Shown here: one piece after another, positions 1 to 64,000 of the stretch
Layout of the letters: every line of letters starts with the position of its first letter
How positions within the stretch are numbered: position 1 is the stretch's first letter
Assembly (NCBI RefSeq): GCF_001406815.1
Contig: NZ_CVRR01000007.1
Coordinates: forward strand, 1 to 64,000
Direction of reading: 5' to 3'
DNA: 64,000 bases
Origin: Roseburia faecis
GTDB lineage: Bacteria > Bacillota > Clostridia > Lachnospirales > Lachnospiraceae
Notes under the pieces: generated by a model
Databases searched by the model: none
The model's input: the letters and a program-made list of their open reading frames with translations, nothing else
Told to the model about the DNA's origin: nothing
Program-made: the position numbers and the translations under genes

Positions 1-39
1 AAGTCTTGAAAATACTGACTTTTAGCCTCTTTAATACAG

Positions 40-66
40 AAAAATCCCCGGCAAAAAGCCGAGGAC
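40..66 (-). terminator. Intrinsic terminator of the polysaccharide deacetylase gene
   Basis: Read on the minus strand, a 7-bp GC-rich stem (CCTCGGC/GCCGGGG, one G-T pair) closes a five-T loop and is followed by ATTTTT. It lies about 70 bp past the deacetylase stop codon. Confidence 0.6.
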
Positions 67-82
67 TTTGTCTACAGTCTGA

Positions 83-113
83 CGTGGAAACCATCATGGT
101 TTCCACGTTTTTT
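83..113 (+). terminator. Intrinsic terminator for a plus-strand gene left of the window
   Basis: A perfect 11-bp stem (83-93 with 97-107) has a three-base loop and is followed by six T on the plus strand. No plus-strand gene precedes it in the window, so it probably ends a transcript entering from the left. Confidence 0.65.
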
Positions 114-137
114 AATGAAATCGTTCACTGCCTGACA

Positions 138-1172
138 CTATTTTTGTTTCTTTGGAAATTTAGAATAAGATTTGTTCTGTTTCATGCCGCCCCTGCACTC
201 TGCAAGTTCGCTGATAGTGACGAGCTGATATCCGCGTCTGGTAAGTTCCGGAATGATGGTCCGGGAGGCAGTGGCGGTCGCTTGATACAGATCGTGCATC
301 AGTATGATATCTCCATCCTTTACATGGTTCAATACGGCTTTCTGGGTACTTGCGGAATCCCGCGTTTTCCAGTCTAAGGTATCGATGGACCAGAGGATGG
401 AAGGCATTCCCACCCATGATTTGATGTTGGAACTGGTGGCACCTCCCGGTGGGCGCATTACAATCGGATTTATACCGGTTATTTTTTTGACGGCACGATT
501 GGTTTTGGAAACCTGTTTTTGAACTTCCTTTTTCCCAACCCGGGTCAGAATTTTGTGATCATAAGTGTGATTGCCAATCTGACACCCGTTGTCATAAGCC
601 TTCTGTACGGTTTTGGAGTAAGTCGATACGCGGCTGCCCACCACAAAAAATGTGGCAACGGAATCATTTTTCTTCAGGGTTTTTAAAATAGTTGGGGTAT
701 AAACCGATGGTCCGTCGTCGTAAGTGAGGGCAACCATCTTTTTGTTTTTATCGATTTTCCGTGTCAGAACCCCTTTTTTATTAAAGTAACATAAGTAATG
801 GGAAATATTCTTTTTCCCGGTACAGGCTTTTGCGTCTTTTCCAAAATAATAGGTCTTTTTTTTGATTGTTTTCCAGCGGTTTTTCAGTTTTTTCCCATTC
901 TGGTAAAAATACATGTGCCCGTTTTTGCCACGGATAAGCCCCTGCGGAATGGGTTTTGGTTTTTGGGGAAAAACTGTTTCCTGAGGGTTGTCAGGAAGCC
1001 CGGAAGGAACTTCTGTCGGGGCTTCGGAAGAAATTTCTGTGGGGACACTGGTGGAAGGTTCGGTATCCAGTACCGATGCCCCAATGGAAAAATGTCCGGA
1101 ACAGGTTGTCAGTATCAGTGTAAACAGCAGTATTCCTGAAAATAAATACGGCAGGCATTTTCTTTTTTTCAT
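138..1172 (-). CDS. Secreted polysaccharide deacetylase (NodB family) with cell-wall-binding-like repeats
   Basis: Predicted exported enzyme of 344 residues that removes N- or O-acetyl groups from cell-wall or other polysaccharides (carbohydrate esterase family 4). The start at 1172 is chosen because AAGGAG lies just upstream and a signal sequence follows directly; LTTC near residue 26 could be a lipobox. A Ser/Thr/Pro-rich linker is followed by aromatic/glycine repeats of the choline- or glucan-binding type (about residues 90-150). The NodB domain then shows TYDDGPS (metal-binding Asp), HTYDH (metal-binding His pair), RPPGG, DTLDW and LMHD, so all CE4 motifs are present. It is divergent from uvrB and transcribed alone. 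The substrate cannot be told; peptidoglycan deacetylation is the commonest role in the family. Confidence 0.9.
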   Translation of the reverse strand: MKKRKCLPYLFSGILLFTLILTTCSGHFSIGASVLDTEPSTSVPTEISSEAPTEVPSGLPDNPQETVFPQKPKPIPQGLIRGKNGHMYFYQNGKKLKNRWKTIKKKTYYFGKDAKACTGKKNISHYLCYFNKKGVLTRKIDKNKKMVALTYDDGPSVYTPTILKTLKKNDSVATFFVVGSRVSTYSKTVQKAYDNGCQIGNHTYDHKILTRVGKKEVQKQVSKTNRAVKKITGINPIVMRPPGGATSSNIKSWVGMPSILWSIDTLDWKTRDSASTQKAVLNHVKDGDIILMHDLYQATATASRTIIPELTRRGYQLVTISELAECRGGMKQNKSYSKFPKKQK

Positions 1173-1245
1173 ACAAAATCTCCTTATCTTTTGTGGCATG
1201 TATTTACTGTTATCATACACACTTTACAGGTAAAAAGAAAGCAGA

Positions 1246-1257
1246 GAACAAATGTTC
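1246..1257. promoter_or_regulatory. LexA (SOS) box of the native uvrB promoter
   Basis: GAACAAATGTTC, flanked by A and T, matches the Gram-positive LexA/DinR pattern GAAC-N4-GTTC. It sits 9 bp upstream of the -35 element of the uvrB promoter and also within reach of the divergent deacetylase promoter. Confidence 0.75.
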
Positions 1258-1266
1258 TAATCAAGA

Positions 1267-1295
1267 TAGACAAAGTCAGATCTTTGTAGTAAAAT
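1267..1295 (+). promoter_or_regulatory. Native uvrB promoter, now driving only a truncated uvrB
   Basis: TAGACA (1267-1272), a 17-bp spacer and TAAAAT (1290-1295). After the island integrated, this promoter reads into the 89-codon uvrB stump and then into the left end of the island; no terminator is evident before 1905. Confidence 0.55.
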
Positions 1296-1383
1296 TAGCA
1301 TATATGTGCAGACTATAAAGATATGGATTTTTTTCATGGAATAAAGCAGATTTTACGATAAAACTGAGAAGGGAGAGGGCATT

Positions 1384-1653
1384 ATGGAGTTCAAATTACA
1401 TGCCCCATATGAGCCAACCGGTGACCAGCCGCAGGCAATTGAAAAATTAGTCAAAGGATTCAAAGAAGGCAACCAGTTTGAAACGCTGCTGGGTGTGACC
1501 GGTTCGGGAAAGACCTTTACGATGGCAAATGTTATTCAGGCACTGAATAAGCCGACGCTGATTATTTCCCACAACAAGACACTGGTGGGGCAGCTGTACG
1601 GAGAAATGAAAGAATTTTTCCCGGAGAATGCCGTCGAGTATTTTGTCTCCTAG
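1384..1653 (+). pseudogene. uvrB: 5' stump of native uvrB, cut by island integration
   Basis: The frame encodes the first 89 residues of UvrB, including the Walker A loop GVTGSGKT, and then meets TAG at 1651. The ribosome site GAGAAGGGAGAGG and the ATG at 1384 look native. From 1417 to 1656 the sequence is almost identical to 14744-14983 of the intact uvrB, with mismatches only at 1533, 1554, 1586, 1647 and 1653. After 1656 homology stops abruptly. The first 11 codons differ clearly in DNA from those at the right copy although the protein is similar (FKLHAPYEP against FKLHSEYKP). The natural reading is that the original gene start was left here while the island provided a new start at 14696. 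A short UvrB peptide without helicase domains 2-4 could be made under SOS but should not function in repair. Confidence 0.92.
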
Positions 1654-1656
1654 TAT
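1417..1656 (+). repeat. Left copy of the uvrB-derived direct repeat flanking the island
   Basis: About 240 bp matching 14744-14983 at 235 of 240 positions. The first 116 bp (1417-1532) are identical and all mismatches lie to the right, so the crossover site is most likely within 1417-1532. Confidence 0.9.
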
Positions 1657-1821
1657 CTTGATATTGATTTATGCACTATATATTGATTGGATAATGCGGA
1701 ATAACACTATATAAAGTAAAATAAACGATAGGTTAAAGGCAAATGGACATGATGGATTGGTTATAACGGTGAACAAAATTCGTCGAAGAAAGTAGTAGAA
1801 TTGATACATGAAAAATATTGA

Positions 1822-1850
1822 TTGAGAAACAGGTGTAAAGCAGTTATAAT
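1822..1850 (+). promoter_or_regulatory. Promoter of the PIN toxin-antitoxin pair
   Basis: TTGAGA (1822-1827), 17-bp spacer, TATAAT (1845-1850), about 55 bp before the antitoxin start. Confidence 0.65.
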
Positions 1851-1904
1851 TAAAGTAGGAAAATAATGATTTGCATAAAATGATAAGGAAAGGCGGTGTA
1901 TCAT

Positions 1905-2174
1905 ATGACTATGTTACAGGAGCAGGCTGTTCAGATGATTCAGGATATGTCCGATGATAATGTAGGCTTTCTGATTGAAGTGATTCAGCGATTAATACCA
2001 AAGAAAACATATACCAGTGTTATTTATCCGTCTCAGAAACCAGATGAAAAAATGCAGGCGTTTAAAGAACTGGTAGCTACCAGAAGTGAAGCAAAAAAAT
2101 ATTTGCCGGATGACTTTGATCCGGATGCAGAGCTGGAAGCAGCAAGAAGGGAAAAATATGGTAGTATTGATTGA
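1905..2174 (+). CDS. Putative antitoxin of a PIN-domain toxin-antitoxin pair
   Basis: Small 89-residue acidic protein encoded directly upstream of, and overlapping by 17 bp with, a PIN-domain gene. The ATG at 1905 is preferred over an upstream GTG because AAGGAAAGGCGG lies at the right distance. The N-terminal part is helical (MLQEQAVQMIQDMSDD) and the C-terminus is charged (DDFDPDAELEAARREKYG), a layout common in antitoxins whose tail wraps the toxin. I do not recognise a named antitoxin family; the call rests mostly on the neighbouring toxin, the overlap and the size. It would be expected to neutralise the PIN nuclease and repress its own promoter. Confidence 0.65.
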   Translation: MTMLQEQAVQMIQDMSDDNVGFLIEVIQRLIPKKTYTSVIYPSQKPDEKMQAFKELVATRSEAKKYLPDDFDPDAELEAARREKYGSID

Positions 2175-2568
2175 TACGAATGTAATTATTGATTTTCTTG
2201 TTGCAAGAGAACCGTTTTACGATTCTGCGTTGCATGTGATGGAGAAATGTGCATCTGGAGAAGCAGAGGGATATATAGCATTTCACTCTTTGCCTAATCT
2301 GTGGTACATTCTCAGAAAAGTCCCAGCAGAGACAAGAAGATCATGGTTAGAAAAGGTCTGCAAGATTCTAAAAGTAGCGTCTGCATCTCAGGAAGCAGTC
2401 ATGAAAGCTATTAAGATGGATAACTTCAAAGATTTTGAAGATTGTTTGCAGGACAGATGTGCCGAGGAGGTTTCGGCAAATTATATAATTACTCGAAATA
2501 CCGCAGATTTTGAGGCTTCTGTAGTGTCAGCTATAGAACCTGATGAATGGCTAAAGAAATTAAATTGA
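2158..2568 (+). CDS. PIN-domain toxin (VapC-like ribonuclease)
   Basis: A 136-residue protein with the PIN fold: VLIDTNVIIDFL at the N-terminus supplies the first catalytic Asp, and DFEDCLQ with ITRNTADF near the C-terminus supplies the later acidic residues. Such proteins are metal-dependent RNases that cut tRNA or rRNA and form type II toxin-antitoxin pairs. The ATG at 2158 lies inside the end of the antitoxin gene with AAGGG just upstream, so translation is probably coupled. It is followed at once by a terminator. The pair sits at the extreme left of the island, where it could stabilise it. Confidence 0.82.
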   Translation: MVVLIDTNVIIDFLVAREPFYDSALHVMEKCASGEAEGYIAFHSLPNLWYILRKVPAETRRSWLEKVCKILKVASASQEAVMKAIKMDNFKDFEDCLQDRCAEEVSANYIITRNTADFEASVVSAIEPDEWLKKLN

Positions 2569-2575
2569 AAGAAAA

Positions 2576-2604
2576 ATCCCTCGGAACATTTCTGAGGGAT
2601 TTTA
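2576..2604. terminator. Bidirectional terminator between the PIN toxin and HEPN genes
   Basis: A stem of ATCCCTC with GAGGGAT around a short loop, with an A-run on the left and TTTT on the right. It serves the plus-strand toxin and the convergent minus-strand gene ending at 2619. Confidence 0.75.
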
Positions 2605-2618
2605 TAAATGTAAGATGT

Positions 2619-3326
2619 TTAATAAGCACCATTACCATAATTCTTTTCTTTATAATTTTGATATTTTGAAGAAGATAGTATTTGATGTTTTTTCGTTTCT
2701 AATGACCAAGATTTTGTTGAATCAACATAATCTTGTAGTTCTGTTATTATTTGATAATAGTCTCTATAATGTGTTCGGTGTGATATAAGTAAATCTAAAA
2801 TACATTGATGGAATTTATCATATATACAAAAGTATTTTTCGATTTTAACAAAATCTAAGTTAGCCATTAGGGCAGTTGTATCGTGATTTACTTTTGTACA
2901 TTCATTATTTAAGCAATAGACCCATTGCCCATGTGCAACTTTGTTTCTTATTTGGCTGGGGTCAATAATATATTCTTGTAGAAGTCTGTGTAATGTTTGT
3001 TTTTTATTTGCAACTTCTCCCAAATTAGTTGTATTAAGTTTATTAAATGCAAGATCGACACATTTTAACCATTTTTGTTCTAAATTACGTTCAGCCATTA
3101 TTTGAATGATTTCTGACTCTGTAAATGCCTTGGGCGTATGAATAAGTTTTAAGAAAGAAGTTTCGACATAAGCAGAATAAAGAAGAGCATACATTTTTGT
3201 CAGAGAAATTAAATCAGGATCTTGTTTTTCACGAATGGCTCTATTAACTAAAGCACAAATTCTTTTTCGCTGTTTTTTTAAATCTCTTAAATTTTCAGTA
3301 CTTGCTGTGAATATTTCTTCTGCCAT
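2619..3326 (-). CDS. HEPN-type protein, possible RNase (unrecognised family)
   Basis: A 235-residue, largely helical, lysine-rich protein. RNKVAH at about residues 127-132 fits the R-x4-H motif that marks the active site of many HEPN RNases found in toxin-antitoxin, abortive-infection and RNA-processing proteins. No other domain is evident and there is no signal peptide or membrane segment. The gene is AT-rich, like the cargo around it. A tRNA-like transcript on the same strand lies only 55 bp upstream (3381-3449) with its own promoter, so this gene may be read from the same RNA. Whether it is a nuclease or merely a HEPN-fold binding protein cannot be told from sequence. Confidence 0.6.
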   Translation of the reverse strand: MAEEIFTASTENLRDLKKQRKRICALVNRAIREKQDPDLISLTKMYALLYSAYVETSFLKLIHTPKAFTESEIIQIMAERNLEQKWLKCVDLAFNKLNTTNLGEVANKKQTLHRLLQEYIIDPSQIRNKVAHGQWVYCLNNECTKVNHDTTALMANLDFVKIEKYFCIYDKFHQCILDLLISHRTHYRDYYQIITELQDYVDSTKSWSLETKKHQILSSSKYQNYKEKNYGNGAY

Positions 3327-3348
3327 AGTGATATATCAGGAATTTCGA

Positions 3349-3388
3349 GATGCTAAAAATCACTAAAGATTTAATGAGCTTTAGCATC
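3349..3388. repeat. Inverted repeat overlapping the 3' end of the tRNA-like sequence
   Basis: GATGCTAAA (3349-3357) and TTTAGCATC (3380-3388) are perfect inverted copies; an inner AAATC/GATTT pair extends the hairpin. The right arm is the acceptor 3' strand of the tRNA-like sequence, so folding this hairpin would compete with the acceptor stem. Confidence 0.7.
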
Positions 3389-3449
3389 CCGGAATTGAAC
3401 CGGGACCTCCCTCCATAAAAGGTGTTCTACCATAATAAACTAATGCTCC
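3381..3449 (-). pseudogene. tRNA-like sequence (degenerate or mimic tRNA) ahead of the HEPN gene
   Basis: Minus-strand sequence with a D-arm (GTTT...GAAC, GG in the loop) and a perfect T-arm (CCCGG, loop TTCAATT, CCGGG). The acceptor strands GGAGCAT and ATGCTAA pair at five positions but mismatch at the first two. The anticodon stem has only about three good pairs, the variable region is short, and no CCA is encoded. At 69 nt it is shorter than usual. It is therefore either a decayed tRNA or a tRNA-shaped RNA with another role. A consensus promoter places the start site at its first base. Confidence 0.5.
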
Positions 3450-3455
3450 GCATTT

Positions 3456-3484
3456 ATAATACTATAAAGAAAATATTTATTCAA
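3456..3484 (-). promoter_or_regulatory. Promoter of the tRNA-like RNA and HEPN gene
   Basis: On the minus strand TTGAAT (3484-3479), a 17-bp spacer and TATTAT (3461-3456). The predicted start is about 7 bases on, at 3449, the first base of the tRNA-like sequence. Confidence 0.6.
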
Positions 3485-3530
3485 GTTAATTGTTTATATA
3501 ATGATAATCTGGGTATTGCTAGGAATACTT

Positions 3531-4052
3531 CTATAGGAAAGGCTGCTTATGTAAAAGTAGTGGATGATTTCCATACCATAATCGGTATGATTGCAGAACA
3601 AATTTAACATGGTCTCTGACGGCATAGAAATTATGCATATCACAGTTATAGAGCATACCATTAGTCAAATCTATCGTGTTTACAAGGATATGAACGTGAA
3701 GATGATTGGTATTTTCATGGACGGAGAAGATAACCTGATACTGTGCGTCCGCAAAGATTTTACATACCTTTTTAGCAATCTGATATGCCTGAAAAGGCGT
3801 AATATCGTATTCATAATATGGATCAAAAGACAAGACAAAATGTCTGAGAGGAATATAATTGCTTTTATGGTATAAGTTTCTGACAATGTAGAACTGTTCA
3901 GTTACTTCCTGAAGTGTTCCTTTTACGAATCCATAGCCACCCCAGTAGTTGGACAGGATGGCTTCAGGACGAAGAATGTATGCAATTTTTGTAGCCATAT
4001 AGTCTTCTGCATACGGATTGATTCCTGATTCTACTTGCTTAAAGATTGCCAT
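3531..4052 (-). CDS. Short MOB relaxase (mobilisation nuclease domain)
   Basis: A 173-residue protein that resembles the nuclease domain of plasmid and ICE relaxases, which nick oriT and carry the transferred strand. HENTNHLHVHILVNT contains the HxH metal-binding signature of MOBP/MOBV-type relaxases, and the N-terminal region has a candidate catalytic Tyr in NPYAEDYM. Most relaxases are over 300 residues with extra C-terminal domains, so this is either a minimal form or a truncated one; the gene ends normally with a stop. It overlaps the MobC-like gene by 22 bp, and a long palindrome (oriT candidate) lies upstream of both. No type IV secretion genes are present, so transfer would need a helper element. 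Confidence 0.75.
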   Translation of the reverse strand: MAIFKQVESGINPYAEDYMATKIAYILRPEAILSNYWGGYGFVKGTLQEVTEQFYIVRNLYHKSNYIPLRHFVLSFDPYYEYDITPFQAYQIAKKVCKIFADAQYQVIFSVHENTNHLHVHILVNTIDLTNGMLYNCDMHNFYAVRDHVKFVLQSYRLWYGNHPLLLHKQPFL

Positions 4053-4339
4053 AATTCAAGAACTCCTTTCTGAATAAGGTTAACAATATCTCTTTGATCT
4101 GGAGGCAGGGTGTCACAGTCGAGCAAATCATTAGTAAGACTTGAAATATCTGCAAGTTGAGGGATTATGATATTTGCCTTATCAATAACAGCTACTGGGT
4201 TATCATGGAGAACAGACTGACGGATATATTCACTGGCTGTTAATCCACTCTTATTAATTCGTTGGGTAAGCAAGATTTCCTCAGCCTTGTTTATTTTAAA
4301 TTTTTTTTGAATGTTTCTAACATCTTTACTTTGATTCAT
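4031..4339 (-). CDS. MobC-like relaxosome accessory protein
   Basis: A 102-residue protein ahead of the relaxase. The stretch KSGLTASEYIRQSVL is typical of the MobC / ribbon-helix-helix relaxosome proteins that bind oriT and help the relaxase open the strands. AGGAGGAATT precedes the ATG. It is translated as the first gene of the mob pair, with its end overlapping the relaxase start. The assignment is by motif style and gene order. Confidence 0.7.
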   Translation of the reverse strand: MNQSKDVRNIQKKFKINKAEEILLTQRINKSGLTASEYIRQSVLHDNPVAVIDKANIIIPQLADISSLTNDLLDCDTLPPDQRDIVNLIQKGVLELWQSLSK

Positions 4340-4384
4340 AAGAATTCCTCCTGATTTTTAAAATATTAGCGTAATCATATCGTT

Positions 4385-4447
4385 GGCAAGAATAGAAAAA
4401 GGGTACACATTCGTTAAATAACGAAGTGCACCGAACTATTCTTTACC
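4385..4447. other. Nested palindrome, candidate origin of transfer (oriT)
   Basis: Three concentric inverted repeats: AAGAATAG (4388-4395) with CTATTCTT (4436-4443); GGTACAC with GTGCACC (one mismatch); and TTCGTTA (4410-4416) with TAACGAA (4419-4425) at the centre. No T-run follows, so it is not a terminator. It lies just upstream of mobC-relaxase, the usual place of oriT. No nic site can be assigned from sequence alone. Confidence 0.55.
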
Positions 4448-4560
4448 AATATGTTAGTAATGTTATTTAAGATTAACATTGATTATGTATGCACAATGGA
4501 GGTCATGTTTGATTAAGAAAGCAACATGATAATAAGAAATAAAGGATTGGAGGATTTAAG

Positions 4561-5259
4561 ATGTTTGAGACATATGAAGACATGGTAACGATAGATGATG
4601 TATGTCAAATGTTGAACATTGGAAAAAACAATGCATACCGTTTGTTAAAGGAAGGAAAGCTTCATGCCTTTAAAATCGGGAGGATTTGGAAAATATCCAG
4701 GCAATCAGTTATCGAATATGTGAAGCCTGCAATTCTTAAGGCTACAATGACGGAGATATGGATCTGCGATGAGTATAACCGGCTGATCTGCCGTCATCCA
4801 AGATCTTACCGTGATTTTCCTCTTTACATTACAGATGACAGTCATATGCCTCCGGAACATCTGTATTACAAAGAGGTAAATGCACATGACGGAGCTTATT
4901 ACAGACGGTGGGCATCTGTCTATGGAGAATCCATGGTAACTCTTATTGACAGGATACTCCGAAGTTCAAAACATGAGGAACAGGCATACAACAGCTGTGC
5001 CGGTGTACTCCATTCCTGTATGTTTGCTGATAATACCTATGCCGATGCGTGCCTTACACGTATCACCGATAAGCACCATACGTATCGTCTGGAGATGAGC
5101 GTATTTTTTTCGCAGAATACATCATATAATCGGGAAATACAAATATCTCCAGTTCCGATTTCTGGCTCTGCTATTCCGGTAATGATTCCTTTTGAATATC
5201 CACAAATTGGATACTTGAATTTAACAATATCTCCGAATTTATACCGTTCATGGATGTGA
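4561..5259 (+). pseudogene. Chimeric frame: excisionase-like HTH domain fused to an IS21 IstA C-terminal fragment
   Basis: Residues 1 to about 55 form a helix-turn-helix of the excisionase/MerR-like type (MVTIDDVCQMLNIGKNNAYR, then KIGRIWKISRQSVIEYV). From about residue 62 to 165 the frame matches the style of the C-terminal part of IS21 transposase IstA (DDSHMPPEH, RRWASVYG, HEEQAYNSC). The last 55 residues are antisense to another decayed gene and look like noise. A good RBS (GGAGG) precedes the ATG, so the HTH part may still be made. Xis-type proteins direct excision of such elements; here the IS21 debris appears to have landed just behind it. I treat the whole as a remnant with a possibly active HTH head. 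Confidence 0.65.
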
Positions 5260-5400
5260 TCGTAATCTGAAAGCTCATACCGATATTCCCAGCTGTTTTC
5301 CCAGGTCATATCTCCATAGATTTCAAATCTTCTTTTGATATCACGGCATTATTTGCAGAAATCTCTAAAATCCCCTGTAATATCAATGTTTTTCAGGCCT
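5075..5400 (-). pseudogene. Decayed minus-strand gene of unknown function
   Basis: On the minus strand the frame reads NIDITGDFRDFCK, a TAA, then CRDIKRRFEIYGD, and continues through YKFGDIVKFKYPICGYSKG to about 5075, where IS21-derived sequence begins. The single stop can be explained by one base change (TAT to TAA). A short ATG frame (5309) after the stop has a weak RBS. The beta-rich composition suggests a small accessory protein of mobile elements; I cannot name the family. It is truncated at the C-terminus by the IstA fragment. Confidence 0.45.
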
Positions 5401-5476
5401 GAAGGTAGTGCTACTACACCACTACTACACCAGTGAGTCTCGATGTGACAAAAATTTTGAAATCGAGGTCAAGCTT

Positions 5477-5857
5477 ATGGAAAACAAAAAGAGTATCAAC
5501 AATATGGAATATGTATTGGTTGGAGATTACTACATCCCGGATCTGAAGCTTCCCAATGAGGAACGCCCTATCGGAAAATATGGGCGGATGCACCGAGAGT
5601 ATCTGAAAGAGCACAATCCAATGATGTTCAACGATCTGGTTCTGGAGGGGCAGCTCTGGACTTATCTTGCCGATCTGAACGAGCAGGCACAAAGTCACCT
5701 GAAATGTATTATCGAGCAGATGAAGGTCGCAGAGGGCGTGACAGAGGATCTGAAAGCCAGTGATCAGATGGCTTGGGTCAGAGCCATGAACAGCATCCAT
5801 AATCGTGCAGAGGAGATCATTCTCCGGGAGCTGATTTACGGGGAGGGTGCAGTATGA
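5477..5857 (+). CDS. tnpV: TnpV-family transposon protein
   Basis: A 126-residue protein with the typical TnpV start (LVGDYYIPDLKLPNEE) and the later ADLNEQAQ and EGVTEDLKASDQMAWV stretches. TnpV is carried by large mobilisable transposons of clostridia (Tn4451 group); its function is not established. The ATG at 5477 (MENKKS) is used because it fits the family start. It ends by overlapping the ATG of the next small gene (ATGA), so the two were once co-translated. It is another sign that this part of the island was assembled from several elements. Confidence 0.8.
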   Translation: MENKKSINNMEYVLVGDYYIPDLKLPNEERPIGKYGRMHREYLKEHNPMMFNDLVLEGQLWTYLADLNEQAQSHLKCIIEQMKVAEGVTEDLKASDQMAWVRAMNSIHNRAEEIILRELIYGEGAV

Positions 5858-6113
5858 GAATCCTGGAAGAATTCTGGTATTGCAATATCGAGCTAACAGA
5901 GTATGCTTCAGCCACCTGGAAGGAGTTGAAAGAAGCCCTCCACTTGATTACCAGAAACGAGGGAAAACTTCTGGCAACCATGACGGAAGAGCAGAAGGAA
6001 CTTTTTTCCGTTATACGGATGCTGTCCATGAGCATCAGACCATGGTAGAGTGCCTGCTGTTCCAGAGCAGCTTTAAGCTGGGAGCCAAGATGATGGTTGA
6101 GGTTATGGAATAA
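5854..6113 (+). pseudogene. Frameshifted small transposon-associated protein (DUF6809-like)
   Basis: The frame begins MRILEEFWYCNI and runs to TMTEEQKELF, then shifts at a run of six T near 6003-6008. The second frame continues RYTDAVHEHQTMVECL to GAKMMVEVME and stops at 6113. Together they rebuild a protein of about 85 residues of a kind often found next to TnpV. In the first frame translation would end after 64 residues. Either one base was lost (seven T would restore the frame) or the T-run allows slippage. The start overlaps the tnpV stop by 4 bp. Confidence 0.65.
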
Positions 6114-6128
6114 CAAAGCATAGAACAA

Positions 6129-6170
6129 GGCCGGATGCTGCTTCGCAAGAAGTGGTATCCGGCTTTTCTT
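6129..6170 (+). terminator. Terminator after the tnpV gene pair
   Basis: GCCGGAT (6130-6136) pairs with ATCCGGC (6157-6163), with an inner TTC/GAA stem, followed by TTTTCTTGATTTTTT. From here to 6408 I see only AT-rich sequence with no gene. Confidence 0.75.
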
Positions 6171-6408
6171 GATTTTTTGGATGTATCACACAATAATTCA
6201 TAATTTTGCGATTGCAATCACACTTTTATATATTTTTTGGTAAATATCGAGTGTCGAAATCCAGAATAAAAAATTTCACAAACAGAAATTATAAAATTGT
6301 GCGTGAAATTATTCCCTTTCGAGAGATTGTTTAACTTTTTGATGATTCTTAATCCACTGGGCAGATTTTTGCATAATTGAAACAAATCAAATTAGCTCAT
6401 CTAATCAC

Positions 6409-6466
6409 TTGATAATTACATGATAATTAGATATAATTAAAGTAATAGTGACGGCTAAAGGAGGTA
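6409..6466 (+). promoter_or_regulatory. Promoter and ribosome site of the defence operon
   Basis: TTGATA (6409-6414), 17-bp spacer, TATAAT (6432-6437), then AAAGGAGGTAATC, which sets the TTG start at 6473. ATAATTA repeats around the promoter could bind a regulator. Confidence 0.75.
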
Positions 6467-6472
6467 ATCTTC

Positions 6473-7774
6473 TTGATAGAGGGAAAGAATGTGGAGTTCA
6501 AGTGTGAATATATGGACGACATTAAGTACGCTGTTATTGCATTTGCAAATACAAATGGTGGGAAGCTTTATATCGGCATCAATGATGACGGAACAATATA
6601 CGGTGTTGATAATGTAGATGATACTATGCTTCGCCTAACTAATATGATTCGAGATATTGTGCGTCCAGACGTGACTATGTTCACTGATTACTCTGTTGAG
6701 AAAATGGAACATAAAGATGTTATTGTTTTAACTGTGCAACGTGGCACAGCTCGTCCTTACTATTTGTATTCGAAAGGTATTCGCCCGGAGGGCGTATATG
6801 TACGTCAAGGTGCTTCTTCAGTTCCAGCTTCTAAAACAGCCATTTTGAATATGATTCGAGAAACCAGCGGAGATTGCTATGAAGATGCACGTTCCATTAA
6901 TCAGCAGCTGACATTTGAAAAAGCGAAAGAATATTTTGCAAAGAAAAAGGTGGAGTTTGGCGATGCTCAGAAGCGCACACTGAATATAATCGGTGAAGAT
7001 GGCACTTACACAAATCTTGGAATGTTGCTGTCTGATCAGTGCACGCATACCATCAAAATGGCCGTCTTTGAGGGAAGTAAGAAAAGTGTTTTTAAGGATC
7101 GCAAGGAACTGACAGGTTCTTTGCTGGAACAGCTTGAGGAGGCGTACACCTATATCGACCAATTCAATCACACTCGTGCAGAATTTAAAGGATTAGATCG
7201 AATTGACAAACGAGATTATCCTGCCGAAGCACTACGTGAAGCTCTTTTAAATGCACTTGTGCATCGAGACTATTCCGTGAGCGGTTCCACCCTTATTAGT
7301 ATTTTTGATGGACGCATAGAATTCGTAACCATTGGTGGATTGGTCCGTGGGATTTCTTATGATGATATAATGCTGGGTGTATCTGCTTTGCGTAACAAAA
7401 AATTAGCAAATGTTTTTTATCGTCTTAAGTTAATTGAAGCTTATGGCACCGGCATTATGAAAATTAATGAATGCTATGCGGATCAAGCGGTAAAGCCTAT
7501 TATTGAAGTGAGCAACAATGCATTTAAGATCACCTTGCCTAACTTAAATTATAATCAAGAAATGCACGAAGTAGGGATTAAAAATGAGCGCATGAAAATG
7601 GTTCTCTCATTGTTTGGGAAAAAGGATAGCATTGTAAGAAAAGATGTAGATGATCTGCTGGGCGTATCTCAGTCTACATCCAGTATTCTTCTACGTGAAA
7701 TGTTGGATAACGGACTGATTGTAAAAGTTGGTAGCGGCAGAAATCTCAAATATAGATTAAAGATAAGGTCTTGA
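6473..7774 (+). CDS. AlbA_2 (Schlafen-like) / HATPase_c_4 DNA-binding regulator, first gene of the defence operon
   Basis: A 433-residue protein with three parts. The N-terminal AlbA_2/divergent-AAA domain (FKCEYMDDIKYAVIAFANTN, GGKLYIGINDDGTIYG) occupies about residues 6-110. A RecG-C-terminal / HATPase_c_4 region follows (EALLNALVHRDYS about residues 257-270, AYGTGIMKI about 322). A winged helix ends it (RKDVDDLLGVSQSTSS). Such proteins are common as regulators and as parts of defence loci. The TTG start is chosen because AAAGGAGG stands 7 bp before it and the N-terminus then matches the family. It heads five closely spaced genes, so it may control the operon or sense infection; both are inferences. 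Confidence 0.8.
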   Translation: MIEGKNVEFKCEYMDDIKYAVIAFANTNGGKLYIGINDDGTIYGVDNVDDTMLRLTNMIRDIVRPDVTMFTDYSVEKMEHKDVIVLTVQRGTARPYYLYSKGIRPEGVYVRQGASSVPASKTAILNMIRETSGDCYEDARSINQQLTFEKAKEYFAKKKVEFGDAQKRTLNIIGEDGTYTNLGMLLSDQCTHTIKMAVFEGSKKSVFKDRKELTGSLLEQLEEAYTYIDQFNHTRAEFKGLDRIDKRDYPAEALREALLNALVHRDYSVSGSTLISIFDGRIEFVTIGGLVRGISYDDIMLGVSALRNKKLANVFYRLKLIEAYGTGIMKINECYADQAVKPIIEVSNNAFKITLPNLNYNQEMHEVGIKNERMKMVLSLFGKKDSIVRKDVDDLLGVSQSTSSILLREMLDNGLIVKVGSGRNLKYRLKIRS

Positions 7775-7791
7775 TTGTGAGGGAAATTAAT

Positions 7792-8304
7792 ATGACTCGT
7801 TTTGAAACGATAATGGCAGTTTTAAATTTAGTTGCAATTGTAGGAATTCCAATCTTAGCAGTTGTTATAGGTCAATACCTGCAAAACCGTGCAGAAAAAC
7901 GGAAAGATAAAATGCAAATTTTTCGCACCCTTATGACATCACGAATTTACGGTTGGACTGTAGACAGTGTTCATGCACTCAATCTTATTGATGTGGTTTT
8001 TGTAAAAGATACTGCTGTCAGAGGCGCTTGGAAAAACCTTTTAGATGCATATTCATCTTCGGAAGAATCTGAATTAATGAAGCAAAAACGACAAAATTTA
8101 AACTATAAGTTGCTGGAAGAAATGGCGAAGAACCTCGGCTATAAAGACAGAATCACTTGGGAAACTATTCAGAATCCCTATGTACCCAAAGGAATGATCG
8201 ACCAGTGGGAAGCTCAGGCAAGATCTCAACAAGCATACAATGATTTGCTTCATAGTATGACCAGTATCATGCCGAAAAAAGAAAGCAAAGAGGTAACGAA
8301 ATGA
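7792..8304 (+). CDS. Single-membrane-segment protein (DUF6680-like) in the defence operon
   Basis: A 170-residue protein with one N-terminal membrane segment (AVLNLVAIVGIPILAVVIG, about residues 9-28) and a charged helical cytoplasmic domain containing KMQIFRTLMTSRIYGW. The ATG at 7792 has GAGGGAAA just upstream, and a weaker TTG lies at 7771. The stop overlaps the ATG of the methyltransferase gene (ATGA), so translation is coupled. I recognise it only as resembling DUF6680; no activity is known. A membrane-anchored partner between a regulator and Mod is not part of classical type III restriction systems. Confidence 0.6.
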   Translation: MTRFETIMAVLNLVAIVGIPILAVVIGQYLQNRAEKRKDKMQIFRTLMTSRIYGWTVDSVHALNLIDVVFVKDTAVRGAWKNLLDAYSSSEESELMKQKRQNLNYKLLEEMAKNLGYKDRITWETIQNPYVPKGMIDQWEAQARSQQAYNDLLHSMTSIMPKKESKEVTK

Positions 8305-9938
8305 GTACTAATGTTTCTAAGAAAAAACGTGAGGATTTACTAAGTAAAATTGGACAAATACGAACATTCATTGCCTCTGCGCCACAAGACACGAATACAG
8401 GAAATCTTCTTTCTTATTTATCTGAGTTAGAAAAAGATATTAATGGAAAAAAATACGGCCTCATTTTTGAGGAGCACAAAGAGCATATTGATGAGGTTCT
8501 TGAATCAAATACACCAGTATTGAATGAAGATAAAGATCTTTTCATCAACAATGGTGAAATAATTAACTTTTTAATCGAGGGAGATAATTTAGCATCGCTT
8601 CAAATGTTAGAGAAAACTCATAGAGGAAAAGTTGATTTGATTTACATCGATCCCCCATATAATACATTAAAAGACGGATTCACATATTCGGATACTCTGG
8701 TTGATAAGAACGATACCTTTCGGCATTCAAAGTGGTTATCGTTTATGAGACGTCGACTTGTGATAGCCCAAAAACTTTTATCATCCAATGGGACAATATT
8801 CATATCTATTGATGACAATGAAGTTGCAGCATTAAGGGTGCTTTGTGATGAACTATTTGGATATCAGAATTTTGTGGCTAACATCATATGGGAAAAGAAA
8901 TTTTCTCCACAAAATGATGCAAAATGGCTCTCTGATAGCCATGATCATATCCTCCTGTATGCAAAGAACAAAGAAATCTGGCACCCGAAATTGTTGAAAC
9001 GTACAGTTGAAATGGATAAACGATATACAAACCCAGATAATGATCCTCGGGGGCCATGGACATCAAGTGATTTTACAGTCAAAACAGCATCTGAAGCATA
9101 TATGTACGATATTGTTACACCTTCAGGAAGAGTTGTACGTCCCACATCAAGCAGGAGCTGGGCTACATCAGAAGAGAACTATTTAGCGTTAAGAGCTGAT
9201 AATCGGATTTGGTTCGGCGCAAAAGGAAATAATGTGCCAAGGATTAAAACTTTTTTGTCAGAGGTGCAAAAAGGGACTGTATGTAAAACAATATGGTATA
9301 GAACAGAAGTTGGAGATACGCAGGAGGGCACTCGTGATTTAAAATCAGTCTTTGGAAAAGCGGGTATGTTTACTAACCCTAAGCCGATTAGGCTCATCAA
9401 TAGAATTTTAGATATTGCGTCCCAAAATAACAGCATCGTACTCGACTTTTTTGCAGGAAGCGGCACTACAGGTCATGCACTACTCAAGTATAATGCAGAG
9501 CATGCTGATAGCAAGCGACAATTTATTCTGTGTACCAATAATGAAAACGATATTTGTAGAAACGTTACGTATGAAAGAATCAAACGAGTTATTGCTAACG
9601 AAGGGTACAATGCCAGTTTGAAATATTTCCGTGTTGGATATATTTCAATCACTGACAGAATGTATTATGAGTATGCAGATGAACTTCTGCTTCATGTTCG
9701 TGAACTTGTGGAGCTTGAAAATGGAATTAACTTCACAGGAAATGCCGAAATTGCCATTATATTGAGCGAAGAAGAGCTGGAAGGATTTATGGAAAATGCG
9801 GTTAATCTCTCTCAGTGTTGTAAGCTGTATATGGCCCATGACATTTTACTTGATGCAGAGCAAGAGCAAAAGCTAAGAGATCAAAAGATTTCCGTGAATA
9901 TCATTCCTGACTATTATTATAAAGAACTGGAGGGCTAA
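8301..9938 (+). CDS. mod: Type III DNA methyltransferase (Mod, beta class)
   Basis: A 545-residue N6-adenine methyltransferase. Motif IV DPPYNT is at about residues 116-121 and motif I DFFAGSGTTGHALL at about 380, the order of the beta class; the variable stretch between them should recognise the target. AdoMet is the methyl donor. It lies 2 bp before the Res gene, as in type III R-M operons, and overlaps the upstream gene by 4 bp. The C-terminus (after about residue 440) is acidic and probably contacts Res. The recognition site cannot be predicted here. Confidence 0.92.
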   Translation: MSTNVSKKKREDLLSKIGQIRTFIASAPQDTNTGNLLSYLSELEKDINGKKYGLIFEEHKEHIDEVLESNTPVLNEDKDLFINNGEIINFLIEGDNLASLQMLEKTHRGKVDLIYIDPPYNTLKDGFTYSDTLVDKNDTFRHSKWLSFMRRRLVIAQKLLSSNGTIFISIDDNEVAALRVLCDELFGYQNFVANIIWEKKFSPQNDAKWLSDSHDHILLYAKNKEIWHPKLLKRTVEMDKRYTNPDNDPRGPWTSSDFTVKTASEAYMYDIVTPSGRVVRPTSSRSWATSEENYLALRADNRIWFGAKGNNVPRIKTFLSEVQKGTVCKTIWYRTEVGDTQEGTRDLKSVFGKAGMFTNPKPIRLINRILDIASQNNSIVLDFFAGSGTTGHALLKYNAEHADSKRQFILCTNNENDICRNVTYERIKRVIANEGYNASLKYFRVGYISITDRMYYEYADELLLHVRELVELENGINFTGNAEIAIILSEEELEGFMENAVNLSQCCKLYMAHDILLDAEQEQKLRDQKISVNIIPDYYYKELEG

Positions 9939-9940
9939 AC

Positions 9941-12136
9941 ATGGAAATTACTCTTGCAAATTTTCAGTTGAAGGCTATCTTTGATTTGATGGAAGCTATG
10001 GAAGGGTTACACAATGAGATTGTTTTAAAGAGCTGCACAGGTAGCGGAAAAACAATTATTCTGACTCATTTTATAGACGAATATATTAAAAGCAATAGTA
10101 GAACTGTTTTCATCTGGCTGACCCCTGGGAAGGGCGGTTTAGAAGAACAGAGTAAAAACAAGATGGATAAATATATCCACGGCAGCCACACTAAATTATT
10201 GCATGATATTATGGCAAGCGGATTTGAAGAAAACGATGTCTGCTTTATCAATTGGGAAAAACTTACTAAGAAAGGCAATACTGCCTTGAGGGATAGTGAA
10301 CGAACCAATTTTGTTGAGTATATTAAAAACGCATTGGATGCTGGCCTTTCATTCAAAGTCATTGTGGATGAGTCCCATCAAAACGATACCATCAAGGCCG
10401 ATGATATTATTGAGTTGTTTCATCCAGACAAAATAATCAGATGCTCTGCTACACCTAAAGGATATAAAAACGCAACTGTTATTGACATTCCAGAAGAAGA
10501 TGTTATTTCCGAAGGCTTGATTAAGAAACTTCTTGTCATCAACGAAAACTTCGAGCAGAATATCAGCGTTGACGATCAGATTTCTTACTTAATCCAAAAA
10601 GCAATTGCTAAGCAACAGGAGATTCATGCAGAATTTTTAAGACGTAATGTCAATGTAAACCCTCTGATTGTGGTCCAGATTCCCAATAAGTCTGATGCAT
10701 TGCTGGATCGAATTGAAGAATACTTTGAATCTCAGGGAATCACTTATGAGAATAGTCAACTGGCAGTTTGGCTTTCTGATAAAAAGCAGAATTTAGAAGG
10801 AATTTCCGACCCAGATGCCACACCAATAGCGGTAATTATAAAGCAAGCTGTTGCAACGGGATGGGATTGTCCGAGAGCTCATATCTTAGTCAAACTCCGT
10901 GACAACATGAGTGAAACCTTTGAAATTCAGACCATTGGACGTATTCGCCGTATGCCAGAGGCAAAGCATTACGATTGTGATTTGTTGGATTGTTGCTATC
11001 TTTTTACGCTGGATGAAAAATTTACGGAAAGCGTCAAGCTGAGTCTTGGTAAAGACGCTTTGGAGGCATACCGGGTATTCCTGAAACCGGAGCACCGTTC
11101 CTTTACCTTAATTAGCGAGTACAAAACGAATGTCCCGTTCCCTCGTGATGCCAAACTGGCCCTAAAAGTAATCAGCAAGTTCTTTGAAAAGAAATATCAT
11201 GCCACGAGTGATATGGATAAAAACAAGACATTGCTTGAAGTCCATGGATATTCGTTTGCTGAAGATATTATTGACTACACCAAATCTGGTGAGGTTTCCA
11301 TTTTATCTAAAGAGAATATTTCTGGGTTGAATGATGTTGCAATTCATGAACCTTTGAATACTCACAAGCATGGTAAGGCATATCATCATTGCGTAGCAGA
11401 AATTGGATTTAAAATAAACCTTGATTACAGCAGTATCAATGCAATTATACGAAAGTTATTTCTGCAGGGTCTGCACTGTGATTGTAAAATCTTAAAAATT
11501 GACACTCGTGCACTGTATGCTTTTGTTATCAATAATAAGCATCGTTTGATTGAAGATGTAAGAAGTGCAATGTCCGATGAAGCACTTCAACTTAGTTTGG
11601 ATATACCGAAAGTCACGGAAAAGCCGATTGGTTTCCCGCAGGAAACACTATTTACATATGATATAACCGGAAAATCTCAGAGTGAAATGACAAAGAACGT
11701 ATATAAGCGTTACTTGGCTTCTGCAGAAAGGCGTTCTCTTCCAGAGAAACTTTTCGAACGCCATTGCCAAAATAGTTCTAAAGTTTCGTGGTTTTATAAA
11801 AACGGAGATAAGGGCATCGAATATTTCTCCATTGTGTATGTGGACAACTTCGGAAAGCAAAAGTCTTTTTATCCAGACTATGTTGTTGGAGCGACCGATG
11901 GTTCAGTTTGGATTATTGAGACAAAGGGTGGCTTTACAAAGTCTGGAGATAGTGAAGACATTGATAAATACACGGCTAAAAAATTTGGCGTATTAAAAAA
12001 ATATGTAGATCGCTACAATCTTAAAGGTGGAATTGTACGCCAAGATAAGCAAAGTGGGGAGCTTTGTATTTGTAGTGACCAGTATTCTGATGACATTGGA
12101 AGCGACTGCTGGTCACTGCTTTCTGACGTGCTTTAA
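9941..12136 (+). CDS. res: Type III restriction subunit (Res): DEAD-like translocase with C-terminal nuclease
   Basis: A 731-residue superfamily 2 ATPase. Walker A CTGSGKT is near residue 30, DESH about 143, SATPKG about 168, and a helicase motif VI (QTIGRIRRM) about 330. The C-terminal end carries a PD-(D/E)xK nuclease pattern (YPDYVVG, then WIIETKGG about 655-663). With Mod it should cut unmodified DNA between inverted sites. It is shorter than many Res proteins (often 900 or more residues) but all motifs are present. The gene begins 2 bp after Mod. Confidence 0.9.
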   Translation: MEITLANFQLKAIFDLMEAMEGLHNEIVLKSCTGSGKTIILTHFIDEYIKSNSRTVFIWLTPGKGGLEEQSKNKMDKYIHGSHTKLLHDIMASGFEENDVCFINWEKLTKKGNTALRDSERTNFVEYIKNALDAGLSFKVIVDESHQNDTIKADDIIELFHPDKIIRCSATPKGYKNATVIDIPEEDVISEGLIKKLLVINENFEQNISVDDQISYLIQKAIAKQQEIHAEFLRRNVNVNPLIVVQIPNKSDALLDRIEEYFESQGITYENSQLAVWLSDKKQNLEGISDPDATPIAVIIKQAVATGWDCPRAHILVKLRDNMSETFEIQTIGRIRRMPEAKHYDCDLLDCCYLFTLDEKFTESVKLSLGKDALEAYRVFLKPEHRSFTLISEYKTNVPFPRDAKLALKVISKFFEKKYHATSDMDKNKTLLEVHGYSFAEDIIDYTKSGEVSILSKENISGLNDVAIHEPLNTHKHGKAYHHCVAEIGFKINLDYSSINAIIRKLFLQGLHCDCKILKIDTRALYAFVINNKHRLIEDVRSAMSDEALQLSLDIPKVTEKPIGFPQETLFTYDITGKSQSEMTKNVYKRYLASAERRSLPEKLFERHCQNSSKVSWFYKNGDKGIEYFSIVYVDNFGKQKSFYPDYVVGATDGSVWIIETKGGFTKSGDSEDIDKYTAKKFGVLKKYVDRYNLKGGIVRQDKQSGELCICSDQYSDDIGSDCWSLLSDVL

Positions 12137-12147
12137 GGAGGATAGAA

Positions 12148-13065
12148 ATGGGCACAGAGACCAAAAAGAAAAATGTTCCTATTTATTTTTACTATTTAAC
12201 CATTGCAAAGCAAAAAAATGCCGAAGATGGTTCCAAGTACAGCATGGATCAAATTGTTGCATCTTTTTCGGCAATGCTGCAGCATGTCCTTTCCCAAAGC
12301 TTGAGTGATAGAAAACGGAATCTGACAACTTCAGAGAAAATTGTATGGCTGGATTCTGTTAAAGAATTGACACCGGGCAATTATGATATTATTTTCAAAT
12401 CTGCCAAATATAATCATGTACGGAAAGAAATTGATACTGAAACGATGGAGGAACTTGGACTTCGGAAACGCCAGCAGGATGGTGACGAAGAAAAAACTCA
12501 TCTTTGTATTCGGTTAGCGAAAGGACAACATCGGTTTTTAGCTGTACATGAAAGCAATCACTATGGCATTTCGATAAAGTGTATTATTGATTATCTTAAT
12601 GCAAAATTCAAGCAATACAGTGAGGAATGTAACGACAATTATTTATATACACTTATACATGAGATAATGCCAGGAGATGATTTTTTGACATCTCTCAAGA
12701 AAGCTAAAACTACATCTTTTATTACGTTGACCGTTAGCAAAGATGATCTGAATGATGACTTTATGAGATTTGCAAATCGAACTGATATCAATGATGAAGT
12801 GCAAATTCTTATAAAAAAACCGAGAAAGGCCAAGAAATTCCCGGAAAATTTGATAAAAGCATATTATGAGGATATGCAAAGCAATAACAAAATTAAGAAA
12901 ATAGCAGTCAAGGGAACAAATGAATCCGGGACATTTGAAGCTGCCACAGACTTGATTAAGATGAAACACTATCTTACAGTGGAAGCCGAAGGATTAACTA
13001 ACGAGGTGTGTAGTTCTGAGTTCTTCAATAAGGCTCAAACTTTTATAGATGAAACGAGGCGGTGA
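12148..13065 (+). CDS. RexA-like soluble protein at the end of the restriction operon
   Basis: A 305-residue protein without membrane segments, 11 bp after Res with its own AAGGAGG. Its C-terminal half has the same order of elements as the phage lambda exclusion protein RexA: a beta stretch (TTSFITLTVS), a helix, a second beta stretch followed by a basic segment (VQILIKKPRKAKKFPENLIK), then KKIAVKG, NESGTF and a final helical part (KHYLTVEAEGL). This is a by-eye resemblance, not an alignment. RexA is a DNA-binding sensor that acts with the membrane protein RexB; here too the next gene encodes a four-segment membrane protein. Another possibility is a KwaB-like role in a Kiwa-type pair. The overlap with the next gene argues that the two work together. 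Confidence 0.55.
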   Translation: MGTETKKKNVPIYFYYLTIAKQKNAEDGSKYSMDQIVASFSAMLQHVLSQSLSDRKRNLTTSEKIVWLDSVKELTPGNYDIIFKSAKYNHVRKEIDTETMEELGLRKRQQDGDEEKTHLCIRLAKGQHRFLAVHESNHYGISIKCIIDYLNAKFKQYSEECNDNYLYTLIHEIMPGDDFLTSLKKAKTTSFITLTVSKDDLNDDFMRFANRTDINDEVQILIKKPRKAKKFPENLIKAYYEDMQSNNKIKKIAVKGTNESGTFEAATDLIKMKHYLTVEAEGLTNEVCSSEFFNKAQTFIDETRR

Positions 13066-13067
13066 TA

Positions 13068-13604
13068 ATGAAGTCAATTCTTTTTGTCCCAGTTAAAGAC
13101 TATATAAAATCCAGAAAAAAACTGTATGTCAAATTTATATTCCCAATGGTGGTTGCAACAACAGCTTTGGCAATTACTCTTTTCTTTAATTTTGGCGATG
13201 GTGAAAAGCTCAATGCAGTTTTTTCTGAATTTATTAGCACTCAAATAAATATTATTGCCATTTTAATATCGTTCTCTATTGCGATTATTACGATACTAGT
13301 TTCTGCAGATAATCATAATATACAGGAACTTAAAAACACATTGTCGAATGAGAAACACTATCATTCAGTAAACGGAAAGCAACTATCATTATTCCAGATT
13401 TTATTATCTAATATAGCATATAATATTATTTGTGAAACGGTTTATCTGATTTTCTTGATTGCTGTTGCTCTGACCAAATCAATTTTCCCGCTTCAATCAT
13501 TGAAGTATGTTTCGGCAATCTGTATTTTCGTCATACTTCATATTCTTCTTGTACTGCTTGAGTCCGTTGCACAAATGTACCTCACTTTTTGGGATAAAAA
13601 ATAA
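13068..13604 (+). CDS. Four-segment membrane protein, RexB- or KwaA-like effector
   Basis: A 178-residue protein with four predicted membrane segments: about residues 22-42 (FPMVVATTALAITLFF), 58-80 (NIIAILISFSIAIITILV), 118-142 (AYNIICETVYLIFLIAVA) and 147-170 (YVSAICIFVILHILLVLL). The loop between segments 2 and 3 is charged. GAGGCGG precedes the ATG at 13068; a GTG at 13062 overlapping the upstream stop is an alternative. Size and topology match lambda RexB (four segments, membrane-depolarising) and also KwaA of the Kiwa system. As last gene of the operon, after a soluble RexA-like protein, a role as membrane effector of abortive infection is plausible but inferred. Confidence 0.55.
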   Translation: MKSILFVPVKDYIKSRKKLYVKFIFPMVVATTALAITLFFNFGDGEKLNAVFSEFISTQINIIAILISFSIAIITILVSADNHNIQELKNTLSNEKHYHSVNGKQLSLFQILLSNIAYNIICETVYLIFLIAVALTKSIFPLQSLKYVSAICIFVILHILLVLLESVAQMYLTFWDKK

Positions 13605-13627
13605 ATTCATATTTCGCATAAATTGAA

Positions 13628-14464
13628 TTGTGCTGGGCATGTAAGAATCATACCGGGTGTAAGCTTATAGCGGTTAATCCGGCAGAAGGTGTTAATCTGC
13701 CTAAAACAGTAAAAAGTAAGCCATATCATGTACAGACTATTGATGCTCAGAAAACATTGACCTTAGAACAAATTTATGTGCTGCTACAAGCGAGTAAGAA
13801 TACGCCGATTCATATGCAGATACTGTTTAATGTGCTTCTGGGGCTTAGAAGACAGGAAATTAATGGTCTGAAGTACTCAGATGTGGATTATATCAACCGG
13901 ACAATATCTGTTGAAAGACAGTTAGGTAAAGAACTGAACAGAGAACCATATGCACCTAATGACGGAGGCACTAAGAAGGAGCTTCAGCTGAAGACATTTT
14001 CCAGTAAACGTGTTATTCCGCTTCTAGATTTGGTATTTGAAGCAATCATTGAAGAACGTAAACAATATGAAAAGAATCGTCGGCGTAGAGGAAAATACTT
14101 TTTCGATGGAGACTACATCTGCTGTTCAACTTATGGAAAACCGAGAAGTAAGGATTTTCACTGGAAACACTACAAACAGTTATTGCAGGAGACCGGACTT
14201 CCTGATATTCGGTGGCATGATCTGAGAAGTACATATTGCACTCTGTTGTTAAAGAATAATTTTTCTCCTAAGGCAGTATCCAAGTTGATGGGACATGCAA
14301 GAGAGTTGATAACCATGGATGTATATGGAGATAATGGAAATATTATAGCTGAGGAGATTCCACCGGAATTGCTTTTTTATATGGAAGAAGTATTACCGGA
14401 AAAGAAGAAGGACAATACAGAAAATGTTCTGGATACGATGATAAATGTAGAAAAATTTTTATAG
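13628..14464 (+). pseudogene. int: Tyrosine recombinase (integrase) lacking its N-terminal domains
   Basis: The 278-residue frame holds the complete catalytic domain: GLRRQEI (Arg), WHDLRSTY (His-x-x-Arg), LMGHA (His) and MDVYGD (nucleophile Tyr). It starts inside the linker before that domain (VNPAEGVNLPK), so the arm-binding domain and nearly all of the core-binding domain, roughly 110-130 residues in related Tn916/ICE integrases, are missing. No convincing RBS or start codon precedes it, and the frame begins only about 25 bp after the defence operon. The loss therefore probably occurred when the operon was acquired, or by a later deletion. It lies next to the right end of the island, the usual integrase position. 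Without the N-terminal part excision should fail. Confidence 0.85.
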
Positions 14465-14475
14465 AACTAATGTTC
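14464..14475. promoter_or_regulatory. Island-borne LexA (SOS) box upstream of the reconstituted uvrB
   Basis: GAACTAATGTTC matches GAAC-N4-GTTC and begins on the last base of the integrase stop codon. It stands 8 bp upstream of the -35 element, almost the same geometry as the native box (9 bp). Confidence 0.75.
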
Positions 14476-14483
14476 GCTTCGCA

Positions 14484-14512
14484 TATACAATTCCATATTT
14501 CCATGATATAAT
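14484..14512 (+). promoter_or_regulatory. Island-borne promoter of uvrB-uvrA
   Basis: TATACA (14484-14489), 17-bp spacer, TATAAT (14507-14512). The -35 is weak but the -10 is perfect. The leader of about 180 nt contains AATTCGTCGA and its inverted copy (14594-14646). Confidence 0.55.
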
Positions 14513-14584
14513 ATCTCTTACATTTGAGTGTTAATTCGTCCACGTCAGTTTTACTACTTTTTATAAGTCTATAAAATGTCAGGT

Positions 14585-14647
14585 GGTGAACAGAATTCGT
14601 CGAGAGGCATATTTGCGCAAAATCAGAGAATGTGCTTCGACGAATTT
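14585..14647. repeat. Inverted pair of AATTCGTCGA sites at the right end of the island
   Basis: GAATTCGTCGA (direct) and CTTCGACGAATTT (inverted, 14635-14647). The 19 bases at 14585-14603 recur with one mismatch at 1768-1786 near the left end, and the inverted 13-mer is an exact reverse complement of 1776-1788. This is the arrangement of integrase or excisionase arm sites. Confidence 0.6.
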
Positions 14648-14695
14648 CTGCCTGATAGACGAACTTTTTTGATATAAAAACCAGGAGGTGTTTTT

Positions 14696-16696
14696 GTGCA
14701 GAATTCACAACAAATCTTCAAACTTCATTCCGAATACAAACCGACCGGTGACCAGCCGCAGGCAATTGAAAAATTAGTCAAAGGATTCAAAGAAGGCAAC
14801 CAGTTTGAAACGCTGCTGGGTGTGACCGGTTCGGGAAAGACCTTTACGATGGCAAATGTCATTCAGGCACTGAATAAGCCAACGCTGATTATTTCCCACA
14901 ACAAGACACTGGCGGGGCAGCTGTACGGAGAAATGAAAGAATTTTTCCCGGAGAATGCCGTCGAGTATTTTGTTTCCTACTATGATTATTATCAGCCGGA
15001 AGCGTATGTGCCGCAGTCGGACACTTATATTGCGAAAGATTCTGCGGTCAATGATGAAATTGATAAGCTGCGCCTTTCTGCCACGGCAGCACTGGCGGAG
15101 CGAAAAGATGTCATCATCGTGGCATCTGTCTCCTGTATCTATGGCATTGGTAGTCCGGATGACTATATGAACATGATGGTTTCCCTGCGTCCCGGAATGG
15201 AGATTGACCGTGATGATGTGATCAAGGGACTCATTGACATGCAGTACACGCGCAACGAGATGGATTTTAAGCGTGGTACGTTCCGGGTGCATGGCGATGT
15301 ACTGGAGATTTTTCCGGCGAATAATACCGACACGGCGATCCGTGTGGAGTTTTTCGGAGATGAGATCGACCGGATTACGGAGGTGGATGTGCTTACCGGA
15401 GAGATCAAATGTATATTAAAGCATGCGGCTGTGTTTCCGGCGTCCCATTATGTGGTGCCACAGGAAAAAATGAACGCAGCGTGTGACCGTATCGAGGCAG
15501 AACTGGAAGAGAGGGTCAGGTATTTTAAGGGGGAGGATAAGCTGCTGGAAGCGCAGCGTATCGCGGAGCGCACGAATTTTGATATTGAAATGATGAAGGA
15601 AACCGGATTTTGTAGCGGCATCGAAAACTATTCCCGCCATCTGGCAGGACGTGCCGAGGGAGAAATGCCGGAGACACTGATGGATTATTTTCCGGACGAC
15701 TTTCTGATTATTGTGGATGAGTCCCACATTACGATTCCGCAGGTGCGTGGAATGTATGCAGGGGATCGCTCAAGGAAGCAGACACTGGTGGACTATGGAT
15801 TCCGTCTGCCGTCCGCACTCGATAACCGCCCGCTTAATTTTGAAGAGTTTGAGAGCAAGATTGATCAGATGCTGTTTGTATCAGCTACGCCGAATGTCTA
15901 TGAGAACGAGCATGAATTGCTGCGTGTGGAGCAGATTATCCGTCCGACCGGACTTCTGGACCCGGAGATTTCCGTGCGACCGGTTGAGGGGCAGATCGAT
16001 GATCTGATCGGGGAAGTTAACAAAGAGACGAAAAATCACCATAAAGTGCTGATCACGACACTGACCAAGCGAATGGCGGAGGATCTGACACAGTATATGA
16101 GCGAACTTGGCATCCGTGTAAAATATCTGCACTCGGATATTGATACCTTAGAGCGTGCAGAGATTATCCGTGACCTGCGTCTGGACGTGTTTGATGTACT
16201 TGTCGGTATCAACCTGCTGCGGGAGGGACTGGATATTCCGGAGATTACGCTTGTGGCGATTCTGGATGCGGATAAGGAAGGATTCCTTCGTTCCGAGACT
16301 TCACTGATCCAGACCATCGGACGTGCGGCAAGAAACAGTGAGGGACATGTAATCATGTATGCGGATAAGATCACGGATTCCATGCGTGTGGCCATTGATG
16401 AGACGGAGCGCCGCCGCAAGCTTCAGCAGGCATACAATGAGGAACATGGAATCACACCGAAGACCATCCAGAAATCGGTGCGTGATCTGATTGCAATCTC
16501 CAAAAAAGTGGCAGCAGAGGAGATGGAATTTGATAAAGATCCGGAATCCATGAGCCGCAGGGAATTAGAAAAACTGATCGGGGACATCCAGAAGAAGATG
16601 AAGAAAGCTGCCGCAGAACTCAATTTTGAGGCGGCGGCAGAGTATCGTGATAAGATGGTGTCACTGAAAAATATGCTGCGTGATATTGAAAAATAA
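14696..16696 (+). CDS. uvrB: Excinuclease subunit UvrB, reconstituted with an island-derived 5' end
   Basis: A full-length 666-residue UvrB, the damage-verifying helicase-like subunit of nucleotide excision repair. Seen: Walker A GVTGSGKT (about residue 42), the beta-hairpin region with tyrosines ([12 protein letters not shown]), DESH, SATPNV, IGRAARN and a C-terminal UVR domain (EFDKDPES to EAAAEYRD) that binds UvrC. Translation starts at GTG 14696 behind CCAGGAGGTG. The first codons ([16 protein letters not shown]) come from the island side; from 14744 the sequence repeats the native copy at 1417-1656. The protein should be fully functional. uvrA follows after 32 bp, so the whole uvrBA operon now depends on the island promoter and LexA box. 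Confidence 0.97.
14744..14983 (+). repeat. Right copy of the uvrB-derived direct repeat
   Basis: Matches 1417-1656 with five mismatches, all in its right half. Continuity of the uvrB frame beyond it shows that the right half is host sequence. Confidence 0.9.
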
Positions 16697-16728
16697 AAAC
16701 AGGGACGTTACCGACAGGAGGAAATAAA

Positions 16729-19575
16729 ATGCCGAGAAAACAGAGAAAGTACATTAAAATACGTGGGGCTAATGAGCACAATTTAAAAGCAATTGACGTA
16801 GATATTCCGAGAGATGAATTTGTTGTTTTAACGGGATTGTCCGGATCGGGAAAATCATCACTTGCATTTGATACAATTTATGCGGAAGGCCAGCGGCGCT
16901 ATATGGAGTCTTTGTCTTCCTATGCAAGACAGTTTTTAGGACAGATGGAAAAACCGGATGTAGAGTCAATTGAGGGACTTCCACCGGCAATCTCCATTGA
17001 TCAGAAATCGACGAACCGAAACCCGCGTTCCACCGTCGGAACCGTGACGGAAATTTATGATTATTTTCGACTGCTGTATGCCCGCATAGGAATTCCACAT
17101 TGTCCGAAGTGTGGACGTGCCATCGAGAAACAGACGATCGATCAGATGGTAGATGCCGTGATGAAACTGCCGGAACGCACACGCATCCAGATCCTTGCGC
17201 CGGTTGTGCGCGGGCGTAAGGGCGAACATCAGAAATTATTCGAGAAAGCAAAAAAAAGCGGTTATGTGCGTGTGATCGTGGACGGAAATATGTATGAACT
17301 TTCGGAAGAAATTCCGATGGATAAAAACATCAAACACAATATTGATATTGTGGTAGACCGTCTGGTGGTAAAACCCGGAATTGAAAAACGTCTGACCGAT
17401 TCCCTGGAAAATGTTTTTGAGCTGACCGAGGGAAATGCGATTGTAGATGTGGTGGACGGGGAACCAATGAATTTTTCCCAGAATTTTGCGTGCCCGGATT
17501 GCGGAATCAGTGTGGATGAGGTGGAACCGCGAAGTTTTTCGTTTAATAATCCGTTTGGTGCCTGTCCGGTCTGCTACGGACTCGGTTACAAGATGGAGTT
17601 TGATGAAAATCTCATGATTCCGGATAAGACACTGTCTATTTCCGAGGGGGCAATTCAGGTAATGGGCTGGCAGTCCTGCACCGATCCGTCCAGCTATACC
17701 TATGCTACCCTAAAAGCGTTGTCGGAAGGATATGGATTTTCTCTCGATACACCATATAAAGATCTGCCAAAAGAAATCCGGCATATGCTCATTCATGGCG
17801 GAGATGGCCGGATATTAAAGGTGCATTATAAAGGACAGCGTGGAGAAGGCGTCTATGATCTGAACTGGGAAGGCCTTATTAAAAATGTCGAGCGCCGTTA
17901 CCGGGAGACGGGATCGGACACGATGAAGCAGGAATATGAGCAGTTTATGCGTATTACACCGTGTGCTGCCTGCCATGGACAGCGTCTGAAGCAGAGTTCT
18001 CTTGCGGTTACGGTTGCAGACAAAAATATATATGAGATGACCGATATGTCGGTAAAAGATCTCGTGAAATATCTGGCGGAAATGCAGCTGACGGAACAGC
18101 AGCAGTTCATCGGCAATCAGATTTTAAAGGAAATCCGTGCCCGTGTGGGCTTTTTGCAGGAGGTAGGTCTGGATTATCTGACATTGACACGTGCGACCGG
18201 AACCTTGTCCGGAGGAGAGGCGCAGCGCATCCGCCTGGCTACCCAGATCGGTTCCGGACTGGTCGGCGTGGCATATATTCTGGATGAGCCGAGTATCGGA
18301 CTGCATCAGCGGGACAATGACAAGCTGCTGCATGCACTGATGAATCTTAAGAATCTGGGAAATACGCTGATTGTCGTGGAACATGATGAGGATACCATGC
18401 GTGCGGCCGACTACATTGTGGATATTGGTCCGGCAGCCGGCGTCCATGGTGGAGAAGTCGTTGCGGCCGGTACTGCGGCGGATATCATGAAATGCAAAAA
18501 ATCCATTACCGGCGCTTATCTGAGCGGCCGGATGAAGATTCCGGTACCATCGGAACGGCGCAGACCGACCGGATTTCTTACCATCAAAGGAGCGCGGGAA
18601 AATAATCTGAAAAATATTGATGTGCAGGTTCCGCTTGGTATCATGACCTGTATCACCGGAGTATCGGGATCGGGAAAGAGTTCCCTGACCAATGAAATTC
18701 TGTATAAGCATCTGGCGCGAACTTTAAACCGGGCACGCTGCATCCCCGGAGATCACGATGATATTCTGGGTGTGGAACAACTGGATAAGATTATCGATAT
18801 TGATCAGTCACCGATCGGACGCACACCGCGTTCGAATCCGGCAACCTATACCGGTGTGTTTGACATGATCCGTGATCTGTTTGCGGCAACTCCGGATGCA
18901 AAGGCACGTGGATATAAGAAGGGACGTTTCAGTTTCAACGTCAAAGGCGGACGCTGTGAGGCCTGCAGCGGAGATGGTATCATAAAGATCGAGATGCATT
19001 TCCTGCCAGATGTGTATGTGCCGTGTGAAGTCTGCGGAGGCAGACGTTATAACCGTGAGACACTTGAGGTGCGCTATAAAGGAAAGACGATCTATGATGT
19101 GCTGGATATGACGGTGGAAGAGGCACTGGAGTTTTTTAAAAATGTACCAACGATCCACCGAAAGATTCAGACACTGTACGATGTCGGACTTTCCTATGTA
19201 AAACTGGGACAGCCTTCCACAGAATTATCCGGAGGAGAAGCGCAGCGTATCAAACTTGCCACAGAACTGAGCAAACGAGGAACGGGAAAAACCATTTATG
19301 TACTGGATGAGCCAACCACCGGACTGCATTTTGCGGATGTACACAAGCTGGTGGAGATTCTCAGAAAGCTTTCGGACGGCGGAAATACCGTTGTCGTCAT
19401 CGAGCATAATCTGGACGTTATCAAGACGGCTGACTATATCATTGATATGGGACCGGAAGGCGGTGACGGTGGCGGAACCGTGATTGCACAGGGGACTCCG
19501 GAGGAAATCTGCAAAGTTCCGGAATCGTATACCGGTCAGTTTTTAAAACCGTATCTGGAATCGAAGAACGTATAA
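16729..19575 (+). CDS. uvrA: Excinuclease subunit UvrA
   Basis: A 948-residue dimeric ATPase that scans for bulky DNA lesions and loads UvrB. It has two ABC-type modules: Walker [10 protein letters not shown] (about residue 37) and GVSGSGKSS (about 645), and two signature motifs LSGGEAQRI. Zinc-binding cysteines are seen at [19 protein letters not shown] and [16 protein letters not shown]. Length is normal for the family. AGGAGG lies before the ATG. It is co-transcribed with uvrB, so it shares the SOS control described above. Confidence 0.98.
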
Positions 19576-19661
19576 AATAGCGAAAATGCACAGATTTTTG
19601 TCCCGGGAACAGAGAGATTCCTTAAAATTTAATTAAAATGCTTTAACCTATAAAAAAATGT

Positions 19662-19689
19662 TTGAAAAATGGGATGAATTGTATATAAT
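19662..19689 (+). promoter_or_regulatory. Promoter of mbl
   Basis: TTGAAA (19662-19667), 16-bp spacer, TATAAT (19684-19689), about 105 bp before the mbl start. No clear terminator follows uvrA. Confidence 0.65.
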
Positions 19690-19793
19690 GTTACTGTATG
19701 CATAAAAATATGATTAACTGCAGATTTGCGCCATAAACGCAGATCAGATTTTGATAAAGAAAGATAAAAAGAAAATAGGAAGGGGCATTCGGG

Positions 19794-20789
19794 ATGATCG
19801 GATCAGATATCGGAATTGATTTAGGTACTGCGAGTATTTTAGTATATATTAAAGGAAAAGGTGTTGTATTAAAAGAGCCTTCCGTTGTTGCATTTGACAG
19901 AGATACCAATAAAATTAAAGCAATCGGTGAGGAAGCAAGACTGATGCTTGGAAGAACACCGGGAAACATTGTGGCAGTCCGTCCTCTTCGCCAGGGTGTG
20001 ATTTCAGATTATACCGTCACAGAGAAGATGATCAAGTATTTCATCCAGAAAGCACTTGGAAAGAAGAGCTTTCGCAAGCCGCGCATCAGCGTCTGTGTAC
20101 CGAGTGGTGTTACAGAGGTTGAAAAGAAAGCCGTAGAGGATGCAACTTATCAGGCAGGAGCCCGCGAAGTAGAGATTATTGAGGAACCAATTGCAGCAGC
20201 AATCGGTGCCGGTATTGATATTTCCAGACCATGCGGAAACATGATCGTAGATATCGGAGGAGGTACTTCGGATATCGCAGTCATTTCTCTGGGTGGTTCT
20301 GTTGTGAGCACTTCCGTGAAAATTGCAGGAGATGATTTTGACGAAGCCCTGGTCCGCTATATGAGAAAGAAACATAATCTTTTGATCGGTGAGCGTACCG
20401 CAGAAGATATCAAGATCAAAATTGGTACATGCTACCCACTGGCACAGAATGAGACGATGGATGTCCGTGGCCGTAATCTGGTAACCGGTCTGCCAAGAAC
20501 CATTACGGTAAGCTCTGAGGAGACAGAGGAAGCTCTGCGTGAGGCAACATTACAGATTGTGGAAGCTGTACATTCCGTACTGGAGAAAACTCCACCGGAA
20601 CTGGCAGCAGACGTTGCAGACAGGGGAATTGTCCTGACAGGTGGCGGCTCCTTGCTTCGCGGTCTGGAGGAACTGATTGAAGAACGTACCGGAATCAACA
20701 CGATGACGGCAGAGCATCCTATGACCTGTGTAGCAATCGGAACCGGAAAATATGTAGAATTCCTTGCAGGAAAAAGAGACGAGGATTAA
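19794..20789 (+). CDS. mbl: MreB-like rod-shape protein (Mbl)
   Basis: A 331-residue bacterial actin that guides lateral wall synthesis at the membrane. Seen: the phosphate-1 motif GIDLGTASI at the N-terminus, IGGGTSDIAVIS (phosphate 2) about residue 155, and the adenosine loop LTGGGSLLRGL about 283. The family paralogue is chosen as Mbl because the next genes are two FlgF/FlgG-like rod genes, the same order as mbl-flhO-flhP in Bacillus subtilis. It is followed by a terminator, so the flagellar genes have separate control. Confidence 0.9.
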   Translation: MIGSDIGIDLGTASILVYIKGKGVVLKEPSVVAFDRDTNKIKAIGEEARLMLGRTPGNIVAVRPLRQGVISDYTVTEKMIKYFIQKALGKKSFRKPRISVCVPSGVTEVEKKAVEDATYQAGAREVEIIEEPIAAAIGAGIDISRPCGNMIVDIGGGTSDIAVISLGGSVVSTSVKIAGDDFDEALVRYMRKKHNLLIGERTAEDIKIKIGTCYPLAQNETMDVRGRNLVTGLPRTITVSSEETEEALREATLQIVEAVHSVLEKTPPELAADVADRGIVLTGGGSLLRGLEELIEERTGINTMTAEHPMTCVAIGTGKYVEFLAGKRDED

Positions 20790-20794
20790 TGCAT

Positions 20795-20820
20795 AAAGTG
20801 CGCGTTTATGCGCACTTTTT
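20795..20820 (+). terminator. Terminator after mbl
   Basis: AAAGTGCGC pairs with GCGCACTTT around a short loop, followed by a T-run. Confidence 0.85.
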
Positions 20821-20832
20821 ATCGCATGTCTA

Positions 20833-20860
20833 TAAAGCTCGTGAGGGCATTGGCCGATAT
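20833..20860 (+). promoter_or_regulatory. Sigma-D (sigma-28) type flagellar promoter
   Basis: TAAA (20833-20836), 16-bp spacer, GCCGATAT (20853-20860), close to the TAAA-N15-GCCGATAA consensus of motility sigma factors. It lies 33 bp before the first flagellar rod gene. Confidence 0.8.
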
Positions 20861-20892
20861 AAATTAAAACTGTGAAAATTGAGGTGTCATAA

Positions 20893-21693
20893 ATGGTAAA
20901 AGGATTGTATACCGCCCATACGGGAATGGTAAACGAAATGAAGCGTCTGGATATTCTGGCAAATAATCTGGCAAACGCAGACACAACAGCATATAAAAAA
21001 GAAGGAACGACGAGTCGTACTTTTGCCGATGAGATGTCTTTGCGCATTAAGGATTCTTCTAATATGGGGATTCCGAAAAAGCTTGGAGATATTACATATG
21101 GGGTTCACCTTGGGCAGGTATATACGGATTATTCCACGGGAAATTTCAAGGTGACAGATAACACCACAGATTTTGCGATTGAAGGAAATGGTTTTTTTGC
21201 CGTGGCATTCACGGACAAGCAGGGAAATACTTCTGTGAAGTATACGCGGGATGGAGCCTTTACCGTAAATAAAGAGGGGTATCTGGTGACGAAGGATGGC
21301 GATTATGTTTTAAATGCCACTGGTGCAATGAATGGCGATCCGGGTCAGAATAATTATATACGTCTGGATCCAAATGCTGCGATTACCGTGAATAAACTGG
21401 GATACGTCATGCAGAATAACCAGATTGTCGGAACGATCGGCATGGTGGATGTGGATAATTATGACTATCTTGAAAAATACGGTGAGAATCTGTATAACCT
21501 TCTTCCGGGAGGAAACCGGATTGCAACAGATGCCAATATAGAGCAGGGCACACTGGAGACTTCCAATGTAAATGTTGTAAATGAGATGGTAAATATGATT
21601 ACAATTCAGAGAGCCTATGAGGCAGGACAGAAGGTAATCACTTCCATAGATGGAACACTTGACCGGGCAGTTAACAATGTCGGTAAAGTATAA
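20893..21693 (+). CDS. flhO: Flagellar basal-body rod protein, FlgF/FlhO type
   Basis: A 266-residue rod/hook protein. The N-terminal motif (HTGMVNEMKRLDILANNLAN) and the C-terminal helix (NVNVVNEMVNMITIQRAYE) are the paired coiled segments of axial flagellar proteins. It probably forms part of the distal rod outside the membrane. It is preceded by GAGGTG and a sigma-D-type promoter and followed after 37 bp by a second rod gene. FlgF and FlgG are hard to separate by eye; the position next to mbl favours the FlhO name. Confidence 0.88.
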   Translation: MVKGLYTAHTGMVNEMKRLDILANNLANADTTAYKKEGTTSRTFADEMSLRIKDSSNMGIPKKLGDITYGVHLGQVYTDYSTGNFKVTDNTTDFAIEGNGFFAVAFTDKQGNTSVKYTRDGAFTVNKEGYLVTKDGDYVLNATGAMNGDPGQNNYIRLDPNAAITVNKLGYVMQNNQIVGTIGMVDVDNYDYLEKYGENLYNLLPGGNRIATDANIEQGTLETSNVNVVNEMVNMITIQRAYEAGQKVITSIDGTLDRAVNNVGKV

Positions 21694-21730
21694 TAGTCGC
21701 TGAAAGACCGCAAGGAGGAAATAGAAGCGT

Positions 21731-22549
21731 ATGATGAGATCACTTTATACTGCGGCAACCGGAATGATTGCGCAGCAGACAAATCTGGATACAATTTCAA
21801 ATAACCTGTCCAATGTGAATACGACAGGTTATAAGACGGAACGTACCGAGTTTAAATCTTTACTGTACCAGACACTGCAGACAAAGACAACGACGGCAAA
21901 TGGTGCCAATAAACCGGTAGGTGCACAGGTAGGACTCGGAACCAGAGTGGCAGCGACCATGTCCAACTATACGCAGGGGGCGCGTGAAGAGACAGAGATT
22001 CCGACCGATTTTGCACTGGAAGGAAAGGGATTCTTTGCCGTGCGGGGTGTGGATGGACAGACATATTACACCAGAAACGGTAACTTCTCCTGGAGTCAGG
22101 ATTCGAATGGAAACACAATTCTGGCAACCTCAGAGGGGCTTCCGGTATTGGATTCCAGAGGAAATACCATTCGTGTGCCGAGAGGCGTATCTTCGGAAAG
22201 CATGGTATTTTCGAGCAATGGAACGATTGGCTATAAAGATGCAACCGGCAATGTAGTGTCATTAAACCAGTCTTTTGGAATCTATCAGTTTAACAATCCG
22301 GCAGGACTGGAGAAAATGTCAGGAAGCAAACTTGCAGCGACTGCAGCTTCGGGAAATCCGATGCTGGAGGGACAAAATGCAGGATTGACGAAGACCGGTG
22401 TATATCAGGGCTACATCGAAGCTTCAAATGTACAGGTTGCTGATGAGATGGTAAATATGATCATTGCACAGCGTGCATATGAATTAAATTCCAAGGCAAT
22501 CACGACCTCGGATTCCATGCTGGAGACGGCAAATAACCTGAAACGATAG
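21731..22549 (+). CDS. flhP: Flagellar distal rod protein, FlgG/FlhP type
   Basis: A 272-residue paralogue of the preceding gene. SLYTAATGMIAQQTNLDTIS at the start and VADEMVNMIIAQRAYELNSK at the end are classic FlgG features. It should extend the rod through the wall and join the hook. AGGAGGAAA precedes the ATG; two adjacent ATG codons (21731, 21734) make the exact start uncertain by one codon. Same operon as flhO and the FlgJ-like gene. Confidence 0.9.
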   Translation: MMRSLYTAATGMIAQQTNLDTISNNLSNVNTTGYKTERTEFKSLLYQTLQTKTTTANGANKPVGAQVGLGTRVAATMSNYTQGAREETEIPTDFALEGKGFFAVRGVDGQTYYTRNGNFSWSQDSNGNTILATSEGLPVLDSRGNTIRVPRGVSSESMVFSSNGTIGYKDATGNVVSLNQSFGIYQFNNPAGLEKMSGSKLAATAASGNPMLEGQNAGLTKTGVYQGYIEASNVQVADEMVNMIIAQRAYELNSKAITTSDSMLETANNLKR

Positions 22550-22587
22550 GCAGCGATTCGGAATTACTTACATAAGAGGGATATACT

Positions 22588-22935
22588 ATGGATATTTCAT
22601 CAATCAGTACAAATTATACGGTTGCAAATGCAGACAAAAGTGCAGAGCAGAGCAATTCTCTTCAGAGTTCATTAAAGAATATTTCATCGGACTCTTCAGA
22701 GGAACAATTAAAAGGTGTCATCAAAGATTTTGAATCTTATTTTGTGGAGCAGGTCATCAAACAGATGAAAGATACATTTACCTCGGATGATGACGGGGAT
22801 TCTACGATGTCACAGTACAAAGATCTGTATATGGATCAGGCAATCGAGACGGTGGCAGATGAAATGGTGGATCAGATCGGAGAAAGCTATACACAGACAC
22901 TGTATGAGCAGATGAAACGTAATATTGGCCAGTAG
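22588..22935 (+). CDS. FlgJ-like rod-binding protein without muramidase domain
   Basis: A 115-residue protein matching only the N-terminal scaffold part of FlgJ: FESYFVEQVIKQMKDTF, then GDSTMSQYKDLYMDQAIE and a final amphipathic segment. It caps the growing rod. The peptidoglycan-hydrolase half found in proteobacterial FlgJ is absent, as is usual in Firmicutes. Third gene of the sigma-D operon; a terminator follows. Confidence 0.85.
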   Translation: MDISSISTNYTVANADKSAEQSNSLQSSLKNISSDSSEEQLKGVIKDFESYFVEQVIKQMKDTFTSDDDGDSTMSQYKDLYMDQAIETVADEMVDQIGESYTQTLYEQMKRNIGQ

Positions 22936-22957
22936 TAACATCAGCACAAAGAAAAGA

Positions 22958-22987
22958 GGAGAGACTGTTTACAACAGTCTCTTTTTT
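22958..22987 (+). terminator. Terminator of the flagellar operon
   Basis: GAGACTGTT (22961-22969) pairs with AACAGTCTC (22973-22981), followed by TTTTTT. Confidence 0.9.
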
Positions 22988-23006
22988 AGAGAATGGGGAA
23001 CATATT

Positions 23007-25232
23007 TTGGAAGAGAATCTTGAGAGCATTGAAGGATATGTAGATCACATCATCTATCGAAATGCAGACAACGGATATACCGTACTTGTTCTGGTGTGTA
23101 ACGAAGAAGAAGAGACTTGTGTGGGGGTATTTTCGGATATTGCCGAGGGAGAAAACATTAAGGCAAAGGGAAGTTATACAGAACATCCGACTTACGGCAG
23201 ACAGTTTCAGGTAAAGAGTTTCGAAGAAAAGGCACCACAGGATGAGGTGGCAATTGAGCGGTATCTGGGATCAGGGGCGATCAAAGGGATCGGAATTGCC
23301 TTAGCGGCAAGGATTGTGCGAAGATTCAAGGCAGATACCTTTCGTATCATTGAAGAAGAACCGGAGCGGCTGGCGGAGATCAAAGGCATTAGCCAGAGAA
23401 AGGCTATGGAAATCGCGGATCAGGTGAATCAGAAAAAAGATCTCCGGCAGGCAATGATTTTTTTGCAGCAATACGGGATCAATACCACACTTGCAGTGAA
23501 AATATATAAAACATACGGGCAGGAAATATACGGAATACTGAAAGAAAATCCATATCGTATGGCAGATGATGTGGAAGGGGTCGGATTCCGCACGGCAGAT
23601 GAGATCGCATCTCGTGTGGGAATCCGCACCGATTCCGATTTCCGGATTCGAAGCGGTATCCAGTATGTGCTGCTGCAGGCTGCCGGAGAGGGGCATACCT
23701 ATCTGCCGATGCAGGAACTGACGCAGCGGGCAAGCCGGCTTCTTGAGGTAGACCCGGAGCACATCGAGCAGCATTACATGAATCTGGCGATGGATCGCAA
23801 GATCATTATGCGCCAGGTGGAAGACAGTACGCAGATCTATGCGGCAACCTATTTTTATATGGAGGCAAATACCGCTACCCGTCTGACACAGCTGAATGCT
23901 GTGTTTGATGTTCCGGATATCGAAATTGAGGACAGAATCCGAAAGATTGAAAAGAAGACGGGAATGGATCTTGATGAGCATCAGGTAGAAGCGGTAAAGG
24001 AAGCCGTAAGAAACGGTGTTCTCGTGATTACCGGAGGTCCCGGAACGGGAAAAACAACGACGATCAATACGATCATCCGGTATTTTGAATTATCCGGAGA
24101 AGATATTATGCTGGCGGCACCGACCGGACGGGCAGCAAAGCGCATGAGCGAAACCACCGGGTATGAGGCACGGACGATTCACCGGATGCTCGAACTGAAT
24201 GGCGGAATGGAAGGAAATGCCGGATTTGAGCGCAATGAACAAAATCCGCTGGAGACCAATCTCATCATTATTGATGAGATGTCGATGGTGGATATTTCCC
24301 TGATGAATTCCCTGCTGAAAGCAATTTTGCCGGGCACGCGTCTGATCCTGGTGGGAGATGTGAATCAGCTGCCGAGTGTAGGGGCGGGAAGTGTGCTGAA
24401 GGACATTATTGATTCGAAGATGTTTCCTACGGTAATGCTGACAAAAATTTTCCGACAGGCAAGCACCAGTGATATTATTGTCAATGCGCATAAGATTAAC
24501 CGGGGAGAAAAAGTCAGCCTGGATAACAAGAGCATGGATTTCTTTTTCCTGAAGCGTTATGAGGCAGATAAAATTATCAACGTTACGCTGCAGCTGATCA
24601 AGCAGAAACTTCCGAAATTTGTGGGGGCAAGCGAATACGATATCCAGGTGCTTACGCCTATGCGGAAAGGGCTGCTCGGAGTAGAACGTCTCAATACGAT
24701 TCTGCAGATGTATCTGAATCCGCCATCGGACAGAAAAAAGGAGAAAGAGCATGGGGCGATCGTTTTCCGGGAAGGCGATAAAGTCATGCAGATCAAAAAT
24801 AATTATCAGCTGGAATGGGAGATCCGCAGCAAATATGGACTCTGCATAGACAAAGGAACCGGGGTGTTTAACGGAGATACCGGAATTATTGAAGAGATCA
24901 ATGATTTTGCAGAGACCATCACGGTAAATTTTGATGAAGGGCGTATGGTGGAATATTCGTACAAACTGCTGGATGAGCTGGAACTTGCGTATGCTGTGAC
25001 GATCCATAAATCACAGGGATCGGAGTATCCGGCCGTTGTCATTCCGCTTCTTTCCGGACCCCGCATGCTTATGAACCGGAATTTATTGTACACAGCGGTT
25101 ACAAGAGCAAAGAAATGTGTTACGATAGTGGGAGATGATACAACATTTGAACAAATGATTGAGAATAATTCCCAACAGAGACGTTACAGCGGTCTGAAGG
25201 ACCGGCTGTTGGAAAATAAGGAGGAAGCGTAA
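23007..25232 (+). CDS. recD2: RecD2-type 5'-3' DNA helicase
   Basis: A 741-residue SF1B helicase not bound to RecBC. An N-terminal OB-like region and helix-hairpin-helix repeats (GIGIALAARIV, IKGISQRKA, VEGVGFRTADEIA) precede the motor: Walker A GGPGTGKTTT (about residue 345), DEMSMVD, QLPSVGAGS and a C-terminal TIHKSQGSEYP. It acts in replication-fork and mismatch-repair tolerance in Firmicutes. The start is a TTG at 23007 with GGGGAAC upstream; it follows a terminator after only 20 bp, so the promoter must be within the flagellar operon end or depend on read-through. Confidence 0.92.
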   Translation: MEENLESIEGYVDHIIYRNADNGYTVLVLVCNEEEETCVGVFSDIAEGENIKAKGSYTEHPTYGRQFQVKSFEEKAPQDEVAIERYLGSGAIKGIGIALAARIVRRFKADTFRIIEEEPERLAEIKGISQRKAMEIADQVNQKKDLRQAMIFLQQYGINTTLAVKIYKTYGQEIYGILKENPYRMADDVEGVGFRTADEIASRVGIRTDSDFRIRSGIQYVLLQAAGEGHTYLPMQELTQRASRLLEVDPEHIEQHYMNLAMDRKIIMRQVEDSTQIYAATYFYMEANTATRLTQLNAVFDVPDIEIEDRIRKIEKKTGMDLDEHQVEAVKEAVRNGVLVITGGPGTGKTTTINTIIRYFELSGEDIMLAAPTGRAAKRMSETTGYEARTIHRMLELNGGMEGNAGFERNEQNPLETNLIIIDEMSMVDISLMNSLLKAILPGTRLILVGDVNQLPSVGAGSVLKDIIDSKMFPTVMLTKIFRQASTSDIIVNAHKINRGEKVSLDNKSMDFFFLKRYEADKIINVTLQLIKQKLPKFVGASEYDIQVLTPMRKGLLGVERLNTILQMYLNPPSDRKKEKEHGAIVFREGDKVMQIKNNYQLEWEIRSKYGLCIDKGTGVFNGDTGIIEEINDFAETITVNFDEGRMVEYSYKLLDELELAYAVTIHKSQGSEYPAVVIPLLSGPRMLMNRNLLYTAVTRAKKCVTIVGDDTTFEQMIENNSQQRRYSGLKDRLLENKEEA

Positions 25233-25817
25233 ATGAAAGCACAGATTTTAACGGAAGATCAGATTCCGGAAGCGCTCAGTATTGCAAGGGGTGTCTTTGA
25301 TTACTGTCTGCGTGCGCGGATCACGGATCTGGAAATGATTCATATATTTCTGCAATATACGGAAAACACAAACATCCGGAACATGATTGCAGAAGGAACT
25401 CTCACCATGTGGGGAATTTTTGAACAGGGGCATATGATCGCCATGTCAGGAATGCAGAAAGAGGGACATATTACCATGCTGTATGTGCTTCCGGTATTCC
25501 AGCGCAGAGGATGTGGCAGATGTCTGTTGGAAGAAATGAAGGCGTATGCGGCAAATCAATATCAGTTACAGAGGGTGACGTTATCGGCAATGCCGGCATG
25601 GACAGCGGATTATTTCACAAAACGCCGGTTTCATCCAATGGAGGTAACACAGCCGTGTTCATTTGTTCCGATGCAGGCAAAAACCGTGGCACGCGCGATA
25701 TATGAAAAGAAAGAAATTCCATCCGGCGTGATCCTCGGAACCAGCATTGGCGGTCTGGCAGTCTGTGCGGCAGTTGCTGTCGGGTTCATGGTATTGTGGA
25801 TGCATGGAATTGTATAA
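25233..25817 (+). CDS. GNAT-family acetyltransferase with a C-terminal membrane segment
   Basis: A 194-residue protein that starts directly on the base after the recD2 stop. The GNAT core shows the acetyl-CoA loop RRGCGRCL after the beta-4 strand MLYVLPVF. Residues about 165-190 (VILGTSIGGLAVCAAVAVGF) form a membrane anchor, unusual for a GNAT enzyme. The substrate is unknown. Tight coupling to recD2 is probably only operon economy. Confidence 0.75.
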   Translation: MKAQILTEDQIPEALSIARGVFDYCLRARITDLEMIHIFLQYTENTNIRNMIAEGTLTMWGIFEQGHMIAMSGMQKEGHITMLYVLPVFQRRGCGRCLLEEMKAYAANQYQLQRVTLSAMPAWTADYFTKRRFHPMEVTQPCSFVPMQAKTVARAIYEKKEIPSGVILGTSIGGLAVCAAVAVGFMVLWMHGIV

Positions 25818-25867
25818 TATGTATATTTATTCATAAAATATGTCACTTTTTTCTCTTGCAAAAAAGG

Positions 25868-25896
25868 TTGAAAAAAGTGACGATTTGTGATAAAAT
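25868..25896 (+). promoter_or_regulatory. Promoter of carAB
   Basis: TTGAAA (25868-25873), 17-bp spacer, TAAAAT (25891-25896). The start would be near 25903, leaving a leader of about 80 nt. Confidence 0.7.
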
Positions 25897-25930
25897 TTTT
25901 ACAATTTAGGTAAAGCTAACTCAAGGTAAA

Positions 25931-25956
25931 AAAAAGAGATTCTCTCTTTTTTTTTG
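25931..25956 (+). terminator. Terminator-like hairpin in the carAB leader (possible attenuator)
   Basis: AAAAAGAGA pairs with TCTCTTTTT around TTC, and the T-run continues. It lies between the promoter and carA. No PyrR-binding consensus or peptide was recognised, so attenuation is only suggested. Confidence 0.5.
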
Positions 25957-25984
25957 CCAAGATGCAAGAAAGGCAGGGCAAAGA

Positions 25985-27055
25985 ATGAAAGCTTTTTTGA
26001 TACTGGAAGACGGAACCGTGTTTACAGGTACAAGCATTGGTTCTACACGCGAAATCATCAGTGAGATCGTATTTAATACCTCAATGACCGGATATTTAGA
26101 GGTACTTACAGATCCGTCCTATGCAGGACAGGCGGTTGTGATGACGTATCCGCTGATCGGAAACTACGGAATTACACCGGATATGGAATCCGCCAGACCG
26201 TGGCCGGACGGATATATTGTAAGAGAGCTTTCACGTATGCCGAGCAATTTCCGCTGTCAGGGAAGCATTCAGGATTTCCTGACAAAGCATGATATTCCGG
26301 GAATTGCAGGAATTGATACCCGTGCGCTTACCAAGATTCTCCGCGAAAAGGGAACCATGAACGGAATGATCACGACAAACGAAAATTATAATCTGGATGA
26401 AATTCTTCCAAAACTGAAAGAATATACAACCGGAAATGTTGTGGATAAAGTTACCTGCAGCGAGAAGAACGTATTAAAGGGAAGCGGAAAGAAAGTTGCA
26501 CTGATGGATTTCGGTGCGAAGAACAACATCGCAAAATCGTTAAATGCCCGTGGCTGTGAGGTGACGATTTATCCGGCACACACATCGGCGGAGGAAATTC
26601 TCGGAGCCAATCCGGATGGCATTATGCTCAGCAACGGACCTGGAGATCCGAAAGAGTGCACAGCGATTATTGAAGAATTAAAGAAACTGTATGCAAGTGA
26701 CGTACCGATCTTTGCCATCTGTCTCGGTCATCAGCTCATGGCACTGGCAAACGGAGCGGATACACACAAGATGAAATACGGACACCGTGGTGGAAACCAT
26801 CCGGTGAAAGATTTGTCAACCGGTCGTGTTTACATTTCTTCCCAGAACCATGGGTATGTGGTAGATACCGATACCCTTGATCCGAAGGTTGCAAAGCCTG
26901 CATTCGTCAATGTCAATGACGGAACCAACGAGGGCTTAGAGTATGTCGGAAAGAATATTTTCACCGTGCAGTTCCATCCGGAAGCATGCCCGGGACCACA
27001 GGACTCTTCGTACCTGTTTGACCGCTTTATTCAGATGATGGGAGGGAATCAGTAA
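25985..27055 (+). CDS. carA: Carbamoyl-phosphate synthase small subunit (glutaminase)
   Basis: A 356-residue protein that hydrolyses glutamine and passes ammonia to CarB for pyrimidine and arginine synthesis. The N-terminal half is the CarA domain (TSMTGYLEVLTDPSY). The class I amidotransferase half has the catalytic Cys in AICLGHQLMA and His/Glu in FHPEACPGP. The stop overlaps the carB start (TAATG). Confidence 0.97.
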   Translation: MKAFLILEDGTVFTGTSIGSTREIISEIVFNTSMTGYLEVLTDPSYAGQAVVMTYPLIGNYGITPDMESARPWPDGYIVRELSRMPSNFRCQGSIQDFLTKHDIPGIAGIDTRALTKILREKGTMNGMITTNENYNLDEILPKLKEYTTGNVVDKVTCSEKNVLKGSGKKVALMDFGAKNNIAKSLNARGCEVTIYPAHTSAEEILGANPDGIMLSNGPGDPKECTAIIEELKKLYASDVPIFAICLGHQLMALANGADTHKMKYGHRGGNHPVKDLSTGRVYISSQNHGYVVDTDTLDPKVAKPAFVNVNDGTNEGLEYVGKNIFTVQFHPEACPGPQDSSYLFDRFIQMMGGNQ

Positions 27056-30000
27056 TGCCAAGAAATAAAGACATCAAAAAAGTATTAGTAATCGGTTCGG
27101 GACCAATCGTCATCGGACAGGCAGCCGAGTTTGACTACGCAGGAACACAGGCATGCCGTTCCTTAAAGGAAGAAGGCGTGGAGGTGTGTCTGGTAAACTC
27201 CAACCCTGCCACCATCATGACCGACAAGCAGATTGCAGATCAGGTATACATTGAGCCTCTGACACTTCCGGTTCTTGAAAAAATTATTTTAAAGGAAAAA
27301 CCGGACAGCATACTTCCGACACTCGGTGGACAGGCTGGATTAAATCTGGGTATGGAACTGGCAGAGTCCGGCTTCTTAGAAGAGCACGGAGTAAAACTGA
27401 TTGGTACGACCGCAGAAACCATCTTTAAGGCAGAGGACCGTCAGGCATTTAAGGATACCATGGAAAAGATTGGTGAGCCTTGTGCAGCTTCCCAGGTTGT
27501 AAATACCGTAGAAGACGGTATCAAGTTTACTAATACGATCGGATATCCGGTTGTGCTCCGTCCGGCATTCACCCTCGGCGGAAGTGGCGGCGGTATCGCC
27601 CACAATGAGCAGGAGCTGGTCGATATCTTAAGCAATGGACTCCGTTTAAGCCGTGTCGGTGAGGTACTGGTTGAGCGCTGTATCGCAGGATGGAAGGAAG
27701 TCGAGTACGAAGTAATGCGTGATGCGAACGGAAACTGCATCACCGTATGTAACATGGAGAATATCGATCCGGTTGGTGTGCATACCGGAGATTCCATTGT
27801 AGTGGCACCTTCCCAGACACTCGGGGATAAAGAGTACCAGATGCTTCGTAGTTCTGCATTAAACATCATCAATGAGTTAAAGATCACCGGTGGATGTAAC
27901 GTGCAGTATGCATTGAATCCGGATTCTTTTGAGTACTGTGTCATCGAGGTAAACCCTCGTGTATCCCGTTCTTCCGCTCTTGCCTCCAAGGCAACCGGAT
28001 ACCCGATCGCAAAGGTTACCGCAAAGATTGCATTAGGCTACACACTTGATGAGATCAAGAACGCCATCACACAGAAGACCTATGCAAGTTTCGAGCCAAT
28101 GCTTGACTACTGTGTAGTGAAGATCCCGAGACTTCCGTTTGATAAATTCCTTACTGCAAAGAGAACGTTAAGTACACAGATGAAAGCAACCGGAGAGGTT
28201 ATGAGTATCTGTGATAACTTCGAGGGCGCACTGATGAAAGCCATCCGTTCCCTGGAACAGCATGTGGACAGCCTTATGTCCTATGATTTTACCGGACTGT
28301 CCGATGAAGAGTTAGAGGCACAGCTTCATGTGGTCGATGACCGCAGAATCTGGGTGATTGCAGAGGCACTGCGCCGCGGCGTTTCCTATGATCATATTTA
28401 TGAAATTACCAAGATCGACCGCTGGTTTATCGATAAGCTGGCAATCCTGGTAGAGATGGAGCAGCGCTTAAAGAGTGAGGAGCTGACCGTAGATCTGTTA
28501 AAAGAAGCAAAGAGAATCGAGTTCCCGGACAACGTCATCGCAGAGCTTACCGGAAAGACCGAGGAAGAGATTAAACAGATGCGTTATGCAAACGGTATCG
28601 TTGCAGCATATAAGATGGTGGATACCTGTGCCGCAGAGTTCGCCGCAGAGACACCGTATTACTACAGTGTTTACGGAAGTGAGAACGAGGCTGCAGAGAC
28701 CACACCGCAGAAAAAGGTTCTGGTTCTTGGTTCCGGTCCGATCCGTATCGGTCAGGGTATCGAGTTTGATTTCTGTTCCGTACATTGTACCTGGGCATTT
28801 GCAAAGGAAGGCTGGGAGACAGTCATTATCAACAACAACCCGGAGACCGTTTCCACCGACTTTGATATTGCAGACAAGCTGTATTTTGAGCCGTTGACCG
28901 CAGAGGATGTCGAGTCCATCGTAAATATTGAAAAGCCGGACGGAGCTGTTGTACAGTTCGGTGGACAGACAGCGATCAAACTGACAGAGGCGCTTATGAA
29001 GATGGGCGTTCCGATTCTTGGAACCAAGGCAGAGGATGTCGATGCCGCAGAGGATCGTGAGCTTTTTGATGAGATTCTGGAGAAGACTCATATTCCGAGA
29101 GCAGCCGGTGGAACCGTATTCACCGCAGAGGAAGCCAAAGAAGTTGCAAACCGTCTTGGTTATCCGGTTCTTGTCCGTCCTTCCTATGTACTCGGTGGAC
29201 AGGGCATGAAGATTGCATTCAATGATGAGGAGATCGAGGAATTCATCGGAATCATCAACCGTATTGCACAGGATCACCCAATCCTCGTAGATAAGTATTT
29301 ACAGGGTAAGGAGATCGAGGTCGATGCCGTATGTGACGGAACCGACATTCTCATTCCTGGTATTATGGAACATATCGAGCGTACCGGAGTCCATTCCGGA
29401 GACAGTATTTCCGTATATCCGGCTCCAACGATCAGTGATAAGGTAAAGGATACCATCGTAGAGTATACAAAGCGTCTGGCACAGGCACTGCATGTGGTCG
29501 GTCTGATCAATATCCAGTTTATCGCCATGAACGAGGAAGTATATGTCATCGAGGTAAATCCGCGTTCCTCAAGAACCGTGCCGTACATCAGTAAGGTTAC
29601 CGGTATTCCGATCGTAGATCTGGCAACCAAAGTGATCATCGGTAACACGATCCGCGGTCTGGGCTATGAGCCGGGACTTGCACCAGTTGCAGACTATATC
29701 GCAATCAAGATGCCGGTATTCTCCTTCGAGAAACTGCGTGGGGCAGAGATCAGTCTGGGACCGGAGATGAAGTCTACCGGTGAGTGTCTGGGTATCGCAA
29801 AGACATTCAATGAGGCACTGTACAAGGCATTCCTTGGAGCAGGTGTACAGCTTCCGAAATATAAGCAGATGATCATGACGGTTAAGGATGCGGATAAGCC
29901 GGAAGCCGTTGGTGTGGCAAAGCGTTTTGCGGCACTTGGTTACAAGATCTATGCGACAAGAAGCACCGCAAAGTATTTGCAGGAGCATGGTGTGAATGCA

Positions 30001-30261
30001 TTGCGTGTCAATAAGATTTCGCAGGAATCGCCAAATGTCATGGATCTGATTCTTGGTCACAAGATTGATCTGGTCATCGATACACCGACACAGGGTAACG
30101 GTGATAAGACAAGAGACGGATTCTTAATCCGCCGTAATGCAATCGAGACCGGTGTGTACTGCATCACCGCTATGGATACCGCAAATGCACTGGCACGTTC
30201 TTTAGAGACCGCTCACGGGGAACTGACTCCGGTAGATATTGCAACGGTTAAGAATATGTAA
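27055..30261 (+). CDS. carB: Carbamoyl-phosphate synthase large subunit
   Basis: A 1068-residue enzyme that makes carbamoyl phosphate from bicarbonate, ammonia and two ATP. It consists of two homologous ATP-grasp halves (VIGSGPIVIGQAAEFDYAG at the start, LGSGPIRIGQGIEFDF about residue 562) and a C-terminal MGS-like allosteric domain (from about 930; IDTPTQGNGDKTRDG), where UMP or IMP usually binds. Start is fixed by the overlap with carA. Length is normal. Confidence 0.98.
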   Translation: MPRNKDIKKVLVIGSGPIVIGQAAEFDYAGTQACRSLKEEGVEVCLVNSNPATIMTDKQIADQVYIEPLTLPVLEKIILKEKPDSILPTLGGQAGLNLGMELAESGFLEEHGVKLIGTTAETIFKAEDRQAFKDTMEKIGEPCAASQVVNTVEDGIKFTNTIGYPVVLRPAFTLGGSGGGIAHNEQELVDILSNGLRLSRVGEVLVERCIAGWKEVEYEVMRDANGNCITVCNMENIDPVGVHTGDSIVVAPSQTLGDKEYQMLRSSALNIINELKITGGCNVQYALNPDSFEYCVIEVNPRVSRSSALASKATGYPIAKVTAKIALGYTLDEIKNAITQKTYASFEPMLDYCVVKIPRLPFDKFLTAKRTLSTQMKATGEVMSICDNFEGALMKAIRSLEQHVDSLMSYDFTGLSDEELEAQLHVVDDRRIWVIAEALRRGVSYDHIYEITKIDRWFIDKLAILVEMEQRLKSEELTVDLLKEAKRIEFPDNVIAELTGKTEEEIKQMRYANGIVAAYKMVDTCAAEFAAETPYYYSVYGSENEAAETTPQKKVLVLGSGPIRIGQGIEFDFCSVHCTWAFAKEGWETVIINNNPETVSTDFDIADKLYFEPLTAEDVESIVNIEKPDGAVVQFGGQTAIKLTEALMKMGVPILGTKAEDVDAAEDRELFDEILEKTHIPRAAGGTVFTAEEAKEVANRLGYPVLVRPSYVLGGQGMKIAFNDEEIEEFIGIINRIAQDHPILVDKYLQGKEIEVDAVCDGTDILIPGIMEHIERTGVHSGDSISVYPAPTISDKVKDTIVEYTKRLAQALHVVGLINIQFIAMNEEVYVIEVNPRSSRTVPYISKVTGIPIVDLATKVIIGNTIRGLGYEPGLAPVADYIAIKMPVFSFEKLRGAEISLGPEMKSTGECLGIAKTFNEALYKAFLGAGVQLPKYKQMIMTVKDADKPEAVGVAKRFAALGYKIYATRSTAKYLQEHGVNALRVNKISQESPNVMDLILGHKIDLVIDTPTQGNGDKTRDGFLIRRNAIETGVYCITAMDTANALARSLETAHGELTPVDIATVKNM

Positions 30262-30270
30262 GATAAATAA

Positions 30271-30308
30271 AAGCAGCCCCTGTGCCTATTGGTGAGGGAC
30301 TGTTTTTA
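30271..30308 (+). terminator. First terminator after carB
   Basis: Imperfect hairpin of CAGCCCCTGTGCC with GGTGAGGGACTG, followed by TTTTT. Confidence 0.6.
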
Positions 30309-30320
30309 CAGAAGTTTCAT

Positions 30321-30344
30321 CCCGCCGGAAACGGCGGGATTTTT
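30321..30344 (+). terminator. Second terminator after carB
   Basis: CCCGCCG and CGGCGGG enclose a GAAA tetraloop and are followed by ATTTTT. On the minus strand it also ends the next gene poorly, since no T-run lies on that side. Confidence 0.85.
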
Positions 30345-30356
30345 GCATGTGAAAGA

Positions 30357-31016
30357 TTATTTGTCCAGATGCTGTTCGATAAGAACCAGAATCACATAGG
30401 CAATCAGGGAATAGAGAACAAATAAGACACATTGGTTTACGAAAAAACCAATATCAGCCGGATCACGGAACTGATGAATAAACTGGTTTATCCCCAACAG
30501 AGGACAGATACATCCGACAGGTACCACAATTTTCCGGAGAAAGTGAATGATTTCCTGTTTATGTCGCTTTCCGCTCAATAAAACAAGGGAGCAACAGATT
30601 CCGATGTAAATGAGGAGTGTTGGAAAATCCCAAAGATCCAGCATATCCGGTAAAAGCATATGTGTAAATATTGCAAACAGTCCGGTAAGGATCAATAAAA
30701 TGATACCCGCTGCACAGGGAAGGAGTGCAAAGCGCTGTTGTTTTTGATTGTCTTCCAAAAGGTTCATCATATTTTCCTCCGCTTTCATAGAATAAATTTC
30801 CGGTGTTAATTTTTCACCGGAGAGAAGTTCATTGACATTGATATCGAGAGTAGCACAAAGTTCGTTCAGAATCGAAGTGTCAGGAATGCTGTTTCCGTTT
30901 TCCCATTTGGATATGGTTTTATCACTGACGCCGATCCGGTCACCGAGATCTTTCTGTGTAAATCCTTTGGCTTTTCTGGATTGTTGTATAAATTCACCAA
31001 TCTTATTTTGTGACAT
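30357..31016 (-). CDS. XRE-family regulator with C-terminal membrane domain
   Basis: A 219-residue protein with an N-terminal helix-turn-helix (GFTQKDLGDRIGVSDKTISK) and four hydrophobic segments beginning at about residues 90, 120, 152 and 187. The start at 31016 follows GGAGGTTCC. Such membrane-tethered XRE proteins often sense the envelope or a transported compound and control adjacent genes. The gene is alone on the minus strand between carB and the SseB-like gene. The target is unknown. Confidence 0.8.
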   Translation of the reverse strand: MSQNKIGEFIQQSRKAKGFTQKDLGDRIGVSDKTISKWENGNSIPDTSILNELCATLDINVNELLSGEKLTPEIYSMKAEENMMNLLEDNQKQQRFALLPCAAGIILLILTGLFAIFTHMLLPDMLDLWDFPTLLIYIGICCSLVLLSGKRHKQEIIHFLRKIVVPVGCICPLLGINQFIHQFRDPADIGFFVNQCVLFVLYSLIAYVILVLIEQHLDK

Positions 31017-31254
31017 AGTGGAACCTCCATTTCGTAAGAGACAGTTGCCGCAGTGTCTGTCTGCTTTCAGTATAGAAGAAACGTGCAGAGAATACAATCT
31101 ATGAGTTGGAGAGTTGGTAGTTCGCAGTCTCAGAGAAAGAGAAGGACGGTTCCGTCAAAAGAATTCTCCCAAAAGGAGAATCTGAAAGAAATGGCTTTCA
31201 AAAAGGAATCACTCATTTTATAATAGAATGAACAGACAAGAGAGGATACAAAAT

Positions 31255-31677
31255 ATGGACAAGAAAAATGAATATCAGGATGAGGGATTAAGGGGCAACG
31301 AAAAAATCGAAGAAGCCATTTTTTTACTTCAAAAAGAACCTTCACAGGAACAGCTTGCGCATACATTGACCGTAATTCGCAGACGGATGCAGGAGGGGGG
31401 ACAACTGATCGTTGCCGTGGAACCGGACCCGGCACAGGCGCAAATGAAGTTACAGACAGTGAGGACTCCGGACGGTAAAATCTGGTGGTCGGCATTTACC
31501 AGTTTTGAGGAAGAATTAAAAGGTGCAGATCAGGTGAAGTCGACATTTTTGTCAGAGATCGGCAGGATGTTTGAAGCAGCACTTACTGTGCCGGAGATTG
31601 CAGGGATTATTATCAATCCCTGGAACCGGACAATCATGCTGGATAAACATCTGATCCGGATTATTATGCCGGACTGA
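31255..31677 (+). CDS. SseB N-terminal domain-like protein
   Basis: A 140-residue protein. After a charged start it resembles the SseB-type domain (KIWWSAFTSFEEELKGAD, then GIIINPWNRTIMLDK). The ATG at 31255 is preceded by AGAGAGG. In SseB this domain has no known catalytic role; some members belong to secretion or toxin-immunity neighbourhoods. A TATAAT at 31219-31224 may be its -10 element. Nothing in the surroundings fixes its job. Confidence 0.6.
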   Translation: MDKKNEYQDEGLRGNEKIEEAIFLLQKEPSQEQLAHTLTVIRRRMQEGGQLIVAVEPDPAQAQMKLQTVRTPDGKIWWSAFTSFEEELKGADQVKSTFLSEIGRMFEAALTVPEIAGIIINPWNRTIMLDKHLIRIIMPD

Positions 31678-31702
31678 AAATTTTCATATTTTTCGTAACT
31701 AT

Positions 31703-31897
31703 ATGCAATACGATTCGAAAAGAATAGTGATACTATCGGGGAAACAGTATGTTCAGACCAATGAGAAGAAAGAAAAGGGAATCAGCACAGAGACAGCAAA
31801 ACAATTATTGCTTCATGAGCGGCGTAACAGTCGGATCAATATAGAGCTTACCGATCCGGAGGCGGGTGTGACATTTTCTCGTATGAGACAAAATTAA
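31703..31897 (+). CDS. Doubtful small open frame
   Basis: A 64-codon frame with no convincing ribosome site. The sequence is hydrophilic and unrecognised (contains ETAKQLLLHERRNSRINIEL). It lies between the SseB-like gene and a membrane protein whose RBS begins right after it, so it could be the tail of a decayed gene or a real small protein. Confidence 0.25.
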   Translation: MQYDSKRIVILSGKQYVQTNEKKEKGISTETAKQLLLHERRNSRINIELTDPEAGVTFSRMRQN

Positions 31898-31908
31898 GGA
31901 GGTATACA

Positions 31909-32292
31909 ATGAGGATGATGGTTATGATAATCTATCTATTATTTTTAATATGCATGATCGTTTATTATGGAAAAATGATGTATAGAAATTATCAAAAAGA
32001 ACTTCCTTTAGGATATGGGCAAAATAAAATCGTGTATTTTATGATCCTGCTATGTATCATAATCGGTCAATACACCATTCCTTCTGCTTGGGGCCGACTG
32101 AGTGTAATTTTAATATTCGGAGTTGCATTCTTTTTGATCTATGCAATGATTGGTCTCCATAATAGAAAGAATCATTCCGGAGAATTATTTCGCTTATATC
32201 AAAAAGAAGTCACCACAGCAAAGAGGTGTATCATCATAGGCACAGGAGTTGTTGTAGTTGCTTTATTTTTGGTCTGTTTTATAAAAAAATAA
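31909..32292 (+). CDS. Small hypothetical membrane protein
   Basis: A 127-residue protein with four hydrophobic segments (about residues 4-20, 42-59, 64-83 and 104-123) and short basic loops. AAGGAGG precedes the ATG. No family is recognised. Its 3' end is directly followed by the decayed kinase on the other strand. Confidence 0.65.
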   Translation: MRMMVMIIYLLFLICMIVYYGKMMYRNYQKELPLGYGQNKIVYFMILLCIIIGQYTIPSAWGRLSVILIFGVAFFLIYAMIGLHNRKNHSGELFRLYQKEVTTAKRCIIIGTGVVVVALFLVCFIKK

Positions 32293-32329
32293 ACTAAATC
32301 GGCCTCCGGATGACAAGCCTCCCCGCTTC

Positions 32330-32820
32330 TTAAGCGGCATCCATCTGCCCGTGCATCTGCTGCACCAGCGCCCGTGCTATGGAAAGCCCAAGTCCGGTCG
32401 GTCATGGTAATGTCCGGCGTGATCCGGTGTCTTTTGAGCACCGCATACATTGCGGCAATGCTTCCCTCTAAAATGCGATTTACCGACACTTCCTGCAAGG
32501 ATTGTGCCAAAGGCACAGACAGGACAACCGAATACCGGAACAGTTCTTCCGTCAGTTGTGTCATCACCTTTGTGCGTTCCCGGATGATGGCAACATACTG
32601 GCGGGAGACAGCAGATAACGGTTCCTTTTCCAAAAGTTCCAGGTAGCCGCAGATGGCAGTCAGCGGTGTGCGTAGATCGTGGGAAATGCTCGTGATGGCA
32701 GCCTGCAGCTGGGTGTTTCCCTGTTTAAAACAATGCTGCATGGCACGGAGCTGTTCCAGGGATTGGTTGAGCGTATCCGCCAGAAGACACAAATCTTTAT
32801 CCCGGCAGGAAAGTGTAATC
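32330..32820 (-). pseudogene. Remnant of a sensor histidine kinase
   Basis: The minus strand encodes a kinase phosphoacceptor region (SISHDLRTPLTAICGYLELL) and continues to DITMTDR. It then jumps, with a frame change, to the end of the ATPase domain (TGLGLSIARALVQQMHG) and stops at 32330. The middle of the ATPase domain and the whole sensor region are missing. The 5' side ends at about 32820, where a plus-strand Fe-S gene fragment begins without any gap. Two deletions are needed to explain this. Confidence 0.85.
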
Positions 32821-33326
32821 GGTTTATCAAATATGGAATTCTTTTGGTTTTCGTTATTCTGCTTCCTATATTGGTGACGAACCAGCTGGGAATGGGGGAC
32901 CCATTTTTTTGCAAATACCTCTGTCCACAGGGAGTATTAGAGGGGGCACTTCCACTTTCGATTGCAAATGCAGGCATCCGTGCGGCATTGGGAAAGCTGT
33001 TTACATGGAAGGCCGGAATACTGGTTGCGGTCGTGTTGTTAAGCCTTATGTTTTATCGCCCGTTCTGCAAATGGATCTGTCCGCTTGGCGCAGTCTATGC
33101 GCTTTTTAATAAAGTATCTCTTTTACAGATGCATATAGATACCGGTAAATGTGTATCTTGCGGCAAATGTGCCGGTGTCTGTAAAATGGATGTGGATGTG
33201 GTCCGGCATCCAAATCATACGGAATGTATACGCTGCGGAGCATGTGTGAAGGAATGTCCGGTAGAAGCAATCAGTTATAAGTATGGATTTGCGGAAAAAT
33301 CAAAAAAGAAGAAGGAGAATAATTAA
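32821..33326 (+). pseudogene. N-terminally truncated NapH/YccM-like 4Fe-4S membrane protein
   Basis: The readable part has two membrane segments (YGILLVFVILLPILV and LVAVVLLSLMF), two FxCxxxCP motifs (FCKYLCPQG, FCKWICPLG) and two ferredoxin motifs (CVSCGKCAGVCKMD, CIRCGACVKECPVE). About 100-130 residues that normally precede these are gone and are replaced by antisense kinase sequence; no plausible start codon with RBS exists near the junction. In intact form such proteins feed electrons across the membrane. The TlpA-like gene begins 2 bp after it, so the two once formed a thiol/disulfide or electron-transfer unit. Confidence 0.75.
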
Positions 33327-33327
33327 A

Positions 33328-34221
33328 ATGAAAAAACTTACAGGAATATTACTGGTTATGACTATGGTATTTGGACTTACTGCTTGTGGCAATGCCTCGA
33401 AAAAAGGAAGCAATGTGACGGAAACACAGGCACAGTCTGCGGAAGATACAGGGGCTGGTAATGCAGAACTCAACAAACTGTACGAAAAGGAAAATGCCAT
33501 TATTGCGAAACATCAGGAATTGTGGAATACGGTTTTTAATAACATTGACAAGGAAAAGGCCGCTGGCTCAGGGGAACAAAATTATGGAACGTTTCTGGAG
33601 ACACAGCTGGATCATGTGAAGGACCAGTTTTCGGAGGCAGACCTGAAAAAGCTGGATAAGGATATCGAAGAGATTAAGAAAATCGAGGATCAGGTAACGG
33701 AACTTACCGCGCAGATGGGAACAGAAAATTCCGGCGCCCAAAGCGCGAATGCAGAAACATCCGTCTTTCCGTCTTTTCAGGCGAAGGATCTGGATGGAAA
33801 TAAGGTGGACAGCAGCATTTTTTCACAGAATGCGGTAACGGTTGTTAATTTCTGGTTTAATGGATGCACGCCATGTGTGGAGGAACTTCCGGCACTCAAC
33901 AAATTAAATGAAGAACTGAAGGCAAAGGGCGGTCAGGTCATTGGCGTAAACACGGATTCACTCGATGGTAACAAAGAGGGAATTGCGGAAGCAAAAAGCA
34001 TCCTGAAAAAACAGGGGGCAGACTATACCAACCTTTCCCTTGATTCGGACAGTGAGGCCGGTAAATACGCAACAAATATTATGGCATTTCCAACGACAGT
34101 TCTCGTTGACCGTAATGGCAACATTGTCGGAGATCCGATCATGGGCGGAATCACGAGTGATGAAGTCTACAAAAAGGTGACAGCTGCGATTGACCAGATC
34201 TTAGAGAAGGATAAGCAGTAA
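33328..34221 (+). CDS. TlpA-like thiol-disulfide lipoprotein
   Basis: A 297-residue exported protein. The signal peptide ends in the lipobox LTAC (Cys about residue 20), a Ser/Thr-rich linker and a helical segment follow (about 40-135). A C-terminal thioredoxin-like domain carries the active site NGCTPCVEELP. It probably reduces or isomerises disulfides of exported proteins. The start at 33328 is supported by AGAAGGAG and the signal peptide. Its electron donor may have been the membrane Fe-S protein encoded just upstream, now truncated. Confidence 0.85.
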   Translation: MKKLTGILLVMTMVFGLTACGNASKKGSNVTETQAQSAEDTGAGNAELNKLYEKENAIIAKHQELWNTVFNNIDKEKAAGSGEQNYGTFLETQLDHVKDQFSEADLKKLDKDIEEIKKIEDQVTELTAQMGTENSGAQSANAETSVFPSFQAKDLDGNKVDSSIFSQNAVTVVNFWFNGCTPCVEELPALNKLNEELKAKGGQVIGVNTDSLDGNKEGIAEAKSILKKQGADYTNLSLDSDSEAGKYATNIMAFPTTVLVDRNGNIVGDPIMGGITSDEVYKKVTAAIDQILEKDKQ

Positions 34222-34262
34222 GATGGATACGGATAGGGTGGTAACTTTAAAAGGAGAATCCA

Positions 34263-34757
34263 ATGGAATATGAACACATTGTCCATTCGTTTGAACCGGT
34301 GTACGACAAAGCTTCCGAAATTCTCATATTAGGAACCCTGCCGTCCGTCAAATCAAGGGAAAACAATTTTTATTACGGGCACAAACAGAACCGTTTCTGG
34401 AAAGTGCTTGCAACACTTTTAAAGGAGCCGGTTCCAGATACAATTGAGGAGAAAAAAGCAATGCTGCTTGCCCGCCGGATTGCCCTGTGGGATGTGATCC
34501 AAAGCTGTGACATCAAAGGCTCAAGTGACAGCAGTATTAAAAATGTACAGCCGACGGATATTGGCATGATTCTGGAAAAAACGAACATAACACGTATTTA
34601 TGCAAACGGAAACAAGGCAGGACAGCTTTATAAAAGGTACCAGTTTCCGGTCACGGGGATCGAAGCGATGGTGCTTCCATCCACAAGTCCGGCAAATGCC
34701 GCGTGGTCGCTGGAACGGCTGTGTGAGGCGTGGCATGTGATTCTGGAACAAGGATAA
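34263..34757 (+). CDS. DNA-deoxyinosine (hypoxanthine) glycosylase, uracil-DNA-glycosylase superfamily
   Basis: A 164-residue protein with the family-6 UDG pattern: LGTLPSVKSRENNFYYGH at the N-terminus, QNRFW, an ALWDVIQSC segment and LPSTSPANA near the end. Such enzymes remove deaminated adenine from DNA. AAAGGAG precedes the ATG. It is followed by a strong terminator. Confidence 0.88.
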   Translation: MEYEHIVHSFEPVYDKASEILILGTLPSVKSRENNFYYGHKQNRFWKVLATLLKEPVPDTIEEKKAMLLARRIALWDVIQSCDIKGSSDSSIKNVQPTDIGMILEKTNITRIYANGNKAGQLYKRYQFPVTGIEAMVLPSTSPANAAWSLERLCEAWHVILEQG

Positions 34758-34779
34758 CAGAGCCTTTTATAAAAGATTT

Positions 34780-34817
34780 AAAAAGCCATCTTTGTAAAGA
34801 AAGATGGCTTTTTTTAG
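34780..34817 (+). terminator. Terminator after the DNA glycosylase gene
   Basis: AAAGCCATCTTT pairs with AAAGATGGCTTT around a short loop; a long T-run follows. Confidence 0.92.
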
Positions 34818-34923
34818 TACAAATCAACGGCAAAGTGACGAAATGGCAAAGAAAAAATATGAAAAAATTGAACAAATAACGGAAAAATATGAAAATTTTT
34901 AATGTGAACCAAAAAATATTCTA

Positions 34924-34952
34924 TAGTTTATGAGATAAAAATCCCGTATACT
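34924..34952 (+). promoter_or_regulatory. Possible mglBAC promoter
   Basis: TATACT at 34947-34952 is a fair -10 element; the matching -35 position (TAGTTT) is poor, as in activator-dependent promoters. Control by the downstream response regulator is possible but no site is proven. Confidence 0.4.
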
Positions 34953-34987
34953 AGCATTACAAACAAAACAAGAAGGGGGAAATTCTT

Positions 34988-36283
34988 ATGAAAAAGAAAA
35001 TTGTTGCAATTATGATGATGGCGGTACTTGCACTTTCAACCGCAGCATGCGGAGCCGATGGGGGAAACAACGGCGGTGGCACACAGGCAGGCAATACAGG
35101 GGGAGGCACTTCTACCTCAACTGTCGCAAACAAGGATAAACCTTTGGTATGGTTTAACCGTCAGCCGTCAAACAGTTCTACAGGAGAACTCGATATGACA
35201 GCACTCAATTTTAACAAAGATACTTATTATGTAGGGTTTGATGCAAATCAGGGTGCAGAACTTCAGGGTACCATGGTAAAAGATTACATCGAGAAAAATA
35301 TTGACAAGATTGACCGTAACGGAGATGGCGTGATCGGCTATGTTTTAGCAATCGGTGATATCGGTCACAATGATTCCATTGCCCGTACAAGAGGTGTCAG
35401 AAAAGCACTTGGAACAGCAGTGGATAAAAACGGCGAGGCAGACAGTGCACCGGCAGGAACCAATACCGATGGAAAAGCATCACAGGTTCAGGACGGAAGC
35501 ATTGAAGTAGGTGGAAAAACCTATGTGATCCGTGAACTTGCTTCCCAGGAAATGAAAAACTCAGCAGGTGCTACATGGGATGCAGCAACAGCCGGCAATG
35601 CGATTGGTACATGGTCATCTTCTTTCGGGGATTCCATTGATGTCGTTGTATCCAACAATGATGGAATGGGAATGTCAATGTTTAATGCATGGTCAAAGGA
35701 TAACGGTGTACCGACATTCGGATATGATGCAAACAGCGATGCAGTTGCAGCAATTGCAGAAGGCTACGGTGGAACGATCAGCCAGCATGCAGACGTACAG
35801 GCATACCTGACACTGCGTGTTCTTAGAAATGCACTGGATGGTGTAGATGTTGACACGGGTATCGGAACTGCAGACGATGCAGGAAATGTATTAAGCAGTG
35901 ACGTTTATGTATACAAAGAAGACGAGAGATCTTACTATTCCCTGAACGTGGCAGTAACTGCTGATAATTACAAAGATTTTACAGATTCTACCGTTGTATG
36001 GGAACCGGTATCCAAGCAGTTAGATGCATCTGCCCATCCGACAAAGAAGGTATGGCTGAATATTTACAATGCTTCTGATAACTTCTTAAGTTCTACCTAT
36101 CAGCCGCTGTTACAGAAGTATGATGACCTTTTAAATCTGGATGTTGAGTACATTGGTGGTGACGGACAGACAGAGTCTAATATCACAAACCGTCTGGGCA
36201 ATCCGGGACAGTACGATGCTTTTGCCATCAACATGGTGAAAACAGATAATGCAGCTTCTTACACAGCTCTTTTAAATCAGTAA
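34988..36283 (+). CDS. mglB: Galactose/glucose-type ABC transporter substrate-binding lipoprotein
   Basis: A 431-residue exported binding protein with signal peptide and lipobox (STAAC, Cys about 21) and a Gly/Thr-rich linker. The Peripla_BP_4 fold contains a calcium-type loop (DRNGDGVIGYV) as in MglB of enteric bacteria, and a hinge near SNNDGMGMSMFNAW. An insertion of about 40 residues (KNGEADSAPAGTNTDG to GGKTYVIREL) makes it longer than the usual 330. It delivers a hexose to MglAC encoded downstream. Confidence 0.9.
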   Translation: MKKKIVAIMMMAVLALSTAACGADGGNNGGGTQAGNTGGGTSTSTVANKDKPLVWFNRQPSNSSTGELDMTALNFNKDTYYVGFDANQGAELQGTMVKDYIEKNIDKIDRNGDGVIGYVLAIGDIGHNDSIARTRGVRKALGTAVDKNGEADSAPAGTNTDGKASQVQDGSIEVGGKTYVIRELASQEMKNSAGATWDAATAGNAIGTWSSSFGDSIDVVVSNNDGMGMSMFNAWSKDNGVPTFGYDANSDAVAAIAEGYGGTISQHADVQAYLTLRVLRNALDGVDVDTGIGTADDAGNVLSSDVYVYKEDERSYYSLNVAVTADNYKDFTDSTVVWEPVSKQLDASAHPTKKVWLNIYNASDNFLSSTYQPLLQKYDDLLNLDVEYIGGDGQTESNITNRLGNPGQYDAFAINMVKTDNAASYTALLNQ

Positions 36284-36294
36284 AACAACTTAAC

Positions 36295-36326
36295 TTCGGG
36301 GGGAGAAATGCGGTTCTCTCCCCGAA
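36295..36326 (+). other. Intercistronic hairpin between mglB and mglA
   Basis: TTCGGGGGGAGA pairs with TCTCTCCCCGAA around a nine-base loop. No long T-run follows (AAAACAAAAGG), so it more likely stabilises the mglB message or limits read-through than terminates fully. Confidence 0.7.
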
Positions 36327-36350
36327 AACAAAAGGATAGGAGCGGATAGT

Positions 36351-37859
36351 ATGGGGGATCAGAGCAAAGATATTATCTTATCGATACGTGGCATGAGTAA
36401 ATCATTTGGCCGCAACAGAGTACTTGATCATATCAACCTTGATGTGAGAAAAGGAACAGTTATGGGACTTATGGGAGAAAATGGTGCCGGTAAGTCAACA
36501 ATGATGAAATGTCTTTTTGGAACTTATCAGAAAGACGAAGGAACTATATACCTTGACGGAAAAGAAGTGAATTTTTCCGGTCCGAAGGATGCACTTGAAA
36601 ATGGGATTGCAATGGTGCATCAGGAGTTAAACCAGTGTCTGGAGAGAAATGTTGTGGATAATCTCTTTCTTGGCAGATACCCGGTAAATTCCCTTGGGAT
36701 GATCGATGAGGGAAGAATGAAAAATGAAGCCTCGGAATTATTCCGGAAACTGGGAATGACGGTAAATCTGGATCAGCCGATGAGAAATATGTCCGTTTCC
36801 CAGCGGCAGATGTGTGAAATTGCAAAGGCGATCTCATATAATTCGAAAGTAATCGTATTGGATGAGCCAACATCATCACTTACCGTACAGGAAGTGGATA
36901 AACTTTTTGATATGATGCGGATGCTTCGTGACCAGGGCATCTCCCTTATTTATATTTCCCATAAAATGGATGAAATATTTGAGATCTGTGATGATATTTC
37001 CGTACTCCGGGATGGAAATCTGGTCATGACAAAAAGTGCAAAAGAAACAAATATGAATGAACTGATTACTGCAATGGTAGGCCGTGTGCTGGAAAACCGT
37101 TTTCCACCGGTGGATAATCAGCCGAAAGATGTTATTTTATCAATCCAGCATTTGTCCACAAAATATGAGCCGTATTTACAGGATGTTACATTTGATGTCC
37201 GTGAAGGGGAGATTTTTGGCTTATATGGCCTTGTGGGAGCCGGACGGACAGAATTGCTGGAAACCATATTCGGTATCCGCACAAGAGCCGCAGGCCGTGT
37301 TTATCTGAACCATAAGCTTATGAATTTCAGCTGTGCAAAAGAGGCAATGGATTATGGATTCGCGCTTATTACGGAAGAACGGAAGGCAAATGGATTATTC
37401 CTGAAAGGGAATCTTACATTTAATACAACCATTGCAAATCTTAATGCATATAAAAAAGGCGCGGCACTTTCAGAACCGAAAATGACAAAGGCTACCGCAA
37501 ATGAAATTAAAGTCATGCATACCAAATGTCTGGGACCAAACGATATGATTTCAAGTCTTTCCGGAGGAAACCAGCAGAAGGTTATTTTTGGAAAGTGGCT
37601 CGAGCGTGAACCGAAGGTGTTTATGATGGATGAACCGACAAGAGGAATTGATGTCGGCGCAAAATATGAAATTTATGACCTGATCATACAGATGGCAAAA
37701 CAGGGAAAGACCATTATCGTGGTTTCTTCTGAGATGCCGGAAATCCTTGGTATTACAAACCGGATCGGTGTCATGTCGAACGGACGGCTTGCGGGCATTG
37801 TCAATACAAAGGAAACGAATCAGGAAGAATTACTTCGCCTCAGCGCGAAATATTTATAG
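36351..37859 (+). CDS. mglA: Galactose/glucose-type ABC transporter ATP-binding protein
   Basis: A 502-residue protein with two ABC domains, the layout of sugar importers. Walker A GENGAGKST is at residues 42-50; the first signature is MSVSQRQM and the second is SLSGGNQQKV. Walker B is VLDEPTSSL in the first half and MMDEPTRG in the second. The second Walker A (GLVGAGRTEL) is degenerate, as is normal in this family. It powers uptake through MglC. Confidence 0.95.
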   Translation: MGDQSKDIILSIRGMSKSFGRNRVLDHINLDVRKGTVMGLMGENGAGKSTMMKCLFGTYQKDEGTIYLDGKEVNFSGPKDALENGIAMVHQELNQCLERNVVDNLFLGRYPVNSLGMIDEGRMKNEASELFRKLGMTVNLDQPMRNMSVSQRQMCEIAKAISYNSKVIVLDEPTSSLTVQEVDKLFDMMRMLRDQGISLIYISHKMDEIFEICDDISVLRDGNLVMTKSAKETNMNELITAMVGRVLENRFPPVDNQPKDVILSIQHLSTKYEPYLQDVTFDVREGEIFGLYGLVGAGRTELLETIFGIRTRAAGRVYLNHKLMNFSCAKEAMDYGFALITEERKANGLFLKGNLTFNTTIANLNAYKKGAALSEPKMTKATANEIKVMHTKCLGPNDMISSLSGGNQQKVIFGKWLEREPKVFMMDEPTRGIDVGAKYEIYDLIIQMAKQGKTIIVVSSEMPEILGITNRIGVMSNGRLAGIVNTKETNQEELLRLSAKYL

Positions 37860-37874
37860 GCAGGGGGGACAGAT

Positions 37875-39521
37875 ATGGCAAATAGCAAGATTCTTACAGC
37901 GGAGCAGGAAAAAACACTGCGTCAGCCGATTGAGGAATATGTCGGAAAAATACAAAAAGAGATTGATGAACTCAGAAAAGATGGTACGGCAAAAGTCATT
38001 ATGTACCAGAGCAGGATCGAAAACGTAAAAAGAGATAAAACACTTTCCAAAGGGGAAAAAGATTCTGAGATTGCATCCTGCCAGAAGGAGCTTGAACAGG
38101 CAAAAGCGGTAGAGGCACAGAACAAAGACCAGATCGCAAAACTGATCGGGAAAGCAGAAAATTATCTCAAAAATAATTTTGACAAGTATTATAATGCAGT
38201 TAAGGCAAGTTGTATAGCGGAAAAGGAACAGGCACTGCAGGAGCATCAGCAGAAACTTGCAAAGATTGAAAAGGAACACAAAGAAACTCTGGCAAAGACT
38301 TCCGCCCAGGCCGAGGTCAAAGAAGAAAATTATGTATATAAGAACCGTGTTTCCAATGAAAAGATTGAACTGGAAAAAGAGTATCAGAGGATTAAAGACC
38401 GGAAGCATGATGCGTACAGTTACAAGTATCATCTGATTGATCTGCTCCGGTTGTCCAAATTCACATTTGCAGAAAATCAGGCACAGAAATGGGAAAATTA
38501 TAAGTATACATTTAACCGGAGAACATTCCTTTTACAGAATGGACTCTACATCGCGATCATTCTTATTTTTGTTGCGTTATGTATCATAACTCCAATCAAA
38601 AAAGGAACGCCGCTTCTTACGTATAATAATATTTTAAATATTCTCCAGCAGGCATCGCCTAGAATGTTTTTAGCACTTGGAGTTGCAGGTCTGATCCTTC
38701 TTACAGGAACGGATCTTTCCGTTGGACGAATGGTTGGTATGGGAATGACAACCGCAACCATTATCATGCATCAGGGTGTAAATACAGGTGGTGTGTTCGG
38801 ACACATCTTTGATTTTACGAAAGTACCGACACCGGCAAGAGTCATTCTTGCACTGGTAGCATGTATTGTATTATGTACGTTCTTTACAAGTATAGCCGGA
38901 TTTTTTACAGCGAAATTCAAGATGCATCCGTTTATATCGACCATGGCAAACATGCTTGTCATTTTTGGTCTGGTAACTTATGCGACAAAAGGTGTTTCCT
39001 TCGGAGCGATCGAGCCGACCATTCCGAATATGGTAATTCCAAAAGTCAATGGATTCCCGACCATCATTCTCTGGGCAGTTGCAGCAATTGTCATTGTATG
39101 GTTTATCTGGAACAAAACAACCTTTGGTAAAAATCTTTATGCAGTCGGAGGAAATCCGGAGGCAGCAGCAGTTTCAGGTATCTCTGTATTTGCAGTAACA
39201 CTTGGTGCATTTATTATGGCCGGTATCCTTTACGGATTCGGTTCCTGGCTTGAATGTACCCGAATGGTTGGATCTGGTTCCGCCGCTTATGGACAGGGCT
39301 GGGATATGGATGCCATTGCAGCCTGTGTTGTCGGTGGTGTATCATTTACCGGTGGTATTGGTAAGATTTCCGGTGTTGTTACCGGTGTATGTATCTTTAC
39401 AGCATTAACATACTCCCTCACAATACTGGGTATTGATACAAACCTCCAGTTCGTATTCTCAGGTATTATCATCCTTGTTGCAGTAACACTGGATTGTCTG
39501 AAATACGTTCAGAAAAAATAA
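37875..39521 (+). CDS. mglC: Galactose/glucose-type ABC permease with a long N-terminal coiled coil
   Basis: A 548-residue protein. The C-terminal 330 residues are a normal MglC/RbsC permease (about eight to ten segments; TGTDLSVGRMVGMG, GGNPEAAAVSGI, GGVSFTGGIGKISG). The first 200 residues or so are cytoplasmic, highly charged and heptad-like (KIQKEIDELRKDG, KGEKDSEIASCQKELEQAK, EKEQALQEHQQKLAKIEKEH). E. coli MglC has about 336 residues and no such part. The coiled coil could bind MglA, a regulator or another complex. Frame and codon use continue without a break, so it is not a sequencing artefact. Confidence 0.9.
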   Translation: MANSKILTAEQEKTLRQPIEEYVGKIQKEIDELRKDGTAKVIMYQSRIENVKRDKTLSKGEKDSEIASCQKELEQAKAVEAQNKDQIAKLIGKAENYLKNNFDKYYNAVKASCIAEKEQALQEHQQKLAKIEKEHKETLAKTSAQAEVKEENYVYKNRVSNEKIELEKEYQRIKDRKHDAYSYKYHLIDLLRLSKFTFAENQAQKWENYKYTFNRRTFLLQNGLYIAIILIFVALCIITPIKKGTPLLTYNNILNILQQASPRMFLALGVAGLILLTGTDLSVGRMVGMGMTTATIIMHQGVNTGGVFGHIFDFTKVPTPARVILALVACIVLCTFFTSIAGFFTAKFKMHPFISTMANMLVIFGLVTYATKGVSFGAIEPTIPNMVIPKVNGFPTIILWAVAAIVIVWFIWNKTTFGKNLYAVGGNPEAAAVSGISVFAVTLGAFIMAGILYGFGSWLECTRMVGSGSAAYGQGWDMDAIAACVVGGVSFTGGIGKISGVVTGVCIFTALTYSLTILGIDTNLQFVFSGIIILVAVTLDCLKYVQKK

Positions 39522-39544
39522 AACATATACTCTCCTCTATAATG

Positions 39545-39598
39545 AAAAAGCAGGGATGCCGGTGATGCATGAAACATGCAGGGCATCTCTGTTTTATG
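39545..39598 (+). terminator. Terminator of mglBAC
   Basis: AGCAGGGATGCC pairs with GGGCATCTCTGTT through an inner ATGCATG/CATGCA stem, followed by TTTTA. Confidence 0.75.
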
Positions 39599-39608
39599 TT
39601 GGAAAGGT

Positions 39609-39637
39609 TTTACTTTATCTGGACAAATTGCTATAAT
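39609..39637 (+). promoter_or_regulatory. Promoter of the sugar two-component operon
   Basis: TTTACT (39609-39614), 17-bp spacer, TATAAT (39632-39637). Confidence 0.5.
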
Positions 39638-39663
39638 AAATAAAATAACATGGGGGAAGAGGT

Positions 39664-41268
39664 ATGTATACATTATTGCTGGTGGATGATGAAGAAGAAG
39701 TCATTGAAGCCATCGTTAAAAAAGTCAAATGGGAGGAACTCGGCTTTCAGGTTACCGGGCATGCAAACAACGGATTTAAAGCAATGGACATGCTTGAAGA
39801 AATGCAGCCGGATGTTGTTATGACGGACATCCGGATGCCGTATATGGACGGGCTGGAATTGTGTGCGCATATAAAAGCAAAGTATCCGGCAACAAAAATT
39901 CTGCTTTTTACCGGATTTGATGATTTTGAATATGCAAAAGAAGCCGTGCATCTTGAAATCGAGGAATATATTTTAAAGCCGCTCAATGCTGTGGAAATAA
40001 CAGAAGTGTTTAAGCGTCTGAAAGAGAAACTGGACTATGAGATCAGTGAAAAAAGAAATACGGATCTTTTGAAAAAATATTATGCGGATTCCCTTCCGAT
40101 GCTGCAGGCGAATTTGTATACAACGCTTATTGAAGGACGTATTCCGGAAGAGGAGATGCCGCATTATTTTAAGGATTACCAGATTGCTTTTACAGGCCCG
40201 TGGTATTGCTGCCTGATCATACACACATCGGCAAGTCAGGTTCCGGAGGGCATGGATATACGGCTGCTTTCGGTATCGGTAGACCGGCAGGCAGGGGAGA
40301 ACCTCGGGGAAAAATGGAACGCGAAGCGTTTTCGCTATCTTGGGGATACCATTATGATTATGCAGTTAAAAAGTGAGGAAGAAATTTCAGAACTGACGGA
40401 TGCCTGTGACCGTTTCTGTAAATATATCCATCATATTATGGGGGCAAAAGTAACCATAGGGATCGGTCAGGTATGTGGGCACATTGCAAAGATTGCAGCA
40501 TCGTATCAAAGCGCCAGGGAAGCGGTTTCCTATCGTGTTTTATATGGAAGCAACCGGGCGATAAATTTAAAAGAGATTGTTCCACAGAGAAAAATCCAAA
40601 GGGATGCCGGAGAGAAAACAGAACTGTCCAATGTGTTCAAAAAGATCTGCCTTGGAGAAAATGAAGATATTGCAAATGCCATAGAAGTTTACATGCAGCA
40701 TAATTTCCTTGACCTGAAATCATTGGAAAAATATCATGTGGCAGTTATGGAACTCATTGGCGAACTGTATCATTTTATGGTCAACAATGAAATGGATACC
40801 ACAAAAATACCGGGAGGTATCGGTTCTTTGTATAATGAACTGTGTAATTTAGAACCGCAGGTTTTGCAGAAATGGCTTTTAAAATTCTGCTGTATGCTGC
40901 ATGATGACATGGCAGATGCCCGGTATCATTCCAAGAAATCCCTGATCGGGAGGGCAAAAGAATATGTGCACGACAATTATCAGCAGGAAGATTTAGGGCT
41001 TGACGATATCTGTAAAGAACTGGGCGTGTCAAATTCTTATTTTTCAAGCATGTTCAAAAAAGAAACAGGGAATTCTTTTGTCGGATACCTGACGGAATAC
41101 CGTATGGATAAGGCGGCACGCATGCTTGTGGAAACCGCGGAAAAAAGTTATATGATTGCAAAGAGTGTGGGATATTCCGATCCAAATTACTTCAGTTATG
41201 TGTTTAAAAGACAGTTTGGGGTATCCCCTTCAAAATACAGGACAGCATATGAAAAAAATGAAAAATAA
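39664..41268 (+). CDS. AraC-type response regulator (YesN-like)
   Basis: A 534-residue regulator. The receiver domain spans about residues 1-120 with phosphoacceptor Asp55 in MTDIRMPYMDG; the middle part is unassigned; the last 100 residues hold two AraC helix-turn-helix motifs (LGLDDICKELGVSNSYFSSM and YMIAKSVGYSDPNYFSYVFK). It lies between the mgl transporter and its kinase, so mglBAC is the likely target. Its end overlaps the kinase start by 20 bp. Confidence 0.93.
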   Translation: MYTLLLVDDEEEVIEAIVKKVKWEELGFQVTGHANNGFKAMDMLEEMQPDVVMTDIRMPYMDGLELCAHIKAKYPATKILLFTGFDDFEYAKEAVHLEIEEYILKPLNAVEITEVFKRLKEKLDYEISEKRNTDLLKKYYADSLPMLQANLYTTLIEGRIPEEEMPHYFKDYQIAFTGPWYCCLIIHTSASQVPEGMDIRLLSVSVDRQAGENLGEKWNAKRFRYLGDTIMIMQLKSEEEISELTDACDRFCKYIHHIMGAKVTIGIGQVCGHIAKIAASYQSAREAVSYRVLYGSNRAINLKEIVPQRKIQRDAGEKTELSNVFKKICLGENEDIANAIEVYMQHNFLDLKSLEKYHVAVMELIGELYHFMVNNEMDTTKIPGGIGSLYNELCNLEPQVLQKWLLKFCCMLHDDMADARYHSKKSLIGRAKEYVHDNYQQEDLGLDDICKELGVSNSYFSSMFKKETGNSFVGYLTEYRMDKAARMLVETAEKSYMIAKSVGYSDPNYFSYVFKRQFGVSPSKYRTAYEKNEK

Positions 41269-43054
41269 ACCGGGAGATATCCAGTCAACCATCATGGTTG
41301 CATTTTCTGTAATATCAACCTTAATTATGATTTGTATGGGCATGATGGTATATTGGAGATTTTCGGGGATCACACAGCAGAATATTGTGGATAATAACCG
41401 AAAGATGATGGATCAGACGGTGGATTCCATAGAAAATTATCTTGTGAATATGAGGCAGATATCGGATGCCGCATATTATGATGTTATAAAGGAAAACGAT
41501 ATCCGGGAACAGAACGAATCCATCCACAAAGGGTTAAATCTTTTATATGAGGCAAATAAAGAGAACTTAAGGAGCATTGCTATATATAATGGATACGGAA
41601 GCCTTATGGCAGCAGAGCCGGTTGTTGCCCAGAAAGAAGAACCGGATGTGACCAGACAGGGATGGTTTATGCAGGCAAAAACACGTATGGAGAATATCCA
41701 TTTTTCCACACCCCATGTCCAGAATTTATTTGATGACGGTACCTGTCGGTATTACTGGGTGATTTCTTCCAGCCGTGTCGTGGAACTTACGAATGGGACA
41801 GATACACAGTTGGGAGTGCTGCTTGTGGATATGGACTATTCCGGGATTTCACGTATGATGGAACGGATCAATACGTCAGGAAAAGGACAGTATTTTTATC
41901 TGTGTGATGGTGAGGGAAATATTATTTATCATCCGCATCAGGCAAGAATTGACAATGGCATGAATACAGAAAGCAGCGTAAAGGCAGCTTCGTCCAAAGA
42001 AAAAATTTACGATGAATATTTGGGAAAAAACCACAGAAAAGTTATGGTGGGTGCAATCAGTTATACAGGATGGCGCCTGGTCTGTGTTATGCCGTATGAA
42101 ATATTCACAAATAAGATGGCCGATGTAAAGCAGTTTGTCCTGCTTATTTTACTGCTTATGGCAATGATGCTTGTATTTGTAAACCGCATCATTTCCGTGC
42201 GGATATCGCGGCCGATTATGAAACTGGATCACTCGGTGCGTGAATATCAGGAAGGAAAAGAAGAAAAGATTGCAATCGGAGGCTCAACAGAGATCCGGCA
42301 TCTGGGACAATCCATTCAGGAATCCTACCGGCAGAATTCCGAACTGATGAAAAAAGTCATATGGGAACAGAATGAAAGAAGAAAAAGCGAATTTGATGTG
42401 CTGCAAAGCCAGATCAACCCGCATTTTTTATACAATACATTAGACTCCATCACCTGGATGATAGAGAGCGGTAAAAATGAGGAAGCTGCCTTTATGATCA
42501 CGCAGCTGGCAAAGCTTTTCCGGATCAGCCTTTCAAAAGGACATACGGTTATCCGCATAAGGGATGAACTGCAGCACGCGCAAAGTTATGTTAATATACA
42601 AAAAGTGCGGTATAAAAACAAGTTTGAAGTTGTATTTGATATCCGTCCGGATATTCTGGATGATTGTATCGTGAAACTTGTGCTGCAGCCGATCCTTGAA
42701 AATGCGATCAATTACGGCGTAAGGGAGATGGATGACTGCGGAAAAATCCTCATTCGCGGATGGAAAGAGCAAGAAAATATCTTTATGCAGGTATCGGATA
42801 ACGGAATGGGGATTCCGGAAGAGGAGATTGACCTGTTATTAAAGGATACAAACCGTGTACATAAAAAGGGCTCCGGAGTCGGGCTTGTAAATGTAAATAA
42901 CCGGCTCCGGTTATTGTTTGGAGAACCATACGGACTTCAGATAGAAAGTGAACTGGATGAGGGAACGACAGTGACAGTTATCATCCCAGAGATTGTTTAC
43001 AGTGAGGAAAACTGCAGGAAATTTGAGGAACACCATATGCCGGAGGATTCTTAA
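41249..43054 (+). CDS. YesM-type sensor histidine kinase
   Basis: A 601-residue membrane kinase. One membrane segment is near residues 15-35 and the second near 293-312, enclosing an extracellular dCache/PAS-like sensor region. A HAMP-type linker follows, then His_kinase with the phosphorylated His in QINPHFLYNTLDSI and the ATP-binding motifs DNGMGIPEEEI and GSGVGLVNVNNRL. The start at 41249 (MKKMKNK) lies inside the end of the regulator gene. It probably phosphorylates the preceding regulator. Two binding-protein genes follow and may present the sugar to its outer domain. Confidence 0.92.
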   Translation: MKKMKNKPGDIQSTIMVAFSVISTLIMICMGMMVYWRFSGITQQNIVDNNRKMMDQTVDSIENYLVNMRQISDAAYYDVIKENDIREQNESIHKGLNLLYEANKENLRSIAIYNGYGSLMAAEPVVAQKEEPDVTRQGWFMQAKTRMENIHFSTPHVQNLFDDGTCRYYWVISSSRVVELTNGTDTQLGVLLVDMDYSGISRMMERINTSGKGQYFYLCDGEGNIIYHPHQARIDNGMNTESSVKAASSKEKIYDEYLGKNHRKVMVGAISYTGWRLVCVMPYEIFTNKMADVKQFVLLILLLMAMMLVFVNRIISVRISRPIMKLDHSVREYQEGKEEKIAIGGSTEIRHLGQSIQESYRQNSELMKKVIWEQNERRKSEFDVLQSQINPHFLYNTLDSITWMIESGKNEEAAFMITQLAKLFRISLSKGHTVIRIRDELQHAQSYVNIQKVRYKNKFEVVFDIRPDILDDCIVKLVLQPILENAINYGVREMDDCGKILIRGWKEQENIFMQVSDNGMGIPEEEIDLLLKDTNRVHKKGSGVGLVNVNNRLRLLFGEPYGLQIESELDEGTTVTVIIPEIVYSEENCRKFEEHHMPEDS

Positions 43055-43055
43055 A

Positions 43056-44024
43056 ATGAAACATGGGAAAAAAACATTTGTGATAATAGAGGCAGTTCTG
43101 GGAATTCTCGTGATTCTGGTTCTCGGCTTTATCATCTATAAGCAAAACGGCCATGAACCGGAAACAATTGCGGTGATCATACCGGATGTGGATGAGAGCG
43201 AGTGGTCAGCGTTTAAATACGGACTGAAAATGGCAGCACGGGAATATGATACAGATGTTGTGATCATCAGTAAGGACAATATGGAAACCGCCAATGAGGA
43301 GATTGAGATTATGAATCAGGAAATTGCAAAAGGAGCAGATGCGGTGATCGTAAAACCGATTGCAAACCGGGATGGGCAGCAAAAGCTAAAACAGCTGGAA
43401 AAAAGTGTTCCTATAATGGCCGTGGGAGATACATTTCCCGAAGAACCGTCCGGATTGCATACAATAGAACCTGATCATTACCATATGGGTGCGGATCTTG
43501 CCCAAAAGCTTCTGGAAAATTACCGTGGAAATCTGATCGGGAAGAAGATTGGGATCTATTCGCAGTATGCCACTTCAGAAGCAGTGATAAAAAGAAAGAA
43601 GGGGATTTGTGATACATTAAAGGGGAGTGGCGCAGAAATTTTATGGTCTGTATCAAAAGAAAATGATTCGAAAGAGAAAATCAATTTACAGACGCAAAGA
43701 AGGGTGGATATCGTGATGGCTTTGGATAATGCAAGCTTTGTGGAAGCCGGGGAGGCGGCAAAGGATAATGACCTGTATGGGGCGGTACTCTATGGAATTG
43801 GAAATTCAACGGAGGCAGTTTATTATCTGGATGCAGGATGGGCACAATGTCTGGTTGCTCCGGATGAGTTTGACGCAGGCTATGAAAGTGTTGCAGAGCT
43901 TATTAAAAAACGACGTAATTTTTTCTATAAAATGAAAGACCGGCAGATTACGTATACCGTTCTCACACGGGAGAATCTTTTTTCGGAGGAGAACCGGAAT
44001 CTGCTGTTTACAATCAGCCGGTAA
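43056..44024 (+). CDS. Membrane-anchored sugar-binding protein (Peripla_BP_4)
   Basis: A 322-residue protein with an uncleaved N-terminal membrane anchor (VIIEAVLGILVILVLGFII) and a periplasmic-binding fold of the sugar/LacI type (IAVIIPDVDESEWSAF, GADAVIVKPIANRDG). The kinase stop and this ATG are 1 bp apart. It is not linked to a permease of its own, so a sensing role with the kinase is likely. Confidence 0.85.
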   Translation: MKHGKKTFVIIEAVLGILVILVLGFIIYKQNGHEPETIAVIIPDVDESEWSAFKYGLKMAAREYDTDVVIISKDNMETANEEIEIMNQEIAKGADAVIVKPIANRDGQQKLKQLEKSVPIMAVGDTFPEEPSGLHTIEPDHYHMGADLAQKLLENYRGNLIGKKIGIYSQYATSEAVIKRKKGICDTLKGSGAEILWSVSKENDSKEKINLQTQRRVDIVMALDNASFVEAGEAAKDNDLYGAVLYGIGNSTEAVYYLDAGWAQCLVAPDEFDAGYESVAELIKKRRNFFYKMKDRQITYTVLTRENLFSEENRNLLFTISR

Positions 44025-44038
44025 AATCAGAGGTTATC

Positions 44039-45082
44039 ATGGATAAAAGAAAAATAAAAAACGCTATGGCATTAATTGGTCTGATGGGAATTCTTTTGTA
44101 TGGTGCATGTGGAAACGAAAAAAAGGAAATACCGAAACAGATTTATATTGGTGTCGCATGTTATGACCAGAGAGATACCTTCCTGGGGGAACTTCTGGAA
44201 AATTTTAAAAGGGAATGCAGGACACTGGAAAAAAGGGGATATGATATCAGTCTGACTATTATGGATGCTGCAAATTCGCAAAGAACGCAGGACGATCAGG
44301 TGCAGGAAATGATCGGTAATGGCTGTGATATTTTGTGCGTCAATCTGGCAGACCGGACGGACCCGTCGCAGATCATTACAGCCGCACAGGAGCACGATAT
44401 CCCCATTATATTTTTTAATCGGGAACCTGTGGAAGAAGATCTGATGCAGTGGGATCAGTTATATTATGTCGGAGCAGAAGCAAAACAGTCCGGACAGATG
44501 CAGGGACAGCTTGCAGCAGCTTACATCAAAGAACATCCGGATGTGGACCGCAATCATGATGGGAAAATCCAGTATGTGATACTTGAGGGGGAAATGGGGC
44601 ATCAGGATGCCATTATTAGAACGGAAAGCGTTGCGGAGAGCCTGAAAGAACAGGGGATTGCACTGGAAAAACTGAGTTATCAGATTGCAAACTGGAACCG
44701 TGTGCAGGCGCAGAACCGTATGATACAGCTGATCGGACAATATAACAACCGGATGGAAGTTGTTCTTGCTAATAATGATGCAATGGCACTCGGTGCTATG
44801 GATGCTTATGAAAAGCTCGGGTATACGGAAACAAACCGGCCGGTATTTTTTGGAATAGATGGGACAAAAGAAGGGCTTGAAGCGGTAAAAGACGGAACAC
44901 TTGCAGCAACCGTATATAATGATAAAGAAGGGCAGGCAGCAGCAATGGCAAACCTTGCATTTTCGATTGCTACAGAGGATGAAAATAATCCAAATCCGTT
45001 TAAAAATTATAAATATATATATCGCGCATATCAGAAAGTTACAAAAGAAAATGTGCAGACATTTCTGGAGAAAGAAGAATAA
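44039..45082 (+). CDS. Galactose-binding lipoprotein, MglB paralogue in the sensor operon
   Basis: A 347-residue lipoprotein (lipobox YGAC, Cys about 24) closely resembling MglB, with the calcium loop DRNHDGKIQYV and EGEMGHQDAI motifs. It differs from the transporter protein at 34988 in lacking the Gly-rich linker and the central insert. It stands at the end of the regulator-kinase operon; it could load the kinase, as binding proteins do for chemoreceptors, or serve MglAC with another affinity. Confidence 0.88.
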   Translation: MDKRKIKNAMALIGLMGILLYGACGNEKKEIPKQIYIGVACYDQRDTFLGELLENFKRECRTLEKRGYDISLTIMDAANSQRTQDDQVQEMIGNGCDILCVNLADRTDPSQIITAAQEHDIPIIFFNREPVEEDLMQWDQLYYVGAEAKQSGQMQGQLAAAYIKEHPDVDRNHDGKIQYVILEGEMGHQDAIIRTESVAESLKEQGIALEKLSYQIANWNRVQAQNRMIQLIGQYNNRMEVVLANNDAMALGAMDAYEKLGYTETNRPVFFGIDGTKEGLEAVKDGTLAATVYNDKEGQAAAMANLAFSIATEDENNPNPFKNYKYIYRAYQKVTKENVQTFLEKEE

Positions 45083-45113
45083 GGTACGCGATCCCAAAAA
45101 AGGAGAAACAGAC

Positions 45114-45600
45114 ATGAATAACTGGGAAAGAATGAAAGCCGGCAGACTCTACAATGCCGACAGCAAAGATCTGGAAAAATACCATTCGTTTGGGATGGAA
45201 ACCTGTGATAAATTCAACCGCACACCGCTGTGGATGAAGAAAAGAAAGCAGCGTCTGCTGGAAAAAATGATTCCATCCGTTCCTCTCCGATGAGCGTCTG
45301 CCGCAGCAGTATCCGGACGGTTTCCATGACCTTGAGTATGCAAAGCCGATCCGCATCGGAAGCGGAAGCTGGATCTGTTCGAGCGCGACGATCTGTGGCG
45401 GAGTGACCATCGGAAAAAACTGTATTGTAGCGGCAGGGGCAGTCGTAAACCGTGATGTTCCGGATAACTGCATCGTGGCAGGTGTTCCGGCGAAGGTATT
45501 GCGAAAGCTGGATGAGCAGGATCGGATGCAGGTGTGGGATACTTACATGAAAAACGAAGTGCCGTTGTCGGAGCGGGAAAGTGGGAGAAGTAGATCATGA
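45114..45600 (+). pseudogene. Broken maltose O-acetyltransferase-like gene (paralogue of 48731-49390)
   Basis: Starts MNNWERMKAGRLYNADSK and runs to LLEKMIPS, then jumps to a different frame that reads DERLPQQYPDGFHDLEYAKP and the hexapeptide repeats (ICGGVTIGKNCIVAAG) to the end. Compared with the intact copy, about 190 bp in the middle are missing; the short shared sequence CATC at both borders points to a microhomology deletion near 45268. The first frame stops after 59 codons. Strong RBS (AAGGAG) is retained. Confidence 0.92.
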
Positions 45601-45668
45601 ATTCGTGGATGGATCTTGCAATGCGCGTACAGAGTATTGCGCAGGCAGGGATTGATGACCACACCTAA
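45597..45668 (+). pseudogene. First codons of a Nudix hydrolase gene
   Basis: ATG overlaps the end of the broken acetyltransferase and reads MNSWMDLAMRVQSIAQAG, the typical start of Nudix enzymes with an N-terminal helical domain, and then stops at once. The rest of the gene is gone. Confidence 0.6.
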
Positions 45669-45786
45669 TTCTCAGTGTGCATTAAATGCTCTTGCCATTG
45701 ACAACCCTATTGAGTATGCCAGGTTGGCTTTGACGGGTGAGATGCAAGATTGGGTGAATGCGGAAGATAATCTAGAAGTATGGTAA
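45664..45786 (+). pseudogene. C-terminal remnant of an unrecognised gene
   Basis: Open frame of 40 codons ending in NPIEYARLALTGEMQDWVNA and a stop at 45784-45786. No start or RBS. It joins directly to the Nudix remnant, marking a deletion or insertion border. Confidence 0.4.
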
Positions 45787-45907
45787 TTTTATGGGTGGAT
45801 TGCTATGTATGGCAGTCCACCCATAAAATCTTTAGAAAAACATAAGTGGAATATAAGAATTGTGCGTGCTAAAATAAATAGTGAGAAAATTGAATTGGAG
45901 ACCAGCT

Positions 45908-47056
45908 ATGAGAAATCTAATGAAATTTAATAGATTCGTGATGCCCTTACTACTAATTATATTTTCTGCTTTGCTACATGGATGCACTTTGAATGAAAAT
46001 GTTTCTTATAAAAGTGCTTATGCAGATAATAATTTAAGTGTAAAGAATGAGAACATTAACGGTGCCATTGTGAAAGTAAATGATAAATACATTTATCACG
46101 ATGAAATTTTTCTGCAACAGTTTGGAAAAGTAGGTGTATCATATTCGGATATTGTTGAAAATAGCATAGATGAAATAGTGGCAACATCATATGCAGAAAA
46201 ATTAGGAGTTTTTGTTTCTGAATCCGAAATTGATAATGCTATTTGCGAGTATGAAGCCATTAACAAAGAAGTCTATGATAAAGCTCTTAAAATCTATGGG
46301 GAAACGACTCTGAAACAAAAATTAAAAGATAGATTGTTGTTTGTAAGTACAAAAAACAAAGTGTTAGAACAAGAAGTGAAAATAGACGCCAATCTTATCG
46401 AATCTTTTAAAAGCCAGAAAGAGCTTCATGGAGAATTAGACAAATATTCAGACTCTGAGCTAATGAAACGGATGAACAAAGAGATAAAAGATTATGCATT
46501 TGGGTTATGGGTCAAGGAAAAGAGAAAGGAATCGAAAATTGAATACTTAAAGCTATATGATAAGTATAAAAAAGATTGTTTAGTATTTAATGATAATCAA
46601 ATGTCGATGCCTAAAATAGATGCTAAAGAAGTAGCATTAGATGGAGATGAAGGGAAAGAAATTTTAGCATCCTTGTCAATATTTGAAAAATATAATCCAG
46701 TTTCTGTGTATGAAATTTTAGTAAAACCAAATAATAAAGACGATTATACAGAGCGTGCATATATAAAAGTCCATTTAGTAAATGAAGATAATAACGATAA
46801 GATTCTTGATGTTATTATCGCTGACAAGAACGAAACCGGCATTGATTATGGGTTAAAGGATTCAAAAATGTCGACATTATGTGGTGTTAATGTGAAATTA
46901 TCTAAGTCTGAAAATTTAAATGTTGATGACAAGATAATAACAAGAGCTGTTTTTAAGCTTAACAAACATACTTATGTAATGGATGGCATCAATATTGAGC
47001 CTTTTGAATTTACAGAAATGGTTTCAGAATTACTCTCTAAATTAACTAATAAATAG
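45908..47056 (+). CDS. SurA_N-like lipoprotein of unknown role
   Basis: A 382-residue exported protein with a lipobox (LLHGC, Cys about 23). After a short linker, VNDKYIYHDEIFLQQF and AEKLGVFVSESEIDNAICEY resemble the N-terminal chaperone helices of SurA/PrsA-type foldases, but no rotamase domain follows. The last 150 residues (YEILVKPNNKDDYTERAYIK onward) look beta-rich. The gene is far more AT-rich than its neighbours and probably came from elsewhere. The start at 45908 has GGAG upstream. Confidence 0.65.
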   Translation: MRNLMKFNRFVMPLLLIIFSALLHGCTLNENVSYKSAYADNNLSVKNENINGAIVKVNDKYIYHDEIFLQQFGKVGVSYSDIVENSIDEIVATSYAEKLGVFVSESEIDNAICEYEAINKEVYDKALKIYGETTLKQKLKDRLLFVSTKNKVLEQEVKIDANLIESFKSQKELHGELDKYSDSELMKRMNKEIKDYAFGLWVKEKRKESKIEYLKLYDKYKKDCLVFNDNQMSMPKIDAKEVALDGDEGKEILASLSIFEKYNPVSVYEILVKPNNKDDYTERAYIKVHLVNEDNNDKILDVIIADKNETGIDYGLKDSKMSTLCGVNVKLSKSENLNVDDKIITRAVFKLNKHTYVMDGINIEPFEFTEMVSELLSKLTNK

Positions 47057-47080
47057 AATATATAACTGAAAATTGAAATG

Positions 47081-47117
47081 AAAAGGCTATTTATCTGAAA
47101 AGGTATTTAGCCTTTTT
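47081..47117 (+). terminator. Terminator after the lipoprotein gene
   Basis: AAAAGGCTA pairs with TAGCCTTTT; a T-run follows. Confidence 0.8.
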
Positions 47118-47149
47118 CTTTGCCAAAAATATGAAAGGAGATGATTTTT

Positions 47150-47389
47150 ATGAACAATAAAACAGAATTAGAAAAGGTAAAAGCAGAGATTGAAAGCAAG
47201 AAAGAAGAAAAAGAAAAATATGAAAAGCAATTATCTCAGCTTAAAAATCAAGAGAAGAAATTAAAGAAAATGGCAAGCCTTGAAGAAAGAAAAAAGCGAA
47301 CCCACAGACTGATAGAACGAGGAGCAATATTAGAAAGTTTTATCGAGGGGGGGTTATCCACACATATGCAGGGATGGAACTTCGCCTGA
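47150..47389 (+). pseudogene. DUF3847-like coiled-coil gene, 3' end replaced
   Basis: A 79-codon frame with GAAAGGAGATG before the ATG. It begins with a lysine/glutamate coiled coil and reaches ERKKRTHRLIERGAILESF, typical of small DUF3847 proteins of mobilisable elements. After about codon 67 the frame enters the macro-domain sequence out of phase and stops. Confidence 0.7.
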
Positions 47390-47769
47390 AAATGTATGAA
47401 ATTATGAAAAAGCAGGGACATGAAGAAGAAACCGGAAAGACAAAGATTACGTCCGGTTATAATCTTCCGGCAACATATATTCTTCACACCGTAGGACCGA
47501 TCATACAGTGGGAGGTTACAGGAAAAGAGGAAGAATTGCTGGCAAGCTGCTACAGAGAATGTCTCAAGCTGGCGGCGGACACGGGAGCAGAGTCCGTAGC
47601 TTTTTGTTGTCTGTCAACGGGGGTGTTTCGTTTTCCACAGCAAAGGGCGGCAGAAATCGCTACCGAGACGGTAAAGAATTATATCAATGAGGACAGCAGA
47701 ATAAAAAAAGTCATATTTAACGTATTCAAGGACGATGATCTGAGAATCTATCATGCACTAATTGGATAA
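47340..47769 (+). pseudogene. Macro-domain protein (ADP-ribose binding), N-terminally truncated
   Basis: The frame reads HTYAGMELRL, KITSGYNLPATYILHTVGP and FCCLSTGVFRFP, the second half of a macro domain that binds or hydrolyses ADP-ribose. The first part with the adenine-binding Asp is absent; upstream sequence is the DUF3847-like fragment in another frame. An ATG at 47374 exists without RBS. The junction lies near 47345. Confidence 0.8.
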
Positions 47770-47817
47770 ATCGTGTTAGAATAAAATTGTCACGTAAGAC
47801 AGAAAGGAAATTATTCT

Positions 47818-48492
47818 ATGGAAAAGAAAACCGGTTACGATGCAGTTGTATTTGATATGGACGGTGTGATTTTTGATTCTGAGCGGGCTGTGATGCAGTG
47901 CTGGAAGGAGCTTGCAGATAAATACCAGATTCCAGATATTGAGAAAGCGGTGCTTTCCTGTACGGGGACGACGATGAAACGGACGCGGGAGATTATGCTG
48001 GAAATTTATGGGGAGGATTTTCCGTATGATATTTATGCGAAAGAGTCCTCTGCTATCTATCACAGCAGATACGATGGCGGCAGGCTCCCGATGAAGCCGG
48101 GGGTTGTGGAACTGCTCACCTTTTTAAAAGAAGATGGAAAGAAAATTGCGCTGGCATCTTCGACACGCAGACAGACCGTGACAAACCAATTAAAGGATGC
48201 TGGAATTTTGAATTTTTTTGACAATGTGATCTGCGGGGATATGGTGGAGCACAGCAAACCGGCACCGGACATTTTCTTAAAGGCCTGTGCAGAACTTGGG
48301 GTTGCACCGGAGCGCGCGTATGCGATTGAGGATTCCTACAATGGGATTCGTGCGGCACATGCAGGACATTTGCTTCCGATCATGGTTCCGGATCTGCTGC
48401 CTGCAAATGAAGAAATGCAGGAAAAAGCAGAGGTGGTGTTACCGGATCTATTCGAAGTGATCGCCTATTTGAAGGGAGAGGGAGCATGTTAA
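47818..48492 (+). CDS. HAD-superfamily hydrolase, beta-phosphoglucomutase-like
   Basis: A 224-residue phosphatase or mutase. Motif I VFDMDGVIFDSE, motif II ASSTRR, and motif III/IV with Lys in HSKPAPDIF and IEDSYNGIRAA are all present. The cap domain is of the C1 type. The substrate, probably a sugar phosphate, is not indicated. It stands alone after the macro fragment and before the intact acetyltransferase. Confidence 0.85.
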   Translation: MEKKTGYDAVVFDMDGVIFDSERAVMQCWKELADKYQIPDIEKAVLSCTGTTMKRTREIMLEIYGEDFPYDIYAKESSAIYHSRYDGGRLPMKPGVVELLTFLKEDGKKIALASSTRRQTVTNQLKDAGILNFFDNVICGDMVEHSKPAPDIFLKACAELGVAPERAYAIEDSYNGIRAAHAGHLLPIMVPDLLPANEEMQEKAEVVLPDLFEVIAYLKGEGAC

Positions 48493-48518
48493 CCGAGCAG
48501 TTTGATACATTTTTTTAG

Positions 48519-48684
48519 CTAGTCAATCATCATTTCCTCGCGCATAATAGCACCTAAGAGAACCAGATAGTCACCAAATTCATCGGAGGAACTGTCCGGT
48601 ATCGCAGTAAATTTGGTCTGGCTGTTCTGCAAATGCTTTAAACGGGAAGTATGCCGGTGCAGCTGTTCTTCAGTTTCCTGTATT
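48519..48684 (-). pseudogene. C-terminal remnant of an unrecognised minus-strand gene
   Basis: About 53 sense codons ending in FGDYLVLLGAIMREEMMID and TAG, without a start. The composition looks coding. The family is not recognised. Confidence 0.4.
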
Positions 48685-48730
48685 GCAAAAGTTTGTTATA
48701 CTAAAGGAAATAAAAAAGAGGGAGATAAAC

Positions 48731-49390
48731 ATGAATAACTGGGAACGAATGAAAGCCGGCAGACTTTACAATGCCGACAGCAAAGATCTGGAACAATATC
48801 ATAAATTTGGCATGGAAACCTGTGATAAATTCAACCGCACTCCGCTGTGGAGGAAAAAAAGAAAACAGCGTTTGTTAGAAAAACTGATTCCATCTGCAAA
48901 GGATGGAGGAGCAGCCATTTTTGCCCCATTTTACTGTGAATATGGTGTCAATATCCATTTTGGAAAAGGCTGTTTTGTCAACTATAAATGTACATTTCTG
49001 GACTGTGCGCCGATTACGCTGGAGGATGGTGTGTGGGTAGGCGCAAACGTGACGATTGCAACCCCGTGTCATCCGTTTCTTTCCGATGAGCGGCTGCCGC
49101 AGCAGTATCCGGATGGTTTTCATGACCTGGAGTATGCAAAGCCCATCCATATCGGAAGCGGAAGCTGGATTTGTTCGAGTGCAACGATCTGTGGCGGAGT
49201 GACCATCGGAAAGAACTGTATTGTGGCGGCAGGGGCAGTCGTAACCCGCGATGTTCCGGATAACTGTATTGTGGCAGGTGTTCCGGCAAAAGTTTTGCGC
49301 AAACTGGATGAGCAGGATCGGATGCAGGTGTGGGATACTTACATGAAAAATGAAGTTCCGATGTCGGAGAGGGAAAGAGGGAGAAAGTAA
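48731..49390 (+). CDS. Maltose/galactoside O-acetyltransferase-like enzyme
   Basis: A 219-residue left-handed beta-helix acetyltransferase. The N-terminal Mac domain (ERMKAGRLYNADSKDL) is followed by hexapeptide repeats with catalytic His in PCHPF and IGSGSWICSSATICGGVTIG. It transfers acetyl from acetyl-CoA to a sugar. Start at 48731 follows GAGGGAG. A broken sister gene lies 3.6 kb upstream at 45114. Confidence 0.92.
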   Translation: MNNWERMKAGRLYNADSKDLEQYHKFGMETCDKFNRTPLWRKKRKQRLLEKLIPSAKDGGAAIFAPFYCEYGVNIHFGKGCFVNYKCTFLDCAPITLEDGVWVGANVTIATPCHPFLSDERLPQQYPDGFHDLEYAKPIHIGSGSWICSSATICGGVTIGKNCIVAAGAVVTRDVPDNCIVAGVPAKVLRKLDEQDRMQVWDTYMKNEVPMSERERGRK

Positions 49391-49442
49391 TTGCAAGTGT
49401 GCACAAAGAATGCTACACTGATATCTATGAGGTGATGAAGGT

Positions 49443-49754
49443 ATGGATATCGCAACAACAATGGCAGCAGTCAATTATTTCAATATGGTAAATACATGGA
49501 ATATGCTGGCAATGCAGGATACTGAGCTGTTTACAGTGACAGAAAATGGGAAGGAAGACGAAATGATGAGTGGTTCAATTTTAGATACTTATATAGGAAA
49601 AGATTGTGCGGTAAGTTTATTTAATGATATGGGTGGTATCAAAGGAAAACTGATGGACGTGGATGCGCAGTGGGTGAAGATCGAGACACCGAAAAAGGGA
49701 ACACAGTTTATCAACCGTAACATGATCCGCAGTGTTAATTTTGAAAATAAGTAG
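49443..49754 (+). CDS. Small hypothetical protein with Sm-like C-terminal half
   Basis: A 103-residue protein with a helical start and a beta-rich end (IGKDCAVSLFNDMGGIKGKL, DAQWVKIETPKKG) that resembles Sm-like small barrels. GAGGTGA precedes the ATG. No function is known. Confidence 0.65.
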   Translation: MDIATTMAAVNYFNMVNTWNMLAMQDTELFTVTENGKEDEMMSGSILDTYIGKDCAVSLFNDMGGIKGKLMDVDAQWVKIETPKKGTQFINRNMIRSVNFENK

Positions 49755-49766
49755 TAGTATTTCAGA

Positions 49767-49800
49767 AGCCATTTTCGCAGGAGAGAATGGCTTTTTTTTA
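49767..49800 (+). terminator. Terminator after the Sm-like small gene
   Basis: AGCCATTTTC pairs with GAGAATGGCT, followed by eight T. Confidence 0.85.
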
Positions 49801-49818
49801 AAGAGAAGGAGGACGGAA

Positions 49819-50475
49819 ATGAAGAAAATCCAAGAGCATTTGGGACTTGTTTTTTTGATTATAATTGCCATTTTTGCAGTTGCAATCGGTGGATATTTTA
49901 CGCTGCGAAAAGGCGTTTTTATTGGGGATGATTTTTATTACAAAGTCCGTGCAGATAAGTTTGTGCACAACACAGTCAACTATGTTGAACGAACAAAAGA
50001 TGATACTTTTTTACTTGTGGCAGATGGAAAAAAACAGAATGTTTCCTATACCATGAAAGGGGATCAGGTCACGTTTTCATTTGCGGATGATACGATAAAC
50101 GGCACATGGACGGGGGATCAGTTGCTCGCGGCAGATGGAAGCCCTGTGGGCTGGGATGAAATGCAGATTATAGCAGGGAATGAAAAGCCTGTCATCAGTG
50201 ATGAAACATACAGCAATGCATTGGGACACATCCTTTACGGCAATCTGGAGTCGATTTCATTTTGGGGATTTACGGTATTGGGAGTCCTTATTTATGTGCT
50301 TGGAATCGTACAGATTTATTATCCGGATAAGGTATACTTTTTTCTGCGCAGATGGCAGTTTCAGAATGCGGAATTATCGGATGAAGGAAGAACTGTGACG
50401 GTCATTGGAGGTATGATTATCTGTATTATTGGAATCGGGGTGATGTCCGGGTTGATTTTGTATTTAATAAAGTAA
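49819..50475 (+). CDS. Hypothetical three-segment membrane protein
   Basis: A 218-residue protein with an N-terminal membrane segment (LVFLIIIAIFAVAIGG), a beta-rich extracytoplasmic domain (about 30-135) and two C-terminal segments separated by KVYFFLRRWQFQNAELSDEG, a pattern seen in DUF6199-type proteins. GAAGGAGG precedes the ATG. Role unknown. Confidence 0.65.
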   Translation: MKKIQEHLGLVFLIIIAIFAVAIGGYFTLRKGVFIGDDFYYKVRADKFVHNTVNYVERTKDDTFLLVADGKKQNVSYTMKGDQVTFSFADDTINGTWTGDQLLAADGSPVGWDEMQIIAGNEKPVISDETYSNALGHILYGNLESISFWGFTVLGVLIYVLGIVQIYYPDKVYFFLRRWQFQNAELSDEGRTVTVIGGMIICIIGIGVMSGLILYLIK

Positions 50476-50528
50476 CTATTCTGAGGTGGTCTGAACCGTT
50501 ATGATAAAAAATGAGAGGAATGTACAGA

Positions 50529-51422
50529 ATGGTAAAAGCGTATTATCACCTTCCGGGCTTGTTTGAATTTTATGAACTATACCGCGTGTTTCTTCCGTTA
50601 TATCGGGAGCACAGGGACTGGTTTTATGACTGGTGTGAAATCGGTTCGATCTATGGAGCTCCGGCAGATTGTATCTGGGGCGGCGGACGTGCCGGTTTTG
50701 GAGAGAATGATCCGAAAGAAGTTCTGGCACTGATGCAGGAGTATGGAATATCCGCGCGGCTGACCTTCAGCAACTCTCTTTTAAAAGAGAAGCATCTTTC
50801 TGACCGGAAATGCAATGCGCTCTGTGCTTTACTGGAAGAAAATAAAGATGTGCAAAACGGTGTGATTGTCCATTCGGATCTGCTGTTGGAATATCTGAAA
50901 AAACATTATCCGCACCTTTATTTTGTTTCGTCCACCACAAAAGTAATCACGGATTTTAAGCAGCTGGTAGAGGAAATACGACGTGAAGATTTCCGGTATG
51001 TTGTTCCTGATTTTCGCTTAAATAAAGCCTATGACCGATGGAAGACACTGTCTTGGCAAGAAAAAGACAAGGTGGAGTTTTTGTGCAATGAATGCTGCTG
51101 GTTTGGCTGTAAGGACAGGAAAGCCTGTTATGAAGCGGTCAGCCGCAAGAATCTTGGAGAAAATAGGGAACATCACTGTACGGCACCGGAATCTGAGCAG
51201 GGATATTGCTTTTCCAAAGCCATGCAAAATCCGGGATTTATTGGAATAGAGGCAATCCAAAATGTTTACTTTCCAATGGGATTTTCTAATTTTAAGATCG
51301 AGGGACGGGGACTTGGAAGTGCACTGATTTTAGAGTTTCTGCTATATTACATGACAAAGCCACAATATCAGCTGCATGTCCGGGAAGAAATTTATCTGGA
51401 TAACATGCTGGATTTGTTTTGA
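50529..51422 (+). CDS. U32-peptidase-like protein
   Basis: A 297-residue protein. FSNFKIEGRGLGSA near residue 255 is like the U32 family motif, and the Cys cluster CNECCWFGCKDRKAC (about 193-207) and a later Cys could bind an Fe-S cluster, as in U32-related enzymes. The N-terminal part begins like a TIM-barrel. Start at 50529 is set by GAGAGGA. No partner gene is nearby. Substrate unknown; U32 members act on peptides, collagen-like proteins or tRNA/ubiquinone hydroxylation. Confidence 0.55.
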   Translation: MVKAYYHLPGLFEFYELYRVFLPLYREHRDWFYDWCEIGSIYGAPADCIWGGGRAGFGENDPKEVLALMQEYGISARLTFSNSLLKEKHLSDRKCNALCALLEENKDVQNGVIVHSDLLLEYLKKHYPHLYFVSSTTKVITDFKQLVEEIRREDFRYVVPDFRLNKAYDRWKTLSWQEKDKVEFLCNECCWFGCKDRKACYEAVSRKNLGENREHHCTAPESEQGYCFSKAMQNPGFIGIEAIQNVYFPMGFSNFKIEGRGLGSALILEFLLYYMTKPQYQLHVREEIYLDNMLDLF

Positions 51423-51473
51423 AAAATGTGCTAAAATTACTTGTTATCTGGAACAAAGGAGAGATACAGGAGA

Positions 51474-52250
51474 ATGAAAGTATTATTTACGATTCTAGTA
51501 ACATTTTTTGCAGGTATGGGAGCCGGACTTGGAACCGGTTTTGCCGGGATGAGTGCGGCAGCGGTTATCAGCCCGATGCTTATCACATTTCTTGGGATGG
51601 AGCCGTATATGGCGGTCGGGATTGCGCTGTCTTCTGATGTACTTGCCAGTGCAGTGTCCGCGTATACATATGGTAAAAACAAAAATCTGGACATCCGGAA
51701 TGGATTGATTATGATGGTGAGTGTTCTTGCATTTACGGTGGTAGGAAGTTATGTTTCAAGTCTGGTACCATCTGCCGCCATGGGAAATTTTTCCGTCTTT
51801 ATGACGTTTCTGCTGGGAATTAAATTTATTGTCCGTCCTGTCATGACAACCAAAGAAGCAATGCAGGGGGTGTCGGCAAAAAAACGCGCCATACAGTCTG
51901 TGATCAGTGGCATCTGTATCGGATTTATCTGTGGATTTATCGGTGCCGGCGGAGGCATGATGATGCTTCTTATACTTACCACAGTGCTTGGATATGAACT
52001 AAAAATGGCTGTGGGAACCAGCGTATTTATTATGGCATTTACTGCATTTACAGGTGCAGTTTCACATTTTGCCATAGGTGGACAGCCGGATTGGATGGTA
52101 TTTATTTTATGTGTGATATTTACCCTGATCTGGGCGAGAATTGCTGCGGTATTTGCAAATAAAGCCACACCGAAAACACTGAACCGTGTGACGGGTGTGA
52201 TTCTTGTTATTCTTGGAATCGTAGTATTTTTATTTTCACTTTGGGGATAG
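51474..52250 (+). CDS. TauE/SafE-family membrane transporter
   Basis: A 258-residue protein with about seven to eight membrane segments. Two similar halves each have the glycine-rich motif (GLGTGFAGMSAAAVISPML; GFIGAGGGMMMLLIL). Family members export sulfite, sulfoacetate or similar anions. A link with the sulfate operon 4 kb away is only a thought; the genes are not adjacent. Confidence 0.85.
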   Translation: MKVLFTILVTFFAGMGAGLGTGFAGMSAAAVISPMLITFLGMEPYMAVGIALSSDVLASAVSAYTYGKNKNLDIRNGLIMMVSVLAFTVVGSYVSSLVPSAAMGNFSVFMTFLLGIKFIVRPVMTTKEAMQGVSAKKRAIQSVISGICIGFICGFIGAGGGMMMLLILTTVLGYELKMAVGTSVFIMAFTAFTGAVSHFAIGGQPDWMVFILCVIFTLIWARIAAVFANKATPKTLNRVTGVILVILGIVVFLFSLWG

Positions 52251-52256
52251 AAGAAA

Positions 52257-52293
52257 TGCCTGGATCAAAAAATGATGCAGGCACTTTTTTATT
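52257..52293. terminator. Terminator between the TauE-like and azlD genes
   Basis: TGCCTG pairs with CAGGCA, followed by CTTTTTTATT. It lies between convergent genes. Confidence 0.75.
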
Positions 52294-52597
52294 AAAAAAT
52301 CAGTCCACCAAGGTAAGCAATGATGCAGCAGGCGATCGCAACCGGGAAAAGTCCGAGTCCTTTCCATGCCATAAAGATGCCGGCAATTAGAGCAAGTGCT
52401 CCTGCAAGCGGTGTGGCTGTGGCATCAATGATTGCCGGAAAGGTCATAACCGCAAGTGTGACATAAGGTACATAATACAGGAAAGAACGGATAAACCGGT
52501 TTTTGATCGGCTTGCGGATCAGCGTCAGCGGAAGCACGCGGATCAGATAACTAGTGATCGCTACGATTGCAATGTAGATATAAATATTTCCACTCAT
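52292..52597 (-). CDS. azlD: AzlD-type branched-chain amino acid exporter subunit
   Basis: A 101-residue protein with three to four membrane segments (SYLIRVLPLTLIRKPI, TLAVMTFPAII). It partners with AzlC, which it overlaps by 4 bp, to export branched-chain or related amino acids. Confidence 0.9.
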   Translation of the reverse strand: MSGNIYIYIAIVAITSYLIRVLPLTLIRKPIKNRFIRSFLYYVPYVTLAVMTFPAIIDATATPLAGALALIAGIFMAWKGLGLFPVAIACCIIAYLGGLIF

Positions 52598-53340
52598 ACA
52601 TCTGCCCCCTGTTCTTTTTGTGCGTCAGCATTTTCCGGAGTGATCTCCGTCTGCGGAGGGAAACGCCATGCGGCGATTCCTGCGATGATCAGTGTCAGGA
52701 TGATCGTGCGCGTTCCGCTGGAAATGTCACGGATAACCGGGAGACGGCTGCACAGGTAACTTGCTGCAAAACTGATGATGATCAACACCAGCACGACTTT
52801 GTCTTTTCTGGCAGGCGGGATGATGATTGCCAGAAACATACCAAACAAAGAAACGCTGAGTGCTTTTACGATATCGCCCGGCAGCAGATTGCCGGCGATG
52901 ACACCGGCGGCAGTTCCGATAGACCAGCCCGGAAGTGCGACAAGAAACGCACCGTAACTGTAGTAGGGATTGAGATATCCGGGACGCCCGATGGCAATGC
53001 CGAACAGCTCGTCCGTCAGGTCAAATGCGACAAGAAACCGGTGGATCATAGGGGTATCCGGTGAAAACCGCTGGCTCATGGCACAACTCATCAGAAGATA
53101 GCGTGCATTGGCGATGATTGTCATCAGACACAGTTCAATATATGTGGCACCGGCACCGATCAGAGTAAATGCGATGTATTCGCCGGCCGATGCATTTTCC
53201 AGAAAGCTGGTCACGAACCCCTGAAGCGGAGTCAGACCAGCCTGTTTTGCAGAAATACCTAAAGAGAAAGAAACAGCGAGGTATCCAAGTCCGATGGGAA
53301 TGCCATCGCGAAATCCTTCCCGGAAAGCTTTTGTATCCAT
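52594..53340 (-). CDS. azlC: AzlC-type branched-chain amino acid exporter
   Basis: A 248-residue permease with the family N-terminus (FREGFRDGIPIGLGYLAVSF) and motifs ENASAGEYIAF and LTDELFGI. About six to seven membrane segments. It precedes azlD in the same transcript. Confidence 0.93.
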   Translation of the reverse strand: MDTKAFREGFRDGIPIGLGYLAVSFSLGISAKQAGLTPLQGFVTSFLENASAGEYIAFTLIGAGATYIELCLMTIIANARYLLMSCAMSQRFSPDTPMIHRFLVAFDLTDELFGIAIGRPGYLNPYYSYGAFLVALPGWSIGTAAGVIAGNLLPGDIVKALSVSLFGMFLAIIIPPARKDKVVLVLIIISFAASYLCSRLPVIRDISSGTRTIILTLIIAGIAAWRFPPQTEITPENADAQKEQGADV

Positions 53341-53360
53341 AAAATCCCCTTTTGTAACTA

Positions 53361-54311
53361 TCAGATAATGTAAAACCAGGATTCATCCTGTTCTTTGTGG
53401 TGAAGTGATTCATCATCACTGTGGTAGATCAGTTCCTGGTTGCGGACACTGACCTTGGTGCCTTTTTTAATGGACTGGGTAATAAATGAGTTACCACCTA
53501 TTACAACCCCCTCCTCAATGACAGTTTCCCCACCGAGGATGGAAGCACCGGAGTAAATCGTTACATTGTCACCGATGGTCGGATGACGACGCACATCGCG
53601 CAGTTTCTGACCGCCTTTGGTGGAAAGGGCACCAAGTGTAACACCCTGATACAGTTTGACATGGCAGCCGATGATGGTTGTTTCACCGATTACGATGCCG
53701 GTTCCGTGGTCAATAAAGAAATATTTGCCGATGGTTGCACCCGGATGGATGTCGATACCGGTTTTGCTGTGTGCCTGTTCCGTCATCATACGCGGGATAA
53801 GCGGAACACCAAGCAGAAACAGCTCATGCGCCAGACGGTATACCGTGATGGCATAAAGTCCCGGATAAGAAAATACGATCTCGTCTTTGCTGCGTGCAGC
53901 AGGATCGCCATCGTAAGCGGCCTGCAGATCTGTCTCTAAGTATTCACGGACCTTTGGAATCCGCCGCATGAAAGAAACGGTTGCTTTCTGTGCAAACTGT
54001 TCCAGTTTTTCTTCCTCATTGTCCCCGAATTCTTTCGTATATTTTAAGACAACACAGATCTGTTTGTTCAGGTGGAACATTACATCTTCAATCATGGTAG
54101 ACACACTGTGTTCAATATTGTAGATTTTGTGGGTTTTATCGCGGAAAAATCCCGGATAAACAATGGAAAACAGACTGTCAAGAATGTCCATAATTTCGGT
54201 TTTATCCGGCTGGTTGTAGATATCCATCTTATCAACTGCGCGTCCTTTTTTATAATCGTCAAGGATATCTGTCAGGATGGCCCCGACTTCGTTTTCAATG
54301 ATATTTTTCAT
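53361..54311 (-). CDS. cysE: Serine O-acetyltransferase (long SatA-type)
   Basis: A 316-residue enzyme that acetylates serine for cysteine synthesis. After a helical N-terminal half, the hexapeptide helix contains the catalytic region GIDIHPGATIGKYFFIDHG and GETTIIG. It is longer than E. coli CysE (273). It overlaps the EamA gene by 4 bp and lies 1.2 kb from the sulfate operon on the other strand, which fits joint use in sulfur assimilation. Confidence 0.92.
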   Translation of the reverse strand: MKNIIENEVGAILTDILDDYKKGRAVDKMDIYNQPDKTEIMDILDSLFSIVYPGFFRDKTHKIYNIEHSVSTMIEDVMFHLNKQICVVLKYTKEFGDNEEEKLEQFAQKATVSFMRRIPKVREYLETDLQAAYDGDPAARSKDEIVFSYPGLYAITVYRLAHELFLLGVPLIPRMMTEQAHSKTGIDIHPGATIGKYFFIDHGTGIVIGETTIIGCHVKLYQGVTLGALSTKGGQKLRDVRRHPTIGDNVTIYSGASILGGETVIEEGVVIGGNSFITQSIKKGTKVSVRNQELIYHSDDESLHHKEQDESWFYII

Positions 54312-55213
54312 GAATTAATCGACTCCTTTTCTTTTCCTTTTATTTGTACAAGAATAATGGCGGCAAACATCAGTGCACATCCGGCAAGCTCACGACCGTT
54401 CAGCATCTGGTGCAGGATGAGAAAACCCGCCAGAAGCGAGAACACGGATTCCGTGCTCATTAGCAGAGAGGCTGTAGAGGCAGGAAGTCCCCGCTGTGCA
54501 AAAAACTGCAGAGTGTAGGCCACACCGTTGGAGAGTATGCCTGCATACAGGATCGGCAGCCATGCGGCAAGAATCAGGTGCATCCGTGGCTGTTCCAGTA
54601 AAAACATCGGGATCAGGGAACAGATGCCACAGGTGAAAAATTCGATGCATGCCAGTATGGCATTATCCGCGATCGGTGCATAGTGATCCACGGCAAGAAT
54701 CTGCAGGGAAAATATGAGCGCACAGCAGAGTGTATACAGATCTCCGCGCTGCAGACGAAAGGAACCTTCGGTCATACATAAAAGATACAGTCCGCATACA
54801 GCAAGTGCTACAGAGATCCACACGCGGATACCGGTTTTCTTGTGAAAAAGTATACCGAGTACCGGAACAAGCACGATGTACATTGCTGTGATAAACCCGC
54901 TTTTTCCAACGGTCGTATACTGGATGCCGATCTGCTGCAGGTTGGAGGCGATACACAGCAGAACACCGCAGATGATGCCTCCGGGCAGTGCCTGTTTCCA
55001 GGAAGCGGATTTTTCCTCAGAAGTTCGGCCGGTTTTCTGCGCCCGGATAAAAATAAACGGAAGCAGTACGATCCCCCCGATCAGTGAGCGGGCAGCAGTA
55101 AAGGTAAAAGGCTGCACATAGTCCATTCCCACACTCTGTGCAACAAAGGCAAATCCCCAGATAGCTGCAGTCAGAAGCAGCAGAAGGGAATGCCGCAGGG
55201 TATTTTTTTTCAT
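54308..55213 (-). CDS. EamA/DMT-family transporter
   Basis: A 301-residue protein with ten membrane segments in two EamA repeats (LLLLTAAIWGFAFVAQSVG; FAQRGLPASTASLLMSTESV). Family members export amino acids or metabolites; because it is translationally coupled to serine acetyltransferase, export of cysteine or O-acetylserine is a reasonable guess. Confidence 0.85.
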   Translation of the reverse strand: MKKNTLRHSLLLLLTAAIWGFAFVAQSVGMDYVQPFTFTAARSLIGGIVLLPFIFIRAQKTGRTSEEKSASWKQALPGGIICGVLLCIASNLQQIGIQYTTVGKSGFITAMYIVLVPVLGILFHKKTGIRVWISVALAVCGLYLLCMTEGSFRLQRGDLYTLCCALIFSLQILAVDHYAPIADNAILACIEFFTCGICSLIPMFLLEQPRMHLILAAWLPILYAGILSNGVAYTLQFFAQRGLPASTASLLMSTESVFSLLAGFLILHQMLNGRELAGCALMFAAIILVQIKGKEKESINS

Positions 55214-55452
55214 AAAATTTCCTCGTAATGTGTAATAAAAAGCCAGATGCGATTGGGATACATCAAAAATGTACCGCAGGGCACAGGTTTTCTACTTATT
55301 ATAGAGTATTCAACGTATTTGTTCAAGTGCCAATAAATCCGGAAAACTTTTTGAAAATTTATTACCATGTCATTATGTAAGAGAAAAATCCCGGCATTGA
55401 GATTCAAGTAAAATTCAATCTTTCCATGGTACCGTAGAAAGAAAGGAAAATT

Positions 55453-55497
55453 ATTCCTACAATACCTATTGACATGATAGGAATTAAGGGGTATGAT
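55453..55497 (+). promoter_or_regulatory. Promoter and palindromic operator of the sulfate operon
   Basis: TTGACA (55469-55474), 17-bp spacer, TATGAT (55492-55497). The -35 lies inside ATTCCTA (55453-55459) and its inverted copy TAGGAAT (55479-55485); a second inner palindrome CCTAT/ATAGG also surrounds it. Such a site would block polymerase when bound. A cysteine regulator of the Rrf2/CymR type is a candidate. The rest of 55214-55452 holds no gene. Confidence 0.7.
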
Positions 55498-55523
55498 AAA
55501 CGAAAGTCAAGGGAGGCGGAAAC

Positions 55524-56552
55524 ATGAAGCGAAAATCATTTTCAATGGTAAAGAAAATAGCGGTACTGTCCATGGCGGCAATTCTGTTGATTGGATGTAC
55601 CGGATGCGGAAGCAAAAAAAGTCATGTACGGACAATCACCAACGTCTCCTACGATCCGACAAGAGAATTTTATGAAGCATATAATCCGCTGTTTGAGAAA
55701 TATTATAAGGAAAAAACGGGAAAAGAAGTGGATATTATTCAATCCCACGGAGGTTCCGGTGCACAGGCACGCTCTGTTGTGGAAGGATGCAATGCTGATG
55801 TTGTTACACTGGCACTGGAGCATGATATCACACTGATCGAGCAGACCGGACTGATTGAAAAAGGCTGGGAACAGGAATTTGCCGATGACAGTTCCCCATA
55901 CACTTCGACGATTGTTTTCCTCGTCCGGAAAGGCAATCCGAAACAGATCAAAGACTGGGACGATCTGGTAAATAAAAAGGTCGAGATCATCACCCCGGAC
56001 CCGAAGAGCAGTGGTGGTGCCTGCTGGAACTTTTTAGCGGCACTTTCCTATATAAAGGAGCAGACCGATGATGAGAAGGAACAGAAAGCATTTCTGCAGA
56101 AACTTTACTCGCAGGTTTCCGTCATGGATTCAGGAGCGCGCGGTTCCACAACCACGTTTGTGGAAAACCAGAAAGGGGATGTGCTGATCGCGTGGGAAAA
56201 TGAGGCAATTACCACGATGAAAAGTTATCCGGATGAATATGAGATGATTACGCCGAGTGTCAGTATTCTGGCACAGCCGAGTGTGGCGATTGTGGATGAC
56301 AATGCGGATGCCAACGGCACGCAGGAAGTCAGCAGGGAATATTTGAATTATCTGTACACCGATGATGCGCAGCGGCTGGCGGCAGAGTATGGTTACCGTC
56401 CGAGCAATGAATCAATTCTGAAGGAATTTTCCGACCGTTTTGACCTGAATGTGAAATTATATACGATCAAAGATTACGGCGGCTGGAAAGAAGCATATAA
56501 GAACTATTTTGACGATGGAGCAATGTTTGATGAAATCTACGGCAACGAATAA
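55524..56552 (+). CDS. sbp: Sulfate ABC transporter substrate-binding lipoprotein
   Basis: A 342-residue exported protein with lipobox IGCTGC (Cys about 26 or 29). Motifs of the sulfate/thiosulfate family are seen: SHGGSGAQARSVVEG, DVVTLALEHDI, PDPKSSGGACWNFLAAL and FVENQKGDVLIAWENEA. It hands sulfate to CysTW. It ends inside the start of cysT. Confidence 0.95.
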   Translation: MKRKSFSMVKKIAVLSMAAILLIGCTGCGSKKSHVRTITNVSYDPTREFYEAYNPLFEKYYKEKTGKEVDIIQSHGGSGAQARSVVEGCNADVVTLALEHDITLIEQTGLIEKGWEQEFADDSSPYTSTIVFLVRKGNPKQIKDWDDLVNKKVEIITPDPKSSGGACWNFLAALSYIKEQTDDEKEQKAFLQKLYSQVSVMDSGARGSTTTFVENQKGDVLIAWENEAITTMKSYPDEYEMITPSVSILAQPSVAIVDDNADANGTQEVSREYLNYLYTDDAQRLAAEYGYRPSNESILKEFSDRFDLNVKLYTIKDYGGWKEAYKNYFDDGAMFDEIYGNE

Positions 56553-57381
56553 GACAAAAAAAGTACGTGTGATACCGGGGTATCACCTCACATTGGGAAT
56601 TACAGTGACAATGCTTTCCCTGATTGTGCTGATCCCGCTGGCATCTGTGATGGTTTCCGCATTAAAACTGCGTCCGGCAGAGTTCTGGTCCCTGATCACG
56701 AAGTCGACCGTGCGGCATGCATTTGCGACCAGCATCGGATGTTCGTTTATTGCGGCACTTATAAACAGTGTGTTCGGTGTGATCATTGCCTGGGTGCTTG
56801 TAAGATATGAGTTTCCGGGAAAACGTATCCTCGATGGCTGTATTGAGCTTCCGTTTGCACTGCCGACTTCGGTAGCAGGTATCACACTTTCTAAAATGTA
56901 TTCCGAAAACGGAATCCTCGGGGCTCCGCTTGCAAAACTTGGCATCAAAGTATCCTACACACATCTGGGACTGGTCATTGCACTGGTGTTTGTCGGAATT
57001 CCGTTTGTCATCCGTGCCGTGCAGCCGGTGCTTGAAAAACTCGACGGACAGTATGAGGAAGCGGCATTTATGCTTGGAGCCAACCGGTTTCAGACCTTCC
57101 GCAGAGTGCTTCTGCCGGAGATGATGCCCCCGGTTTTAACCGGATTTGGGCTTGCCTTTGCCAGAGGGATTGGTGAGTACGGAAGTGTCATTTACATATC
57201 CGGAAACAGTGCAAGGGAACATACGCAGGTGATCTCCTATGTGATCATGCAGAAGCTTGGGTATATTGATTATGCGAGTGCCACGGCAATCGCGCTGGTA
57301 ATGTTGATTTTATCGTTTGTTTTACTGCTTGCTGTGAATATCGTACAGATGAAACAGGCAGCCAGAACCAACAATGTGTAA
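56530..57381 (+). CDS. cysT: Sulfate ABC transporter permease CysT
   Basis: A 283-residue inner-membrane permease with six segments and the EAA loop (EEAAFMLGANRFQTFRRV LLPE region at about 182-204). The ATG at 56530 has GATGGAG upstream and overlaps sbp by 23 bp. Forms the channel with CysW. Confidence 0.93.
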   Translation: MKSTATNKTKKVRVIPGYHLTLGITVTMLSLIVLIPLASVMVSALKLRPAEFWSLITKSTVRHAFATSIGCSFIAALINSVFGVIIAWVLVRYEFPGKRILDGCIELPFALPTSVAGITLSKMYSENGILGAPLAKLGIKVSYTHLGLVIALVFVGIPFVIRAVQPVLEKLDGQYEEAAFMLGANRFQTFRRVLLPEMMPPVLTGFGLAFARGIGEYGSVIYISGNSAREHTQVISYVIMQKLGYIDYASATAIALVMLILSFVLLLAVNIVQMKQAARTNNV

Positions 57382-57430
57382 GTACAACGGGAAACCAGCC
57401 AGTTTGTTTTAAGAAAGGAAGTTCGTTTTT

Positions 57431-58273
57431 ATGGAACAAAAGAAAAGTACGAAATACATCTTAATAGCCATCAGCGTTCTTTTCATATTTGTTATGCTGA
57501 TTCTTCCCCTGTTTTCGATTCTCTTCAGTGCATTGAAAGAAGGATTTGCTTTTTATCTGCAGGCGGTCACAACCGAATATGTGCGTTCGGCTCTTTTGGT
57601 TACATTGCTTGCAACTGTGATCGCGGTAGTTGTCAATACGTTTTTCGGAATCATGGCGGCATGGCTTCTGACAAAGTTTTCTTTCCGTGGGAAACAGGTG
57701 CTTGCCACGCTGATCGATATCCCGTTTTCGATCTCTCCCGTCATTGTAGGTCTTGCCTTTTTGATGACCTTCGGACGACTCGGCTGGACGTATCCGGCAA
57801 TCCGGGCGATCAACCAGTTTTTCGGAACAAACATCCGCATTACGTTTGCGTTACCGGGTGTGGTGCTTGCCACAATTTTTGTCACTTTCCCGTTTGTATC
57901 GCGTGAGATCATCCCGATCTTAAATGCACAGGGCAAAGACGAAGAAGAGGCTGCAGCATTGATGGGAGCCGGGGGATTTACGATTTTCCGGAAAATTACC
58001 CTTCCCCAGATGAAATGGGGACTGATCTATGGTATCATTTTATGTACGGCGCGTGCGTTAGGCGAGTTTGGAGCAGTCAATGCACTCTCAAAGACCAGAG
58101 GGCAGACATTTACCCTGCCGCTGGAGATTGATGCCTTATATATGTCGGGGACGGATACTTCCATCACCTCCGCATTTGCAGTATCTTCCATTCTGGTCAT
58201 TATTGCGGTGATCGTGCTGATACTCAGAAACATTTTTGAATACAGAAGCAAAAACAGTAAAGGGATACAGTAA
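57431..58273 (+). CDS. cysW: Sulfate ABC transporter permease CysW
   Basis: A 280-residue permease, paralogue of CysT, with six segments and EAA loop (EEEAAALMGAGGFTIF). AAAGGAAG precedes the ATG; a 49-bp gap separates it from cysT. Confidence 0.93.
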   Translation: MEQKKSTKYILIAISVLFIFVMLILPLFSILFSALKEGFAFYLQAVTTEYVRSALLVTLLATVIAVVVNTFFGIMAAWLLTKFSFRGKQVLATLIDIPFSISPVIVGLAFLMTFGRLGWTYPAIRAINQFFGTNIRITFALPGVVLATIFVTFPFVSREIIPILNAQGKDEEEAAALMGAGGFTIFRKITLPQMKWGLIYGIILCTARALGEFGAVNALSKTRGQTFTLPLEIDALYMSGTDTSITSAFAVSSILVIIAVIVLILRNIFEYRSKNSKGIQ

Positions 58274-58284
58274 GGAGTCAGGCT

Positions 58285-59343
58285 ATGTACGTGGAAATGA
58301 GAGATATTTGTAAAAATTACGGAAACTTCCGGGCTTCCGACCATGTCAGCTTTGGCATTGAAAAAGGAAAATTAGTCGCACTGCTTGGACCTTCCGGAAG
58401 CGGAAAGACCACACTGCTTCGCATGATCGCGGGGCTTGAGACACCAAACAGCGGCGATATCTATATTGACGGGCAGCGTGTCAACGATGTGCCGGCGGCA
58501 AAACGAGGCATCGGTTTTGTCTTTCAGAACTATGCATTGTTTCGTTATATGACCGTCTACGACAACGTAGCTTTTGGTCTCGAACTTGCCAAGGTGCCGA
58601 AAAAAGAAATCAAAAAGCGCGTGACCGAACTGTTGGAACTGACCGGATTAAGCGGAATGGAAAAGCGTTATCCGAACCAGTTGTCCGGCGGGCAGCGTCA
58701 GCGAGTGGCATTTGCCCGCGCATTGGCACCGAATCCGCAGGTACTTCTTCTCGATGAGCCGTTTGCGGCAATCGATGCAAAAGTCCGCACCGAACTTCGC
58801 AACTGGCTTCGCGAGATGGTTGTAAAGCTTGGCATTACAAGCATTTTTGTCACCCATGATCAGGATGAAGCCGTCGAGGTGGCCGATGAGATTATCATCA
58901 CAAACCATGGACATATCGAGCAGATGGGAACGCCGATGGAAATTTATAAATCACCGGACACCCCGTTCGTGGCACAGTTTATCGGCCGTTCCTCGATCGT
59001 AGAGCATTATGAGCGTCTGCTTGGATTTGATCCGGTCGAGGGCGCAACCCACGCAGTTATCCGTCCGGAATTTGTCCGCATGTCCAGAAGCGAGCCACCA
59101 CAGCATATGAGTGCCGCCGAGCGTGGAATCGTAAAAGATGTGATATTCCGAGGAAATCATCTGGATGTTGTCGTTGATGTGGGAGGCATCCCGATCGTCA
59201 CCGAGCGCTCACTTGAAAAAGATCCGGTTGAAATTGGAGAACAGGTATATGTCTTAATTTACCGCCTGTATATATTTGATGAAAACCAGACCTATCTTGT
59301 AGAAAATAAGGAAATGCAGGAAGGTGAGGTCTTCTACATTTAA
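58285..59343 (+). CDS. cysA: Sulfate ABC transporter ATP-binding protein CysA
   Basis: A 352-residue ABC ATPase: Walker A GPSGSGKT (residues 35-42), signature LSGGQRQR (about 134), Walker B LLLDEPF and a C-terminal TOBE-type domain. The last codons lie 19 bp before the flavoprotein gene. Confidence 0.95.
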   Translation: MYVEMRDICKNYGNFRASDHVSFGIEKGKLVALLGPSGSGKTTLLRMIAGLETPNSGDIYIDGQRVNDVPAAKRGIGFVFQNYALFRYMTVYDNVAFGLELAKVPKKEIKKRVTELLELTGLSGMEKRYPNQLSGGQRQRVAFARALAPNPQVLLLDEPFAAIDAKVRTELRNWLREMVVKLGITSIFVTHDQDEAVEVADEIIITNHGHIEQMGTPMEIYKSPDTPFVAQFIGRSSIVEHYERLLGFDPVEGATHAVIRPEFVRMSRSEPPQHMSAAERGIVKDVIFRGNHLDVVVDVGGIPIVTERSLEKDPVEIGEQVYVLIYRLYIFDENQTYLVENKEMQEGEVFYI

Positions 59344-59362
59344 TCACAAGGAAGGATTACTT

Positions 59363-61060
59363 ATGAAAATCGAGGGAAAAAAAATACTCCATACGGATGT
59401 CCTCATCATCGGCGGCGGCACAGCAGGCTGCTACGCGGCAATGACCATCCGTGAACAATCCGATTATTCCATAATCATAGCAGAAAAAGCCAACATCAGG
59501 CGCAGCGGCTGTCTGGCAGCCGGAGTCAACGCGCTCAATGCCTATATCACCAAAGGTCATGTTCCGCAGGATTACGTGGACTACGCCACAAAAGATGCCG
59601 ACGGCATCGTCCGGCCGGATCTGCTTTTGACCATGTCCGAAGGACTCAACCGTGTGACCGCCAAAATGGAACAGCTTGGTCTGGTCATCTTAAAAGACGA
59701 AAACGGCGAGTATGTGGCAAGAGGAAACCGCAATATCAAGATCAACGGCGAAAACTTCAAGCCGCTTCTTGCAGATGCTGTCAGCAAATTAGACGATGTG
59801 ACCGTCATCAACCAGTTAAACATTACCGATTATCTGGTAAACAATAATAAGATCGAAGGAGCCGTCGGTTTTTCCATTGCAGACGGTACGGCCTACGAGA
59901 TCCGCGCAAAAAAAGTGCTGATCGCAACCGGAGGAGCCGCAGGACTTTACCGCCCGAACAATCCGGGTTTTTCCCGTCATAAAATGTGGTATCCGCCGTT
60001 TAACACCGGTGCCGGATATGCCATGGGAATGGAAGCCGGAGCCGAGATGACCACATTTGAGATGCGCTTTATCGCCCTGCGCTGTAAAGATACGATCGCT
60101 CCGACCGGAACGATTGCACAGGGTGTCGGAGCAAAGCAGATCAACGCACACGGAGAAGTGTATGAGACAAAATACGGTCTGACTACTTCCCAGCGTGTGT
60201 ACGGAACTGTTGAAGAAAATGTACAGGGACGCGGACCATGTTATCTTCGCACCGAGGGCATCTCCGCAGAGCAGGATGAATCGCTCTTAAAAGCATACTT
60301 AAACATGGCACCGGGACAGACCCTCAAGTGGGTGGAATCCGGGAAAAATCCAAGTGAGCAGAACGTGGAAATTGAGGGAACTGAGCCGTACATCGTAGGT
60401 GGTCATACCGCCAGTGGTTACTGGGTAGATACCGAACGCGAGACAACGATCCACGGACTCTATGCTGCCGGAGATGTGGCAGGCGGCTGTCCACAGAAAT
60501 ATGTAACCGGCGCACTGGTGGAGGGCGAGATCGCAGCCCATTCCATCGTGCAGAAATTAAACGAAGAACAGGTGGCAGATACGGCGGCTTCTGATGAAGA
60601 AGCGGTTCTTGAAAATAAAATTGCCGAGTATGATGCATTTCTCACAAAGCAGGACCCGGCATTTACCGTTGAGGAACTCGAGGAAGCCATGCAGAAAGTC
60701 ATGGACCAGTATGCAGGCGGAATCGGAACCCATTACCAGTTCAACGAAAAGCAGCTTGCCATGGCGGAAGAAAAAATAAAGAAACTGCAGATCCTTGCAA
60801 AAGGACTTGCGGCAGCCGATATGCATGAACTGATGTTTATCTATGAGCTGAAAGAACGGCTGACCGTGTGCTTGACTGTGATCGCACATCTGCGTGCACG
60901 CAAGGAGACACGCTGGCACAGTTTCGCGGAGAATCTGGATTATCCGGAGAAGAGTGATGCATGGCTCTGCTATGTAAACTCGAAAAAGAACGGGGACCAG
61001 ATTACGATGATCCGCAGAGATCTGGTGAAAGGAGGAGAAACCTATGAGCATCGCGATTGA
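59363..61060 (+). CDS. aprA: Adenylylsulfate reductase-like flavoprotein, alpha subunit
   Basis: A 565-residue FAD enzyme of the fumarate reductase/AprA family. The dinucleotide fold VLIIGGGTAGCYAAMTI and the later GLYAAGDVAGGCPQKYV and GALVEGEIAAHS are clear. GNRNIKINGENFKP and RCKDTIAPTGTIAQG match AprA more than fumarate reductase. It is followed, with a 17-bp overlap, by an AprB-like ferredoxin, and the operon makes APS through CysDN. The likely reaction is reduction of APS to sulfite and AMP. Start at 59363 follows AAGGAAGG. It is shorter than AprA of sulfate reducers. Confidence 0.85.
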   Translation: MKIEGKKILHTDVLIIGGGTAGCYAAMTIREQSDYSIIIAEKANIRRSGCLAAGVNALNAYITKGHVPQDYVDYATKDADGIVRPDLLLTMSEGLNRVTAKMEQLGLVILKDENGEYVARGNRNIKINGENFKPLLADAVSKLDDVTVINQLNITDYLVNNNKIEGAVGFSIADGTAYEIRAKKVLIATGGAAGLYRPNNPGFSRHKMWYPPFNTGAGYAMGMEAGAEMTTFEMRFIALRCKDTIAPTGTIAQGVGAKQINAHGEVYETKYGLTTSQRVYGTVEENVQGRGPCYLRTEGISAEQDESLLKAYLNMAPGQTLKWVESGKNPSEQNVEIEGTEPYIVGGHTASGYWVDTERETTIHGLYAAGDVAGGCPQKYVTGALVEGEIAAHSIVQKLNEEQVADTAASDEEAVLENKIAEYDAFLTKQDPAFTVEELEEAMQKVMDQYAGGIGTHYQFNEKQLAMAEEKIKKLQILAKGLAAADMHELMFIYELKERLTVCLTVIAHLRARKETRWHSFAENLDYPEKSDAWLCYVNSKKNGDQITMIRRDLVKGGETYEHRD

Positions 61061-61358
61061 TTCCATGAAATGCAGGGCATGTGGAAAATGTCTGGATGTC
61101 TGTCCGGGAAGCCTGATCGTGCGCGGCGAAGACAAAAAAGCCGTGATCCGGTATCCGAAGGACTGCTGGGGATGCGCCTCCTGTATCAAGGAGTGTCCGT
61201 TTGAGGCAATTTCCTATTACCTGGGTGCCGACATCGGCGGCATGGGAAGCCAGATGACCGTTCATACGGAAGGAGATCTGTTACACTGGCGAATTAAAAA
61301 AACAGATGGTACAATAGAAACAATTGTTGTGAATAAAAAGGATTCGAATAAATATTAA
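61044..61358 (+). CDS. aprB: Adenylylsulfate reductase-like ferredoxin subunit
   Basis: A 104-residue protein with two 4Fe-4S motifs: [13 protein letters not shown] and [13 protein letters not shown], followed by a short tail ([16 protein letters not shown]). It should carry electrons to the flavoprotein. It overlaps aprA and precedes cysD by 11 bp. Confidence 0.88.
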
Positions 61359-61369
61359 GGAGGAAGATC

Positions 61370-62269
61370 ATGAGTCAATTATCTCATCTTGATGCACTCG
61401 AAGCGGAAGCAATCTACATTATCCGTGAGGTAGCGGCAGAGTGTGAAAAACCAGTAATGCTTTATTCCATAGGAAAGGACAGTTCGGTAATGCTTCATCT
61501 TGCCATGAAAGCATTTTATCCGGAGAAGCCGCCATTCCCATTTTTACATGTGAACACGACATGGAAATTCAAGGAAATGATTAAGTTCCGTGATGAGACG
61601 GCAAAGAAACTTGGGATTAACATGATCGAGTATATCAACGAGGACGGTGTAAAGCGTGGCATCAATCCGTTTGATTACGGCAGCCAGTACACCGACATCA
61701 TGAAGACACAGGCATTAAAACAGGCGTTGAATAAATACGGATTTACTGCAGCATTCGGCGGCGGACGTCGTGACGAGGAAAAATCCCGTGCAAAAGAGAG
61801 AATTTTCTCTTTCCGTAATGAGAATCATGCATGGGACCCGAAGAACCAGAGACCGGAGATGTGGAAACTTTATAACTCCAAGATCAACAAGGGTGAGAGT
61901 ATTCGTGTGTTCCCGATTTCCAACTGGACGGAGACGGATATCTGGGAGTACATAAAGAGAGAAAACATCGATATCGTGCCGCTGTATTTTGCAGCAAAGC
62001 GTCCGGTGATTGAGCGTGACGGACAGATTATCATGGTGGATGATGATCGTCTGAAACTTCGTCCGGGTGAGAAAATTGAATACAAGAATGTGCGTTTCCG
62101 TACCTTGGGATGCTATCCACTGACCGGTGGAATCGAATCCAACGCGACCACATTAGATGAGATTATTGACGAGACCTTGAGTGCTGTAGAGTCTGAGCGG
62201 ACCACCCGTGTCATTGACAACGAGGCAGCCGGCAGCATGGAACGAAGAAAGAGGGAGGGTTATTTCTAA
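61370..62269 (+). CDS. cysD: Sulfate adenylyltransferase small subunit
   Basis: A 299-residue PP-loop ATP sulfurylase subunit ([17 protein letters not shown]). It makes APS from sulfate and ATP, coupled to GTP use by CysN. AAGGAGGAAG precedes the ATG; cysN starts 1 bp after. Confidence 0.97.
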
Positions 62270-62270
62270 A

Positions 62271-63971
62271 ATGAGCGGATTATTGAAATTTATTACCTGC
62301 GGTAGTGTAGACGATGGAAAATCCACACTGATCGGACATATTTTATACGATTCCAAACTGCTTTACGCAGATCAGGAGAAAGCGTTGGAGCTGGATTCCA
62401 AAGTAGGAAGCCGCGGCGGCGCAATCGATTACTCCCTCCTTCTGGACGGACTGATGGCAGAGCGTGAACAGGGTATCACTATTGATGTGGCATACCGTTA
62501 CTTTACAACCGAAAAGAGAAGCTTTATCGTGGCAGATACTCCGGGACATGAGGAGTACACAAGAAACATGGCAGTCGGTGCATCCTTTGCAGACCTTGCC
62601 GTTATCCTTGTGGATGCAAAGCAGGGCGTGCTCGTACAGACCAGAAGACATGCCAGAATCTGTGCACTGATGGGAATCCGTTACTTTGTATTTGCTGTAA
62701 ATAAGATGGATCTTGTCGATTACAGCGAGGAGCGTTTCAAGGAGATCGTTGCACAGATTCAGGAACTTTCCGAGGAACTGCATTTAGCAAGTGTCAAGAT
62801 CATTCCGGTTTCTGCAACCGAGGGTGACAATGTCACCACCCATTCCGACAATATGCCATGGTACACGCAGGAGCCACTGCTTGCTTACTTAGAGAATATC
62901 GATGTGAGCGAAAAGAAGCAGGAAGAAGGCTTCTATATGCCGGTACAGCGTGTCTGCCGTCCGGATCACACGTTCCGTGGTTTCCAGGGACAGATCGAGA
63001 GTGGCGCTGTATCGGTCGGTGATACAATCGTGACTCTGCCAAGCAATGAGCATGCAAAAGTAAAGAGCATTTTAGTCGGAGATAAAGATGCACAGACTGC
63101 AGATGCAGGCCGTCCAGTTACCATCCAGCTTGACAAGGAAGTGGATGTATCCCGCGGATGTGTTCTCGCAAAAGATACGAAGCTTCCGGTCAGCAAGAAA
63201 TTTACCGCAACAATCCTCTGGATGGACGATGAGGAACTGACCGTCGGCAAAGATTATCTCGTAAAACTCGGTACACGTACGATTCCGGGTATCTTAAAGA
63301 ATATCCAGTACAAGATTGATGTCAACACCGGTGAATTTATTCCGGTTGGCCGCCTGCGCAAGAACGAGATTGCGGTCTGCGATCTGGTATTGCAGGAAGA
63401 GATCGTCATTGATGCTTTTGCAAAGCATAAGACATTGGGAGAACTGATCCTGATCGACCGTATTTCCAACATGACCTCCGCATGTGGTGTTGTGGAAAAT
63501 CCAACGCTCGATGAGACGAAAGACTTAAAATGCGCATTTGCCCACGGAAATCTCAAGGCAAACGGAGATATCTTCGAGGAATATTACTATGACCTTGAGG
63601 CGATGAACGTCTTTAAGGTACAGCCTTCCGATAAAACTTACACGATCGGTGATGTGATTCCGGTCAAGGGTGAGACGTATCAGTATCCGGACAGCTTTGA
63701 TGTGGTTGTTCTGCGTGAGCAGGTAGCGGTATCCATCCGTGACCAGAAGGTTACTGCAATTATTCCGCTTGCTGACTTTGCATACAACGATGTGCCTGTC
63801 ATCAACGGCCGTGGATTTGCGGTTCATGTAACAAGTGCCGCAGATGTGGATGCGTTCAAGAAGGAGCTTTCCGCAGAGGGCAGGGAGATCTCTGAGAACT
63901 TCTTTAATAAGTGGGTTGATTTTGAGACTTACCGCCGCATCGTATTTAAGGATGAGCACTGGACAGAATAA
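62271..63971 (+). CDS. cysN: Sulfate adenylyltransferase large subunit (GTPase) with a C-terminal extension
   Basis: A 566-residue EF-Tu-like GTPase: GSVDDGKST (residues 11-19), ADTPGHEEYTRNM and NKMD. E. coli CysN has 475 residues; the extra 100 or so residues at the end (from about 455; DIFEEYYYDLEAMNVFKVQ) contain no P-loop, so this is not a CysC (APS kinase) fusion. The start at 62271 follows GAGGGAGGG. It is the last gene visible; the window ends 29 bp after its stop. Confidence 0.95.
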   Translation: MSGLLKFITCGSVDDGKSTLIGHILYDSKLLYADQEKALELDSKVGSRGGAIDYSLLLDGLMAEREQGITIDVAYRYFTTEKRSFIVADTPGHEEYTRNMAVGASFADLAVILVDAKQGVLVQTRRHARICALMGIRYFVFAVNKMDLVDYSEERFKEIVAQIQELSEELHLASVKIIPVSATEGDNVTTHSDNMPWYTQEPLLAYLENIDVSEKKQEEGFYMPVQRVCRPDHTFRGFQGQIESGAVSVGDTIVTLPSNEHAKVKSILVGDKDAQTADAGRPVTIQLDKEVDVSRGCVLAKDTKLPVSKKFTATILWMDDEELTVGKDYLVKLGTRTIPGILKNIQYKIDVNTGEFIPVGRLRKNEIAVCDLVLQEEIVIDAFAKHKTLGELILIDRISNMTSACGVVENPTLDETKDLKCAFAHGNLKANGDIFEEYYYDLEAMNVFKVQPSDKTYTIGDVIPVKGETYQYPDSFDVVVLREQVAVSIRDQKVTAIIPLADFAYNDVPVINGRGFAVHVTSAADVDAFKKELSAEGREISENFFNKWVDFETYRRIVFKDEHWTE

Positions 63972-64000
63972 TCATTTTATTATGAGAATGGAATCCCTGC

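Follow-up and report, generated by a model that had tools for sequence, protein, structure and literature searches.

Organization of the locus

The window, by which we mean the whole 64-kb stretch of Roseburia faecis DNA that was analysed, holds two versions of the start of uvrB with a 13.3-kb island between them (Table 1). The initial annotation had described a truncated uvrB followed about 13 kb further on by an intact one, and both were recovered. A search of the whole genome returned one full uvrB and one fragment, while two additional weak matches (23-24% identity) are other genes. The intact frame matches UvrB models end to end in a profile comparison. The uvrB-derived repeat that flanks the island, first put at 240 bp, measures 267 bp (1390-1656 against 14717-14983, spacing 13,327) and is 95% identical between its copies. 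When the left and right flanks are joined in silico at the common core, a single open frame of 661 residues results, which is the predicted empty site.

Table 1. Features of the island and of the two uvrB copies in the window
Position	Strand	Feature	Basis or remark
1246..1257	+	GAACAAATGTTC, LexA-type box in front of the original uvrB (left)	
1267..1295	+	Left-copy promoter, TAGACA - 17 bp - TAAAAT, 9 bp past the box	Consensus
1384..1653	+	Truncated uvrB 5′ copy that reaches about codon 94 and ends at an in-frame TAG (1651-1653); attL side	
1639..1652	+	Recombination core, left copy, TATTTTGTCTCCTA	
1769..1787	+	Putative arm site at the left end, GTGAACAAAATTCGTCGAA, lying 124 nt inside codon 93	
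1896..2568	+	Two-gene unit: small ORF and PIN_3-domain protein	Small ORF antitoxin-like by position only
3531..4339	-	173-aa protein with MobA/VirD2-type relaxase nuclease domain, and NikA-like protein	Mobilisation genes or remnants
4561..5259	+	HTH_17 / excisionase-family DNA-binding protein	
6473..8304	+	AlbA_2 (Schlafen-type) protein and DUF6680 protein	
8301..12136	+	Type III restriction-modification genes mod and res	Island cargo
12148..13604	+	Two cargo ORFs	First weakly matches PADLOC PDC-M53A; second without match
13628..14464	+	Tyrosine recombinase, C-terminal catalytic half, uvrB-adjacent family	R, HxxR, H and Y motifs present
14464..14475	+	Island-borne LexA-type box GAACTAATGTTC	Overlaps last base of the recombinase stop codon
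14484..14512	+	Island promoter, TATACA - 17 bp - extended -10 TGaTATAAT, 8 bp past the box	Consensus
14586..14604	+	Putative arm site at the right end, direct, GTGAACAGAATTCGTCGAG	
14636..14645	+	Putative arm site at the right end, inverted, TTCGACGAAT	
14696..16696	+	Intact chimeric uvrB, GTG start, 666 aa	
14696..14743	+	First 16 codons of intact uvrB, island-derived	Comparison of both copies
14744..14971	+	Codons 17-92, homogenisation (gene-conversion-like) tract	3/228 mismatches to left copy
14966..14979	+	Recombination core, right copy, TATTTTGTTTCCTA; host sequence restarts there	

The gene next to the intact uvrB encodes a tyrosine recombinase whose R, HxxR, H and Y motifs we take to be the catalytic residues. 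The window copy consists of the C-terminal half and is without the arm-binding and core-binding domains, whereas its relatives are full length, and both full-length family members tested contain Arm-DNA-bind, SAM-like and catalytic domains. In Acetatifactor muris DSM 23669 and Schaedlerella arabinosiphila DSM 106076 the recombinase frame measures about 440 aa. The missing N-terminal part was not found in the window genome in a search with a full-length relative. Given the loss of these domains, the island has probably decayed and is likely to be fixed, no longer able to move by itself. A plasmid search with the island matched two Klebsiella records only, annotated uvrB, and a phage search with the recombinase gave matches in 572 records, all below 60% identity.

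Distribution of the insertions

The initial annotation had called for a search for other islands at uvrB. We used the best 80 of 149 recombinase relatives, 37 of them recorded as Lachnospiraceae and the others under genus names or wider groups (L059, L165 and L167 were fetched and left out of the analysis). A uvrB start lies no more than 2.5 kb downstream on the same strand in 73 of these 80. Four of the remaining seven reach a contig edge within 0.53 kb; in another (L119) uvrB follows at 4.5 kb, and boxes and arm sites are present; the last two (L098 and L132) have no uvrB start downstream of the recombinase. The recombinase beside uvrB is often the second of two in tandem. Within the phylum, relatives of Int2 at E≤1e-70 were found in two of 398 genomes, one of which is that of the window; the other (G658) also has tandem recombinases, and the 13 kb fetched around them contain no uvrB match, exact box or direct arm motif.

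The left-behind fragments recur as well. Of 60 genomes of the genus, 11 (that of the window among them) have copies of the uvrB 5′ end truncated at codons 92-99, as judged from locus sequence for 30 matches and from table rows for the remaining genomes; one of the 11 (G002) runs off its contig. The same breakpoint, with fragment and full uvrB on one contig, was seen in 11 genomes. Among 23 recombinase-bearing genomes, 17 have a left-behind 5′ copy and six do not. A scan of the family found at least two N-terminal UvrB matches in 24 of 200 genomes, window included, a figure that counts matches and not breakpoints. The element-borne uvrB 5′ segments have a median dN/dS of 0.063 (400 pairs, 75-97% identity) and thus look to be under purifying selection.

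Site of exchange

The initial annotation placed the boundary of the insertion at codon 16 of uvrB, with the first 16 codons coming from the island. This boundary is real in the window, where nine of 27 bases differ between the copies in codons 8-16 and only three of 228 in codons 17-92. As the exchange point for the whole family it is ruled out. Among 64 loci, 33 pairs had more than 96% identity in codons 8-92 and less than 90% from codon 100 on; summed over these pairs, the mismatches at codons 88-92 are 15, 10, 1, 0 and 0, followed by 18 at codon 93, a codon that falls outside both selection criteria. The four pairs displayed are identical through codon 92. One mirror-image pair (L079/L101) is alike in the 3′ part and different in the 5′ part, as expected where like hosts carry different elements. 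These pairs, read as like elements in different hosts, thus put the exchange in the family at codons 89-93, so that the elements carry about 92 uvrB codons.

The left and right copies are also 9-28% diverged throughout in 17 of 20 pairs, which again argues against exchange at codon 16; three of these comparisons span different contigs, and tandem-array pairs may belong to different elements (a twenty-first comparison, G072b, was a copy against itself and was dropped). The comparison of copies thus indicates that the codon-16 boundary in the window is the edge of a later homogenisation between them.

An arm motif is present at 17 of 31 left ends, in all 17 cases at 123-126 nt, and absent from the other 14. 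The right-hand putative arm sites mostly lie about 320-410 bp from the core, past the coding segment in the uvrB leader. Shuffled versions of the 185-nt leader fold less well than the leader itself (z -2.97, 0/200 as good), and no Rfam family reached threshold in positions 1-17000. The spacing of the arm sites, judged by eye, looks helix-phased, so we favour protein sites over RNA control as the reading of the leader.

Control region of the uvrB start

Both LexA-type boxes sit where the initial annotation had them, with gaps to the -35 elements of 9 bp on the left and 8 bp on the right. Exact GAACN4GTTC occurs twice in the window, both times at a uvrB copy. The chance expectation from shuffled versions of the window is 0.95 boxes, and two were reached in 22 of 100 shuffles, so their count alone does not make the boxes significant; their weight comes from position and recurrence. 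The host recA has GAACATAGGTTC and the host lexA has two GAACN4GTTT boxes, one base off. The uvrB promoters thus have the type of operator common to host recA and lexA, as would be expected of members of the SOS regulon.

Recurrence was assessed in 75 intervals between recombinase and uvrB, each starting 60 bases before the recombinase stop. An exact box is present in 58 of the 75, against 0.54 expected; seven of the other 17 have a box one base off and ten have neither. The loci are related, so these are not 75 independent events; when they are sorted into 31 leader groups, 19 groups include one or more members with an exact box and 12 include none. The leaders contain 57 boxes in 30 kb and the rest of the loci 13 in 1,252 kb, making boxes about 180-fold rarer elsewhere. 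In 63 of 64 boxed leaders the box lies 8-11 or 19-20 bp before an extended -10 promoter with a 17-bp spacer, compared to 112 of 3,200 random anchors.

Seventeen element-free uvrB leaders of the genus were chosen by eye, with duplicate loci skipped. They start with ATG in 14 cases and GTG in three, 12 have an exact box of their own, and the direct arm motif of the element is found in none of them. Nor did the element-type GTG leader appear among these 17 as the ancestral uvrB start. In a separate genome (G033) an element-type leader stands between secA and uvrB without an element, apparently as a remnant.

Discussion

We consider it very likely that the island comes from a family of integrative elements that rebuilds the 5′ end of uvrB with a LexA-boxed promoter, the window copy being a decayed member. 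The hosts of this family would be Lachnospiraceae and related Clostridia. Its tyrosine recombinase would use the core and arm sites to recombine at uvrB codons 89-93. The element end on the recombinase side runs from the recombinase stop through the LexA box, an extended -10 promoter, the putative arm sites and a ribosome site to the first 92 or so uvrB codons. Insertion would sever the front end of the host uvrB, which would persist on the far side as a fragment, and the front end of the element would join the remaining gene in frame, so that the cell would keep a full UvrB under a LexA-boxed promoter. LexA may bind the box and uvrB may be damage-inducible from the island promoter, and excision would rejoin uvrB at TATTTTGT and restore the native gene. 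The box could be maintained by selection against loss of SOS-controlled repair, and the host may benefit from the retained SOS-type control.

At the level of sequence, the hotspot, the chimeric gene, the linkage to the recombinase, the geometry of box and promoter, the exchange point, the far-end fragment and the repeated insertion are all established. The proposal of the initial annotation, that the element carries an SOS-type uvrB start and so leaves a complete LexA-boxed uvrB, gains support from this anatomy across the family.

A possible but rather unlikely alternative is passive capture, in which the element took up a host uvrB 5′ region, box included, and SOS control was not selected. 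The coding part is plainly host-derived, nine of 13 boxed native uvrB leaders show a similar box-promoter geometry, and ten of the 75 element leaders have no recognisable box. This has to be weighed against the exact box in 19 of 31 leader groups and the phased geometry in 63 of 64 leaders. Additionally, the box is invariant within two leader classes while other positions vary. These classes were hand-picked: one comprises 17 of the 18 members of two similarity groups, without L134, which appears to have lost its box through a deletion in a truncated copy, and the other comprises 12 of the 15 members of a third group. The invariance is only modestly unusual, as 154 of 246 other columns in one class and 201 of 266 in the other do not vary either. 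None of these observations tests selection directly.

Two readings give the box a role for the element. The SOS-type promoter lies inside the element end and transcribes through the putative arm sites, so DNA damage might both raise UvrB and alter recombinase occupancy, with the element sensing damage and staying or leaving; we hold this to be quite unlikely. That the box serves the element only, with SOS relieving LexA to allow excision or transfer and uvrB being incidental, we regard as very unlikely. It would fit a promoter that reads through the arm sites, but the box lies past the recombinase stop (in L121, L122 and the window it begins up to 15 bases before the gene end) and the next gene is uvrB, three complete elements have exact boxes only at their two uvrB copies, and boxes are scarce elsewhere in the loci. 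Finally, homologous duplication or an assembly artefact with no site-specific insertion, to which the near identity of the window copies over codons 17-92 might point, is contradicted by a single breakpoint shared by many genomes, 11 of them with the full gene on one contig, by the adjoining recombinase with matching arm motifs at both ends, and by the divergence of 17 of 20 pairs, and we dismiss it as extremely improbable.

Returning to the element that rebuilds uvrB, its parts can be compared to those of known systems. Lambda and Tn916 represent the bivalent tyrosine recombinases, which the uvrB family resembles in its three domains and in having arm-like sites at both ends; in the uvrB family, however, the right arm sites fall within a host gene's leader, past the uvrB coding segment. 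Phage-like islands in mutL are a further case of mobile DNA that occupies a repair gene at its 5′ end, but there the gene is off while occupied, whereas uvrB is rebuilt, and the complete UvrB frame in the window is not that of an inactivated target. Regulated gene integrity as a general idea is treated in the excerpted text of PMC10111431.

The closest parallel is with the dusA-specific elements. In the sections consulted of PMC4482086 and PMC8409611, these use an integrase to enter a conserved gene in its 5′ part and supply a new promoter and N-terminus, while the original 5′ end stays at the other end. The uvrB insertions agree in each respect, with a fixed insertion point within the 5′ portion of a conserved protein-coding gene, an in-frame replacement of the 5′ coding end together with a promoter (recognised by consensus only), and the original 5′ end at the far junction. 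They differ in that the target is a DNA-repair gene, about 92 codons are replaced and the promoter has a site for the regulator of the host gene. In the case of IMEVchUSA3 in E. coli, the first 35 residues are changed and expression is below that of element-free cells, and the part of the account consulted (PMC8409611) does not mention regulatory mimicry. SXT/R391 ICEs at prfC also have a 5′-end target and bring a new promoter and N-terminus (Hochhut and Waldor 1999, as cited in the sections of PMC8409611 consulted). Both the target and the host phylum are others than those of the uvrB elements. To our knowledge, no SOS-boxed replacement has been described for SXT/R391 at prfC.

Replacement of the 5′ end and promoter of a target is thus already known from the dusA and prfC elements, as far as the consulted parts of these sources go; keeping the target under SOS-type control appears to be new within the literature searched. 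Our search, whose coverage was partial, found no report of uvrB as an integration target, so an earlier one may exist, and no description of this recombinase and att system from Lachnospiraceae and related Clostridia. UvrB figures only as cargo of an ICE in a tRNA gene in the text consulted of PMC7466150, and neither "uvrB" nor "Lachnospir" occurs in PMC12884075.

The uvrB hotspot can gather elements in tandem. Natural exchange of the first 92 or so UvrB codons between hosts also recurs, and these codons include the GVTGSGKT motif, presumably the nucleotide-binding site. Known elements that target the 5′ end of a gene restore a working promoter, and the uvrB family appears to restore the regulation as well. 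This makes it possible to test whether mobile DNA is under selection to keep the regulatory circuit of its target gene intact.

Recurrent insertion at uvrB

The duplicated uvrB sequence that the initial annotation saw flanking the island, at 240 bp, is present as a direct repeat of 267 bp with 95% identity. About 13.3 kb of island lies between the two copies, and the genome has no full uvrB besides the right one. The tRNA-His predicted inside the island has an unusual anticodon, and it may be degenerate.

Features of the island and its flanks in the window
Feature	Position	Remarks
Truncated uvrB 5' piece	1384-1653	stop TAG
tRNA-His (ARAGORN)	3381-3464 (-)	anticodon ATG
PIN-domain unit		island
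Relaxase-domain protein and NikA-like protein		island
Excisionase-type HTH protein		island
AlbA_2 protein		island
DUF6680 protein		island
Type III restriction-modification genes		island
Tyrosine recombinase, catalytic half		island; stop codon overlaps second LexA-type box
Complete uvrB	14696-16696	666 aa, GTG start
uvrA		3' of complete uvrB; read by eye

A search for further islands at one fixed uvrB point was productive: truncated 5' copies ending at codon 92-99 occur in 11 of 60 genomes of the genus, with the window counted in and the G002 copy running off a contig. Their breakpoints align at the same codons, and the sequences past them are of several types. Among 23 genomes picked for presence of the recombinase, 17 have a truncated copy and six do not. 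It lies upstream of the full uvrB on the same strand and contig in 11 of the 23, and single copies are separated from it by 32 to 104 kb (G061, 32; G062, 38; G079, 39; G082, 65; G066, 66; G069 and G070, 104 each). Five of the 23 (G060, G063, G072, G076 and G077) have at least two truncated copies on a single contig and strand, which we read as repeated insertion at one site.

Several loci depart from this layout. In L035 and L046 the truncated uvrB is followed, after about 70 bp, by a SecA C-terminal fragment (by eye), whereas secA is upstream of uvrB in several genomes; the start of this left end is also found in L039 and L042. In L036 (G059) the apparent recombinase is split (by eye) by an ORF for a group II intron-type reverse transcriptase, and the truncated uvrB directly after it combines an element-type start with a LexA-type box. 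The truncated copy at L153/L134 (G077) has a leader that lacks the recombinase end and box, seemingly through deletion. At L053/L166 (G033), where no element is present, an element-type leader with the box GAACTAATGTTC directly precedes uvrB, beside secA and what reads by eye as a PIN-type pair; this leader looks like a remnant turned sole uvrB promoter.

The recombinase family

Three recombinases adjacent to uvrB were aligned to serve as the query. In 73 of the best 80 of 149 relatives, a uvrB start lies at most 2.5 kb downstream. Four of the other seven reach a contig end within 0.53 kb, and L119 has uvrB 4.5 kb away, with boxes and arm sites. At L098 (2334) a LexA-type box follows the recombinase, but 10 kb of sequence contains no uvrB; L132, likewise without uvrB, has a sole box, one base off, about 1.1 kb beyond the recombinase. 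A second recombinase lies directly upstream in at least 26 of these 80 loci, a lower bound since this query misses at least that of G037. Both tested members that are full length combine an Arm-DNA-bind, a SAM-like and a catalytic domain. The window recombinase has the catalytic part only; searching its genome turned up no further part. It (13628) and that of L037 lack the N-terminal domains from almost one point, with other ORFs directly before.

Cargo differs among elements, so the right end and the recombinase define the family. Of ten proteins that we tested in a 38-kb element, one is the first recombinase, and single ones match ParA-type ATPases, a TrwB-type coupling-protein domain, DUF932 and an AAA ATPase; another has a sub-threshold ParB match and four have no match.

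The exchange point

Crossover pairs were defined, among 64 loci with a full uvrB, by more than 96% identity over codons 8-92 and less than 90% from codon 100 on. The 33 such pairs sum to 15, 10, 1, 0 and 0 mismatches at codons 88-92 and 18 at codon 93, which is outside both criteria; the four displayed pairs have no difference through codon 92. Because the pairs switch at codon 93, and because the mirror-image pair L079/L101 has a nearly identical 3' part and a different 5' part, these alignments indicate that the element supplies uvrB from its start to about codon 92. From GTnTCCTAyTAyGAT on, the sequence is again that of the host; this stretch we take to encode the UvrB beta-hairpin.

The initial annotation had assigned only the first 16 codons to the island. 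Window codons 8-16 do differ between the copies (9/27, against 3/228 mismatches in codons 17-92), but the family exchanges after about codon 92, and 17 of 20 left/right comparisons are 9-28% apart over codons 17-92. Near-identity there also occurs in L117 and G077. The simplest reading is that window codons 17-92 are a tract homogenised between the copies after insertion.

For pairs limited to 75-97% identity, median dN/dS was 0.063 for element-borne codons 8-92 (400 pairs), 0.041 for genus uvrB (233) and 0.053 for the uvrB 3' part (161).

The leader and its operator

Between recombinase and uvrB, 58 of 75 intervals (73 loci, the window and L037) carry an exact GAACN4GTTC box, against 0.54 expected from dinucleotide shuffles; seven of the other 17 have a one-base-off box and ten have neither. 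When leaders are grouped by shared 8-mers, 19 of 31 groups have at least one member with an exact box, and 23 of 31 an exact or one-base-off box. Exact boxes number 57 within 30 kb of leader, as opposed to 13 within 1,252 kb elsewhere. Every exact box of the three complete elements (G061, G062 and G079) sits at one uvrB copy or the other, as do the one-base-off boxes except one in G061. The motif fits the LexA operator of this genome, given the boxes at its recA (GAACATAGGTTC) and lexA (two GAACN4GTTT). Within two leader classes chosen by hand (17 and 12 members) the bases of the box do not vary, while at other leader positions 15% and 6% of pairwise comparisons show a difference; this is only supportive of constraint on the box, because many other columns are invariant as well.

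We anchored on an exact or GTTT box and scored the best promoter downstream. In 63 of 64 leaders it lies 8-11 bp after the box, or 19-20 bp, roughly a helical turn further on, and has a 17-bp spacer and an extended -10; anchors placed at random in these leaders reach this geometry in 112 of 3,200 cases. The same scan gives such a box in 13 of 17 uvrB leaders of the genus that carry no element; nine of the 13 have an 8-10 bp gap and 17-bp spacer, the extended -10 not being in all. The left copy of the window has a 9-bp gap and 17-bp spacer.

Between promoter and ribosome site, a direct motif GTGA(A/C)(C/T)nnnATTCGTnnnn is found in 66 of 75 leaders and an inverted nnnnACGAAT in 74 of 75. Where both are present (64 leaders), the four variable bases of one are an exact complement of those of the other in 53; 6 of 15 distinct pairs match, whereas shuffling gives 0.87 on average and at most 5. 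The spacings group around 40, 50, 61 and 72 bp. Seventeen of 31 left ends also have the direct motif, each 123-126 nt inside codon 93, and the other 14 lack it; it occurs in 22 of 1,900 random 300-nt windows. We read the two motifs as putative recombinase arm sites. A leader RNA hairpin is a less favoured alternative: the window leader (14516-14700) has a strong predicted fold as RNA (z -2.97). No Rfam family reached threshold in window 1-17000.

Implications

Replacement of gene 5' ends by integrative elements is already of a known kind, as reports on dusA islands (PMC4482086) and on replacement sequences usually carried by attP (PMC10111431) indicate. As far as the literature searched shows, what appears new is uvrB as a target, though an earlier report may exist, and a replacement end that seems to keep the operator and promoter spacing of the host regulon. 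Comparison of these loci allowed us to demonstrate the insertion site, the chimeric uvrB, the leader anatomy and the recurrence. In the mechanism we propose, the recombinase would use the core and the putative arm sites, and the element could excise; LexA would repress uvrB from the element-borne box, DNA damage would induce it from the element promoter, and the host would benefit from the SOS-type front end that the element brings.
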